From IMG/VR virus record IMGVR_UViG_3300031952_000039, positions 1 through 42,329 of that record: a stretch of DNA of 42,329 bases; one strand, written 5' to 3'. Below the pieces are notes generated by a model. The model saw only the letters and a program-made list of their open reading frames with translations, was not told the DNA's origin and searched no databases. Source of the DNA: a virus. Every line of letters begins with the position of its first letter. Position 1 is the first letter of the stretch. Below are positions 1 to 42,329 of this stretch, piece after piece. A program made the position numbers and the translations under genes.

Positions 1-293
1 TCAACCACCAGCGGTTTGCCCAAGAATTCAGCGGATACCTTGACGTAGGTGTCGCCTTTTTTGTCGCGGGAAAACTTGCCCAGATTGGTAAAGCGCCCCT
101 GCGTGCCGAGCAGTGTCCGGGAGATGGCTTCGCCGAGGGCAGTCTTGCCACTGCCGACACTTTGCAGTGCGCCTCCCGATGCCGAATTGATGCCGTGAAC
201 CGCAATCAGCCCCTTTTCAGGAAATTCCAGTTCGATGGCGTCGAACTTGGCCCAGTTGCGTATCGTGACTTTTTTGAGTTTGAGGTCAGACAT
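1..293 (-). CDS. gp46/SbcC-like recombination nuclease ATPase subunit (N-terminal part)
   Basis: The first 97 residues are present; the gene runs off the left edge. The start is ATG at 293-291. The N-terminus has the usual SMC/RecN/SbcC layout: a short strand, an 'IRNW..F..IELEF' stretch, then a P-loop ending GSGKTALGEAI and a 'LLG' helix end. In this family the protein is the ATPase subunit of a Mre11-Rad50-like complex that resects DNA ends for recombination-dependent replication. A gp47-like partner lies at 29576-30610. The P-loop is unusual: about nine residues separate the first glycine (GINS) from GSGKT, where most homologues read GxNGxGKS. It is divergent from the PDZ-protein gene, with 27 bp between the starts. 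The family call is by motif and partner gene. Confidence 0.8.
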   Translation of the reverse strand, partial: MSDLKLKKVTIRNWAKFDAIELEFPEKGLIAVHGINSASGGALQSVGSGKTALGEAISRTLLGTQGRFTNLGKFSRDKKGDTYVKVSAEFLGKPLVV

Positions 294-306
294 TTATGCA
301 AAGAAC

Positions 307-313
307 GTAGTTA
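307..313 (+). promoter_or_regulatory. GTAGTTA motif before PDZ-protein gene
   Basis: AACGTAGTTAGG lies 7 nt upstream of the ATG at 321, inside the 27-bp gap between divergent genes. It is one of a set of identical words placed next to virion-gene starts; candidate late-promoter core. Confidence 0.5.
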
Positions 314-320
314 GGGGCAA

Positions 321-1244
321 ATGCGGCGTGCCGAATCCATTGTCAACCAGATGCTCGAAGCTGTGGCGGTGCCCATGCCCCACGGCTCGGTGCTGGCTGT
401 CAAGAATGATGAGCCAAAAGTCTTTCGTGGCTTGAATGACTTCTACACGTGGGTTGGCGACGGGCATGTAGACAAATTTTTAGCAGGGGGCGGTGCTTAC
501 TTTGTCAGGGACGCCAGTGGCAAGGTGCGGCTTTACAGCCAGCAGATTCCGCTGAGAATGCGCCCCGAGACGACTGATTTCGTTTTGCAGACTTTCGGCC
601 TCTCGCCGAATGAAGGCAGCAACATCGCTTATTCGCCGGGGCCACGTCTGCCGGTTTCGTCAAAGCCGCTGGCGCACGTGCTGCCGCGTCCGCAGTGGGA
701 ACCCGCCAAGGTCAAGAAGCAAAAACCGGTCAAAGAGCCTGACACCGAACCTCCGATGAGCAACGGCGTCCCGGTCAAACAGCGGACAACGGAGTCGGTG
801 GCGAGCCAGTATACACTGGGGTTCAGCTGTGCCAAGGGCACACAGGGCGGTCTGCTGGTGCGCGTCGTGGAGCGCGGCACGGCGGCAGCCAAGGCGGGCT
901 TGCTGCCAAACGATGTGGTGCTGGGTGTGGGAGAGTATACAAACACAGCCGGTGCCGCCAGTCCGTCCGTGCGCATCAGGAACGCAGCGCAACTGCGGCA
1001 TGTTCTTGGTCTGCATCAGCCGCAGTCGGTGCTGCCTTTGCTGGTGCGCCGGGGCAGTGGCATCGTTGAGCTTCCCATCGTGCCTGAGCTGGCGGCAAAG
1101 GAGCCGCCGCAGGCGCAGCCGCCGCAGGCGCAGCCACCGCAGGCGCAGAAGCCGCAGGAGCCGCCGACGCGCCCAAATGAACCGGAAACTGCGGCCACCA
1201 CAGGCAGCTCTCCAACGCCGTCTGCGATGCGAAACTACTACTGA
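321..1244 (+). CDS. PDZ-domain protein
   Basis: 307 residues. Residues about 163-253 read as a PDZ domain: 'YTLGFS', a 'GGLLVRVVERGTAAAKAGLLPNDVVLGVG' type core (quoted in parts: GGLLVRVVERG, AAKAGLLPNDVVL), then a helix 'NAAQLRHVLG' and a closing strand 'LPLLVRRG.GIVELPI'. PDZ domains bind C-terminal peptides and are typical of HtrA/Tsp proteases and secretion scaffolds. No protease domain is present here. The N-terminal 150 residues are not recognised. The C-terminus is Pro/Gln/Ala-rich with four PPQAQ-type repeats. The start is chosen because GTAGTTAGG sits just upstream; the stop is 1 nt before the next ATG, suggesting an operon. A virion-assembly or scaffold role is inferred from context only. 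Confidence 0.75.
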   Translation: MRRAESIVNQMLEAVAVPMPHGSVLAVKNDEPKVFRGLNDFYTWVGDGHVDKFLAGGGAYFVRDASGKVRLYSQQIPLRMRPETTDFVLQTFGLSPNEGSNIAYSPGPRLPVSSKPLAHVLPRPQWEPAKVKKQKPVKEPDTEPPMSNGVPVKQRTTESVASQYTLGFSCAKGTQGGLLVRVVERGTAAAKAGLLPNDVVLGVGEYTNTAGAASPSVRIRNAAQLRHVLGLHQPQSVLPLLVRRGSGIVELPIVPELAAKEPPQAQPPQAQPPQAQKPQEPPTRPNEPETAATTGSSPTPSAMRNYY

Positions 1245-1245
1245 C

Positions 1246-2754
1246 ATGCGCAGCAAGCTCCAGCGCATCGAAGAACGCCTGTCGTTTGACCAACTGTTTC
1301 GGATGTCAGAGCCGAAGCGGGTGGGGCGCAGCTTCAAGGTTCGTGGACCGCCGCTGGAAATCGACAGCTACCAGAGCGCGGTCTACTACATCTTCAACTT
1401 CAAAGCGAACCCCAGCACGACCGGGCTGCGGCACAAGGGCTACGTCAAGTTTTACAAGCCCAAGAGCGGTCAGCAGACGCCATTGCAGCACGTGGACTGC
1501 TTGGTGGACTGCACTTGCCCTGACTACCGCTACCGGTGGGCGTGGGCTAACAAGCAGCGCCAGAGCAGCGTGGTTGGACCGCAGTCTTTGAATCAGGCGT
1601 GGAACCGTGCGCCGCGCAAGACCAATCCTCAAGGCAAGCCGGGACTGTGCAAACATATTCTGGCGGCGCGAGAGTACATCTACGGGCTGCTGGCTGCGTT
1701 CCCGAACGATGAACCAGACACGTCCGAGAAGCTGAACAAGCTGACGCGCTACGCCACCAAGCGGTGGAACAATTTTCCAGAACTGGTGCAGCAGGCCAAA
1801 CAGCGCGAGCGCGAGATTCAGCAGCGCATTGCCCAGCGCAACCGGCTTGGTCGCGTGATTGAGCCAGAAGAAGTCGAGCACATTGGACTGGAGCCACCAC
1901 CGCCGTTGGAGCCGCAGCAGCCAGAGCGCCCGCAGGCACCCGCCGCGCCGCAGGCACCCGTCGCGCCGCCACAGGCTGCTGACGGCGAGCCACAGGCTCC
2001 CGGGGCAGGGGAGCCAGTTGAACCGGAACCTCTGCCGTCTACAATTACCAAGCCAGTAGTTCCACCAGAGTTCGCGCCCTACGGCGGCTATCAGACCAAA
2101 GCGGAACAGAATTTCCATCGCCGACAAGGACTCGGCGATTCAATGCAAACAACATCCAGAACTTTTTCTGGGCAGCGTGTAGTTAAGACAGCAAACGACA
2201 GCGTGACTATGACAAATCTATCCGAATCCAAGCGGCTCGTTCAAGAAATGGTGGACGACCAGTTCGACATGGACTCAGCCCAAGGTGCTGGGGGTGCTGG
2301 TGGCTTCGGTGACGAAGCGGCTGGCATGGACATGGGTGCCGACGACGTGGGTGCTGACCCGCTCGAACCCAGTGAACCACCCGTCAGCGATTCGGCCATC
2401 GGTGCGGACACCGAGGGCGAAACAGCTTTGGGTCTGCTGCGCCAGATGCGCGACCTGCTCGGCGCGCTGGTGCAGGGTGTTACTCCCGGTGCCGAAGGCA
2501 TGGAGGGCGACATGGGCGCGGAGGGTGGCATGGGCATGGAAGGCGGTGGGCCGCCGATGCCGCCAGAAGGAGCCGAAGGCCCGCCCGGAGGCGAAGGCCC
2601 GCCCGGAGGCGAAGATGAAGGCCCGGAATCGGGCGAAGGTGACGAACCTGACGTGCCGGTGCCGCCCGCTGACGAGGAAACTCCTTCGGAGGATGCGGGC
2701 AAAGAGGGCGATGACGACGATGACAAGAAGCCCAATCGCCGTCCTTCGGAATAG
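1246..2754 (+). CDS. SWIM-type zinc-finger protein with disordered acidic C-terminus
   Basis: 502 residues, starting 1 nt after the preceding stop. A SWIM zinc-binding signature is visible: C89-x-C91 (CTCPDY), then C135-x-H137 (LCKHILA). SWIM fingers are putative DNA- or protein-binding modules. From about residue 205 the protein is Pro/Gln/Ala-rich, and from about 345 it is strongly acidic and Gly/Pro/Met-rich, ending in a D/E run and KKPNRRPSE; this half is probably disordered. GTAGTTAAG at 2179-2187 lies 23 nt upstream of an in-frame ATG at 2209, so a separate C-terminal product of about 181 residues may be made. Function unknown; presence in a virion operon suggests a head or assembly role (inference). 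Confidence 0.75.
   Translation: MRSKLQRIEERLSFDQLFRMSEPKRVGRSFKVRGPPLEIDSYQSAVYYIFNFKANPSTTGLRHKGYVKFYKPKSGQQTPLQHVDCLVDCTCPDYRYRWAWANKQRQSSVVGPQSLNQAWNRAPRKTNPQGKPGLCKHILAAREYIYGLLAAFPNDEPDTSEKLNKLTRYATKRWNNFPELVQQAKQREREIQQRIAQRNRLGRVIEPEEVEHIGLEPPPPLEPQQPERPQAPAAPQAPVAPPQAADGEPQAPGAGEPVEPEPLPSTITKPVVPPEFAPYGGYQTKAEQNFHRRQGLGDSMQTTSRTFSGQRVVKTANDSVTMTNLSESKRLVQEMVDDQFDMDSAQGAGGAGGFGDEAAGMDMGADDVGADPLEPSEPPVSDSAIGADTEGETALGLLRQMRDLLGALVQGVTPGAEGMEGDMGAEGGMGMEGGGPPMPPEGAEGPPGGEGPPGGEDEGPESGEGDEPDVPVPPADEETPSEDAGKEGDDDDDKKPNRRPSE
2179..2185 (+). promoter_or_regulatory. Internal GTAGTTA motif in SWIM gene
   Basis: GTAGTTAAG lies 23 nt before the in-frame ATG at 2209 (MTNLSESKRLVQ). If the motif is a promoter core, a shorter C-terminal protein could be expressed separately. 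Confidence 0.35.
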
Positions 2755-2787
2755 TCACAGATTTCTCGAACCTGAAAGGCAGCCACC

Positions 2788-3243
2788 ATGTATCCCGGTG
2801 AATATATCCAGCCGTTGATTCGCAAGCATTTCATCAACTGCCCGGTGGTCAGCGGCTACGTGGCGGCGCGCTTGCAAGCGGAAGACTGGTTTCAGCCAAC
2901 TGTTTCGGGCAGCGTCGGTTTGCCGATGCTGGTCACGTACGCGAATGTCGGTGGCACCGCGTTCAGTGTGCTTTTGAGGGAGACAAGCGACCGCAGCATC
3001 TCGGGCACACGCTACAGCCTGACTGCGCCAAGGATGGTGGTGCCCGGTGGGCAGGCGACCGAAGCGGTGAGCGGCGGCATGCGTCCTTACCTTGAAGTGT
3101 TCTGCACTGGCACCACGACAGGCAACCTGCACATGCAGATTGATTCGCAGCGCCAGTGGCGTCAGCTTGGATTTGACCGGACAGACCCGTTTTATCCCGT
3201 GGAGCTTTCGCAGGCGAAAGAGTACCCCGGCTGGACGACCTAA
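2788..3243 (+). CDS. Small beta-rich virion-like protein
   Basis: 151 residues, ATG start, no clear Shine-Dalgarno. Not recognised by family. The sequence alternates hydrophobic and polar residues with Gly/Thr turns (for example LVTYANVGGTAFSVLLRE, MVVPGGQATEAVS), as in small beta-sandwich virion proteins. The same N-x-G / strand / PGG / strand layout can be seen in the products of 13115-13468 and 28903-29394, so they may be paralogues. Its TAA stop overlaps the TAG stop of the convergent hub gene within CTAA. Structural role inferred. Confidence 0.6.
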   Translation: MYPGEYIQPLIRKHFINCPVVSGYVAARLQAEDWFQPTVSGSVGLPMLVTYANVGGTAFSVLLRETSDRSISGTRYSLTAPRMVVPGGQATEAVSGGMRPYLEVFCTGTTTGNLHMQIDSQRQWRQLGFDRTDPFYPVELSQAKEYPGWTT

Positions 3244-4547
3244 GCGGTCGGAAGTTCATCTGCACCCAGCACCGTCGAAAAGACGCTGCTGGATGTTTTT
3301 TTGCCAGAGGCGCGTGTCAGGACGGAGTCCTGCGTGGCGCGGAGGTTCAAGTCCTGACCGGGTGCTTCGGTCACGGGCACGAGTTGCTGGTTGGGGGCTT
3401 GCACGGTAAGACTGGACTGCATCTGCTGGATTTCACCACGTTGCAGTGCGCAGACGACGTGGGCCGCTCCCCTGTCAATTGTGGTGACTGTCTTGGCCAG
3501 CAGGTAGTACCCAGACCAAGGCGAGCTGGCTTGGTCAGAGGGGGTGATGAGCAGATGGATGAAGTCTCCGGCGCGCAGACTGGTCAGCCGGGCAAAGGTG
3601 GCGACAATTTCAAAGGTCTGGGACCGGGCCATTTCGTACGCGTTTTGTGCCAGCGCCAGCGCTTCCTCGGGACGATTCATTGACAGATGGTAGAAGATGT
3701 TGCGCTCTGCTCCACCGACGCTGGGAAGATTGTAGATGCCGTTGGCCAAGCGCAGAGCTTTGGTCGGGTCAGACGCGGTCGTGCGCACTTCGGCGGTGTA
3801 CGGGTCGTAAACAACGAGATGAGTGCCGGAGACACCAGCGTCCCACAGGCGCTGGCTGTTGTCGGCCTGCGCCAAGGAGACGTGGGGTGTCTTGAAATAG
3901 GCCAGTTCCTTGACTTCAGCTTGGTAGTCGGGGCTGTGAAAATGCAGGATGCCGTCCCGGATGTAGCAGACGTAGTTGCCGCGCCCCTTGGCGTTGACCG
4001 CCCGGCCGCGCAGCCGCTCGAACAGCATGGCGCTGTCATCAATGAAACTCTGGACAAAGGAGAATGAATTCTGGGTTTTTTCAATGATGGCGTCGAGCTT
4101 GTTTTCCTGCGCGATGGTGGCCACCATGTCGCTGATGGCTCCCCGGCGCACCGTCACTTTGTTGACCTTGCTCATTGTGTACAGGTCGTCCACTGTTTCC
4201 AGTTCCAGATGGTGCCCGGCAGTGGGGCCGCTGCTTTCGAGGATGCCAGAGTAAAACCGGATGGCATGGTCCTGCCAAGGCAGCCAGACGGTGCTGGGAG
4301 GCGCACCCGCGCCCAGCCGGAAGCGCATGCGCGGGCTTCCGGTGGACATGACTGTCCGCAGCAGGTTGTCTACAATGGTGGTGCTGCGCGTGGTAAACCG
4401 GTGCTGATAGACAGCCGTGCCGCGCACGTTCTCGGTCAGGAGGCTGCTCTGGTAAGCCATCAGCTCGCCGAGACTGGTTGCTTGCGCGGACTCGATTTCA
4501 AACTGGCTGATGACGCTGCCGTCGAGGGTGTCAACTGGGGTGGACAT
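3240..4547 (-). CDS. Baseplate hub protein (gp27 / late control gene D-like)
   Basis: 435 residues. ATG at 4547 follows the TGA of the upstream gene by 1 nt; an in-frame extension exists but overlaps that gene. The middle region shows the pattern of GpD/gp27 hub proteins: a segment 'FSFVQSFIDDSAMLFERLRG' near residues 162-181, followed by 'NYVCYIRDGILHFHSPDY', the conserved G-x-LHF strand. Early parts ('FRLGAG', 'FYSGILES') fit the strand-rich barrel of the hub. In contractile tails this trimer adapts the tube to the spike; the gp5-like spike is at 15301-16326. It is co-transcribed with the 100-residue gene upstream. Family call by motif pattern. Confidence 0.7.
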   Translation of the reverse strand: MSTPVDTLDGSVISQFEIESAQATSLGELMAYQSSLLTENVRGTAVYQHRFTTRSTTIVDNLLRTVMSTGSPRMRFRLGAGAPPSTVWLPWQDHAIRFYSGILESSGPTAGHHLELETVDDLYTMSKVNKVTVRRGAISDMVATIAQENKLDAIIEKTQNSFSFVQSFIDDSAMLFERLRGRAVNAKGRGNYVCYIRDGILHFHSPDYQAEVKELAYFKTPHVSLAQADNSQRLWDAGVSGTHLVVYDPYTAEVRTTASDPTKALRLANGIYNLPSVGGAERNIFYHLSMNRPEEALALAQNAYEMARSQTFEIVATFARLTSLRAGDFIHLLITPSDQASSPWSGYYLLAKTVTTIDRGAAHVVCALQRGEIQQMQSSLTVQAPNQQLVPVTEAPGQDLNLRATQDSVLTRASGKKTSSSVFSTVLGADELPTA

Positions 4548-4548
4548 A

Positions 4549-4851
4549 TCATCCTTCGTCGACCGCTGCCAGCGCGCGCTCCAGCGCATCGCGCACGGGG
4601 TCGGTGATGGTCAGGTCAAAAAGGTGGATGGAGGCTGCCTCGGGGTCGGGCAGGCATTCGGACATTCGGTGAACTGTAGACGGCGTGGCCAGCAGCAGGC
4701 TGCACTCTGCGGCGGACAGTTCGAGGCCCACCTCATCGTCGGGGCCGAGGAACAGGGTGCCTCTGGACTGGTGGTTCGTTTCCACCGAACTCTGGCGGAG
4801 TTCGGATTTCAATTCTTCCAGCAATTGAATGAGTTCGTCTGGTTTGCTCAT
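4549..4851 (-). CDS. Small protein upstream of hub
   Basis: 100 residues, ATG at 4851. Not recognised. The N-terminus is a Leu/Glu-rich helix (ELIQLLEELKSELRQSS), the rest mixed and acidic. It is the first full gene downstream of repeat copy A on this strand, and its stop is 1 nt from the hub start, so the two are probably translated from one mRNA. A baseplate-assembly role is possible by context only. Confidence 0.6.
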   Translation of the reverse strand: MSKPDELIQLLEELKSELRQSSVETNHQSRGTLFLGPDDEVGLELSAAECSLLLATPSTVHRMSECLPDPEAASIHLFDLTITDPVRDALERALAAVDEG

Positions 4852-4864
4852 CTTCTATGCGGCT

Positions 4865-4963
4865 TTAGTCGTTTGTTGACTGGCTCAATCTGGTCTGTAT
4901 TCTGCGCTCGAAAGCCCAGTTGGCGGGCTTAGCATAAATCTTCGGATTCGTGAAATCAGTCAT
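4865..4963 (-). CDS. Putative leader peptide in repeat copy A
   Basis: 32 codons plus stop: ATG at 4963, TAA at 4865-4867, 13 nt before the ATG of the 100-residue gene. The first 19 residues, MTDFTNPKIYAKPANWAFE, are identical to those at 23220. It lies almost wholly in the repeated element, so conservation may reflect DNA or RNA function rather than the peptide. Confidence 0.3.
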   Translation of the reverse strand: MTDFTNPKIYAKPANWAFERRIQTRLSQSTND

Positions 4964-4981
4964 TTTTTGGCTGAAGCCAAG
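4891..4981. repeat. Intergenic repeat copy A (divergent regulatory region)
   Basis: About 90 bp nearly identical (this strand) to 16355-16455 and, inverted, to 23202-23307. It contains two palindromes: AAGCCC-n7-GGGCTT (read on the minus strand) and TTGGCT-GA-AGCCAA. It lies between the divergent genes starting at 4851 (-) and 4999 (+), as the other copies lie between divergent genes. Likely a bidirectional control element. Confidence 0.75.
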
Positions 4982-4987
4982 TTCTAG

Positions 4988-4994
4988 GTAGTTA
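4988..4994 (+). promoter_or_regulatory. GTAGTTA motif before 4999 gene
   Basis: GTAGTTACGG starts 7 bp after repeat copy A and 4 nt before the GTG start at 4999. The same ten bases follow copy B at 16461, also just before a start codon. Confidence 0.5.
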
Positions 4995-4998
4995 CGGT

Positions 4999-5553
4999 GT
5001 GAAATTTGCAGAGCGCAAAGAGTGGCACTACGATTCTGAGGTATTTCGGCAGCAGCCGGACGTGACAACTGCGATGACGATTCAAGCCGAGTACATCAAG
5101 CGCGGTTCGCCCCGTCCTCCGCCCACTTTCATGGAGGTTGACCGGTCTTCTGACAAATTCGATGCTCTCTGGCATGTTTCGTTGGACGATAGAACGGTCT
5201 TCTCGCGGGTTTTTCAGATGCCGGTGCTGATTCAGTTTGAGAAGCCGGACTGGCGGCTGACCCGCGTGGGCATCGTGCCCCAGCAAAAAACCACGGTCTG
5301 GATGGCCAATCTTGTCTTGCAGGAGTTCGACTGGTTCCCCCTGCGGGGCGACATGATGTTTTACAACGGCTATCGGCATCTCATTTTGGACGTGGAGCTG
5401 AGGCCGGAGGCGTATTGGGCGCAGACCAACGTGTGGCTTGGCCTGACCTGCAAAACGGTCATCCCGGCGCAGGGCGATGCCCGACCGTTGACCGATGTGT
5501 CACAAGCGGTGCCTCGTGAACTGGTGCAAACCCGGCCCTCGCCTTATGTTTGA
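4999..5553 (+). CDS. Probable neck/head-tail connector protein
   Basis: 184 residues with a GTG start 4 nt after GTAGTTA. Not firmly recognised. It is aromatic and strand-rich (MMFYNGYRHLILDVELRPEA, WAQTNVWLGLTCKTV). It opens the plus-strand run that leads into the sheath and tube genes, which is where neck and tail-completion genes usually sit. The downstream ATG overlaps its 3' end, suggesting coupling. Structural role is inferred from position only. Confidence 0.6.
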   Translation: MKFAERKEWHYDSEVFRQQPDVTTAMTIQAEYIKRGSPRPPPTFMEVDRSSDKFDALWHVSLDDRTVFSRVFQMPVLIQFEKPDWRLTRVGIVPQQKTTVWMANLVLQEFDWFPLRGDMMFYNGYRHLILDVELRPEAYWAQTNVWLGLTCKTVIPAQGDARPLTDVSQAVPRELVQTRPSPYV

Positions 5554-5800
5554 CGCTGCCAACACTGTTCGATGGTTGCTGGAAACCGACATGGACGACC
5601 CCGAGGCGTTTCTGCGCAACATGCCCGGCACGTTCTACGTGGCGTACCGGCTCGACACTGATGTCTACACAGAAGTTGCCAAGGTCGAAGCCTTGTCTCC
5701 ACAGGACGCCATCCGGCGCTTTAATGCGCACGCCATGCAACAGGGTCTTGCCGTGGAACGCATTTACGGAGCCTACACGGAGGCGGACTGGAAAGACTGA
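5546..5800 (+). CDS. Small conserved-looking hypothetical protein
   Basis: 84 residues. ATG at 5546 overlaps the end of the preceding gene by 8 nt (ATGTTTGA); the frame is open further upstream but that would overlap more. Sequence: FYVAYRLDTDVYTEVAKVEAL followed by a helix 'PQDAIRRFNAHAMQQG', a small alpha/beta pattern. No family recognised. The overlapping starts in this run suggest one operon. Confidence 0.6.
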   Translation: MFDAANTVRWLLETDMDDPEAFLRNMPGTFYVAYRLDTDVYTEVAKVEALSPQDAIRRFNAHAMQQGLAVERIYGAYTEADWKD

Positions 5801-5808
5801 GACTGAGC

Positions 5809-6159
5809 ATGAACCTGTTTCTGGACGAATACATGGTGCAGCCGCTCAATGTAGACTTCAAGGAGAGGTTTCGCGATGCTGAGCAGAAAAGCAAAGTGGT
5901 GCAGGCATTGTATACATGGCTCATCGACGTGGCGCGCAAAAAGCCGCTGCCTGACCTCGAACAGCGGTGCCTGCGCATGAAACGGGAATTTGAGGTGCTG
6001 GTTGAAAACATGGAGGTCAAGATTCACGAGGGGAAGTGGGTAGTTAAGGCGGCAGGCTCAGCTGAAGGCACCTTGCAGAAGCTGCGACTGGGGACGAGTT
6101 GGTTTGACGGCAACCCGGACGTAATCGAAGTCGTGCTGACCGGGTTGTTCAATTTGTAG
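5809..6159 (+). CDS. Helical hypothetical protein
   Basis: 116 residues, ATG at 5809. Mainly helical and charged in the first two thirds (VVQALYTWLIDVARKKP, LEQRCLRMKREFEVLVE), then a strand segment. Not recognised. Its TAG stop lies inside the GTAGTTA motif of the next gene. An extra GTAGTTA at 6040-6046, inside this gene, has no nearby start codon. Confidence 0.6.
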   Translation: MNLFLDEYMVQPLNVDFKERFRDAEQKSKVVQALYTWLIDVARKKPLPDLEQRCLRMKREFEVLVENMEVKIHEGKWVVKAAGSAEGTLQKLRLGTSWFDGNPDVIEVVLTGLFNL

Positions 6160-6162
6160 TTA
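6156..6162 (+). promoter_or_regulatory. GTAGTTA motif before 6169 gene
   Basis: GTAGTTAAAG contains the stop codon of the upstream gene and ends 6 nt before ATG 6169. There is no Shine-Dalgarno in the gap. Confidence 0.5.
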
Positions 6163-6168
6163 AAGAAC

Positions 6169-6435
6169 ATGAAAGACATCAAGAATATCATCGAGACGCT
6201 TGTGGTGCCCGCGCACGTCAGGAGCAATTACGTTCAGAAGGCCGTCAACCGGATTCTGGGCGAGGACATCACCGCTGGCCAGACAGTTGCGGTCATCGAC
6301 GACGTAATCACTGGCATGTCGGGAGCCAAGGGCAAGGTCAAGGGTGAATCGCGTCAGGGTTCCGGCTTTGTTGATGTGGAGCTGGAGAACGGCGTGACGA
6401 TGCCCATGCAGTCGTCGCTGCTCGTGCCGGTGTGA
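6169..6435 (+). CDS. Small SH3/KOW-like barrel protein
   Basis: 88 residues. An N-terminal helical segment (IKNIIETLVVPAHVRSNYVQKAVNRIL) is followed by 'AGQTVAVIDDVITGMSGAKGKV...GSGFVDVELENG', a G-rich alternating-strand pattern like SH3/KOW barrels. Function unknown. It sits in the neck/tail run immediately after GTAGTTA. Confidence 0.6.
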   Translation: MKDIKNIIETLVVPAHVRSNYVQKAVNRILGEDITAGQTVAVIDDVITGMSGAKGKVKGESRQGSGFVDVELENGVTMPMQSSLLVPV

Positions 6436-6461
6436 CCGTTCGGAGGCTGGTGGCCCCCGCT

Positions 6462-6468
6462 GTAGTTA
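6462..6468 (+). promoter_or_regulatory. GTAGTTA motif before 6475 gene
   Basis: TGTAGTTAGG ends a few nt before ATG 6475 (6 nt from the 7-mer). Same arrangement as at 307. Confidence 0.5.
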
Positions 6469-6474
6469 GGTCGC

Positions 6475-7494
6475 ATGGCCACCAACACTCATGACGGAAC
6501 ACTCGATGTGAGCGCAGGCGCGTTGAGTGGAACGTCAATGCGGTATCACGAGCTGGCGATTCAGCGCTGGCTCAATCGGCTGTTTGTCGTGCGGGAGGGG
6601 TACAGCGTGCCAGTGGTTTTTACTTCACCGCTGGACGCATTTTCTCAGTTCCGGCAGCTTTGGGCTGCGGAAAACAATCCCTTTTCCTACCTGCTCGACC
6701 TGAAGGACGCCAACGGCACCCCTCTTTATGAGCCATTTCCTTCACCGGTGCGCTATCCCATCATCAGCGTCCACCGCAAGAACTGGAAGCTGCGCCAGTA
6801 CCAGAACTTCAGCATCCACCGCTGGAGGCACCTGAACTGGCCCACGGTCAGTGATGCGGGTGCGCCGGTCAGCGGCAAACCGAACGTCGGCACAGGTCTG
6901 ACAAAGTTCGACCTTGGCAATGTCACCACGTCGCGGATGCCGATGGCGTGGGATTACCGTTTCCAACTTGACCACTTCTGCCTGCGCCCGGACACGCAGG
7001 CTTTTTTCATCAGCCAGCTGACGGAAGAGTTTTACCGGACGGGGGGTCCAACGCCCCAGACGTGGATTCAGGTGTTTTATCCCGGCTGGGGCACGCGTCT
7101 GGTGCGCCTTTACATCGAAGGGGACATCGAGAGCATGACGCCGGAAGAACCGGAACAGGACAAGAGCATTGAGTTCCGCACCAGTGCTACCGTGGTGTTG
7201 GAGGGTTTCAACGTGGACCTCCGCTACAAGATTTTCCCGGCTTTCTGGACGCTGGTTTTTGCCAGCGGTTCGGTCGACCCCACCACGCTGGACAGCGCTT
7301 TTCAGGTGCTGGCCACCAAAGATGAGCGGATTGGCAATGCCAACGCCACGCTGGATGACCGGCCCAATGTGCCCGAAGAGGCCAATGACAACTGGACGTA
7401 TCAGGAAATCGGTCAGTTGCCGACGCTGGAAATAGACCCGGAGCCGATTACGGCCGCGAACCAGTTTGGAGTGCTGACCATCACACGTAGTTAA
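6475..7494 (+). CDS. Tail-terminator/neck-like structural protein
   Basis: 339 residues, ATG 6 nt after GTAGTTA. Not recognised with certainty. It is aromatic- and strand-rich ('FSYLLDLKDANGTPLYEPFPSPVRYPIISVHRKNW' region; 'YRFQLDHFCLRPDTQAFFISQL'), has few charged helices, and lies directly before the sheath, where tail-completion or terminator genes (gp15/gp3 in T4) are often found. The TAA stop falls inside another GTAGTTA (7487-7493). Confidence 0.55.
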   Translation: MATNTHDGTLDVSAGALSGTSMRYHELAIQRWLNRLFVVREGYSVPVVFTSPLDAFSQFRQLWAAENNPFSYLLDLKDANGTPLYEPFPSPVRYPIISVHRKNWKLRQYQNFSIHRWRHLNWPTVSDAGAPVSGKPNVGTGLTKFDLGNVTTSRMPMAWDYRFQLDHFCLRPDTQAFFISQLTEEFYRTGGPTPQTWIQVFYPGWGTRLVRLYIEGDIESMTPEEPEQDKSIEFRTSATVVLEGFNVDLRYKIFPAFWTLVFASGSVDPTTLDSAFQVLATKDERIGNANATLDDRPNVPEEANDNWTYQEIGQLPTLEIDPEPITAANQFGVLTITRS

Positions 7495-7512
7495 GTGCGA
7501 CAGCACGCAGCC

Positions 7513-7520
7513 TGTAGACA
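7513..7520. promoter_or_regulatory. Intergenic TGTAGACA site before sheath gene
   Basis: TGTAGACAATG in the 88-bp gap upstream of the sheath gene is one of the few intergenic members of the widespread TGTNNACA family. Function unknown; it could be an operator or promoter part. Confidence 0.3.
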
Positions 7521-7551
7521 ATGATAATTTCGCTGCTGAAAAGATTGGCTC

Positions 7552-7558
7552 GTAGTTA
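7552..7558 (+). promoter_or_regulatory. GTAGTTA motif before tail sheath
   Basis: CGTAGTTAAAG lies 24 nt upstream of the sheath ATG, a longer gap than for other genes. A second copy at 7487-7493 overlaps the previous stop. If this is a promoter, the sheath mRNA has a short leader. Confidence 0.5.
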
Positions 7559-7582
7559 AAGCAAGTTGAACTGAGCACGATT

Positions 7583-9847
7583 ATGGCAACAATTGCAAAG
7601 ACCTTTCCGGGCGTTTACGCGCAAGTTATCGACCAGAGTTTCATCACTCCGGTTCGCAGCAGCTTCAAACCCGGTTTGATTGGTGTCGCAGCGAAGGGGG
7701 CATTCAATACTCCGGTGTCCATCCGTTCGCTGAACGAGTTTGTTCAGCAGTTTGGGCAGCCCCTGACGACGACTTACGCTGACGGTGATTTCGGCGCGCC
7801 CGTTGGCGCTGGCTTCTTCTTGGCTGATGCGGTCGCCATGATTTCTGACATGACCGACGGCGTTACGGTCGTGCGCGTGGGCAACCAGTACAATGACCTG
7901 CCCACAGCGGACGTTTCCGGCACGGCGGGCGCGTACACTTTCCTGACCGGGCTGACCAATGCGGTTACCATCAACTCGATGCTGACCGCAGGCGATGACG
8001 TTTTCGTCGCCATCAGCAAGCCCGGCGAAGTCAGCACGGTGAACGTCTCGGTGTTGAGCGCCGGGACCGGTTCGGGACTCATCACGCTGGAAAGCTCGGG
8101 CGACTCGCTCGCGGCTGACTATCAGGGTGCCACGATTGTTTACAGCAATTATTCCGGGGCGGCGTGGCAGGCCGAGGGTGCCATCTACGCCTACGCCTAC
8201 GGCACCAGTGCTTCCGATTACGTGGACCGCGCCGTCACTTCGGTTGGAACTGTCTCCGGTGACAAAAACCAGTTTTTCTTCGACGTGGCCAGCAATCCGA
8301 CCAATGTCGTTGCCGGTGGTGTCTACAAAATCATGGAGACGAACCAGCACACGACGAGTGAAGTCCGGGTCAGCAAGGTGGTGGGCAACCGCGTGTATCT
8401 GGAAACTTCGGACAACACCCGCCTTGGCTATCAGGCTACCCCGCTGCAAGACAACTACACCAGCGCCGTGCTTTATCGGGCCAGCACCGCGCTTCAGGTT
8501 CCGTTTCTGTATCTGGAGGCCAAGACCGCAGGCGAGTGGGCCAACGGCTCCAACCAGAAGACGGGTCTGTACGTGCAGGTGCGCCCGGGTTCAGCCGCAG
8601 GCACCAAAAAGTTGGAAGTGTTCTGGAACGCTGCCTTGGTGGAGACACTGGACAACATCAGTGACACCGCCACGGCCAGCGATGATGATTCCTATGAAAG
8701 TCTCATCTCCCTGTCTGAGTACATTTCGCTCAAGCAGCGCTTTTCCTACGGCGGTGGTCAGCTCTACCACGCTGCCAATACGGTCGCGCCTTGGGATTCT
8801 GCGTACTTCGTCTACAATGCGGGTCCGCCGCTTTCGATGCCGCTCGGGGCGCTCAACGCGGGCATTCTCAGCCTCAGCGTCAGCAACACGGTGGACACGG
8901 GTGGTCAGTTCACCCAAGGGTACAATGGTGCCAACGCGCAAGTTGCCGATTTCGTGGGCACGGTCGACCCGAGCGATGATTCGGCCAGCGGCATCAAAGC
9001 CTTTGAGGATGCCGATAACGTGGATGTCAACCTACTGGCAGCCCCGATGGACGAAGTGCCCATCGAAGTCATGCAGGAACTCCGGCGCGTAGCCAAGAAG
9101 GTCAATGCGCTCGCGCTCGCGGATGTGCCTGCGGGACTCAATGCCCGGCAGGCCATCGACTGGCACAATGGCGCTGGACTCTACGTGAACCAAGGCAGGA
9201 TTGACGACCCGAACATCGCGGTGTTCTGGAACTGGTTCAACATCACTGACCCGTTCACCGGCCTTCAGAAAATGGTGCCGCCGTCTCTTGGGGCGCTGCG
9301 CTGCTTGGCCTTTACCTTCCAGCGCGACAAGCCGTGGTTTGCGGCTGCGGGTGAAACGCGTGGCCTCATTCCTGAAGCCCTCAGCGTGGAATTTGACCGC
9401 GTCAGCGACGCCACCAAACAGGCGATGTACGGCAATGGCAACAGCATCAATCCGATTCTGAAGCTGCGGGGCCGTTTCATGCTCTACGGAGAGCGCACGC
9501 TGCAACGGGCGGAAAGCAAGCTCACCGCCATGCACTCGGTCAATCTCGTCAACTGGGTGGTCACCGGGCTGGCGGTCATTGCCCGTCGTTTCGTGTTTGA
9601 CCCGAACGACCAAGAGCTGCTCACTCAAATCCGGCTCTCGTTCAGCGAGTTCATGGACAAGGTCCGCAATGAGCGCGGCGTTGAGGAGTATTTGCTCGTT
9701 GTAGACGAGCGCAACAACACGGCGGACACGCGCAATCGCCGCGAGGTCATCGTTGACCTGTCTCTGGTTCCGACCGATGTGGCCGAGCGCATCTACATCA
9801 ACGCAACGGTGCGCGAGAGCGGTGCCCAGCTTAACAGCGTGGCGTAA
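7583..9847 (+). CDS. Tail sheath protein (gp18-like)
   Basis: 754 residues. The N-terminus 'FPGVYAQVIDQS..' and 'FKPGLIGVAAKGAFNTPVSI' is the standard opening of contractile sheath proteins (PGVYxxE and G.a.kGP.n.P). The C-terminal domain also fits: 'RGRFMLYGERTLQ', 'VNLVNWVVTGLAVIARRFVFDPND', then the strand handshake 'VIVDLSLVPTDVAERIYINATVRE'. Sheath subunits polymerise around the tube and contract at infection. The insertion domains (residues c.80-470) are long, giving a bigger protein than T4 gp18. It is followed after 29 bp by the tube gene, the usual order. Confidence 0.93.
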   Translation: MATIAKTFPGVYAQVIDQSFITPVRSSFKPGLIGVAAKGAFNTPVSIRSLNEFVQQFGQPLTTTYADGDFGAPVGAGFFLADAVAMISDMTDGVTVVRVGNQYNDLPTADVSGTAGAYTFLTGLTNAVTINSMLTAGDDVFVAISKPGEVSTVNVSVLSAGTGSGLITLESSGDSLAADYQGATIVYSNYSGAAWQAEGAIYAYAYGTSASDYVDRAVTSVGTVSGDKNQFFFDVASNPTNVVAGGVYKIMETNQHTTSEVRVSKVVGNRVYLETSDNTRLGYQATPLQDNYTSAVLYRASTALQVPFLYLEAKTAGEWANGSNQKTGLYVQVRPGSAAGTKKLEVFWNAALVETLDNISDTATASDDDSYESLISLSEYISLKQRFSYGGGQLYHAANTVAPWDSAYFVYNAGPPLSMPLGALNAGILSLSVSNTVDTGGQFTQGYNGANAQVADFVGTVDPSDDSASGIKAFEDADNVDVNLLAAPMDEVPIEVMQELRRVAKKVNALALADVPAGLNARQAIDWHNGAGLYVNQGRIDDPNIAVFWNWFNITDPFTGLQKMVPPSLGALRCLAFTFQRDKPWFAAAGETRGLIPEALSVEFDRVSDATKQAMYGNGNSINPILKLRGRFMLYGERTLQRAESKLTAMHSVNLVNWVVTGLAVIARRFVFDPNDQELLTQIRLSFSEFMDKVRNERGVEEYLLVVDERNNTADTRNRREVIVDLSLVPTDVAERIYINATVRESGAQLNSVA

Positions 9848-9876
9848 CACGATTGTAAACAACAAACACTGACATT

Positions 9877-10494
9877 ATGGCCCGGATGAATTTCCATAAC
9901 ACCTTCGGCGCGGCAGCGACAGCCCAAGGCATTGACTTGCAACGCATCGACCTGTGGAAAGTCACTCTCATGCTGCCACAGGCTCTGGGCATGGACTGGA
10001 AGGAGAACGTCGAGTTTGCGCTGGAAAAGTTCCCCTTCCCTGAGCGCACCCGCGAGATGACAGCGGTCAAGTACATGCAGCAGACCAACTATCTCATCGG
10101 GGGCGACACCGCGACGCCTGCTGTTGAGATTCCAGTGCGCTACGCTTTTCAGCAGCAGACTGCCGAGGCACTGGAAAAGTGGAATTTCCTGTGCGCGAAT
10201 CCGCTGACAGGCGGTGTCGGGCTGACTTCAGCCTGCAAGTGCAAGGGCTACATGTCGTGGATTGTGCCCAACATGCAGAAGCAGATTCAGGACATCCGGG
10301 GCAACGCCCTCCCGGGTGAGAACACGATGGACCAAGGTCTGGTTTACGTGCTGGAAGGCTGCATCATCAAGGGGTTGAAATTCACGGATGCCGACATGAC
10401 CCAGAGCGGGTACGTCAACCTGTTGTTCAGCCTGCAAATGGACCGCTACTACCCGGCGAACATCAACCAAATGGTGCCTATCGTCGCAACTTGA
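9877..10494 (+). CDS. Tail tube protein (gp19-like)
   Basis: 205 residues. It lies directly downstream of the sheath and shows the T4 gp19-type core: 'FPFPERTREMTAVKYMQQTNYLIGG' (in parts), 'VEIPVRYAFQQQTAEALEKWNFLC' and a C-terminal 'YVNLLFSLQMDRYYPANIN'. The subunits stack as hexameric rings to form the DNA channel. The TGA stop overlaps the next gene's ATG (TGATG), so the zinc-ribbon gene is probably coupled. Confidence 0.9.
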   Translation: MARMNFHNTFGAAATAQGIDLQRIDLWKVTLMLPQALGMDWKENVEFALEKFPFPERTREMTAVKYMQQTNYLIGGDTATPAVEIPVRYAFQQQTAEALEKWNFLCANPLTGGVGLTSACKCKGYMSWIVPNMQKQIQDIRGNALPGENTMDQGLVYVLEGCIIKGLKFTDADMTQSGYVNLLFSLQMDRYYPANINQMVPIVAT

Positions 10495-10877
10495 TGAGTG
10501 AATCCGTTGAAGCCGTTATTCTGCGCATTGGACGCCGCCCGGTGGCAGAGTCGCCGTTGGCGGAGCCGCCTGCGCTGAACAGCGACCTTGGCGTGGCATT
10601 GATTTGCCCGCGCTGTCTGGGCATTGACGGGCAGCGCCGTCAGTTTGAAGATGCGTTGCTGGTTGAGTGTCCTGATTGCGGTGCGCATTTTTCAGAACGG
10701 CTGGACACGCTGTCAAAAATTGTTCTTGTCAAATTGACTGAGATGGAGCGGCGTAGACATCAGTTCTTAGGGGTGGGGCGGCGGCGCAGGCACACGCATG
10801 CGCATGCTGAACACAAGCCCCACCAACAGCAGTCGCTTCACCTAAAGACTGAGGCGCGGATTAAAACTGAAGAATGA
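10494..10877 (+). CDS. Zinc-ribbon protein
   Basis: 127 residues, ATG at 10494 overlapping the tube stop. Two CxxC knuckles are visible, C38-x2-C41 (CPRC) and C59-x2-C62 (CPDC), about 17 residues apart: a rubredoxin-type ribbon. The C-terminus is Arg/His/Gln-rich (GRRRRHTHAHAEHKPHQQQ). Function unknown. Its place after the tube is where tail-assembly chaperones often lie, but no chaperone motif is visible. Confidence 0.65.
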   Translation: MSESVEAVILRIGRRPVAESPLAEPPALNSDLGVALICPRCLGIDGQRRQFEDALLVECPDCGAHFSERLDTLSKIVLVKLTEMERRRHQFLGVGRRRRHTHAHAEHKPHQQQSLHLKTEARIKTEE

Positions 10878-11659
10878 ATCCTTACATCACCAAAATCACA
10901 GGTGTCCCCGTGCAAGAGCGCGGACCAGTCGGACAAGCAATCAAACAGGCGTTTGGCGGCGGTGCTGATGCAGCTCCCGATGACGAAGGCGAAACCCCGC
11001 GCGGCGGTGGCGAAGGGCTTCCGCCCGGCGACGAAGGGCTTCCGCCCGAGGGTGGCGGTGGTGAAGGGGGCGAAGGGCTTCCGCCCGAGGGTGGTGGTGG
11101 TGAAGGGGGCGAAGGGCTTCCGCCCGAGGGCGGCGGTGACGAAGGGCTTCCGCCCGAGGGTGGCGACGAAGGGCTTGAACCGTGGCAACAGCGCTTGCTG
11201 GACCACGTCAAGCAGCGCTTTATCTCGGAGCGTGTCAACGGTTTCCAGTCAGCAGCGGGCACAATGTACCCGCCTGCTCCGCAAGAGGAGGTTGAGCAGC
11301 GCTGGGAGCAGAATAAGCACAAATTCATGGCGGTCATACAGAGTCCGAGCGTTCGTGCGAGATTTGGTCCCGATGGCAGGCTCGCGGGTGTGACGGGAGC
11401 GGGCGAAGGCGAAATGTGCCCGCACTGTGGGCAACCGATGCCAGCTGCGGAAGGCGGTGACGGTGCTGGTCTTCCGCCCGAGGATGCCGCACTGGGTGGC
11501 GACGAAGGGCTTCCGCCCGAGGAGCCTGAACAGCCTGAACAGCAGCCACCGCCTGAGCCTGCGGGTGAAAATGAACAGGAGGAGCCACCGCCTGAGCGTG
11601 GTCCGCGCCTGCCAGAATCAGCTCGCCGCAGGGCTGCCCGCAAACTGGATGACGAATAA
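10874..11659 (+). CDS. Repeat-rich disordered protein with zinc knuckle
   Basis: 261 residues, ATG overlapping the previous stop (ATGA). Residues c.45-100 and c.195-260 are Gly/Glu/Pro-rich repeats of the form EGLPPEGGGGEG. A middle helical block (EPWQQRLLDHVKQRFISERV, VEQRWEQNKHKFMAVIQSP) ends in CPHCGQP (C182-x2-C185), only half of a typical four-ligand site. The tail is Arg/Lys-rich (SARRRAARKLDDE). Function unknown. Similar P/G/E-rich tails occur in the products of 1246-2754 and 38877-39347. Confidence 0.65.
   Translation: MNPYITKITGVPVQERGPVGQAIKQAFGGGADAAPDDEGETPRGGGEGLPPGDEGLPPEGGGGEGGEGLPPEGGGGEGGEGLPPEGGGDEGLPPEGGDEGLEPWQQRLLDHVKQRFISERVNGFQSAAGTMYPPAPQEEVEQRWEQNKHKFMAVIQSPSVRARFGPDGRLAGVTGAGEGEMCPHCGQPMPAAEGGDGAGLPPEDAALGGDEGLPPEEPEQPEQQPPPEPAGENEQEEPPPERGPRLPESARRRAARKLDDE
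11012..11170 (+). repeat. Tandem coding repeat (EGLPPE units)
   Basis: The 15-mer GAAGGGCTTCCGCCC starts at 11012, 11033, 11072, 11111 and 11141, with a further copy at 11504. Periods are 21, 39, 39 and 30 bp, all multiples of three, so the reading frame is kept. Copy number could vary by slippage. Confidence 0.8.
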
Positions 11660-12195
11660 TGCGTCCTCAAGGCATAGTCACCGTGTCGAAGGTCGTGGAT
11701 GCCACGGGTCGTGAAATATCGACCCAGCAAGCCATCGACTACGGCTGGATTTGTGCGCCAGCCGGTCGCCAGCCTGCGGGCTGGGGACTGGAGCGCCACG
11801 AAGTCGTGGTGGGGCACAATTTGTTTGTAGACAACGGAAGGCAGCTCCTTGCCTATGCCTTCGCTTTTCGTGCTCCGCTGGCCAACTACACCTGCCAGAA
11901 GTTCGGTGTTGGCACCGGCACCACCGCAGCTCGCGTGACGGACGTGGCACTGGAAGCGCCCATTCAGTTCAGCGACGGCTACTGGACGAAAGCGATAGAC
12001 CTCATTGATTTCCTGTCAGCTTTTGTCGTGCGCGTTTCGTTTTCTCTCGGGACAGCGGACGCCAACGGTTACATCATTTCGGAGATGGGTTTGTTCTCCG
12101 GCAATGACACGCTGATTGCGCGCAAGATTCGCACGGTCAGCTTGAACAAAACGAGTGACTTTAGTCCCACGCTGACTTGGCGCTGTCGCTTCTGA
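11659..12195 (+). CDS. Tail/baseplate accessory protein
   Basis: 178 residues; ATG overlaps the preceding stop (TAATG). The C-terminal half, 'EMGLFSGNDTLIARKIRTVSLNKTSDFSPTLTWRCRF', follows a pattern I associate with small phage tail/fibre-network proteins (E-x-GLF...L.aRk....i.Kt....l.i.W). The N-terminus 'VVDATGREI' and 'GHNLFVDNGRQLLAYAF' is compatible. Exact role unknown; virion location inferred. Confidence 0.6.
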   Translation: MRPQGIVTVSKVVDATGREISTQQAIDYGWICAPAGRQPAGWGLERHEVVVGHNLFVDNGRQLLAYAFAFRAPLANYTCQKFGVGTGTTAARVTDVALEAPIQFSDGYWTKAIDLIDFLSAFVVRVSFSLGTADANGYIISEMGLFSGNDTLIARKIRTVSLNKTSDFSPTLTWRCRF

Positions 12196-12197
12196 GC

Positions 12198-12662
12198 ATG
12201 AGCAGCCCAGCCGAAATAGTTTGTTGCTACGCTGTAGTTGTCAATACGGTGCCGCAGTCTGATGTAGTGGTTAGCTGGAACAGCAGGTCTGGGGTAGAAA
12301 CTCTTCAGGATGCAATAGAAACGGCTGCTGTTTTTGTGTCCAGAAAAACGGAAAAGTGCAGTCCAGAAAAAAATCACAGCTACTGGCTTTCTGTCGGCAG
12401 CCAGATGCTGCAATTGTTGCAGAGCATCCCCAGTTTCGAGTTTGTGGGCAGTGTTCGCTTCACTGTAGACAACGTGGCTTATGCAGGCGGATTGGGCGTT
12501 AAACCAGTTTTTGTTCAGAAAGATGTTGAGCCGCTTTACTGCGCTGTTGGTAATGCTTGCTGCTGCTACTCCATTTGCATCGTTTCGGATGAAAGGTCAG
12601 GGTGCCCTGTCAAGTACTACGCACCCGTAGACAAAGATGTTGCTCTCTGTCTGAGTGTCTAA
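12198..12662 (+). CDS. Cys-containing hypothetical protein
   Basis: 154 residues; ATG at 12198, 2 nt after the previous stop. Not recognised. It has a Cys cluster (AVGNACCCYSICIVSDERSGCPV) near the C-terminus and many Val/Ser residues. Base composition is noticeably less GC-rich than its neighbours, suggesting recent acquisition. Virion context only. Confidence 0.55.
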   Translation: MSSPAEIVCCYAVVVNTVPQSDVVVSWNSRSGVETLQDAIETAAVFVSRKTEKCSPEKNHSYWLSVGSQMLQLLQSIPSFEFVGSVRFTVDNVAYAGGLGVKPVFVQKDVEPLYCAVGNACCCYSICIVSDERSGCPVKYYAPVDKDVALCLSV

Positions 12663-12664
12663 AC

Positions 12665-13111
12665 ATGAACTCTATCCTTCGCCGCGTGCTTGGTGAGAAC
12701 GATGACGTAGAGAGTCATCTGGCCGCAGGCCATGCAGGCGTGCCGCCTGAAGGTCGCCAGTATCCGCCGCCGCCGCCGCCGCCCAGTCTCAGCGCGGGAG
12801 GGGAGTCAGAAGAATCGACCGAGCTTGAACTGCTTGACCGGATTAAGGGGCACGCCATCCATCTGGAGGAAGTCATCGGCGAATTGGGCCGTCTTGCCTA
12901 CGGGCGCGCTGACATGCCTGACGGGCCTGAGCGGGCGCACGGCGAGAGTGAACAAGAAATTGTGCGCGAGCTTGAAGGCGCTCTGGACACCATCGCCTAC
13001 GCCGTTCGAGACTACGAAAGGCTGCACGCACAGTACGCCGACGAACGCCGGTCTGCTGCAAGCGCCGAAGCCCAGCACCAGCACCAAAACCCTGAACTCC
13101 CACTTACCTGA
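12665..13111 (+). CDS. Helical protein with polyproline run
   Basis: 148 residues; ATG 2 nt after the previous stop. It has an eight-residue-class polyproline run (PPPPPPP, residues c.37-43), followed by acidic helices (ELELLDRIKGHAIHLEEVIG; EIVRELEGALDTIAYAVRDY) likely to form a coiled coil or helical bundle, and a His/Gln-rich end. No family recognised. Confidence 0.6.
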   Translation: MNSILRRVLGENDDVESHLAAGHAGVPPEGRQYPPPPPPPSLSAGGESEESTELELLDRIKGHAIHLEEVIGELGRLAYGRADMPDGPERAHGESEQEIVRELEGALDTIAYAVRDYERLHAQYADERRSAASAEAQHQHQNPELPLT

Positions 13112-13114
13112 TTT

Positions 13115-13468
13115 ATGGTTATCCACGTCACAGATTCTCAACTCGTCGGCGAAACAACCTCCACGCTGTTCAGCACGATTCAGCAGGGGCCGGTCGACAT
13201 GGCCATCGTCATCAAGAACTCCGGTGTCAACACCATGAACTACCGGTTTCAGGAGTTCAATGGCAGTGCGTGGGTGGACATGGGGGCTTCCGGCAGTGAC
13301 CTCTACAACACGCTTTCCGTGAACGAGGTCAAGTTGATTGAAGTGGACAGCAGCTACCCGCAGGTGCAGATGGTGGGCAATGCCAGCGGCGGTGCCTTCT
13401 TGGAGTTCGCCATCACCCGTTACGTGAACCGCGCCAGCGGTGGCAGCGTGCCCATCCTCAATCTCTAA
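13115..13468 (+). CDS. Small beta-sandwich virion-like protein
   Basis: 117 residues. The strand pattern 'MAIVIKNSGVNTMNYRFQEF', 'LSVNEVKLIEVD' and 'FLEFAITRYVN' resembles the products of 2788-3243 and 28903-29394 (N-x-G, a YRFQEF/LRLMQY strand, a late ITR/VIR strand). Probably an outer virion or fibre-associated protein; inferred. The TAA stop shares CTAA with the TAG of the convergent exonuclease gene. Confidence 0.6.
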   Translation: MVIHVTDSQLVGETTSTLFSTIQQGPVDMAIVIKNSGVNTMNYRFQEFNGSAWVDMGASGSDLYNTLSVNEVKLIEVDSSYPQVQMVGNASGGAFLEFAITRYVNRASGGSVPILNL

Positions 13469-14340
13469 CAATTCTGCTGCCTGCTGAGCACGCGAACTTC
13501 ACCATTGAGGCGGGCTGTCGCGTAGGCGCTGAAGAGGACTTGGTAGCGAAGTGCTACTTGGGGCATGTCCCAGTCATTTACCAGTTCTGGGTCAGCCAGA
13601 ACCAGCGGTGCCGGGGGAGGAACTCCCGGCACATCCGTTTTCAGGAGGACGCGTTCGAGCGATTCGTAGAACACCTGCCGGAACACCTGCGGCACTTGCG
13701 CGTCGATGGTTTGCAGTGCCTGCTCGAAGTTCATCTTGGGCGTGACCAGCTCAAAGAGCTTGCGCACCTTCTTCGGTCCCCACCCCTTGATGCCGGGAAT
13801 GTTGTCGACCTTGTCCCCCAGTATGGCGAGGGCGAGAGACACCTGACTGGGGCGCTTCACGTTGAACTTGTTCTGGATGAACCCGCGTGACAGGACCGCC
13901 TTGGTGTTGAGGCAGTAGTACTCACAGTTGCCGCCTTGGAGCATCATCAAATCCTTGTCGCCCGACACGACGTAGACCGTGTCATTTGGGTCGCTGACAA
14001 AAACTGCGGTGGCCACCACGTCGTCACCTTCGTAGTCATCGTGCCAGTAGTGAGAGCTGCCCAGCAGGGCGGTCAGCATGTCAATGAGCAGTTCCTTGGT
14101 GTCGTGGTAGGAAACAGGCTTTTCGGCGCGGTGCTTGGACTTGTTCTGCTGGCTGTCCCATGCAAAAAGTGTCCGGTCGAACAAGTGTCCGAGCAGGTTG
14201 GCGTCCGGGTTGAGCAGGTTGAAAACGGTGGTCAGGGTAAAGAGGATGGCCTTGGCCGGGTCAGGGGTGCCCGAGTCACGCTCGGCGGCAAACCAGCTTC
14301 TCGCATAGATTGAGTTTCCGTCTACAACAAGGTTAATCAT
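13465..14340 (-). CDS. 5'-3' exonuclease / RNase H (FEN family)
   Basis: 291 residues, ATG at 14340. All FEN-superfamily motifs are visible: D7 (VVDGNSIYARS), E104/D106/D107 (DYEGDD), D128/D130 (VSGDKD), D176 and D179 (ILGDKVDNIPG), then a helix-hairpin-helix (GIKGWGPKKVRKLF). These proteins (T4 RNase H, T5 D15, Pol I N-domain) remove RNA primers and 5' flaps with two metal ions. Here it is in a virion-gene neighbourhood, transcribed with the gp26-like and spike genes upstream. Confidence 0.9.
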   Translation of the reverse strand: MINLVVDGNSIYARSWFAAERDSGTPDPAKAILFTLTTVFNLLNPDANLLGHLFDRTLFAWDSQQNKSKHRAEKPVSYHDTKELLIDMLTALLGSSHYWHDDYEGDDVVATAVFVSDPNDTVYVVSGDKDLMMLQGGNCEYYCLNTKAVLSRGFIQNKFNVKRPSQVSLALAILGDKVDNIPGIKGWGPKKVRKLFELVTPKMNFEQALQTIDAQVPQVFRQVFYESLERVLLKTDVPGVPPPAPLVLADPELVNDWDMPQVALRYQVLFSAYATARLNGEVRVLSRQQNC

Positions 14341-14528
14341 GTTTTTATTTTCGCGTTTTCTTCCTCAACGCGCTTGTTGCGCAGGCGCAGGAACAGTTGC
14401 AGGATGTCATCCGGCAGCGTCTCCAAGTTTACAATCAGTCCCTTATCGTCCCACGCCAGTTCAAAAATGAGACGGTATTTAGCCTCTCGGTCAAGTCGGC
14501 TTTGTCGGACGAAAAAAGTCTTGGTCAA
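14337..14528 (-). CDS. Small charged protein
   Basis: 63 residues. The only in-frame start is TTG at 14528; an upstream stop blocks extension. It overlaps the gp26-like gene by 38 nt and its stop overlaps the exonuclease start (ATGA). Charged helix at the C-terminus (LQLFLRLRNKRVEEENAKIK). Not recognised. Tight coupling on both sides argues that it is real. Confidence 0.55.
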   Translation of the reverse strand: MTKTFFVRQSRLDREAKYRLIFELAWDDKGLIVNLETLPDDILQLFLRLRNKRVEEENAKIKT

Positions 14529-15276
14529 ACGTCAGCATGTGGGAGAATTCCATCCGGCACTGCGCATTTTCGCAGCGATGGGGCAGCAGCGTGTTCAGGT
14601 GGGGTGACAGCTCCTTTTCCTGTTCCGCCAGATACCGCATGTCAGAGGGGTGCAGCGCGCGGTACCAGACGGCCAGTTCTTCGGCAGTGTCAGGCCGGGT
14701 CGCGTTGATGGTGACCACGTGCAGCATGTGCCGGAGTTCCACGTCGTTGACCTTCAGCTTCTCTTCGGGCGGGCGCGCCGCCAGCAGGCGCTCGTGCCGG
14801 ACCAGCAGTGGGGTGATGCACACGATGTCCTTGCAGACCGGGAGGGTGATTTCGTCGAAGCCCGGATAAGCAGCCGTCTTTTCAGCGACTTTTTCCAGTT
14901 CGTCCGGCACTCGAATCTTTTCCTGCCGCTTGGTGCCGCAAATTGGACAGCGTGACTGGTAGTTGATGATGTTGTCCGCCGCCAGCGCCCGGGACACAAG
15001 CAGGACGGAGTTGACCTCGTCAGCGACAAAATCATCGACAGCGCCGCCGTTCAGGTTGGAGCAGCGCTGGAGCAGGTCGAACAGGACAGCGGCTCCGTTG
15101 TCCTGCCGGGAAGCTTCCAGCAGGTAGGCGTCCATGTCGCTGTCCCACGGAAAGACGGTCAGCTGGCCGTCGGGCCACGCCTGCGGATTGCTGTAGCCGT
15201 GGCTCATCAGCGTGATGGTTTTCTTGTAGTGCTCCCTGCGGGGCACCAGCGAGGTCATGTTGGTCTTGATTGCCAT
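14491..15276 (-). CDS. Baseplate hub assembly protein (gp26-like)
   Basis: 261 residues, ATG at 15276. It resembles T4-type baseplate hub subunit gp26 and relatives: an N-terminal basic segment, a central domain with a zinc knuckle CPICGTK, and the end 'CRMEFSHMLTFDQDFFRP', an 'F..FF' ending usual in that family. A second Cys pair (CENAQC) may complete a metal site. It lies between the spike and small genes, all on the minus strand, which fits a hub-assembly cluster. Family call moderate, by pattern and context. Confidence 0.6.
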   Translation of the reverse strand: MAIKTNMTSLVPRREHYKKTITLMSHGYSNPQAWPDGQLTVFPWDSDMDAYLLEASRQDNGAAVLFDLLQRCSNLNGGAVDDFVADEVNSVLLVSRALAADNIINYQSRCPICGTKRQEKIRVPDELEKVAEKTAAYPGFDEITLPVCKDIVCITPLLVRHERLLAARPPEEKLKVNDVELRHMLHVVTINATRPDTAEELAVWYRALHPSDMRYLAEQEKELSPHLNTLLPHRCENAQCRMEFSHMLTFDQDFFRPTKPT

Positions 15277-15300
15277 TACCTGTAGAACGGAAAAAAGTGG

Positions 15301-16326
15301 TTACAGCCCGAAAATAACGCGGGATACCACGGCGGCAGGAGTGGGCTGCACCACGCTGTTGGGCGGGACGATGGGCGGGCCGGTGGGCGACCCATTGTTT
15401 CCGTTGGAATGGGTGTGTGCAGACAGGTAGGACAGCAGGCTGTCCATCCACGCGGTCAGCTGATTGCCGAGCACGAACGGTTCGCTGGCACCGGAGCCAA
15501 GCGTCAGCGTCGGAAAGACCAAAGCCATGCTTCCGATGCTGGTCAGGGTGAGTGTAGACAATGTTTTGATGCTGCCTTTCAGCAGCGCTTCGACGGTAAA
15601 ATTCCGCACCGTGAACAGACCGATGTCTTGGGTGGCTTTGACCTTGAATTCGCCGAAGTCTACATTGATGATGAAATCGCCGGTGGTCGCGAGGAACTCG
15701 TAGCTGGCCGCCATCGCCAGCCAGTCGTTGAAAATCTGGAACTTCATGTCCTCGTTGATGAGCAGCAGTCCGCTCAGGTCGGCGTCGTCCAGTTGCAGCA
15801 TCTGACCCAGCGGTGTAGACATTTTTACGCTGCCATCGTAGCTGCCTTGCGCGGAAGCATCAGTCAAGACGACATTGTAACCTTGGCTGGTGGTGGCAAT
15901 GACCCCGCCCTGATTGATTTCAAAGCCGTTGCTCCACTTGAACCAAGCGGCCCGGTCAGGGCGGCCCACGCTGTTGGGCGGCGCGGGTGGCGTGCCCGGC
16001 TTGTAGCTGTGCAACGGGAAGTTTTGCCGTTCATCGGTGGTCTGCATGCCCCACTCCCAAATGGGTTTTTCCGGTTCGCCGTCGAGGAAGCGCACCCAGA
16101 CCTTGTCGTTTACTTCGGGCAGATGGGAGAATCCGCCCGAGGCTTTGGTGGAGCCTGCGGGCAGTCCGGCTGGAAGCGCCCACGGCAGGTCGTTGGTGCC
16201 AATGTAGCGACCGGCGTCGCCGCTGGTGCCGTAGACGTGTGGCACGCGCACCTTCAAGCGTCCGAGCTTTTCAGGGTCGTTGTTCCCTTCCACGATGCCG
16301 CCGTAGGTCATTACCAGCGAGTTCAT
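15301..16326 (-). CDS. Tail spike protein (gp5/VgrG-like)
   Basis: 341 residues. The N-terminal OB-fold is clear: 'NNDPEKLGRLKVRVPHVYG', 'LPWALPAG', 'FSHLPEVNDKVWVRFLDGEPEKPIWEW' (shown in parts), the standard gp5/VgrG/GpV opening. The C-terminal third is repetitive strands (beta-helix-like) ending with 'HTHSNGNNGSPTGPP', the histidine/TGPP signature of spike proteins. No lysozyme domain is inserted, unlike T4 gp5. ATG at 16326 lies 7 nt after GTAGTTA and overlaps the stop of the repeat-B ORF (ATGA). Confidence 0.85.
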   Translation of the reverse strand: MNSLVMTYGGIVEGNNDPEKLGRLKVRVPHVYGTSGDAGRYIGTNDLPWALPAGLPAGSTKASGGFSHLPEVNDKVWVRFLDGEPEKPIWEWGMQTTDERQNFPLHSYKPGTPPAPPNSVGRPDRAAWFKWSNGFEINQGGVIATTSQGYNVVLTDASAQGSYDGSVKMSTPLGQMLQLDDADLSGLLLINEDMKFQIFNDWLAMAASYEFLATTGDFIINVDFGEFKVKATQDIGLFTVRNFTVEALLKGSIKTLSTLTLTSIGSMALVFPTLTLGSGASEPFVLGNQLTAWMDSLLSYLSAHTHSNGNNGSPTGPPIVPPNSVVQPTPAAVVSRVIFGL

Positions 16327-16333
16327 TTTGGTT

Positions 16334-16340
16334 TAACTAC
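16334..16340 (-). promoter_or_regulatory. GTAGTTA motif before spike gene
   Basis: ACGTAGTTAAACC on the minus strand ends 7 nt before the spike ATG at 16326. No Shine-Dalgarno in the gap. Confidence 0.5.
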
Positions 16341-16354
16341 GTGCCGAGAAGTCA

Positions 16355-16455
16355 TTGACCGTTCTGCTCTGGTTTGTAATCTGCACTCGAAAGCCCAGTT
16401 GGCGGGCTTGGCATAAATCTTCGGATTCGTGAAATCAGCTGTGGCTGAAGCCAAG
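16355..16455. repeat. Intergenic repeat copy B (divergent regulatory region)
   Basis: About 100 bp, same orientation as copy A (4891-4981) and inverted relative to copy C (23202-23307). It lies between the divergent genes at 16326 (-) and 16474 (+). A 2-bp difference removes the ATG of the short ORF found in A and C, but the frame remains open and ends in ATGA at the spike start. Both hairpins are kept. Confidence 0.75.
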
Positions 16456-16460
16456 ATACC

Positions 16461-16467
16461 GTAGTTA
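16461..16467 (+). promoter_or_regulatory. GTAGTTA motif before 16474 gene
   Basis: GTAGTTACGG, 5 bp after repeat copy B and 6 nt before ATG 16474; matches the arrangement beside copy A. Confidence 0.5.
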
Positions 16468-16473
16468 CGGGGT

Positions 16474-17343
16474 ATGCCAGCGGATTTTTCGACAGTGTCA
16501 CCACCGAAGCGCAGTGCGCGAGCGCGGCCTGTTTCAGTGAGCAAACAGCAAAACCTGTGGGGGAAGAGTATCGACCCACATCGTGTTGACCTGTGGTACG
16601 TGAGTCTGGAAGAAGCGCGTGCAGGTCTGCAATTCGCACTGGAAGACGCGGGAGCAGAGGGCGTTCAATCCCTGCCGGAGATGCTGCCCCAGCACGTCCA
16701 GTCCGTTACGCTGCCGGAACCGGTCAAGATTCGAGCTGAGGCTGTCCGGCGAGAAAGCATTGCGTACCAGATGCCATCGTGGGACGAGCCGCTCGACCCT
16801 GTTTCGGTCACTTTCATTTTGGAAGACACCACTCCAAACCCTGTGCTCACCCTGCTGGAGACGTGGGCCAGTCTGGTCAGGGCAGGTCGCGGGATGCGCA
16901 GCGACAGTGGAGGATTCAGGGGTCAGAGCCTGAAGTTGAACAACAAGTTTGGAATCATCTTTCGGTTCAACATCTACATCTATTTGCTGCAAGGTTCGAC
17001 GGGCCGCATTCAAATCAACACGAATGCCGCGCTCGCGACGGCAGCCCAATCCCAGATAAAACGCAAGGCGCTGGCGCAGATGGGTGATGCGCTGAAAAAG
17101 GAAGCGTCTGCGTGGGGAGACTTTTTCAGTAAAAAGAAGCCGTTGGCCCCGTCGCCGCCGACTGCTCCGCTGCGCGCTCCTGACGCGGATGAGTACTGCG
17201 TGCTGAACGTCGTCAAAACGTGGATGGCGCGCGTGTGGCTCTCGGGGTACAAGGTCAACGAGCTCAGCTACAACAATAATGGCATGGTCACGGTCACCGC
17301 GACGTTCCAAACCGAGTTCTTGAACATGCAGTCAGACACATGA
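16474..17343 (+). CDS. Tube-like baseplate protein (gp54/gp48-type initiator)
   Basis: 289 residues. A tube-fold core is suggested by 'DPHRVDLWYVSLEEA', 'LPQHVQSVTLPEPVKIRAEAV' and 'LDPVSVTFILED', which parallel 'IDLWKVTLMLP...LPF..RTREM' and 'VEIPVRYAF' in the tube protein at 9877. A C-terminal 'KTWMARVWLSGYKVNELSYNNNGMVTVTATFQTEF' is typical of tube-fold ends. T4 gp48/gp54 start tube polymerisation on the baseplate. The gene overlaps the next by ATGA. Family call by internal similarity. Confidence 0.6.
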   Translation: MPADFSTVSPPKRSARARPVSVSKQQNLWGKSIDPHRVDLWYVSLEEARAGLQFALEDAGAEGVQSLPEMLPQHVQSVTLPEPVKIRAEAVRRESIAYQMPSWDEPLDPVSVTFILEDTTPNPVLTLLETWASLVRAGRGMRSDSGGFRGQSLKLNNKFGIIFRFNIYIYLLQGSTGRIQINTNAALATAAQSQIKRKALAQMGDALKKEASAWGDFFSKKKPLAPSPPTAPLRAPDADEYCVLNVVKTWMARVWLSGYKVNELSYNNNGMVTVTATFQTEFLNMQSDT

Positions 17344-18500
17344 GCAAACTCGCTGTCAACAACGCGCAGGCAAAAGTGCTGGCCCGGTTGAGGTCGCCCT
17401 CGGCCCGGCGTGCCTACCTGCTGTTCGGTTTTGCTCGCGAGGGTTTCACCAACCGGGGCTACACGCTGCGGCTGGCTGCGGGTGAAGCTGCGGTCGCTTG
17501 CGGGGCAGGCGTTGTCTACAGCGTGATACAGAAGTCGGCGGACTGGCAGCATTCGGCTGGTGACTTGGATTCCTTTTTTCCGTTCGAGGTCATCATCGAC
17601 CACGGACAGGACATTTTCTCCGTTGTTTCGGGCATGCAATCCACGCGGTTGCAGGTGGGGGTGCCCATCGCTCGTGGCGACCTGATGGGGCCGCTGGTGA
17701 CTGATGAGTGTTTTTTCAGCCTGCGCGTCAGCAGCGTGACTGTCAATCCAGTGGACATCAACCGCCATTTCGTGGCGATGACGGAGCAGCAGGTGCCCGG
17801 ACAGGGGCACAAGCTGCGCTTTGGACCCGACGCCATCGCGCGCTCGCTCGCGGAGGGCGTGGTTTCGCTTGTCTACGGCGGCATACGCTATTTTCAGGAC
17901 ATCAGCCTGAACAGTCCGTTTCTGACCAACATTGATTTCAACGGCGCAGGCAACAAGACAGGCTTGGCCGCCACCGGGCTGACGACGGGAGATTTCTGGA
18001 ATGTATACAGTGCTGGTTCTTTTGCGGTCACGCCCAGTGGCTCTGGCTACGGCTACGGCTACGGCTACTGTACAGGCACCACCTACAGTCGAAATCCACA
18101 GGTGTTTCTCTATAACCACCTGAACGAAAAGACGGCGGTGCGCTTTGAACGGGTGGCTTCGGCCAGCGGCACCGGGGGCAGCAGCAGTCAGTTTGACCCC
18201 ATGCTGTCCACGTGGATTGGAGCCAATGGTGGCACTCCCGAGGAAAACTTTTTTGCCATCAAGGGGCTGCCCGCAGGCAACTACGACCTCTACCTGTATG
18301 CCAACGAGGGCGCGTCATCCACCTTTTACGTGGCTGTAGACAATGGAACGCCCGCCATAAAATCCACGTCTTCCACGGGTACGGCTGCTTTTATTGCCGA
18401 CGCCAACTACGTCAAGTTCTCTGTTTCGGTTGGAAGCAGTTCTTCTGTCAGTGTGAAAGCTTACGGCTATTTAGCCGGACTTCAACTGATGCGAACTTGA
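17340..18500 (+). CDS. Virion protein with C-terminal adhesin-like domain
   Basis: 386 residues, ATG overlapping the previous stop. The first 190 residues are not recognised. Residues c.198-386 ('IDFNGAGNKTGLAATGLTTG', 'DFWNVYSAG', a GYGYGYGY run, 'FFAIKGLPAGNYDLYLYA') follow a jelly-roll-like pattern I associate with bacterial surface and sugar-binding proteins. The repeated GGCTAC codons near 18050 could slip in length by multiples of six. A host-binding or fibre role is inferred. Confidence 0.6.
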   Translation: MSKLAVNNAQAKVLARLRSPSARRAYLLFGFAREGFTNRGYTLRLAAGEAAVACGAGVVYSVIQKSADWQHSAGDLDSFFPFEVIIDHGQDIFSVVSGMQSTRLQVGVPIARGDLMGPLVTDECFFSLRVSSVTVNPVDINRHFVAMTEQQVPGQGHKLRFGPDAIARSLAEGVVSLVYGGIRYFQDISLNSPFLTNIDFNGAGNKTGLAATGLTTGDFWNVYSAGSFAVTPSGSGYGYGYGYCTGTTYSRNPQVFLYNHLNEKTAVRFERVASASGTGGSSSQFDPMLSTWIGANGGTPEENFFAIKGLPAGNYDLYLYANEGASSTFYVAVDNGTPAIKSTSSTGTAAFIADANYVKFSVSVGSSSSVSVKAYGYLAGLQLMRT

Positions 18501-18982
18501 ATATCGTCTGGCACACCTGTCCAACAGTGACGGCCCTGCTCGTGTTACGAGACGCCACGCGTTTTCCGTTGGCCACAGAGGCTGTTCGTTGTTTTCGTGA
18601 GCAAGACTGGCCTTACCTTGACTTGTGTGTCATTAACGCAACTGGAGTGCCACTGGTGCCCGGAGAAATAAGCTTTCCACCGCATAAATCTTTTGAATTT
18701 CTCAAAAAAGTGGCCATTGATTGTGCTGAGGGAGAATGGTGCGTTTGGTGGGCTGACGACTGCTGGTTTGCGCCCGGTTACGTTCGCGCACACATGCGCG
18801 CTGCGGACAAATTGCGCTACACCCAAGCTTGGGAGGTTACTGCGTGCGCGGCAGGCACTGGCCGCGTGACCACGTGCAGAGTCAACAATCTTACAGGATT
18901 CTTCAGGTTTAATCCAAGGCCCAAAGAATGTCACGTTATTGATGGAAGAGAAATGGTTCTTCGCTGGGTGCATGAACATTGA
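18497..18982 (+). CDS. Short GT-A-type glycosyltransferase-like protein
   Basis: 161 residues; TTG start at 18497 overlapping the previous stop (TTGA). It has a GT2-like opening 'TVTALLVLRDATRFPLATEAVRCFREQDWPYLDLCVIN' (in parts), a DxD-like acidic site in WWADDCW, and a short beta region. It is shorter than usual GT2 enzymes. First gene of a glycosyltransferase cassette, less GC-rich by eye than upstream genes. Donor and acceptor unknown. Confidence 0.6.
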   Translation: MNIVWHTCPTVTALLVLRDATRFPLATEAVRCFREQDWPYLDLCVINATGVPLVPGEISFPPHKSFEFLKKVAIDCAEGEWCVWWADDCWFAPGYVRAHMRAADKLRYTQAWEVTACAAGTGRVTTCRVNNLTGFFRFNPRPKECHVIDGREMVLRWVHEH

Positions 18983-20081
18983 ACGTGCCATTAAGCGCTA
19001 CCGTAAGTGTTGGCGAAATCCGGTTCGTCTGGGTAGCGCTGCGTCTGACGTGTCGCGTCCCCTTACATTTGCTGCTGACATCAACAGCTTTACTGGTTAC
19101 GGTTTGCACGCCATCCAAATCATTCGTGACCTGATTGGCATGGGGGTGCAGGTGGCCGTGCGGCCCACCAGTTGCAATGAGTCGTTTGGAGCACTCATCC
19201 CGGCTGATATAAGAGCGCTTTTTGTGCTTGAGTCATCGTTCGCCGAATGGGAACTATTGTTGCATCCTCCTAATTTTCCTCCAACGAGTGGAAAGAAAAC
19301 AGCGTACTTTACCATGTGGGAAGCATCGAGGCTTCCACCCAATGGAGTGTCTGTTTTGAACAAGGCTGAAATTGTGATTGTGCCAAACGTCTGGAATGCC
19401 ACCTGTTTTTCAGCGTGCGGCGTCAATGCTCCTATCAGGGTAGTACCTTTGGGCATGAACACAGAGGTCTATAGGTACAGGCCAAAGAAACAGCACGGGC
19501 CGTTTGTTTTTGGAGCCGCCGGCCGGATGGCACATGGAGGCGTGCGCAAGGGATTGAATGAAGTTATTGACTTGTTTCTCAAGGCATTTCCGAACGAGCC
19601 AGACGTTCGGCTGCATATCAAATGTCACCCGGACTGTCCGCTGGCGGAGATAACGGATGAGCGCATCGTAGCAGTACCTTTGCATCTAAGCGACGCCGAA
19701 TTGGCCGATTGGTACGCTGGATTGGATTGCTTTGTCTCGGCGGCGCGTGCCGAAGGTTGGGGTTTGATGCAGATGCAAGCGATGGCTACAGGACGTGCGC
19801 TTATTTCCGTAAATTTTGGCGGCATCTCAGAATTTTTTGAGCGCGGGACAGGTTATGAAGTGGAATATAGGTTGCGCGGTGCGCGCGATTTTTACGCTAA
19901 TCTTGGAGTTTGGGCGGAACCTGTAGACAAATCGTTCATCGAGGCCATGCGCCAAGCGTATGAGAACCCTTCTGAGTGTTGTCGATTTGGAGTGGCCGCC
20001 GCAAAATCTGTTAAGAATCTAAGCTGGCACCGTGCGAACAAAGCGTTGGCAGTGGTGCTAAAAGAGACAGGAGCTATATGA
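18972..20081 (+). CDS. GT-B glycosyltransferase (GT4-like)
   Basis: 369 residues; ATG at 18972 overlaps the preceding gene by 11 nt. The C-terminal Rossmann half is typical: 'FVFGAAGRMAHGGVRKGLNEVIDLF', 'LHLSDAELADWYAGLDCFVSAARAEGWGL' (in parts) and 'AMATGRALISVNFGGISEFF'. These enzymes transfer sugars from nucleotide donors. The E-x7-E element reads E-GWGLMQM-Q, so the second acidic residue is glutamine here. Part of an overlapping cassette (18497-22653). The target could be host surface glycan, virion or DNA; undetermined. Confidence 0.8.
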   Translation: MNIERAIKRYRKCWRNPVRLGSAASDVSRPLTFAADINSFTGYGLHAIQIIRDLIGMGVQVAVRPTSCNESFGALIPADIRALFVLESSFAEWELLLHPPNFPPTSGKKTAYFTMWEASRLPPNGVSVLNKAEIVIVPNVWNATCFSACGVNAPIRVVPLGMNTEVYRYRPKKQHGPFVFGAAGRMAHGGVRKGLNEVIDLFLKAFPNEPDVRLHIKCHPDCPLAEITDERIVAVPLHLSDAELADWYAGLDCFVSAARAEGWGLMQMQAMATGRALISVNFGGISEFFERGTGYEVEYRLRGARDFYANLGVWAEPVDKSFIEAMRQAYENPSECCRFGVAAAKSVKNLSWHRANKALAVVLKETGAI

Positions 20082-21910
20082 CAAAAATAAATTTTCGTGT
20101 TTACGGGTGGTATGAACCATCCATTTTTCCACTGCTGGGCCGATTGTTGGAACAGGTTGGAAGCGAGGACACGGTGGCGGTTATTGAATCGTCGGAAGGC
20201 ACGCAGCCTGCATGGATTAAAACCTTGAAGGAATTTCAGCGGGTCTACCCTAGACTACAGGTGATAAGCACCGAGTTTCGTGATTGGCAGGTGTTGTACA
20301 CTTTTGCCATCAGCACCGTGCCCGAGGGTGAATGGATGATGGCTCTTGATGCAGACGAGTGGATTTCAAAAGGATTTGTTCAAGCCATTCGAGAAGGTAT
20401 TGATGCCAACGCGGAGACTGACATTTTATCTGTTTTAAGGTGTTATCCAGCAGAGGCAGACTTGTTGAAGGGAGACGAATACGTGCGGGCTAACTGTCAC
20501 ACGCTGGCAGCACCTTACAATCACACGCCTAACAGGCAGAATCGACTCTTAAAACGCGGCGCAGTCTACTTTAAGGGTGCGCGGCATGTCAGTGCTTACG
20601 GCACAAAGGTCAAGAACTTGGATGCGCCAGACGCCATACTCATTCATCCATGCGAAATGCGGGACAAAAAGATGTTTTACAGCCGCTATTCGCGACTTTT
20701 TGTACGACCCACGTCAGCAGTACACGACATGGGTATTTACAATGAAGTTTATGCGGGCAGATGTTATCGAACGCCCCACAAATTTAAGCCTACAGACGTG
20801 GTTGTTGACATTGGAGCGCATGTAGGCTGCTTTAGTGTCCAAGCCCTAGAGGCAGGCGCTGGGCGTGTGATAGCGGTTGAAGCTGACCCAGCTAACGCTG
20901 CTCATTTTCGTCACACTACCGAGGCATGGGACAAAAAGGTGTGTCTGGTAGAAGCGGCTGCATGGCGTTCAGACGTGTGTCCTGCTACCTTGCTTTTTAG
21001 CGCTTTCGACAAAACAAATCCTAAAGCAAACACAGGTGGAGGCACTATATGGTCAAAGGGCATCGAAGTAAAAGCCGTGGCTTTTGACACGTTGCTCTCT
21101 GATGTAGCCGAGGTGGCTTTTCTAAAACTGGATTGCGAAGGGTCTGAATTTCCAATACTCTACACGTCCAAACAACTTGGTAAAGTGAACCGAATAGCGC
21201 TTGAATGGCACACGCATGACCGTCCGTGGTCTGCTGAATTTGGCTGCACACCGAAGGCGCTGGCTTCTTATCTCAGTCAACTTGGATTTGAGGTAAAAAT
21301 AGTAACGGACATTGACCGTAATCTGGGTCTAATCTTTGCAGCTCGCTGGGGTTTTAAGTTTTGGGAATCCTCCAAGGGTGAAGGTGTTGCATGGCACTGT
21401 ATTCAGGACTTGGAAACAGCGCGTGAACTTATTTTGTCAGGTTACAAGAATGACGGTAAATTTCCAGCAGACACTTTTGCCGATGCTCCCAAAGGCGGCA
21501 GTTGGCTCGATTTTGGTTGTGGCTGTGGAAGAAATTTGGGGGTTTTGAAGTCCCTTTGCGACAAGTTGAGTGCTTACGACTACCCGAACATGATTAAACT
21601 GGTGTCGGAAGAACTGGCTGCGAGCGTTACCTTTATCATGTATCCATTGGAAAACATCGTGGACAGCTATGATGTAATCCACGCTTCTCTGGTCTTGCAG
21701 CATTATCCAGAGACAGACTTGCGCAATGCGCTGGCTTTTTTGGCAAAGCGCCTTAACGCCGGGGGCAAACTGCACGTGCAGGGGCGCGGTCATCTGGACA
21801 ACGGTGTGAATATCTGGAAAATAATCGCAGAGTTCTTTCAACCTGTGACTCCAGTTGACGCAGAAGACAGCACTATCCGGCATCAGAGCGTTTACTACGC
21901 TCCCTTGTGA
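20078..21910 (+). CDS. Three-domain glycosyltransferase-FkbM-methyltransferase fusion
   Basis: 610 residues with ATGA overlap at its start and a visible AGGAG-like Shine-Dalgarno (CAGGAGC), rare in this window. Domain 1 (c.1-215): GT2-type, with the DxD in ALDADEWI near residues 89-96. Domain 2 (c.238-430): FkbM-family methyltransferase, 'VVVDIGAHVGCFSVQALEAGAG', 'VIAVEADPANAAHF', 'FLKLDCEGSEFPIL' (in parts). Domain 3 (c.472-600): class I SAM methyltransferase, 'SWLDFGCGCGRNLGVL', 'YDVIHASLVLQHYPETDL'. Together they could add a sugar and methylate it. Activity and target are inferred. Confidence 0.85.
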   Translation: MTKINFRVYGWYEPSIFPLLGRLLEQVGSEDTVAVIESSEGTQPAWIKTLKEFQRVYPRLQVISTEFRDWQVLYTFAISTVPEGEWMMALDADEWISKGFVQAIREGIDANAETDILSVLRCYPAEADLLKGDEYVRANCHTLAAPYNHTPNRQNRLLKRGAVYFKGARHVSAYGTKVKNLDAPDAILIHPCEMRDKKMFYSRYSRLFVRPTSAVHDMGIYNEVYAGRCYRTPHKFKPTDVVVDIGAHVGCFSVQALEAGAGRVIAVEADPANAAHFRHTTEAWDKKVCLVEAAAWRSDVCPATLLFSAFDKTNPKANTGGGTIWSKGIEVKAVAFDTLLSDVAEVAFLKLDCEGSEFPILYTSKQLGKVNRIALEWHTHDRPWSAEFGCTPKALASYLSQLGFEVKIVTDIDRNLGLIFAARWGFKFWESSKGEGVAWHCIQDLETARELILSGYKNDGKFPADTFADAPKGGSWLDFGCGCGRNLGVLKSLCDKLSAYDYPNMIKLVSEELAASVTFIMYPLENIVDSYDVIHASLVLQHYPETDLRNALAFLAKRLNAGGKLHVQGRGHLDNGVNIWKIIAEFFQPVTPVDAEDSTIRHQSVYYAPL

Positions 21911-22653
21911 AAACCATCACGCTTGTTCTGTCAAACCGGTTGCTTTACGCGCGCGAAGTAATTGAATCGCTGCGGTTGAACAACACGCGGGACTACCACT
22001 TGTTTGCGGCCATTGAACCCGGTTATCCAGAGACGCCTGAGCTGGTGGAAATTTGTGAAAAAATAGATTTTCTGCCCACTACCATAAGTGTCAATAAGCA
22101 GCGATTCGGCGTAAACTGGAATAACTACCATGTTTTCAACAAAGTGTTTGAGCAGGGAAGTGATTTTAACGTCGCGCTGGAAGATGATACGGTGCTGTCT
22201 CCCGATGCTCTTAATCTGGCTGACTGGTTTTTTTGTTCACCTGCATGCAGTCATTACGTGCTGTTGAACTTCTACAACTTCAGTTCAGACCACGATTACC
22301 CTTTGAGCGTGGTAGAATACGATTCCATGTTTCCTTGGGCGTGGGCATTCACCCGCCCGATGTACGAGCGCTGGCTTAAACCAGAGTGGATGAACGACTC
22401 TTCTATCTGGGATGCCTCGGTTGAGCGCGTCATGCGCTTAAACAATTTAGTGTCACTTAGGCCCGTGCTTTCGCGCAGCAGAAATATCGGTCGGTGCGGG
22501 GGTACTTATGAGACGCCTGAACACTGGGACACGTGGCACGCTGGACGATGCAGCAGCAACAGGCCATCTTCCTTTGACTTGCAGACTTACCATGTAGCGA
22601 CCAATATAGTCTACAGTGGTTACCCGGAAGTGCGCACAGTTTTACCGGCGTGA
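21907..22653 (+). CDS. GNT-I/GT13-like glycosyltransferase
   Basis: 248 residues; GTG start overlapping the previous stop (GTGA). The DxD region 'FNVALEDDTVLSPDALNLADWFF' and the preceding 'RFGVNWNNYHVFNKVFEQG' follow the GNT-I-like pattern. 'SMFPWAWAFTRPMYERWLKPEW' is a plausible acceptor-side segment. Part of the overlapping cassette. Substrate unknown. Confidence 0.7.
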   Translation: MKTITLVLSNRLLYAREVIESLRLNNTRDYHLFAAIEPGYPETPELVEICEKIDFLPTTISVNKQRFGVNWNNYHVFNKVFEQGSDFNVALEDDTVLSPDALNLADWFFCSPACSHYVLLNFYNFSSDHDYPLSVVEYDSMFPWAWAFTRPMYERWLKPEWMNDSSIWDASVERVMRLNNLVSLRPVLSRSRNIGRCGGTYETPEHWDTWHAGRCSSNRPSSFDLQTYHVATNIVYSGYPEVRTVLPA

Positions 22654-23138
22654 CAGCAATGGAACTCTTCACTTACGCAAGTTACGACCACTATCGGCGT
22701 ATACAGACGGAGACGAATGCGCAGAAGATTGCTAACGTATGGGCGAACAAAGATGATATACGCTTGCTTGCCGACTACTTGAAAACGCATCTTCGTTTTC
22801 TGAAGTTTGGGATATGCCACGGAACGCGTCGGGGGGCAGAACAGGCAGCCGGACCAACAGAACCATTCGGTGCTTCATTTGAAGAGCACAGAGCACTGGT
22901 ACCAGATGGTTACGCGATTCGTGACACTGTTAGCAGCATTTCCACGGTCTGTGGCGAGCACAGAAAACATTTGATTATCACGCAAGCTGGCTGTGCCTTT
23001 AATTTGCCACCGGCACAATCGGCACCATCGGTACCGGAGGCACTGGCTCTGGGCGCTGCGCCTGCCGCGCCGCCCAGTCCATGCCCGTCTGAACCTGCGC
23101 AGTGTGGTCCACCACCGGGGAAGACTTTTCTGCCCTGA
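22650..23138 (+). pseudogene. Truncated SAM-methyltransferase remnant
   Basis: The frame opens with GTG overlapping the previous stop and is open for 162 codons. Residues 1-c.66 match a phage methyltransferase opening I recognise by pattern: 'YRRIQTETNAQKIANVWANKDDIRLLADYLK' (in parts) and FGICHGTRRGAEQ. The expected continuation (an 'IGTEISDTA'-type SAM segment) is missing in every frame. From about 22,850 the sequence becomes low-complexity Pro/Ala and overlaps the minus-strand gene at 22999-23184. Most likely a methyltransferase cut off by recombination, with a random extension. Confidence 0.5.
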
Positions 23139-23184
23139 ATTTGTCGGCGATGCCTATTTTGTCGTACAGCTCGGTTGAGTTCAT
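22999..23184 (-). CDS. Small Pro-rich protein divergent from primase
   Basis: 61 residues, ATG at 23184. The N-terminal half (NSTELYDKIGIADKFRAEKS) is plausibly folded; the C-terminus is repetitive PVPPVPMVPIVPV. Not recognised. Its presence makes repeat copy C lie between divergent genes, as copies A and B do, which supports it being expressed. Confidence 0.45.
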   Translation of the reverse strand: MNSTELYDKIGIADKFRAEKSSPVVDHTAQVQTGMDWAARQAQRPEPVPPVPMVPIVPVAN

Positions 23185-23201
23185 GTTCTATCTACTGCCA
23201 T

Positions 23202-23307
23202 CTTGGCTTCAGCCACAAAATGACTGATTTCACGAATCCGAAGATTTATGCTAAGCCCGCCAACTGGGCTTTCGAGTGCAGATTACAGACCAGAACAGAA
23301 CGGTCAA
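23202..23307. repeat. Intergenic repeat copy C (divergent regulatory region)
   Basis: About 106 bp, inverted relative to copies A and B, between 23184 (-) and the primase start at 23312 (+). It contains the hairpin AAGCCCGCCAACTGGGCTT and the palindrome-like GGCTTCAGCC. It carries CAGAACAGAACGG near the primase side. Confidence 0.75.
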
Positions 23308-23315
23308 GAATATGA
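23220..23315 (+). CDS. Putative leader peptide in repeat copy C
   Basis: 31 codons plus stop: begins MTDFTNPKIYAKPANWAFE, the same as at 4963 (-), and ends with TGA at 23313-23315, overlapping the primase ATG at 23312 (ATGA). The overlap favours translation coupled to the primase gene. It could instead be a by-product of a conserved nucleic-acid element. Confidence 0.4.
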   Translation: MTDFTNPKIYAKPANWAFECRLQTRTERSRI

Positions 23316-24391
23316 TTGGACCGATGTTGCGAGCGGAAATTGAGCGCACCTTTGACGTGGTGCCGGGCAAGAGCACCGACCATGAAATCTGGTTCGTCTG
23401 CCCAGAGTGTAACGACCGTGACGGGCACCGCTCGGTGAACGTGGAGTCCGGTCAGACGTACTGCTTCAAATGCGGCAAGGGTGCCCATCAAAAGGGCAAT
23501 TTCTTGGCGTGGTCCAAGGCGCTGGGCTACGCATTTTCCGCTGAGGGCGGCGTCACCTACATTCCGCTGGAAAAACTGGTGGAGGGCAGCAGCACCGACC
23601 GGAAGCTCCCGCCCGTGACCAAGGTGGCCATGCCGGATGGATTCACGCTGCTGTCGGCGGAGCCTGATTCCGCCTACGCGCGCCTGATTGGCCAGATGGC
23701 TGTCCGCAAGAATCTGCTGCTGGAGGACTTTGTGGAAGCGGGGGCGGGTTTTACCCGGGACGACCCGCGCTGGGAACCATTTTGCATCTTCCCCGTGCTG
23801 GAGCACGGCATTCCGGTCTACTTTCAAGGCCGGACCTACACCGACATTCCGGGTGAGTCCACCAAGCTGTTTCCCAGCCGCGACAAGGTGGAATTCGGCG
23901 CAGCCTACTGGGTGTACAACCTCGACGCGCTGGATGACCCGAATGTAGACACTGCGATTGTCGTCGAGTCGGTCCTGAACGTCCTGTCGCTGCGCTGGAA
24001 GCTGCGTGAACTTGGCTGGACCACGGTCGCGCCGGTCTGCGTCTTCAAGCACAATGTCTCGCGCTGGCAGTACCACAAGCTGACGCGCTACAAAAACATC
24101 AAGGAGGTCTGCATGATGTTCGACCATGACGCCATTGCCTCGGCGTGGGTCAACGCGGCGGACATCGGGCATCGGGTGCGCGTGACCGCAGCGGAGATGC
24201 CTGCGACGGCAGGCAACAAGAAGACGGACCCGAACGACGACGTGAATCTGGCCATCGAGGTGTACCAGCAGCGCACCCGGGTTGACGCCAACTCCATCAC
24301 CGAGGCGCGCATCATGGAAAAGACCACCAAGCCCGTCTGGGACATGCGAGAATGCAACTGCGCCAAACCGGGCAGGAAAGTTCGTTCTTAG
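23312..24391 (+). CDS. DNA primase (DnaG/TOPRIM type)
   Basis: 359 residues. ATG 23312 is preferred over a GTG at 23276 because the latter lies in the repeat. It has an N-terminal zinc finger C30-x2-C33 ... C51-x2-C54 (CPEC, CFKC), then a RNA-polymerase-like region, then TOPRIM elements: 'AIVVESVLNVLSLR' (the acidic Glu) and D271-x-D273 (MFDHDA). Makes RNA primers for lagging-strand synthesis. No helicase domain follows, unlike T7 gp4, so a separate helicase is expected elsewhere. It is followed by the co-chaperonin gene 4 nt downstream. Confidence 0.85.
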   Translation: MIGPMLRAEIERTFDVVPGKSTDHEIWFVCPECNDRDGHRSVNVESGQTYCFKCGKGAHQKGNFLAWSKALGYAFSAEGGVTYIPLEKLVEGSSTDRKLPPVTKVAMPDGFTLLSAEPDSAYARLIGQMAVRKNLLLEDFVEAGAGFTRDDPRWEPFCIFPVLEHGIPVYFQGRTYTDIPGESTKLFPSRDKVEFGAAYWVYNLDALDDPNVDTAIVVESVLNVLSLRWKLRELGWTTVAPVCVFKHNVSRWQYHKLTRYKNIKEVCMMFDHDAIASAWVNAADIGHRVRVTAAEMPATAGNKKTDPNDDVNLAIEVYQQRTRVDANSITEARIMEKTTKPVWDMRECNCAKPGRKVRS

Positions 24392-24395
24392 GGTC

Positions 24396-25010
24396 ATGCA
24401 AATTCATCTGCTCGGCAATCGGGTGCTGGTCAAATACGTTCCGTCCACGCACAAGCGCGGTCGCATCTTTTTGCCGGACGTTTCAGAAAAGCACGACACG
24501 CACCGCATGGGCGTGGTGCAGGTGGTGGGCGTTGACTGCAAGCTGGTCAAAGTGGGGGACACGGTCTGTTTTCAGGTGAACGACGTGATGTCGTGGGCGC
24601 AGGTTTTCAAGCGTCTGGGTGATGGTGAACCGATGTTGCACCTGCTGGAAAGCGAGCTCATCGGGCGCGTCACGGGCGACGAAATCACGCTGGAGACGTT
24701 TGAAGTGCTGGGTGACTTTGTCATTGTCCGCCCGGTGGTCCGCCGCCCCGAGTCCATCCTCGTCATTCCTGACCAAGCAGCCCTGACGCCTGACATGCTG
24801 CACTACATGCTGGAGCAGCAAGGTTCCACCGTGGGGCTGCCTGTCGTCAAAGGGCAGGAAATCATCATCAACCACGGTCGCGTCAGCCGGATGTACATGA
24901 CCAAATTGCGTGAAGATGGCGGCAGCGACAACGTAGAACTGGGCTACACGCTCAAAGAATGGGTGCATGGATACGTTGAAAACGACGACGCGCGCTTGGA
25001 GCAGGGCTGA
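24396..25010 (+). CDS. Tandem-domain GroES-like co-chaperonin (gp31-like)
   Basis: 204 residues; ATG 24396, 4 nt after the primase stop. Two GroES-type beta-barrels can be read. First: 'LGNRVLVKYVPSTHKRGRIFLPD', then 'HRMGVVQVVGVDCKLVKVGDTVCF' (in parts). Second: 'LGDFVIVRPVVRRPESILVIPDQA', then 'STVGLPVVKGQEIIINHGRV'. Each has the order 'R-V-L-V-x-P', a mobile-loop region, and 'G.v...G..vkvGd.v'. Phage co-chaperonins (T4 gp31) cap GroEL for capsid folding. A double-domain protein would form a ring with fewer subunits, as in chloroplast Cpn20. Confidence 0.8.
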   Translation: MQIHLLGNRVLVKYVPSTHKRGRIFLPDVSEKHDTHRMGVVQVVGVDCKLVKVGDTVCFQVNDVMSWAQVFKRLGDGEPMLHLLESELIGRVTGDEITLETFEVLGDFVIVRPVVRRPESILVIPDQAALTPDMLHYMLEQQGSTVGLPVVKGQEIIINHGRVSRMYMTKLREDGGSDNVELGYTLKEWVHGYVENDDARLEQG

Positions 25011-25034
25011 GTTGCCGGTCCTGCTGGGCGCTGG

Positions 25035-25041
25035 GTAGTTA
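25035..25041 (+). promoter_or_regulatory. GTAGTTA motif before giant fibre gene
   Basis: GGGTAGTTAGGG ends 5 nt before the GTG start at 25047. It lies in the short gap after the co-chaperonin gene, so the fibre gene could be switched on separately from the early-type genes upstream. Confidence 0.5.
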
Positions 25042-25046
25042 GGGCT

Positions 25047-28000
25047 GTGGTAACGCTAAAGCTCAATGACCAGACGTTCCCAAGTTCCCTGCTTGGCAAC
25101 GGTTCGTACCGACCAAGTGTCTTTGTAGACGGTCGTGAAGTGCTGCCCTCCAAGTGGTCGCTGACCACGGCGGGCGGTGAAGTTGCCCGGGGCAGCGCCA
25201 CTGTTGTCCAGTTTACCCCCACGCAAGGAGTTCCACACACCCTGCACGTCAAGGCGGTCAACCCGGATGGTTTCACGGAGGAAACGGTGGTCGTGTTTAA
25301 CGTCGTGCTGGCGGGCGCGGGCGGGTTTGAGCTGGGTGTCAAATGGGCCAAGGGGGTGTTCAGCGTGGGAAGCGTGCTGGAGGGAACAGTGTACACCGCG
25401 TCGCCGGAAGGGCAGCCGCCCCAGTCGCTGGCATGGACGCTTTATCGGAACAGCGTGCGCGTTTCCTCGGGCACTTCGCCGCTCATCTCGTACCCTGCGG
25501 TGGATGGTGTCTACCGGGTCAGCATCACGGCTTACGATTCAAATGGCGTGCTCTACGCGGCGGAGACATCCATTGCGGTCACGCAGAACTACGCGATTCA
25601 GAGCACCATTGCGCCAACCGTTCCCGATGCTTCCTGCGTGCTGCTGGGCGCGGTCTATACTGATGCGGTGGAAGGCGCGGGCGGCGCAGCCAGCAGCCTG
25701 CCCTACGCGCTTGCCTCCTATGCGCAGGAATTGTGGCTGCTGCCGGGCACCACCCACATTCAATTCGACCTTGACCCGCTTCAGAACACGGTTGACGACG
25801 AAGTGGTTGCGCGCACCCTCACGGGCAACTGGGCCATCAATGGCTATCCGGGCGGACTCTACAACGAATCGGTTGGTTACGACTATCTGCCTGCCACCCT
25901 GCTGCCTTCTCCTGCCGACCTGAAGATTCGTTTGATGGTGGACGCTTACAATGTCCACGGAGCCACCTACGCGGCGTTCAGCTTCAGGGTGCGCGTCAAA
26001 TGCTACCGGAACGTCAAGCCCATCTGGCGCTATCAGCAGTGCGCCTACGCCATTCATGCGGGCGGCGCAGGCCAGCGGGACCGCAAATGGGCGCTGCTTT
26101 TCTCGCAGGTGGATGCTGAGGTCGATGTAGACACTGACTCCAACCGCTACATCACCGGGCGCAGCGTGGTGCCCTACACGACACCCATCGTGACCAGCCT
26201 TCCCGGCATGGTGCTGTCTTCGGCTGGCTCACCCATTCCGGTCAATGCCGCCACGGGACTTGTTTACACCGAGGCCAACCGCATCGCCGTCTACGAGGTT
26301 GAGGGCTACCCGGAACTGGATGCCAAGGCGGTGGCGGCGGCGGAGGACGTGCGTCCGTTCACCCTGACGCTGGAAATGCCCGGCAGTCCGCCGCTCATCC
26401 AGCGCATCAAGCGCCTCGGCGGCGTGATGGGCATCTATCTCGGCAACGGAGCCGTGGCGCAGGGAGCTGTCATCACGGTGCGGGTGCAGACCAGTCTGGC
26501 TGAAGTGACGTACGCCTACACGGTGCCCGCGAGTGTATACGTTAATTCAACCGAGGACTTTGCGCTGGTGGGCACGGTCAACATCGCAGACATCACCGAT
26601 TTCCAGTTCGACCATAACGGCATGGTGGCCACGTTTTACGTGAACGAGACGGCCGTGGTCACATCGGGCACCCAGCCACAGGCGCTGCCCGCGTGGGGAC
26701 CGGATTACATTTACGCTGGCACACAGGCTGATTTGGTGACTTTCGATGGTGCCTGCTACGTCAATCCGCAGCCCGTGTCGACGTACGATGGCGAAGCCAT
26801 TGCCTTCATCCAGTCGCTGACGGGCGACTGCTCGAACCCGGTTTGTGGGCCGCTGGCTGTTTACTGCTACACGGCGCAGTGCGCGCCATTTGACACGGCG
26901 CATTTCCTTCAGTCCTACAACTACCCATCGCCCTACGTGGCTTTCCCGGCGAATCCGTACAAGTGCTACGCCAGTCCGCTATTTGTGGCTGCGGGAACGT
27001 CGTACGTTTCAGCTCAGGGCACCGTCTCCCTGAGCAAGCAGCGGGCGATTTCCTACCCGGACGCTGGCTTGTGCGGCGAAGGCAGCATCTATGCGCCCTG
27101 CGCGGGGGGTGCCAACGTGCTGGTGATTTATCCCTGCGCGACCTCCCCGCACGCCTTCGTCGAAAGCGATGGAGCCTGTCATGCTTTCGTCAGTGCCCTG
27201 CCCACCGGGCACCAGATTCCCAACTTGAATTTCGACGATTTCGACAACTGGACAGTGGATGGACGGGTGGACCTCATCGGTTCATGCCCCGTGCGGACGC
27301 TGTACGACCTCGTGCCGGGGCACGGCATGTACGTGGACATGGTTGGCAGCCCCGGCACCGGCACGCTGACCAGCATGGACACGTGGACCCTGAGTGTGGG
27401 CACGTACCATTTTTCCCTCGACATGGCAGGCAATCAGCGGACCACGGGCACGTTCAGCGTCGGGGTGTCCATCGGCACGCACGGCACGGTCTTTTTTGAA
27501 ACGGGTTCCTTGATGCCGTTCACGGCCTTCGACCACACCGTTGTCGTGACCAGTCCCGAGGCCAGCGTGGAGCTGAAAATCTGGCAGCATGACGCAGCGC
27601 CGTGGGGTGGCATCATCAACGCGGGCAATCTGGTGGACAACATTCATGTCTACAAAGAGGGCGGCGCGGACCTGCTGGTGGACAGCTTTGCCTATTTTCA
27701 GCCGCCCGCGTTTGCCACCGTGCTCAGCGTGGGCAGCGTGACCGCCGTGTCGGGCTGCGCCGACATCCTTTGCACCGGCTCCACGACGACGGGTGATAGT
27801 TATGTCTACGAAGACGCGGAGACAGGCAGCCGGGTTAATGTCTACTTTGACCGGCTGGATTTAGGTGTACCCCAGTTTGCGGTCAGCCCTACGACCGCCA
27901 GCGAGAACACCGGGGGCTTGTCCTACGGGCGAACCCCGGTGCGCTTTGACCGTCCGCGCCAGTTGGTCATGACGGCACAAGGCACGGGGCAGCTCAAGTT

Positions 28001-28838
28001 CATGCTCGGTTTGGGCGGGATTCCGAAAAAGGTGGTGCAGGTCCGGGGCGGTCTGGAGATGGTGCGCGTGCTGACCGTCAGTCAGGAGAGCGCGGTGCTG
28101 GCGGTGCTGCCCGGTGACCAGATTTATATCGACGTGGGAACGCCGTTCGGTGGTTTGAGCAAGCGCATCGCCGGACGCACGGTGACCGTTTCATGGGTGC
28201 CAAGGAACGGTTTGCCAAAAGTGTATGCCACCGCCACGCTGGCGCAGTCAGGCAGCATCCGGGCGCTGGGTTTCTGCGGTCTGACCAACCGGCAGGATTA
28301 CAGGGTGTTCGACGCGCTTCCGGCTGACAACAGCACGGCTGACGTGGTCAATCCAGACTCGGTCGTGACTGCACAGGGCGCGAACACGGCGGAACTGGTG
28401 CTCATCCGCAACCGGTCTTCTGGCGACGTTGTTCCGCCTCTGCCCGATGGTCTGGAGTGGTACGCCGGGCAGGCGCTGGCCCAGCCGGTTGTCTTCAACT
28501 TCTACGCGGCGCGGCAGGTTTATGGGGCGCACGGGGAGATGGATGTCTGGATGCAGGCTGCGGGCACGTTCCCTGCGAACCTGAAGGTGTCTGACTACAA
28601 GGTGCTGGTCGCGGGCACCTATTCAGAGCGCGTGCTGCCGCAGGTGGATGACACCACGCGCAACAGCTTGCGGGTGGTGGCTTCAGGTGCAGGACTGCGC
28701 GTACCGCGTGTCTACACTGCCACCGATGGTGAGCAGCGCTCCATCTACAGCACCGGAACTGTTCTCGTGCTCGACAGTAAGACCTTCACGCTGAACCGGC
28801 CTGACCCCGGCATCTCCTTTACCGTTTACACGCCGTAG
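25047..28838 (+). CDS. Giant tail-fibre/adhesin protein
   Basis: 1263 residues, GTG start 5 nt after GTAGTTA. Residues c.1-185 contain two Ig/PKD-like modules ('TVVQFTPTQGVPHTLHVKAVNPDG', 'SLAWTLYRNSVRVSSGTSPL', 'DGVYRVSITAYDSNGVL'). Residues c.568-711 form a Cys-rich region (CSNPVCGPLAVYCYTAQC...). Residues c.724-871 look like a choice-of-anchor/CBM-type jelly roll: 'NLNFDDFDNWTVDG', 'GMYVDMVGSPGTGTL', 'GTYHFSLDMAGNQRTTG', 'GNLVDNIHVY'. The last 390 residues are unrecognised beta-rich sequence. Probably a host-binding fibre; inferred. Confidence 0.75.
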   Translation: MVTLKLNDQTFPSSLLGNGSYRPSVFVDGREVLPSKWSLTTAGGEVARGSATVVQFTPTQGVPHTLHVKAVNPDGFTEETVVVFNVVLAGAGGFELGVKWAKGVFSVGSVLEGTVYTASPEGQPPQSLAWTLYRNSVRVSSGTSPLISYPAVDGVYRVSITAYDSNGVLYAAETSIAVTQNYAIQSTIAPTVPDASCVLLGAVYTDAVEGAGGAASSLPYALASYAQELWLLPGTTHIQFDLDPLQNTVDDEVVARTLTGNWAINGYPGGLYNESVGYDYLPATLLPSPADLKIRLMVDAYNVHGATYAAFSFRVRVKCYRNVKPIWRYQQCAYAIHAGGAGQRDRKWALLFSQVDAEVDVDTDSNRYITGRSVVPYTTPIVTSLPGMVLSSAGSPIPVNAATGLVYTEANRIAVYEVEGYPELDAKAVAAAEDVRPFTLTLEMPGSPPLIQRIKRLGGVMGIYLGNGAVAQGAVITVRVQTSLAEVTYAYTVPASVYVNSTEDFALVGTVNIADITDFQFDHNGMVATFYVNETAVVTSGTQPQALPAWGPDYIYAGTQADLVTFDGACYVNPQPVSTYDGEAIAFIQSLTGDCSNPVCGPLAVYCYTAQCAPFDTAHFLQSYNYPSPYVAFPANPYKCYASPLFVAAGTSYVSAQGTVSLSKQRAISYPDAGLCGEGSIYAPCAGGANVLVIYPCATSPHAFVESDGACHAFVSALPTGHQIPNLNFDDFDNWTVDGRVDLIGSCPVRTLYDLVPGHGMYVDMVGSPGTGTLTSMDTWTLSVGTYHFSLDMAGNQRTTGTFSVGVSIGTHGTVFFETGSLMPFTAFDHTVVVTSPEASVELKIWQHDAAPWGGIINAGNLVDNIHVYKEGGADLLVDSFAYFQPPAFATVLSVGSVTAVSGCADILCTGSTTTGDSYVYEDAETGSRVNVYFDRLDLGVPQFAVSPTTASENTGGLSYGRTPVRFDRPRQLVMTAQGTGQLKFMLGLGGIPKKVVQVRGGLEMVRVLTVSQESAVLAVLPGDQIYIDVGTPFGGLSKRIAGRTVTVSWVPRNGLPKVYATATLAQSGSIRALGFCGLTNRQDYRVFDALPADNSTADVVNPDSVVTAQGANTAELVLIRNRSSGDVVPPLPDGLEWYAGQALAQPVVFNFYAARQVYGAHGEMDVWMQAAGTFPANLKVSDYKVLVAGTYSERVLPQVDDTTRNSLRVVASGAGLRVPRVYTATDGEQRSIYSTGTVLVLDSKTFTLNRPDPGISFTVYTP

Positions 28839-28855
28839 CCGCGCTTTCCGCCAAC

Positions 28856-28881
28856 AAAAAAGGCTGCCCTTTCGGGCAGCC
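28856..28881 (-). terminator. Intrinsic terminator (minus strand)
   Basis: Read on the minus strand: stem GGCTGCCC, loop GAAA, stem GGGCAGCC, then TTTTTT. A perfect 8-bp stem with a U run, 22 bp after the stop of the 28903-29394 gene. It may also stop plus-strand transcripts from the fibre gene weakly, as an A run is on that side only. Confidence 0.9.
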
Positions 28882-28902
28882 GTGAACCAGCTGAATCTGC
28901 AA

Positions 28903-29394
28903 CTAGACGCCTTCACCAGCGGCAATGGGCGTGCCCGTGCCTGCGTCGTGAGCGCCGGAAGTCGAGACGGGTCCGGGAACCGTGCCCCACTTCTTTTTGA
29001 GTTCGAGCTTGTTGTAGCCCTCGTCGTAGCCCCAGCCACGGCGGCCCACGGCCACAATGTCAATCTGGGCATTGCGGAGGTCGGCCTTGTTGCGGATGAC
29101 CGTGCTGATGTTGACCGTGGTGTTGCCTGAGCCGAAGAATCCGACCCGCTTGCTGAGCAGGACGTAGCTTGCGGTCAGACAGCCACCGGGCACAATGGTC
29201 AGCCACGACCCAACCGTGGCGAAGCCAGAGGGCGAGGTCACGCCGTCGTACTGCATGAGGCGCAGGACAGCGCTGTTTGGACCTGTGTTCTCGAACACGA
29301 AGTCGAGATTGCCGAGCTTGTCCCCAGCACTTTGTGCGTATCCAGCGAACACGTTGGAATCACTGCCGAATCCGATTGAACTAAGTTGATTCAT
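28903..29394 (-). CDS. Monocistronic beta-rich virion protein
   Basis: 163 residues; ATG at 29394. It has its own strong terminator downstream and about 180 bp of non-coding sequence upstream, suggesting high separate expression. Strand-rich: 'LDFVFENTGPNSAVLRLMQYDG', 'SWLTIVPGGCLTASYVLLSKRVGFFG', 'NTTVNISTVIRNKADLRNAQIDIVAV' (in parts), with a flexible acidic/Gly tail. Similar layout to the products of 2788-3243 and 13115-13468. A decoration or abundant head protein is a reasonable guess; the family is not recognised. Confidence 0.65.
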   Translation of the reverse strand: MNQLSSIGFGSDSNVFAGYAQSAGDKLGNLDFVFENTGPNSAVLRLMQYDGVTSPSGFATVGSWLTIVPGGCLTASYVLLSKRVGFFGSGNTTVNISTVIRNKADLRNAQIDIVAVGRRGWGYDEGYNKLELKKKWGTVPGPVSTSGAHDAGTGTPIAAGEGV

Positions 29395-29575
29395 GATGTT
29401 TATTAGTTTTACTACGTTCCGGTTGTTCACCGGGTTGCAAACAGTATGCTTGCAGCGCTCTAACAACGCAGCGCACGCTTGACACATCTCCAACATTTGA
29501 TGCACAATAGCCTTAGATGCACGAGAACAGCCTGCAAGCCTTGTCAAATCAGTCCAGACTGAAGATGACACCTGT
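29395..29575 (-). promoter_or_regulatory. Upstream region of the 28903-29394 gene
   Basis: Holds no gene. On the minus strand, ACGTAGTAAAAC (a GTAGTTA variant, 29409-29415) lies 14 nt before the ATG, preceded by a hairpin CCGGT-gaaca-ACCGG near 29419-29433. No convincing sigma70-type -35/-10 pair is seen in that direction. Confidence 0.4.
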
Positions 29576-30610
29576 TCAAGCGCACTCGCCGCGCGCAATC
29601 GAATTGCCGATGTCCATCAAGTCGTCGGGCGTCACGTTCAATCCAGCCTTGTCGGGAGGCACCAGTGCCATGTAGCGCCCGCAGGTGCCCTCGAAGGACC
29701 AGTCCTGTGCTGCTTGTACCTCTACGGGCACGGCGGCGGCGTAGGCGTACTCAGCTTCCGCCCGGTGAAACCGGGGATGCTGAAAAAACTGCTCGGTCTG
29801 GGCATGGTCTGTCAGCCGGACGCGAATGCGGTCTTCAGGCGCGTCGCTGAGTTCAGTAAACGCGCTGAAATCAATGCGCCGGTACTCGGGGTAGCCTTCC
29901 ATTGGAACCCACGTCACCTGCTTGGTGTCTGTGTCGAGAATCGCTACTCTTTTGGATTGGCCCGCTTCTCCCCAGTCCTGTTGAAAGGGGCTGCCAACGT
30001 AGTGTATACAGTCACCAAGCGTTTGGGGCGCGTGGATGTGGCCCAGCAGGCACAGGGAATAGTCTTTGAGAGCCGCCCGGGGCACGCCGGTCAGCGCGAT
30101 GCCATTGGCCAGCTGGCAGCCCGCCACTTGAAAGTGACCAAAGAGCACCGGGTAGCGCGAGCGCAACCGCCGCCCTGTCTCACCCAGCCACGCGGTCAGC
30201 GCCGCGAAGTCGCCGGGGTAGGAGCAGCAGACCAGTGGAACATCGCCGCAGTAAAACACCTGATTCTGGTCGACCACGGTGAACTTGTGCTCAAACAGGC
30301 GTCGGTTGTTTACACTGGCGTCCCGAAGGTACTGCTCGTGGTTGCCCACCAGCTTGATGTTCCACTGTGAATTGGGCAGCAGCGCCAGCCCTTCGCCCAG
30401 CAGCTCAATGGTCGGCATGGGAATGCTGCTGCGGTCGTCCGTGGTGTCTCCCAAGTCAATGATACCCCCGCAACTGTAGCGACGGTAGATGCTCGCCAAG
30501 TCGTTGAAGAATTGTTTCACTCGCAGGTGCTGGAGTGTCGTGGTTGGGTCGGTATAGCTGCTTTCGCTGCCATCCGTGGCTTGCAGGTCAGCGTAGATGA
30601 GTAGGCGCAT
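29576..30610 (-). CDS. gp47/SbcD-like recombination nuclease (Mre11 family)
   Basis: 344 residues, ATG at 30610 (an in-frame extension upstream has no family-like sequence). Calcineurin-like phosphoesterase motifs: D8-x-Q10 (YADLQ), GD at 54-55 (DLGDTTDD), GNHE at 89-92 (LVGNHEQYLRD), H159 (LFGHFQ), GHIH at 190-193 (LLGHIHAP). It pairs with the gp46-like ATPase at the left edge to process DNA ends. Motif I has Gln where most members have His (D-x-H), affecting a metal ligand. Stop region close to the upstream part of the 28903 unit. Confidence 0.88.
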   Translation of the reverse strand: MRLLIYADLQATDGSESSYTDPTTTLQHLRVKQFFNDLASIYRRYSCGGIIDLGDTTDDRSSIPMPTIELLGEGLALLPNSQWNIKLVGNHEQYLRDASVNNRRLFEHKFTVVDQNQVFYCGDVPLVCCSYPGDFAALTAWLGETGRRLRSRYPVLFGHFQVAGCQLANGIALTGVPRAALKDYSLCLLGHIHAPQTLGDCIHYVGSPFQQDWGEAGQSKRVAILDTDTKQVTWVPMEGYPEYRRIDFSAFTELSDAPEDRIRVRLTDHAQTEQFFQHPRFHRAEAEYAYAAAVPVEVQAAQDWSFEGTCGRYMALVPPDKAGLNVTPDDLMDIGNSIARGECA

Positions 30611-30718
30611 GGTAGGAAGAACGTGATTCAGAATCAAATGTCTGTTGATATTCGATTCGGATAGGTGCGAGTTGCGCTTTTTGCTCAAATCTGTTCTTGA
30701 GCGTGTGGAATTAGATTG
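30611..30718. promoter_or_regulatory. Divergent intergenic region with hairpin
   Basis: 108 bp between the gp47-like gene (-) and the 30719 ORF (+). A stem GCTCAA-n8-TTGAGC lies near 30685-30704 and its loop contains TCTGTTC, a word also found near the RHH gene. No copy of the 100-bp repeat and no GTAGTTA is present. Confidence 0.35.
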
Positions 30719-30880
30719 ATGACACGACTTTACACACTCAATGTCAACGGTCAGACTCTCGTTGAAGTTGACGCAGAAGTGCCGGGCTGGTTCCCGGTCA
30801 AGCCGCGTTTGAACGCGCGCTGGCTGCGCATTATCGTGGCGCAGGCATTTCAGCGCTATTTCCAAGGGGAAGCAACGTAG
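30719..30880 (+). CDS. Small basic protein
   Basis: 53 residues, ATG at 30719; the TAG stop is inside the GTAGTTA of the next gene. Sequence starts MTRLYTLNVNGQTLVEVDAE and ends in a basic helix (RWLRIIVAQAFQRYFQG). Codon composition matches its neighbours. Unknown function. Confidence 0.5.
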   Translation: MTRLYTLNVNGQTLVEVDAEVPGWFPVKPRLNARWLRIIVAQAFQRYFQGEAT

Positions 30881-30883
30881 TTA
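30877..30883 (+). promoter_or_regulatory. GTAGTTA motif before 30888 gene
   Basis: AACGTAGTTAGGACG ends 4 nt before the GTG start at 30888 and contains the preceding stop codon. Nearly the same bases as at 305-315. Confidence 0.5.
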
Positions 30884-30887
30884 GGAC

Positions 30888-31394
30888 GTGACTGTACCTG
30901 AATTTGCTCAACGGCTGGTTGCCCGTCCGCTACTGGATGAAGATGCTCACATGGGCATGCTGCGCAGTGCAGGTGGTGGCAGCAGTGCCTCCAGTGGCAC
31001 ACGCGGCGCGACCGCAGGCATGCCAGCAGCTCGCTCTGTCCCTTCCACGTCTTCCGCCCTTTCCGCCCGTTCCAACAAGGAAGTAGACCCGAAGGTGAAA
31101 GTTCTTTCCGACCGCATCGCCTTGCAGGTGTTTTCGGTCCCTTCTTTGCAGGCTTACCTCGCGGACTACTCGGTGGTTCCGTCGGGCAAACCGGATGGTT
31201 CCGTGCGCATCCAGCTGGATTTTCTCAAGCTGCCAAAAGAAATACTGCCTGACCTCGAACGGTTGCTGTCGGTGGACTACTTTAAGGACCACCGGCTGCT
31301 GAAGTACATCAAAAACGGTCAAGCCCGGACGGGACTGGAAATTGAAGTCACTCCGAAGGATTTGCCCGGGGATGCTTATTCGTACGCATTTTAG
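30888..31394 (+). CDS. Hypothetical protein with Ser/Ala-rich linker
   Basis: 168 residues, GTG start 4 nt after GTAGTTA. A short N-terminal helix is followed by a Ser/Gly/Ala-rich linker (c.25-62) and a folded C-terminal domain (VLSDRIALQVFSVPSLQAYL; 'VRIQLDFLKLPKEILPDLERLL'). Not recognised. Precedes a 104-residue gene and the portal cluster; head-assembly role possible by context only. Confidence 0.6.
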   Translation: MTVPEFAQRLVARPLLDEDAHMGMLRSAGGGSSASSGTRGATAGMPAARSVPSTSSALSARSNKEVDPKVKVLSDRIALQVFSVPSLQAYLADYSVVPSGKPDGSVRIQLDFLKLPKEILPDLERLLSVDYFKDHRLLKYIKNGQARTGLEIEVTPKDLPGDAYSYAF

Positions 31395-31403
31395 GGTGAC
31401 TTG

Positions 31404-31718
31404 ATGGCTTCCGAGGCTGCCAAACGGGTTGCTGGAACCTACATCACCGATGAAAAGGCTCCTGCGTCCCCAGTGCTGCGCTGGCTCAGGCAGGAGGCGC
31501 GGCAGGGCTTGTTGGCGAAAAGCATCGGAGAGTTCTGCGCAGCTCAGCCTGAACTGCTTGACCCGGCGCTGGTACAGATAGAAAAAGTCAGCAATGAATG
31601 TATACAATGTCGCATTCCTTGCCGACTTTATGACCATGAGGCGAGCAGCCCGTTTCCCGCAGAAGTACGCTTTCGCCTCAATCCAGTGACGGGTGCCGCG
31701 TCACGGATAGATGTCTAA
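31404..31718 (+). CDS. Small hypothetical protein
   Basis: 104 residues; ATG 31404 preferred over an adjacent TTG. Helical N-terminus (VLRWLRQEARQGLLAKSIGEF) and three Cys residues (ECIQCRIPC). Its 3' end overlaps the convergent RHH gene by 18 nt. No family recognised. Confidence 0.55.
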   Translation: MASEAAKRVAGTYITDEKAPASPVLRWLRQEARQGLLAKSIGEFCAAQPELLDPALVQIEKVSNECIQCRIPCRLYDHEASSPFPAEVRFRLNPVTGAASRIDV

Positions 31719-31958
31719 ATCCCGTCCGCTTTCCTTGGAATTCTTGCGCGTGAGGCGTCCAGCCAGATAGTCAACCAAGACTTTTCGGGCGAATTGATTG
31801 GTGGAGCGCACGCCAAGGGGGGCGTCTTTTTCAAAGTTTTCCACGAGCTTCTTTGTTTGTTCCTCCGTGATGCGAAACGAAATCACAGTCGGGCGGAGCA
31901 GTTTCTCAGCAGCCGTGGCGTCAGGTGCGGTGGTTTTTTCTTTTTTTGTTTTAGCCAT
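31701..31958 (-). CDS. Ribbon-helix-helix DNA-binding protein
   Basis: 85 residues, ATG at 31958. A basic tail (MAKTKKEKTTAPDA) is followed by the RHH pattern: a strand 'TVISFRITEEQ', helix 'TKKLVENFEK', a turn, then helix 'NQFARKVLVDYLAGRL'. Arc/MetJ/CopG-type dimers bind DNA with the strand pair. It is divergent from the portal gene, with an inverted repeat in the gap, so it may regulate portal-cluster transcription or itself. Function inferred. Confidence 0.7.
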   Translation of the reverse strand: MAKTKKEKTTAPDATAAEKLLRPTVISFRITEEQTKKLVENFEKDAPLGVRSTNQFARKVLVDYLAGRLTRKNSKESGRDLDIYP

Positions 31959-31968
31959 ACGGCTTGAA

Positions 31969-32010
31969 GAACAGAAAGTTTGGTGCCGCGCCCGACTGTA
32001 TTATCTGTTC
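31969..32010. promoter_or_regulatory. Candidate operator between RHH and portal genes
   Basis: GAACAGA at 31969-31975 and TCTGTTC at 32004-32010 form a perfect 7-bp inverted repeat with 28 bp between arms, in the 114-bp divergent gap. A plausible binding site for the adjacent RHH protein; not shown. Confidence 0.4.
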
Positions 32011-32058
32011 TCTGGCAGGAAGGGCCGCCGCGTGCAAAACCAGTCTGCGAGTGGCCGC

Positions 32059-32065
32059 GTAGTTA
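32059..32065 (+). promoter_or_regulatory. GTAGTTA motif before portal gene
   Basis: GCGTAGTTACAACG, 7 nt before ATG 32073. No Shine-Dalgarno in the gap. Confidence 0.5.
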
Positions 32066-32072
32066 CAACGAT

Positions 32073-34019
32073 ATGGCAAATAATACGACTTCCAGCCTGA
32101 TGAAGTACTTGGGACTCACTGGCACGAGCGGCGTGCGCACTGGCTCTCTCGTGCCTCGCGCCCAGACGCCGGATGCTGACCAGCGGCTGTGGCAGGAGTT
32201 TCAGGATGCGGGTCGGGTGGGCGACCCGGACATCTGGACAAAGTTCAACTCGGTGATGAAGCGTCCGACCACCTTCGAGGCGATGCTTCAACTTTGGGAA
32301 GAGATGTCTGGCTGGGATTTGATTGCCGCGGCCTTGGTGGAGATTGTAGACGAAGCCACCCAGACGGATTCCAACAGTCCCGGCACCATCTGGTACCAGT
32401 GCAACGACCAAGGCTTTGAGGAGGAACTGAATGAGATGCTGGTCCGGTTGGAAGTGGAGCACCTGATTCAATCGCAAGTCTGGCACATTGCCGCGTTTGG
32501 CAACCATTTCGAGAAACTGGAGTACGCGCCGCAGGAGGGTGTCATTGGCATGTCCTTTGTTCACCCGCAGGAGATGCGCCGCTACTGGCTGGAGCGCAAC
32601 CGCAAGGCCGTGGGCTTTCGCTGGGTCGGGCATCGTCCCAACAAGGAGGATGTGTTCGTCATGCCCGACAACACCACGCCGGTCGAGCGGGTGTCGATGA
32701 ACAACGGGCAGTCGCTGGAGGAACTGTGGTACCCGTGGGACTTCATGCACTTTCGCCGCATGTTCCGCATGCGCATTTCGGAGCACGGCGAGCCAATCTT
32801 CGCGGAGGCAGACGGCATCTACAAGAAGTTGCGCCTCGCGGTGGACCAGATGGTTGTGCTGCGCGCGCAGGTGCAGCCTGACCGGTACGCCATCAACATC
32901 GACGTGCAGGAACAGCCCCCGGTTGAGCAGATGAAAACCGTCCAGCGCTGGCGGCAGGCGCTGCGCAGCAAGCTGGCCTTCGGCACGCAGGGCAATCCCA
33001 ACGAATGGAACACGGCAGCAGATTTCGTCAGTTACTACAACGCGCTGGCGCTTGACACCATCCTCTACCTCGCCCAGCCCAAAGGCTTCACGAACACCAT
33101 CACGAAGTTGCCCGGTACGATGGAAGTTCCCGATGTCTACGACATTGAACTTTTGACCGACCTGTTTTATTCCATCATCGGCATGCCGCGCCAGTGGTTC
33201 GGCTCCAACCGGGACACCGGGGGTGATGCTCCCTCGGGCAAGGCGCTGCTGGCGCAGGACATCCGTTTTTTGCGAAAAATCAAGTCCATCCGCCGCCCGA
33301 TGACCAACTGCTACGAATGGCTGGGCTACTTCCACGCGGTCCTCAAGGGCAAAAACATCGAGCAGCTGGACATCAAAGCCATGATGCCGCCCATCGGGTC
33401 GCTGGAGGAGCAGATGAAGATGGAGATGCTGCGCATGCAGGCTGAAGTGCTGGACATCCTCGCGGACGTGATGGAGAAATACAAGCTGCCCAAGGAAGCG
33501 TGGATTGAAACCATTTTCAAACGGTACATGCACCTTCCCGACGACGTGGTCAACGTCTTCCTGACTGCGCTGCCCGGCGAGATTGAACAGGACCAGTCCC
33601 AGCAGGAAGCGGCACCCTCAACGCCGAAACTGTTGAAGATGCTGCACGAGAGCATGCGCAAGAATCCGTCCTCGGTCAATTTGACCGATGGCTTGCGCCG
33701 GGTGGCCGCAGGATTGCCACCGGTGCCGCCGCCCGCGCGTCGCCGGACGGTGAATGAGGTTTTGACCCGGACGCAGATGCGTGACCTTGACATCGTGGTG
33801 TCCAGCTTTGGGAAGCACCCGTTTGAGTTGAAGCGCTCGGCTTCGCTGACAGAAGGCCGCAACGGCAGCAGGAAAACCTACACTTCGGGTGGAGTCCTCA
33901 CGCGCCGGGTGCAGGAGGCCGTTGCCAAGTGGGATGACGATGGAGCAGCGCCGCTGTCTGAGTCGCAGCCTGCTGCGGGCACGTCGCCGTACCGAAAATG
34001 GATTAACCCGCAAGGCTGA
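32073..34019 (+). CDS. Portal protein (gp20-like)
   Basis: 648 residues; the ATG at 32073 is chosen over upstream starts because of the GTAGTTA motif. Portal-type features: the wing region 'DEATQTDSNSPGTIWYQCND', clip/stem parts 'VWHIAAFGNHFEKLEYAP', 'FVHPQEMRRYWLERN', and the long 'ELLTDLFYSIIGMPRQWFGSNRD' segment with 'GKALLAQDIRFLRKIKSIRRPM', typical of T4-type portals. It forms the dodecameric ring for DNA entry and tail joining. The C-terminal c.110 residues look disordered. The stop overlaps the gp25-like start (TGATG). The major capsid gene is not in this window. Confidence 0.85.
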   Translation: MANNTTSSLMKYLGLTGTSGVRTGSLVPRAQTPDADQRLWQEFQDAGRVGDPDIWTKFNSVMKRPTTFEAMLQLWEEMSGWDLIAAALVEIVDEATQTDSNSPGTIWYQCNDQGFEEELNEMLVRLEVEHLIQSQVWHIAAFGNHFEKLEYAPQEGVIGMSFVHPQEMRRYWLERNRKAVGFRWVGHRPNKEDVFVMPDNTTPVERVSMNNGQSLEELWYPWDFMHFRRMFRMRISEHGEPIFAEADGIYKKLRLAVDQMVVLRAQVQPDRYAINIDVQEQPPVEQMKTVQRWRQALRSKLAFGTQGNPNEWNTAADFVSYYNALALDTILYLAQPKGFTNTITKLPGTMEVPDVYDIELLTDLFYSIIGMPRQWFGSNRDTGGDAPSGKALLAQDIRFLRKIKSIRRPMTNCYEWLGYFHAVLKGKNIEQLDIKAMMPPIGSLEEQMKMEMLRMQAEVLDILADVMEKYKLPKEAWIETIFKRYMHLPDDVVNVFLTALPGEIEQDQSQQEAAPSTPKLLKMLHESMRKNPSSVNLTDGLRRVAAGLPPVPPPARRRTVNEVLTRTQMRDLDIVVSSFGKHPFELKRSASLTEGRNGSRKTYTSGGVLTRRVQEAVAKWDDDGAAPLSESQPAAGTSPYRKWINPQG

Positions 34020-34765
34020 TGCTTTCTCTCCTCAACAGTTCCGGGGTTGACTTGGTGGCCAATCCGCCTGCTGCGGTGACAGTGCGGGCGCAGCTGAGCA
34101 CGGGTGCCGACTATACGGTTACCGCAGTTCTCATCGAGAACGCAGGCACGCTGCCCGTCAGTTCAGTCGAGGCCGCCCTGTGGTGGAATGATGGCGGTTC
34201 GCCTGACTTTTTTTCCTACACCACTTCCTCGAACGGCACCCTGTCCATCAGCGCGCATCGTGTGCTGTCCACGGGCAACCACAATCTGCGCTTGGTGGGC
34301 TGGAATTTTCGAGCGCCCCTGTCAGATGAGGTGGCCTGCAACTTCGCGGTCACGGTGCTGCCGCGCACTCAGCCCAGCGTCGCTCCCCGGCAGATTTATG
34401 GACCAATCATGCCCAAGGACGACGGTTCACCCAATCCGCAGCAGTGGAATTTTGACACGGATTCCGATGTAGCCATTCTGCAAAGTTCAATCAAGATGCT
34501 GCTGGGGACAGCCAAGGGAGAGCGCATCATGGAGCCGGGCTATGGGACCAATCTGCGGCGGCTGCTCTTTGAGCCGATGGCACAGGGACTTGGTGACGTG
34601 GCCCGACAGGAGATAGCGGACTCCATCAGCACGTGGGAGCCGAGGGTCACCTTGCAGAATATCACGGTGCAACAGACCTCAGAGCGCTCCATCACCGTGT
34701 TTTGCGACTTCCTTTCAAAACTCACACAAGACAGCTTTACGACGCGAAACACGTTCGAGGTATGA
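34019..34765 (+). CDS. gp25-like baseplate wedge protein with N-terminal Ig-like domain
   Basis: 248 residues; ATG overlaps the portal stop. Residues c.140-248 are GPW/gp25 family: 'FDTDSDVAILQSSIKMLLGTAKGERIMEPGYGTNLRRLLFEP' (in parts) and the conserved EPR near residue 207 (WEPRVTL). Residues 1-c.115 form an unrelated beta-sandwich-like region ('VTVRAQLSTGADYTVTAVLIENAG', 'GNHNLRLVGWNF') joined by a Pro-rich linker. T4 gp25 is about half as long. It sits at the sheath-baseplate junction in T4. The N-domain role is unknown. Confidence 0.82.
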   Translation: MLSLLNSSGVDLVANPPAAVTVRAQLSTGADYTVTAVLIENAGTLPVSSVEAALWWNDGGSPDFFSYTTSSNGTLSISAHRVLSTGNHNLRLVGWNFRAPLSDEVACNFAVTVLPRTQPSVAPRQIYGPIMPKDDGSPNPQQWNFDTDSDVAILQSSIKMLLGTAKGERIMEPGYGTNLRRLLFEPMAQGLGDVARQEIADSISTWEPRVTLQNITVQQTSERSITVFCDFLSKLTQDSFTTRNTFEV

Positions 34766-35118
34766 GCAAAGCGCTGCCTGTCACGCGCCGGGATTTCGTG
34801 CTGCGCTACATGCGGGATTGCGGCATGTCCTACGTGCAAGCCTGCCGGGCTTATGAGGCGATGTGCCACTGCTTTGAAGACGGCATCGTGAATGGCAGCA
34901 AAATCAGAATCGGCCGGGTGGGGGTGGTGGTGCCCATCTGGCGTCCGGGGCGCGATGTCCACATGCACTTTGAGGTCGAGAAGGGGCGCAAGGTCAAAAC
35001 CGGCATCCATCGGACCTACAACATGGACGGTCGCTTTGTTTTCAAGTTCAGCCTGTTTAAGAAATTTGTGGAAACTCACACGTTGAAATGGTTTCTCGAC
35101 TGGCCGGAAAAAGATTGA
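34762..35118 (+). CDS. HU/IHF-like protein
   Basis: 118 residues; ATGA overlap with the gp25-like gene. Pattern resembles the HU/IHF fold: two helices 'RRDFVLRYMRDCGMSYVQACRAYEAMCHCFEDGI', then 'NGSKIRIGRVGVVVPIWRPGRDV' where HU has 'G..v.i.gfG.f....r..R', and a closing basic helix 'FSLFKKFVETHTLKW'. The DNA-bending arm is short. Because of its baseplate operon it may be a structural protein using this fold instead. Moderate certainty. Confidence 0.5.
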   Translation: MSKALPVTRRDFVLRYMRDCGMSYVQACRAYEAMCHCFEDGIVNGSKIRIGRVGVVVPIWRPGRDVHMHFEVEKGRKVKTGIHRTYNMDGRFVFKFSLFKKFVETHTLKWFLDWPEKD

Positions 35119-35121
35119 GCA

Positions 35122-35128
35122 GTATTTA
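35122..35128 (+). promoter_or_regulatory. GTATTTA variant motif before collagen-like fibre
   Basis: AGTATTTAGGACG is one base different from GTAGTTAGG and ends 8 nt before ATG 35137. Confidence 0.35.
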
Positions 35129-35136
35129 GGACGAAT

Positions 35137-36435
35137 ATGGCAATACAGCCCATCAGCCTCCCACAAAGTGCGGGACTTGTTTACGGCAGTGGTGATGTCC
35201 GGCACTTTTCGCCCGGAGACGCGCAGGACGTGCCGTCGCTGCAAAACCCCACGCGCCATCTGGCTCAGCGCGACAACGCGCTGGCGGAGAAGGTCAATGA
35301 ACTCGTGACGGTGGTAAACAATCAGGAGCAGTTCGTGCCCCTGCCGCTCGTGCGCACCATCCTGTCGCCGATGGACGAAACCATCGTGGCCAACTACCGC
35401 ATCCCCGCTGGATTTGAGTCGCGGGTGCTCAATGCCATCATTGCTTCCAGCCCGGCGTCGGCGGACATCGAGCTGAATGTCTACTACAACACCACGTTCG
35501 GCGGGGTGACCGGAACAGCGGTCGTCACCACGGCCACGGAGTACAGCGGCGGCGTGAGCTTTTATCAGGAGGGCGAATTTGTCATCGGGTTGAAGAACAA
35601 GACCGGCTACACGCTGGAACTGTCTGCCAGCATCCTTTTGACGCTGCGCCCGGTGGGCGCGGAGGGCGGTCTGCTGGTGGCGTCTGTCGTCAAGGGGGAC
35701 AAGGGCGACCCCGGCCCGACTGGTCCACGGGGCACGCAAGGAGTTCCCGGCACGGGCGGCGCTGGCTCGCCCGGCATGCGCTGGATGGGAGCTTGGGTGG
35801 GTTCGAGCAATTATCTGGTCAACGACGTGGTCAGCTACCCCCTTTACGGTTCGCTTACGTCGTCCTTCATCGCGGTGCAGAACGCCACGGGGGGTCAAAC
35901 CCCGCAGGACAGCTACCTCAACAATGCAGGCTATTGGGACGTGGTGGCGCTGGGCTTTGCAGGCACGGGAGGTCCGGTAGGGCCAAGTGGCGGAGCGCCC
36001 TTTTACGTGACCCGCGTTGTCAATGGCACCTTTGTCACACACGCTGACTATATTGGTGTTTCTTACGACGCTTTCTACAACTCAAGCGCCGCGCCCACCC
36101 CGTCGCAGGACCATGTTTATTCCTTCATGGAGACAGCCGTGGTGGATACAAGCGGCACAGACGGACTGGCCACTCTGTTTAAGTCAAGCACGCTGGCTTT
36201 TATCGGTCATGCGGATGTGCAGCTTCCAGACCGGGCGTGTGGAGCGCGCTGCGACTACTCTACAACCAACATCATGTGTTCGGTGGCCACCAACGGAACA
36301 AGTGTTGTCTACAATGGCACGACTCCCGGAATACTTCTGGCCACCAGCCTCACGGGAACGAGCTTCATGCTTTGGTCGACTGGAAGCGTGGCGGTCACCT
36401 TGGGTCTGTTCGGGGCGCAGCGGATAGTGCCCTAG
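35137..36435 (+). CDS. Collagen-like tail fibre protein
   Basis: 432 residues. N-terminal helical region (residues 1-65: attachment or trimer coil), a beta region, then a collagen-type G-x-y stretch c.187-215 (GDKGDPGPTGPRGTQGVPG and onward), followed by a strand-rich tip with 'GPVGPSGGAPFYVTRVV'. Collagen-like repeats are common in phage fibres and trimerise. The tip probably contacts the host. Convergent with the fibre gene at 36451; a weak hairpin GTGCC-n6-GGCAC spans the stop. Confidence 0.8.
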   Translation: MAIQPISLPQSAGLVYGSGDVRHFSPGDAQDVPSLQNPTRHLAQRDNALAEKVNELVTVVNNQEQFVPLPLVRTILSPMDETIVANYRIPAGFESRVLNAIIASSPASADIELNVYYNTTFGGVTGTAVVTTATEYSGGVSFYQEGEFVIGLKNKTGYTLELSASILLTLRPVGAEGGLLVASVVKGDKGDPGPTGPRGTQGVPGTGGAGSPGMRWMGAWVGSSNYLVNDVVSYPLYGSLTSSFIAVQNATGGQTPQDSYLNNAGYWDVVALGFAGTGGPVGPSGGAPFYVTRVVNGTFVTHADYIGVSYDAFYNSSAAPTPSQDHVYSFMETAVVDTSGTDGLATLFKSSTLAFIGHADVQLPDRACGARCDYSTTNIMCSVATNGTSVVYNGTTPGILLATSLTGTSFMLWSTGSVAVTLGLFGAQRIVP

Positions 36436-36450
36436 AAGGCACGGGCGCTT

Positions 36451-37689
36451 TTAGGTGTCGGCGAGCGTTCCTTTGTCGCTGGTTTCAGCGGTGGAAACAT
36501 AGCGCCTGTAGCCAACGTACTGCATCGGCACGAAAAGTCCGTAGGCATAGCCGCTGTAGTACGTGTAATATCCGTTGTCGGCTTGCTGCCCGGGCAGCAA
36601 CACGCCGAGAGGGTCGGTCAAGATTTGAAACCACTTGCGCGTGCGGGGCTGGTCTTCGGCAACAAACTGGCACAGATTGGTGTAAGTGATACGATTGGGG
36701 GAACTCCCGTAGTTGCCGATGGCCTTGACTCTGACCACGACTTGAGGAACAGCCCAGTTGTCCCCTGCGGGACTGCTGACGGTCAGGTTTGAAACAGTAG
36801 TTCGAGGCGCTGTTTTTGAGATGTTGTAGCCGCCAAAGGCGACGCCCGGATTTCCCCACCAAGTTCCTCCGGCATTGTTGACAAACGTAGAGGGCAATCC
36901 GCCACCAACGGGGATGTCGTACCAGTTAAGATTGCCATAGGGGCTTTCGTTTATCTGCCATTTTATTTTGCGCGGAAGCGTGCCCTTGTAAGGAGACTGG
37001 TCCTTGTAGTAGAAAATGCCGAATTTATACTCGTCGTGGTTGACCATGTAGGCAATGTTCGCGTATGACACACCGGGGTCGGTGGACACTTTCGGGCCAA
37101 CCCACCACTGCGCCGGACCTCCAAAGCGAGTATGCGCGGGAATCTTGTAGACCGTCCCGTCAATTGACAGTTTAAGGACGGTATTTCCAACTTCGTAACC
37201 CAAGGCGTTATAGGTGAACTCTGCTGTGGCGGTAATGTTGCCGTGCGTTTCCCAGTGCGCCAGCTTGACATGGGGCAGCAGGTAGTTGGTATTGACGACG
37301 GAGATGTTGTTGGCCGCTGTCTGCTCAAAGGTGGTGACCCAATTGTCGTCGCCCGCGCCCAGTCCAGTGTCGGCCACTCCTTGCAAGTCGGTGATGTTGG
37401 TGCCGGGCGGTTTTCCGGCCAACCCGGTGTCTTGACCGGGCACCCAGTAATTGATACCTGCCACGATGAACCGCAGATGGCGCGTGCCCACGGTGTTGCC
37501 CCGAGCGTCCTCGAAATTGGTCCGGTTATTGCCCCCACTGTCTGGATTCAACACCGGGAAGGTGTCGATGCCGTGACTGGTGGACAGGGACGTGTTGGAG
37601 TGCGCGCCGAGATTGTTGGCGAACTCTTGCAGCAGGAAGTTGGCGTCTCCCAGCGCTGACTGCGTCGTGATATTGGTGAGATTGCCCAT
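36451..37689 (-). CDS. Large tail-fibre or surface protein
   Basis: 412 residues; the ATG 37689 lies 1 nt after the stop of the upstream gene. Family not recognised. Very aromatic and Asn/Gly/Thr-rich ('TNYLLPHVKLAHWETHGNITATAEFTYNALGYEVGNTV'), ending in a Tyr-rich strand run ('YYTYYSGYAYGLFVP'), typical of fibre tips. Opposite to the collagen-like gene with stops 15 bp apart. A receptor-binding role is possible. Confidence 0.65.
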   Translation of the reverse strand: MGNLTNITTQSALGDANFLLQEFANNLGAHSNTSLSTSHGIDTFPVLNPDSGGNNRTNFEDARGNTVGTRHLRFIVAGINYWVPGQDTGLAGKPPGTNITDLQGVADTGLGAGDDNWVTTFEQTAANNISVVNTNYLLPHVKLAHWETHGNITATAEFTYNALGYEVGNTVLKLSIDGTVYKIPAHTRFGGPAQWWVGPKVSTDPGVSYANIAYMVNHDEYKFGIFYYKDQSPYKGTLPRKIKWQINESPYGNLNWYDIPVGGGLPSTFVNNAGGTWWGNPGVAFGGYNISKTAPRTTVSNLTVSSPAGDNWAVPQVVVRVKAIGNYGSSPNRITYTNLCQFVAEDQPRTRKWFQILTDPLGVLLPGQQADNGYYTYYSGYAYGLFVPMQYVGYRRYVSTAETSDKGTLADT

Positions 37690-37690
37690 G

Positions 37691-38593
37691 TCAGATGACC
37701 GTGATGACCCAGACGGCGCTGATGACGCTGCCGTTGGCGTTGGTGCAGATGACGCTATACTGGCCTGCATCCGCAGGGTGTCCGGGGCGCAGTTGCAGGG
37801 TCAGGACGGAACCGTGGGCATGCCCGGCCCAGCTTTGCGCGTAAAGGTAGGTTGTGGGCGCGCCCAAATCCGGGGTGTAGACAATGTTGCTGCCGTTTTT
37901 CTGCCACGTGAAGGACACGGCGCTGTCCGAGGCCACGTCGATGGACAGTTGCAGGAAAGTCGAAGAAACGGCGCGGTTGACCGTGATGGTCTGGACAGGA
38001 TTTGGCTGCTGGTAGCTGATGATGGGAAGCTGAGTGGAGCCTGCTCCACTGCTGGAGGTCAGGACGCTCAGGATGGCTCCGTTGCTGTAGACACTGCCAT
38101 AACTGTTGCTGACCGTGCCAACGTAGGTGCCCGCGTCCAGTGTCGTGACGCTGGTTATCCGGTAAAGGGCGGCGTTGGCTCCCGTGATGGCGACGGCATT
38201 TTTGGACCACTGGAACAAAGGCACGGTCTGCGAGGCAATCTCGACCGTGAACTGGGCGGGACTGCCCACGGGCAGGCTGAGACTGGAGGGACCGTTTATC
38301 AGAATGGGCGGGCCGCCGCCCACAAAGCCGCCGCCCGCCGTGTCAAGCAGGCAGGGGACGATGACCGCGAAGTTGGCCGTGCCTGTGTACGAAGTCACCA
38401 GCATGCGCAAGGACAGCGGGGACACTGCGCCCCCCGTGGTGGTCTGGTTGAACGGCGTGCTGTAGACACGCATGGCATTGTGGTAGCCCCAGTCACCGTT
38501 GACGTGCGCCAGTATGTTGCCCTGCAAGGAGGCGGTGGCGTCTCCGACAAGGGTCTTGCTCTGCTCCGTCAGAATCGAGATACTGTTTGCCAT
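37691..38593 (-). CDS. Ig-like domain virion protein
   Basis: 300 residues, ATG at 38593. After an N-terminal beta region (1-c.92) two I-set-like Ig domains follow: 'PSSLSLPVGSPAQFTVEIAS', 'FQWSKNAVAITGANAALYRITSV', 'DAGTYVGTVSNSYGSVYSNGAILSV', then a second with 'FTWQKNGSNIVYTP', 'LRPGHPADAGQYSVICTNANGSV'. The W-x-K and D-x-G-x-Y-x-(C/G) marks are clear. Ig domains on virions often bind glycans or mucus. Co-transcribed with the downstream fibre protein. Confidence 0.78.
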   Translation of the reverse strand: MANSISILTEQSKTLVGDATASLQGNILAHVNGDWGYHNAMRVYSTPFNQTTTGGAVSPLSLRMLVTSYTGTANFAVIVPCLLDTAGGGFVGGGPPILINGPSSLSLPVGSPAQFTVEIASQTVPLFQWSKNAVAITGANAALYRITSVTTLDAGTYVGTVSNSYGSVYSNGAILSVLTSSSGAGSTQLPIISYQQPNPVQTITVNRAVSSTFLQLSIDVASDSAVSFTWQKNGSNIVYTPDLGAPTTYLYAQSWAGHAHGSVLTLQLRPGHPADAGQYSVICTNANGSVISAVWVITVI

Positions 38594-38596
38594 CGG

Positions 38597-38848
38597 TTAT
38601 TTTCCCGCTGGCCTTTTGTGCAGACCCTTCTCGACGAGGATGGCCGCGAGGTCATCAGCGTGGAGGCAGTCGCACATGCACGCACCCGTCACCTGCTGCT
38701 GGATGGGCGCGATGTGTCCATTGCAGTAGTCGTTGCCGGGGGTTGCGTCGTAGAGCACGCCTGCCGCGACCACCTTGCCTTTATCGTCCATGCTGAGTTG
38801 GACGACCGTGTCGCCGTTCTTTGCTTCTCTGCCGTTTCTGTAGTGCAT
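38597..38848 (-). CDS. Small Cys-containing protein
   Basis: 83 residues, ATG 38848. It has a GDTVVQLSMDDKGKVVAAGVLYD strand segment and a Cys cluster (DYCNGH, GACMCDCLHADD) that could bind metal. Unrecognised. 3 nt separate its stop from the Ig gene start. Confidence 0.55.
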   Translation of the reverse strand: MHYRNGREAKNGDTVVQLSMDDKGKVVAAGVLYDATPGNDYCNGHIAPIQQQVTGACMCDCLHADDLAAILVEKGLHKRPAGK

Positions 38849-38863
38849 GTTTTGTTCTTTCGT

Positions 38864-38871
38864 TGTCTACA
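38864..38871. promoter_or_regulatory. Intergenic TGTCTACA site
   Basis: One of two clearly intergenic members of the TGTNNACA family, in the 28-bp gap between two minus-strand genes (38848 and 38877). Confidence 0.3.
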
Positions 38872-38876
38872 TTCAT

Positions 38877-39347
38877 CTATTCTGCTGGCGGGGCCGCAAG
38901 GTCTGGCTCAGCTTCGTCGTCGTCGAATTCGGGCACGGGGGCATCACCAGAAAGCACGGCTGCCAAGTCGTCAGCGGTGATGTCTTCCCCGCCTTCCCCG
39001 CCCTCCAGCTCGCCTTTGGGCGGCGCTTCCAGTCCGCCCGGGGCAGGCGCTTCTGGCGCTTCTCCCGGTTCCGCAGGCGCTTCACCTTCGGTTGGAGGCA
39101 TGGGCAGGCCGCCGCCTTCTTCATCTTCGGGCGTGGGCATGCCGCCGTTGGCCCGGGTCTTGGCGTCTTCCTCTTCCTCGCCGGGACCGGGCACGTGGGC
39201 GAGGTAATAGTCCCATTCTGCTAGCAATTCGTCGAGTACAGGGTCGTCGTGTTTTGCTTCCAACGCGTCGCGAATGGCTTCAAGCTGTCCGAACGATAAC
39301 TCTAGCTTGTAGTCATTGTAAGTTTTTTTAATTTTTTCCAGTTTCAT
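38877..39347 (-). CDS. Acidic disordered protein
   Basis: 156 residues, ATG 39347 overlapping the HNH gene stop (ATGA). Residues 1-50 are a helical domain (MKLEKIKKTYNDYKLELSFG, LEAIRDALEAKHDDPVLDEL); the rest is Glu/Pro/Gly/Ala-rich (GEAPAEPGEAPEAPAPGG) ending in 'EFDDDEAEPDL'. The P/G/E tail resembles those of the proteins at 1246 and 10874. Unknown; may bind basic partners or nucleic-acid proteins. Confidence 0.6.
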   Translation of the reverse strand: MKLEKIKKTYNDYKLELSFGQLEAIRDALEAKHDDPVLDELLAEWDYYLAHVPGPGEEEEDAKTRANGGMPTPEDEEGGGLPMPPTEGEAPAEPGEAPEAPAPGGLEAPPKGELEGGEGGEDITADDLAAVLSGDAPVPEFDDDEAEPDLAAPPAE

Positions 39348-39910
39348 AGAGGATTTACTTCAAGGTGGACACGCACTTTTTCAGCCCATGCCAGAAAGGC
39401 ATTGCGCGACAGCATGCCTTTGGCCCGGTTGCAGTCAGCGCAGCACGGTACTGAATTGGCCACAGTGTACCCAGCGCTGTTGTCAACGCGGTCGATGCCG
39501 ACATGCTTGAAAGCACCAAACATATTTTTGCCGTGAGTGACTGATGTGTTGCTTCGTCCACAGTAAATACACGGTCGGCTGGATAGACTCTTAATCTGGT
39601 CTGGCGTCAGTTCGATTACCAGATTTCTGCTGCGAGCACTTTCACGAACAGACTTCACGAACAGGTTGAATGAAGCGTCACCGCTGGTTTTGCGCCAGTA
39701 TCGTTTTGATACGGTGGCAAATTGTTCTCGTTGCCAGCAGCCGCAACTGCGGCTCCGCCCATCGCGCAAAGCTTGAGAAACAATCTCAACAACTTTTCCG
39801 CAGACACAGCGACAGCGCCAAGTGATGTGTTTGCACGGTTTGGTTCGGCCCCGGCCAAGAACGGTCAGTCGTCCAAATCTGGTGCCTGTTTTAAGTTTAA
39901 TGTATGGCAT
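39344..39910 (-). CDS. HNH endonuclease 1
   Basis: 188 residues; ATG 39910 chosen, GTG 2 codons upstream also possible. It has an N-terminal DNA-recognition zinc part (GTRFGRLTVLGRG, CRCVCGKVVE, SCGC) and a C-terminal HNH: CIYCG, 'VGIDRVDNSAGYTVANSVPCCADCNRAKG'. Homing-type mobile nucleases look like this. It overlaps the next HNH gene by 14 nt. A paralogue of the adjacent gene, less GC-rich than the neighbouring virion genes. Confidence 0.8.
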   Translation of the reverse strand: MPYIKLKTGTRFGRLTVLGRGRTKPCKHITWRCRCVCGKVVEIVSQALRDGRSRSCGCWQREQFATVSKRYWRKTSGDASFNLFVKSVRESARSRNLVIELTPDQIKSLSSRPCIYCGRSNTSVTHGKNMFGAFKHVGIDRVDNSAGYTVANSVPCCADCNRAKGMLSRNAFLAWAEKVRVHLEVNPL

Positions 39911-40475
39911 GGGCACAGATGAGATTTATCAAGGTTACGAATTGTTCTTGTGGCAGCAGGCGTTTGGCGAAATTGCATTGTCTACAACAGGCTACTATAT
40001 TGTTTGAAACGTAGCCACGCTCGGAATCAATCCTGTCTATTCCGTTGTAGACATAAGGTCGCCCGTTACTTCCAGACTTTTTTGAAGTTTGCGCAGGCGG
40101 CTCTCCGCAGTAGCGGCAAGGTTGCTGTGTGATTTTGTGAAAATCTGCAACTGTTACATTCCAACCGAGGTTGCGCGCAGCCTTGGAACTGCGGTAAGCC
40201 GCCCATGTGGCTGCAAATCCGGCTCCGTAGACATGTTCCCGGCTGCACTTTTTCGCGCAACCACAGCTTTTGGTGTGACCTGACTTGAGCTTGCTCGCAC
40301 GGACTTCTGTTTCGGCACCGCACGCGCATCGGCAGAGATACACTCTCTTTCGGTGCCTGTCTGACTCAATCAGACGCATTACGGTCAGTTTGCCAAACTG
40401 CGCGCCTGCGCTGATTGTGCCCACGTTATTGTGTGACCCAATCTTTATTTTCAAAAAATAAGTTTGCTGTTGCAT
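39897..40475 (-). CDS. HNH endonuclease 2
   Basis: 192 residues from ATG 40475 (an in-frame upstream ATG at 40535 is possible). Same layout as HNH 1: 'GAQFGKLTVMRLIES', CRCACGAETEVRASKLKSG, SCGC, then CRYCG and 'NGIDRIDSERGYVSNNIVACCRQCNFAK'. These two probably arose by duplication. Their insertion lies beside the GT9-like gene, whose usual start seems missing. Confidence 0.8.
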   Translation of the reverse strand: MQQQTYFLKIKIGSHNNVGTISAGAQFGKLTVMRLIESDRHRKRVYLCRCACGAETEVRASKLKSGHTKSCGCAKKCSREHVYGAGFAATWAAYRSSKAARNLGWNVTVADFHKITQQPCRYCGEPPAQTSKKSGSNGRPYVYNGIDRIDSERGYVSNNIVACCRQCNFAKRLLPQEQFVTLINLICAHAIH

Positions 40476-40711
40476 CGAGTCAAGTTCTAAAAAGACATTG
40501 TGGCAGCCCAAAACAAACTGTCGCTGGAAAGGCACATATAAATCTCATATCTTTTCGTGAGGCTATCACGATTGCATTCCGCAAAAGCGCTGGCGGCGCG
40601 ACCGTCACTTTTGAATCAAACCGTCCTTATCTCATCGCCAATGCGCAGCTGGAGCGCATCTTGAAGGACACCAATGTCACCAACCGGGTGCATCGTATCA
40701 GTCGGGCGGAG

Positions 40712-41713
40712 ATGCGCATCGAGAGTTTCAACGTCTGGGCACTGCCCGGCGCTGCCAGCCCGGCAGGCGGCCGACCCTCCCGGCGTCCGCGCGTTCTGCT
40801 GTTCAACGGCAGCGGTGGATACGGCGACCAGATTCTCACATGGCCGGTGGCCAAAATCCTCAACGACCGCTACGGTTGTGATGTTCACGTCATGACTGAC
40901 CCCGGCAACAACGTCTGCTGGTGGAATCTGGACTTCGTCAAGTCGGTGCAAATGGTGCCCATGCTCTGGGAGCAGGCCAAGATGTACGACTACTTCCTGC
41001 CCTACGAGGCGGTGGTCAACATGGACGAGCATCAGGACCAGCTGCATCCGGTCGACATGATGCTGACCAAGATGGGCATCAACCCGGACCTCATTCCACC
41101 CGAGGAAAAGGTGGTGCGCCCCCAGTTCACGCAAGGCGAACTTGGCTCGCTGGTCAGCATGCTCAAACTTGGCAAGAAACTGGGCATGTACCAGCTTTCC
41201 GCGGCCAATCCAGTGCGCTGTCTGCCGGTCAATGACAGTATCTTCATGATGCTCAAGCTGGCCGAAGCCACCCCGGAGACGCACTGGCTGGCGCTCTACG
41301 ATGAGTTTGTCCCCAAGGAGTACAAGGAGTCGTTGGAGGCGGCGGTGCTGGAGCGGCACCTTGAAAACGTGCAGGCGTTCTGCGCGCCCAATCTGCGCGA
41401 GCTGTGGGCCTTGACGGAGCACGTCAGCGTGGTGGTGGCTCCTGACTCGATGATGGCGCACATCGCAGGCGTGTTTGGCACGCCCTGCGTCGGGCTGTGG
41501 GGACCGATGGAGCCGAAGAAACGGGTGGGTTACTACAAGAACCACCATGCCCTGTTTCACAAGGAATTTTGTCCCCACGCGCCTTGCTTCGCCTACTCGA
41601 ACGTCTTTCCGCGCTACTGCCCGCCGCGCCCGGACGCCCGCAAGTCCTGCGATGTGCTGGCAGGCATTTCGCCCAACGAAGTCGTGGCAGCCGTCAAACA
41701 AATTCAGCGCTGA
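40712..41713 (+). CDS. GT9-like glycosyltransferase, N-terminus uncertain
   Basis: 333 residues from ATG 40712; the frame is open back to 40415. GT9 (heptosyltransferase-like) end: 'VVVAPDSMMAHIAGVFGTPCVGLWGPMEPKKRVGYYKNHHALF' (in parts), and an N-domain 'PRVLLFNGSGGYGDQILTWPVAKIL'. Protein-like sequence already begins near 40565 ('TIAFRKSAGG', 'ESNRPYLIANAQLERILKD'), but no ATG/GTG lies there; ATC is at that place. So the real start may be a rare codon, or was lost when the HNH genes inserted. Could modify surface glycans. Confidence 0.7.
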   Translation: MRIESFNVWALPGAASPAGGRPSRRPRVLLFNGSGGYGDQILTWPVAKILNDRYGCDVHVMTDPGNNVCWWNLDFVKSVQMVPMLWEQAKMYDYFLPYEAVVNMDEHQDQLHPVDMMLTKMGINPDLIPPEEKVVRPQFTQGELGSLVSMLKLGKKLGMYQLSAANPVRCLPVNDSIFMMLKLAEATPETHWLALYDEFVPKEYKESLEAAVLERHLENVQAFCAPNLRELWALTEHVSVVVAPDSMMAHIAGVFGTPCVGLWGPMEPKKRVGYYKNHHALFHKEFCPHAPCFAYSNVFPRYCPPRPDARKSCDVLAGISPNEVVAAVKQIQR

Positions 41714-41742
41714 ATCTCCTTCACTTGAACTCCAAATAACGA
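41708..41742 (+). repeat. 35-bp inverted repeat, left arm
   Basis: Perfect reverse complement of 41867-41901. It starts in the last codons of the GT9 gene and contains the palindrome GCGCTGAAT... at its edge. The ATG of the 48-residue ORF begins on its last base. Confidence 0.9.
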
Positions 41743-41888
41743 TGAAAATAAGGCTACCCATTCAACCTGTTTCTTTTTGGAACTGGTTTACTGGCAAATT
41801 ACCTCTGCTGAAAACACCGTGGAAGCGTGGCATTTACGTGACTCTTGAAGCTGGCCCTCCGCTGCGTCGTTATTTGGAGTTCAAGTGA
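41742..41888 (+). CDS. 48-residue ORF within inverted repeats
   Basis: 48 residues, MKIRLPIQPVSFWNWF to LEFK, ATG 41742 and TGA 41886-41888, both in or beside the repeat arms. Basic and aromatic. Real expression is uncertain; it could be a by-product of the element. Confidence 0.35.
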   Translation: MKIRLPIQPVSFWNWFTGKLPLLKTPWKRGIYVTLEAGPPLRRYLEFK

Positions 41889-41901
41889 AGGAGATTCAGC
41901 G
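41867..41901 (-). repeat. 35-bp inverted repeat, right arm
   Basis: Inverted partner of 41708-41742; the 124-bp spacer between arms is 41743-41866. No second pair exists in this window. Confidence 0.9.
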
Positions 41902-41943
41902 TTGACGCTTCAGTGGCCGACGTATACACTGCCCTCCAAAAAT

Positions 41944-42258
41944 ATGAACACACGAAAATTCCTGAAATTATCAGCGCTCGCTGTGCTCGGCGGAGCCATA
42001 AATCCAATTGGCAGCGCACCGGCAATTTACGCTGCCAGTCCAAAGCGCCTGTTTCTGGTGGCCGCGTACAAGGAGGCCGAACAGGAGTGGGAGTTGAAGC
42101 TGTCCACTGGCTTCCAGCTCGTGACGAAAGGCTGCCTGCTGTGTGAACTGAAAAGCGGCCGTCGCCAGTGGTATCGCTGTGACGGGTTCGAGACTGAAGT
42201 TCAAATCCTTGTCATTGAGGTGGCTGAAAAAGACCTGCCTTGGGCAAAAGAAATTTAG
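41944..42258 (+). CDS. Exported small protein
   Basis: 104 residues; ATG 41944 chosen as an upstream extension lies in the repeat. N-terminal signal-peptide shape: MNTRKFLK, then hydrophobic LSALAVLGGAINPIGSAPAIYA and an A-x-A-like end before SPKRL. The mature part has two Cys near each other (KGCLLCELKSGRRQWYRC) and strands. Not recognised. It may act in the host envelope. Confidence 0.55.
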   Translation: MNTRKFLKLSALAVLGGAINPIGSAPAIYAASPKRLFLVAAYKEAEQEWELKLSTGFQLVTKGCLLCELKSGRRQWYRCDGFETEVQILVIEVAEKDLPWAKEI

Positions 42259-42294
42259 CGCGGACACTGCCACAAGTAGCATGGCAAGTGACGT

Positions 42295-42329
42295 ATGAAT
42301 AAACCCAAGATTCAACCGCCCAGCCCGTT
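42295..42329 (+). CDS. Start of a further gene (partial)
   Basis: ATG AAT AAA CCC AAG starts at 42295, 36 nt after the previous stop, and stays open to the window edge (MNKPKIQPPSP). Too short to judge; could equally be non-coding. Confidence 0.3.
   Translation, partial: MNKPKIQPPSP

Follow-up and report, generated by a model that had tools for sequence, protein, structure and literature searches.

A three-copy, ~107-bp non-coding repeat between divergent genes of a phage, absent from the same gene pairs in its relatives: a putative promoter-plus-hairpin cassette

Late promoters of phage T4 consist of TATAAATA without a −35 box and are read late in infection by a gp55-type sigma factor together with the sliding clamp. 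Contractile-tailed T4-like phages also bear small, repeated, non-coding PeSL (promoter-early stem-loop) cassettes, in which a host-type early promoter lies next to a stem-loop terminator; these are dispersed among the genes, lie in hyperplastic regions and are associated with gene shuffling. The PeSL cassettes of T4-type phages were reportedly described by Arbiol and colleagues in 2010 and by Comeau and colleagues in 2014. Passages of two further papers cite the PeSL cassettes of T4-type phages (PMC4503421, PMC5348500). In the cluster K mycobacteriophages, two start-associated elements have been described: SAS, a short 13-bp motif (GGGATAGGAGCCC) with a proposed role in translation, and ESAS, paired 17-bp imperfect inverted repeats that lie directly upstream of a subset of SAS and are conserved across the cluster (PMC3203893). 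The element analyzed here most likely acts most like PeSL cassettes and ESAS, judging from a comparison of their descriptions, while matching the full definition of neither.

The stretch of DNA in question (hereinafter the window) is a complete IMG/VR record of 42,329 bp, apparently a piece of the genome of a contractile-tailed phage that has no close cultured relative; its recognizable genes include those for sheath, portal, primase, exonuclease and hub. Relatives of up to 211–238 kb were reached via the spike and primase, and a search for a closer relative of the window phage found none. Repeat search, BLAST, alignment and a sequence profile all delineate three copies of the element, each in a gap between divergent gene starts, namely 4851(−)/4999(+), 16326(−)/16474(+), and the small ORF at 23184(−)/primase at 23312(+). 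With left and right used in the sense of the element, the copies and their flanking genes are:

4876–4981, + strand: copy A of the element (TTGACT...CCAAG)
16355–16455, + strand: copy B
23202–23307, − strand: copy C, inverted
4549–4851, − strand: left gene of junction A, 100 aa, conserved in relatives
4999–5553, + strand: right gene of junction A, 184 aa, 57–68% identity in relatives
15301–16326, − strand: left gene of junction B, baseplate hub/spike (phrog_430)
16474–17343, + strand: right gene of junction B, 289 aa
23312–24391, + strand: left gene of junction C, primase (phrog_47)
22999–23184, − strand: right gene of junction C, small conserved ORF, 61 aa

Alignment of the three copies defines a conserved unit, TTGAC...CCAAG, of 101–106 nt per copy, with 92–97% identity in the two best copy pairs. 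The three near-identical copies noticed in the first-pass annotation are borne out by the repeat pairs I1 (4889–4994/23189–23294; 106 nt, 92%), I2 (16355–16438/23224–23307; 84 nt, 96%) and D2 (71 nt, 94%), and by BLAST between copies, whose e-values (5e-38, 5e-38 and 3e-28) exclude likeness by chance. The left edge of copy A, however, had been drawn short, as homology reaches the TTGAC at 4876 in A, 16355 in B and 23307 in C. The alignment likewise recovered in all three copies the 6-bp stem AAGCCC/GGGCTT and the GGCT/AGCC palindrome that had been claimed. The sequence GTAGTTACGG noted after copies A and B does stand there, but it does not belong to the element: it is an ancestral motif that the phage group carries close to start codons, and element-free relatives have it at these very junctions; copy C has GTAGATAG at this position.

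The element is known from one genome only. A profile of the three copies found no further significant copy in 1.59 Mb (the window plus relatives), no copy was found in 27 related phage records or, by BLAST, in GenBank phages, exact 22–30-mers from its core had no match in IMG/VR, and neither a gapped pattern nor an exact 22-mer matched elsewhere (22-mer against genome contigs; 84,980 genomes). Dispersed repeats in three relatives (G002, G013 and G024) were rejected as the same element, being mostly tRNA genes, as were those of G021, G010 and G013 (17757/75006), which are other repeated sigma70-like promoters (e.g., TTGACG-17-TATACT).

All three divergent gene pairs recur in the relatives, in a common gene order around each junction and with the element absent. 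The orthologous gaps there measure 16–22 bp at A (55 in one lineage), 14–43 bp at B and 11–27 bp at C, ranging up to 58 bp in local alignments, with some starts at B and C uncertain and the C junction of G002 ambiguous; the window gaps are 147, 147 and 127 bp, respectively. For most relatives, little but GTAGTTAC fills the gap, as in the following empty sites:

Junction A, relative G012: CAT-CTAAAGTAGTTACGGT-GTG (junction sequence given as CATCTAAAGTAGTTACGGTGTG)
Junction B, relative L004: CAT-CTCTAAAGGTAGTTACAGCGT-ATG
Junction C, relative G010: CAT-GCGATAGTTAGAAC-GTG

The window retains the right-hand part of this ancestral gap (A, CTAGGTAGTTACGGTGTG; B, ACCGTAGTTACGGGGTATG; C, GTAGATAGAACATG); the left start codon is separated from this retained part by the element. 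Because the same gene pairs in relatives have gaps of only about 11–58 bp, the element is taken as a lineage-specific gain; moreover, the tree places the window beside G012, G009 and G010 (support 0.87), inside the group, which makes a gain simpler than (repeated) loss. On these comparisons, the element is an insertion gained in the lineage of this phage and copied to three divergent junctions, and the copying appears to be recent. Both the conserved gene pairs with short gaps and the genome-wide character of the flanking GTAGTTAC had been overlooked in the earlier annotation.

The claim that the element is always found between divergent genes holds for 3/3 copies, but the window has at least two, and probably three, further divergent gaps without it (about 30611–30716, 31959–32072, and probably one near 40.5 kb). 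If insertion were blind and ~6 of ~41 junctions divergent, we estimate the probability of such a placement of all three copies at ~0.002. This figure bears on the main rival to the cassette reading set out below, in our judgment an unlikely one, namely a selfish or accidental repeat (MITE/REP-like, or arising by recombination or gene conversion, perhaps HNH-aided) that survived where it harmed neither gene and whose promoter features are incidental. Like REP/BIME sequences and MITEs, the element is short, palindrome-rich, non-coding, dispersed and absent from relatives; its recent spread at high identity, its several hairpins, its restriction to a single genome and the pair of HNH/endonuclease VII-type genes that this record also carries (39344–40535) would also fit such a repeat. 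Unlike them, it lies at the 5′ ends of divergent genes with a conserved promoter hexamer, and a comparison of its edges and flanks with the relatives' empty sites shows neither terminal inverted repeats nor target duplications. Moreover, its copies make the 5′ regions of tail and primase genes longer, and at such sites a neutral insertion would be the least likely. An IS200/IS605-type insertion beside GTAG was also rejected because 5–6 variable, partly ancestral bases separate the end of the element from the motif.

Within the element, we found the following promoter-like features and potential hairpins, the latter given for copy A:

4876–4903, + strand: rightward sigma70-like promoter of copy A, TTGACT-16-TATTCT, 9/12
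16355–16382, + strand: rightward sigma70-like promoter of copy B, TTGACC-16-TAATCT, 8/12
23280–23307, − strand: sigma70-like promoter of copy C in the element sense, TTGACC-16-TAATCT, 8/12
4912–4930, + strand: hairpin 1, AAGCCC-AGTTGGC-GGGCTT, ~8 nt after the −10 box, at the predicted RNA 5′ end
4937–4948, + strand: hairpin 2, AATC-TTCG-GATT, UUCG tetraloop in the rightward RNA only
4956–4974, + strand: hairpin 3, TCAGTCA-TTTTT-TGGCTGA

The promoter match of copy A ranks 6 of 84,598 window sites and was the only one recovered by a fixed-threshold promoter scan, whereas those of B and C are mediocre (rank ~123), and chance alone would give ~1 such site in the three gaps. TTGAC is nonetheless kept at a 16-nt spacing from TA[A/T]TCT in all three copies, although copy A differs at most of the 8 spacer positions that follow, and this retention beside a diverged spacer argues against a merely selfish repeat. 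In the opposite direction, a weak candidate, CTGATT-17-TATGCT (rank 135), is present in copies A and C and damaged in B. Of the bidirectional promoter proposed earlier, the rightward half is thus matched by a sigma70-like sequence, while the leftward match is weak and broken in B. At junctions A and C, promotion both ways is plausible because no other promoter motif is recognizable for the left gene; the spike gene at B has its own GTAGTTAA. At A and B, the gene on the right retains its own GTAGTTAC and hence does not need the cassette. Citing the rightward match and the fixed TTGAC spacing, we judge a dispersed control region, as the first-pass annotation had it, to be the best reading of the three copies.

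A purely DNA-level version of such control, in which the long invariant block (GAAAGCCCAGTTGGCGGGCTTRGCATAAATCTTCGGATTCGTGAAATCAG) would bind a phage regulator and drive both genes without a role for RNA, strikes us as decidedly improbable. Across the copies this block varies at just one base, more conservation than promoter hexamers alone need, its inverted repeats would suit dimeric binding, and such an operator could serve the left genes of A and C; but recent copying explains the identity equally well, the leftward promoter match is weak, and no regulator was identified. The cassette reading finds a parallel in PeSL: by description, both are small, repeated, non-coding units of a promoter (here a predicted one) plus stem-loop in contractile-tailed phages. 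On the promoter side, TTGAC-16-TA[AT]TCT occurs in all copies of our element and is strong in A only. In contrast to PeSL cassettes, the element occupies divergent gaps of unshuffled, syntenic core gene pairs beside a different, late-type motif, and its stem-loops do not qualify as terminators because they have no U-run; no credible intrinsic terminator was found in it.

The predicted rightward start falls ~2 nt before hairpin 1, and in folding the UUCG loop and the U·G pairs favor the rightward RNA. In copy B, hairpin 3 is shortened by a 5-nt deletion to TCAGC-TGTG-GCTGA, with pairing kept. These features would suit an RNA-level element, with the rightward (or both) 5′ leaders acting as a switch, a stability hairpin or a translational control; indeed, hairpin 1 would directly follow the start and the UUCG tetraloop would be in the transcript. 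We nevertheless consider this very unlikely. Folding is just mildly stronger than that of shuffled sequences (z-scores for the three copies: rightward −1.6, −1.1 and −2.0; leftward −2.2, 0.0 and −0.6), the minimum-energy fold of B differs, and three near-identical copies yield no covariation. An Rfam search of the element gave no matches, and it contains no tRNA. The RNA switch in both leaders suggested by the first reading of the sequence is not supported.

One reverse frame (MTDFTNPKIYAKPANWAFE...) is open in 3/3 copies, with its stop overlapping the ATGA of the left gene in B and C, as would befit a leftward mini-gene or leader peptide ending at the left start codon. This we rejected as highly improbable: the codon score of the frame lies below the 5th percentile of real genes, by which the element is non-coding; copy B lacks the ATG, the 5-nt indel shifts the upstream frame, and no homologue was found in relatives, phages, Pfam or PDB.

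The motif that flanks the element belongs to a family (GTAGTTA/GTATTTA/GTTCTW) shared by the window and the relatives G018, G024, G002, G007, G013, G010, G012, G017 and G020. At the three junctions it appears as:

4988–4995, + strand: GTAGTTAC before the gene at 4999
16461–16468, + strand: GTAGTTAC before the gene at 16474
16333–16340, − strand: GTAGTTAA, pointing left to the spike gene; a left-side motif accompanies copy B only
23188–23195, − strand: degenerate GTAGATAG before the small ORF at 22999–23184

Among start-proximal hexamers, TAGTTA comes first in the window (6 seen versus 0.11 expected) and in most relatives (e.g., 33 versus 0.51 in G018, 211 kb). Among 1346 starts, TAGTTA ends 1–10 nt before the start in 102 cases and GTTCTW occurs 98 times 6–10 nt before starts, counts that are approximate because gene starts come from a home-made caller; TAGTTA, TATTTA and GTTCTW all cluster 1–10 nt before starts. 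Across 110 aligned sites, the preceding base, which was not selected for, is G in 83%, and farther upstream no position is conserved and no −35 box is present; the consensus is GTAGTTAnGGC(A/G)TG. Start motifs precede 116/318 divergent first genes versus 151/1076 tandem genes (odds ratio 3.5, p=4e-17, a value that is optimistic because related records are not independent), an enrichment more in keeping with a promoter than with a ribosome-binding site. Back-to-back copies also occur in relatives (e.g., CAT-GTCGTAACTACGTAGTTA-ATG in G018). We therefore regard the GTAGTTA family as a candidate promoter, presumably of late type, whose distance of 1–10 nt from the start codon implies (near-)leaderless mRNAs.

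Like the T4 late promoter, GTAGTTA/GTATTTA comprises one AT-rich box, lacks a −35 element and stands before structural genes and at divergent junctions; it differs in sequence and in its position 1–10 nt from the start codon, and no gp55-like factor was recognized (no match among 100 mid-sized G018 proteins at E≤1e-5). Sigma70_r2 was detected among the relatives in G021 only, and searches with sigma and RNA polymerase families gave no clear candidate for a factor reading GTAGTTA. With SAS/ESAS, the present arrangement shares a short motif just before many starts and a longer repeat upstream of some of these motifs. GTAGTTA, however, has no Shine-Dalgarno character, is enriched at divergent first genes and departs from the SAS consensus GGGATAGGAGCCC; the element, at ~107 bp, is private to one lineage and absent at orthologous junctions of relatives, unlike ESAS.

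Taken together, we consider it an even prospect that the element is a ~107-bp non-coding promoter-plus-hairpin cassette gained in this lineage, which adds host sigma70 transcription beside the phage promoters. Seated between the left start codon and the GTAGTTAC motif of an ancestral short gap, the cassette would allow host sigma70 RNA polymerase to start within it and transcribe rightward into a leader with a hairpin at its 5′ end; genes otherwise on the phage-type GTAGTTA promoter would thereby gain a second, earlier mode of transcription. As the cassette separates the two genes, the left gene would have to be served by a leftward cassette start (A and C) or by its own motif (B). More tentatively, and with somewhat poor prospects, we propose a wider reading: a mobile cassette private to one lineage would enter tiny divergent gaps, split a shared bidirectional promoter motif and give core virion and primase genes an extra host-polymerase promoter, in a group that uses an undescribed start-proximal code (GTAGTTA/GTATTTA/GTTCTW) with nearly leaderless mRNAs. 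The three junctions offer before/after regulatory sites, empty in relatives and filled here, that make rewiring of conserved divergent operons directly testable. The start-proximal motif may be a more general finding than the element itself; we found no described promoter for these large uncultivated phages, and the group-wide motif provides a handle on their gene control.

Several further features were observed in these genomes. Adjoining the primase is a gene (24396–25010, + strand; phrog_3188) with an N-terminal match to GroES-like co-chaperonins, and between the conserved tail genes and the primase lies a glycosyltransferase and FkbM-type methyltransferase cluster (18939–22653, + strand), of which the proteins at 20078 and 21907 have no match in the relatives compared. 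The protein encoded at 10874–11659 (+ strand) has tandem Gly/Pro/Glu-rich repeats (EGLPPEGG) with DNA repeat units of 39 bp. The HNH/endonuclease VII-type genes form a tandem pair (39344–39916 and 39897–40535, − strand) and may encode homing endonucleases. A 39-bp inverted repeat (41704–41742/41867–41905; 97% complementary, 124 nt apart) flanks the end of a glycosyltransferase-like gene. Among the relatives, G021 (224,954 bp, with a 110-bp end repeat) has the AT-rich promoter-like TTTTTTGTTTACATTT at at least six places, and large tRNA sets are present in G002 (L023–L028), G013 (L036–L039), G024 (L101–L113) and G021 (L089–L100).
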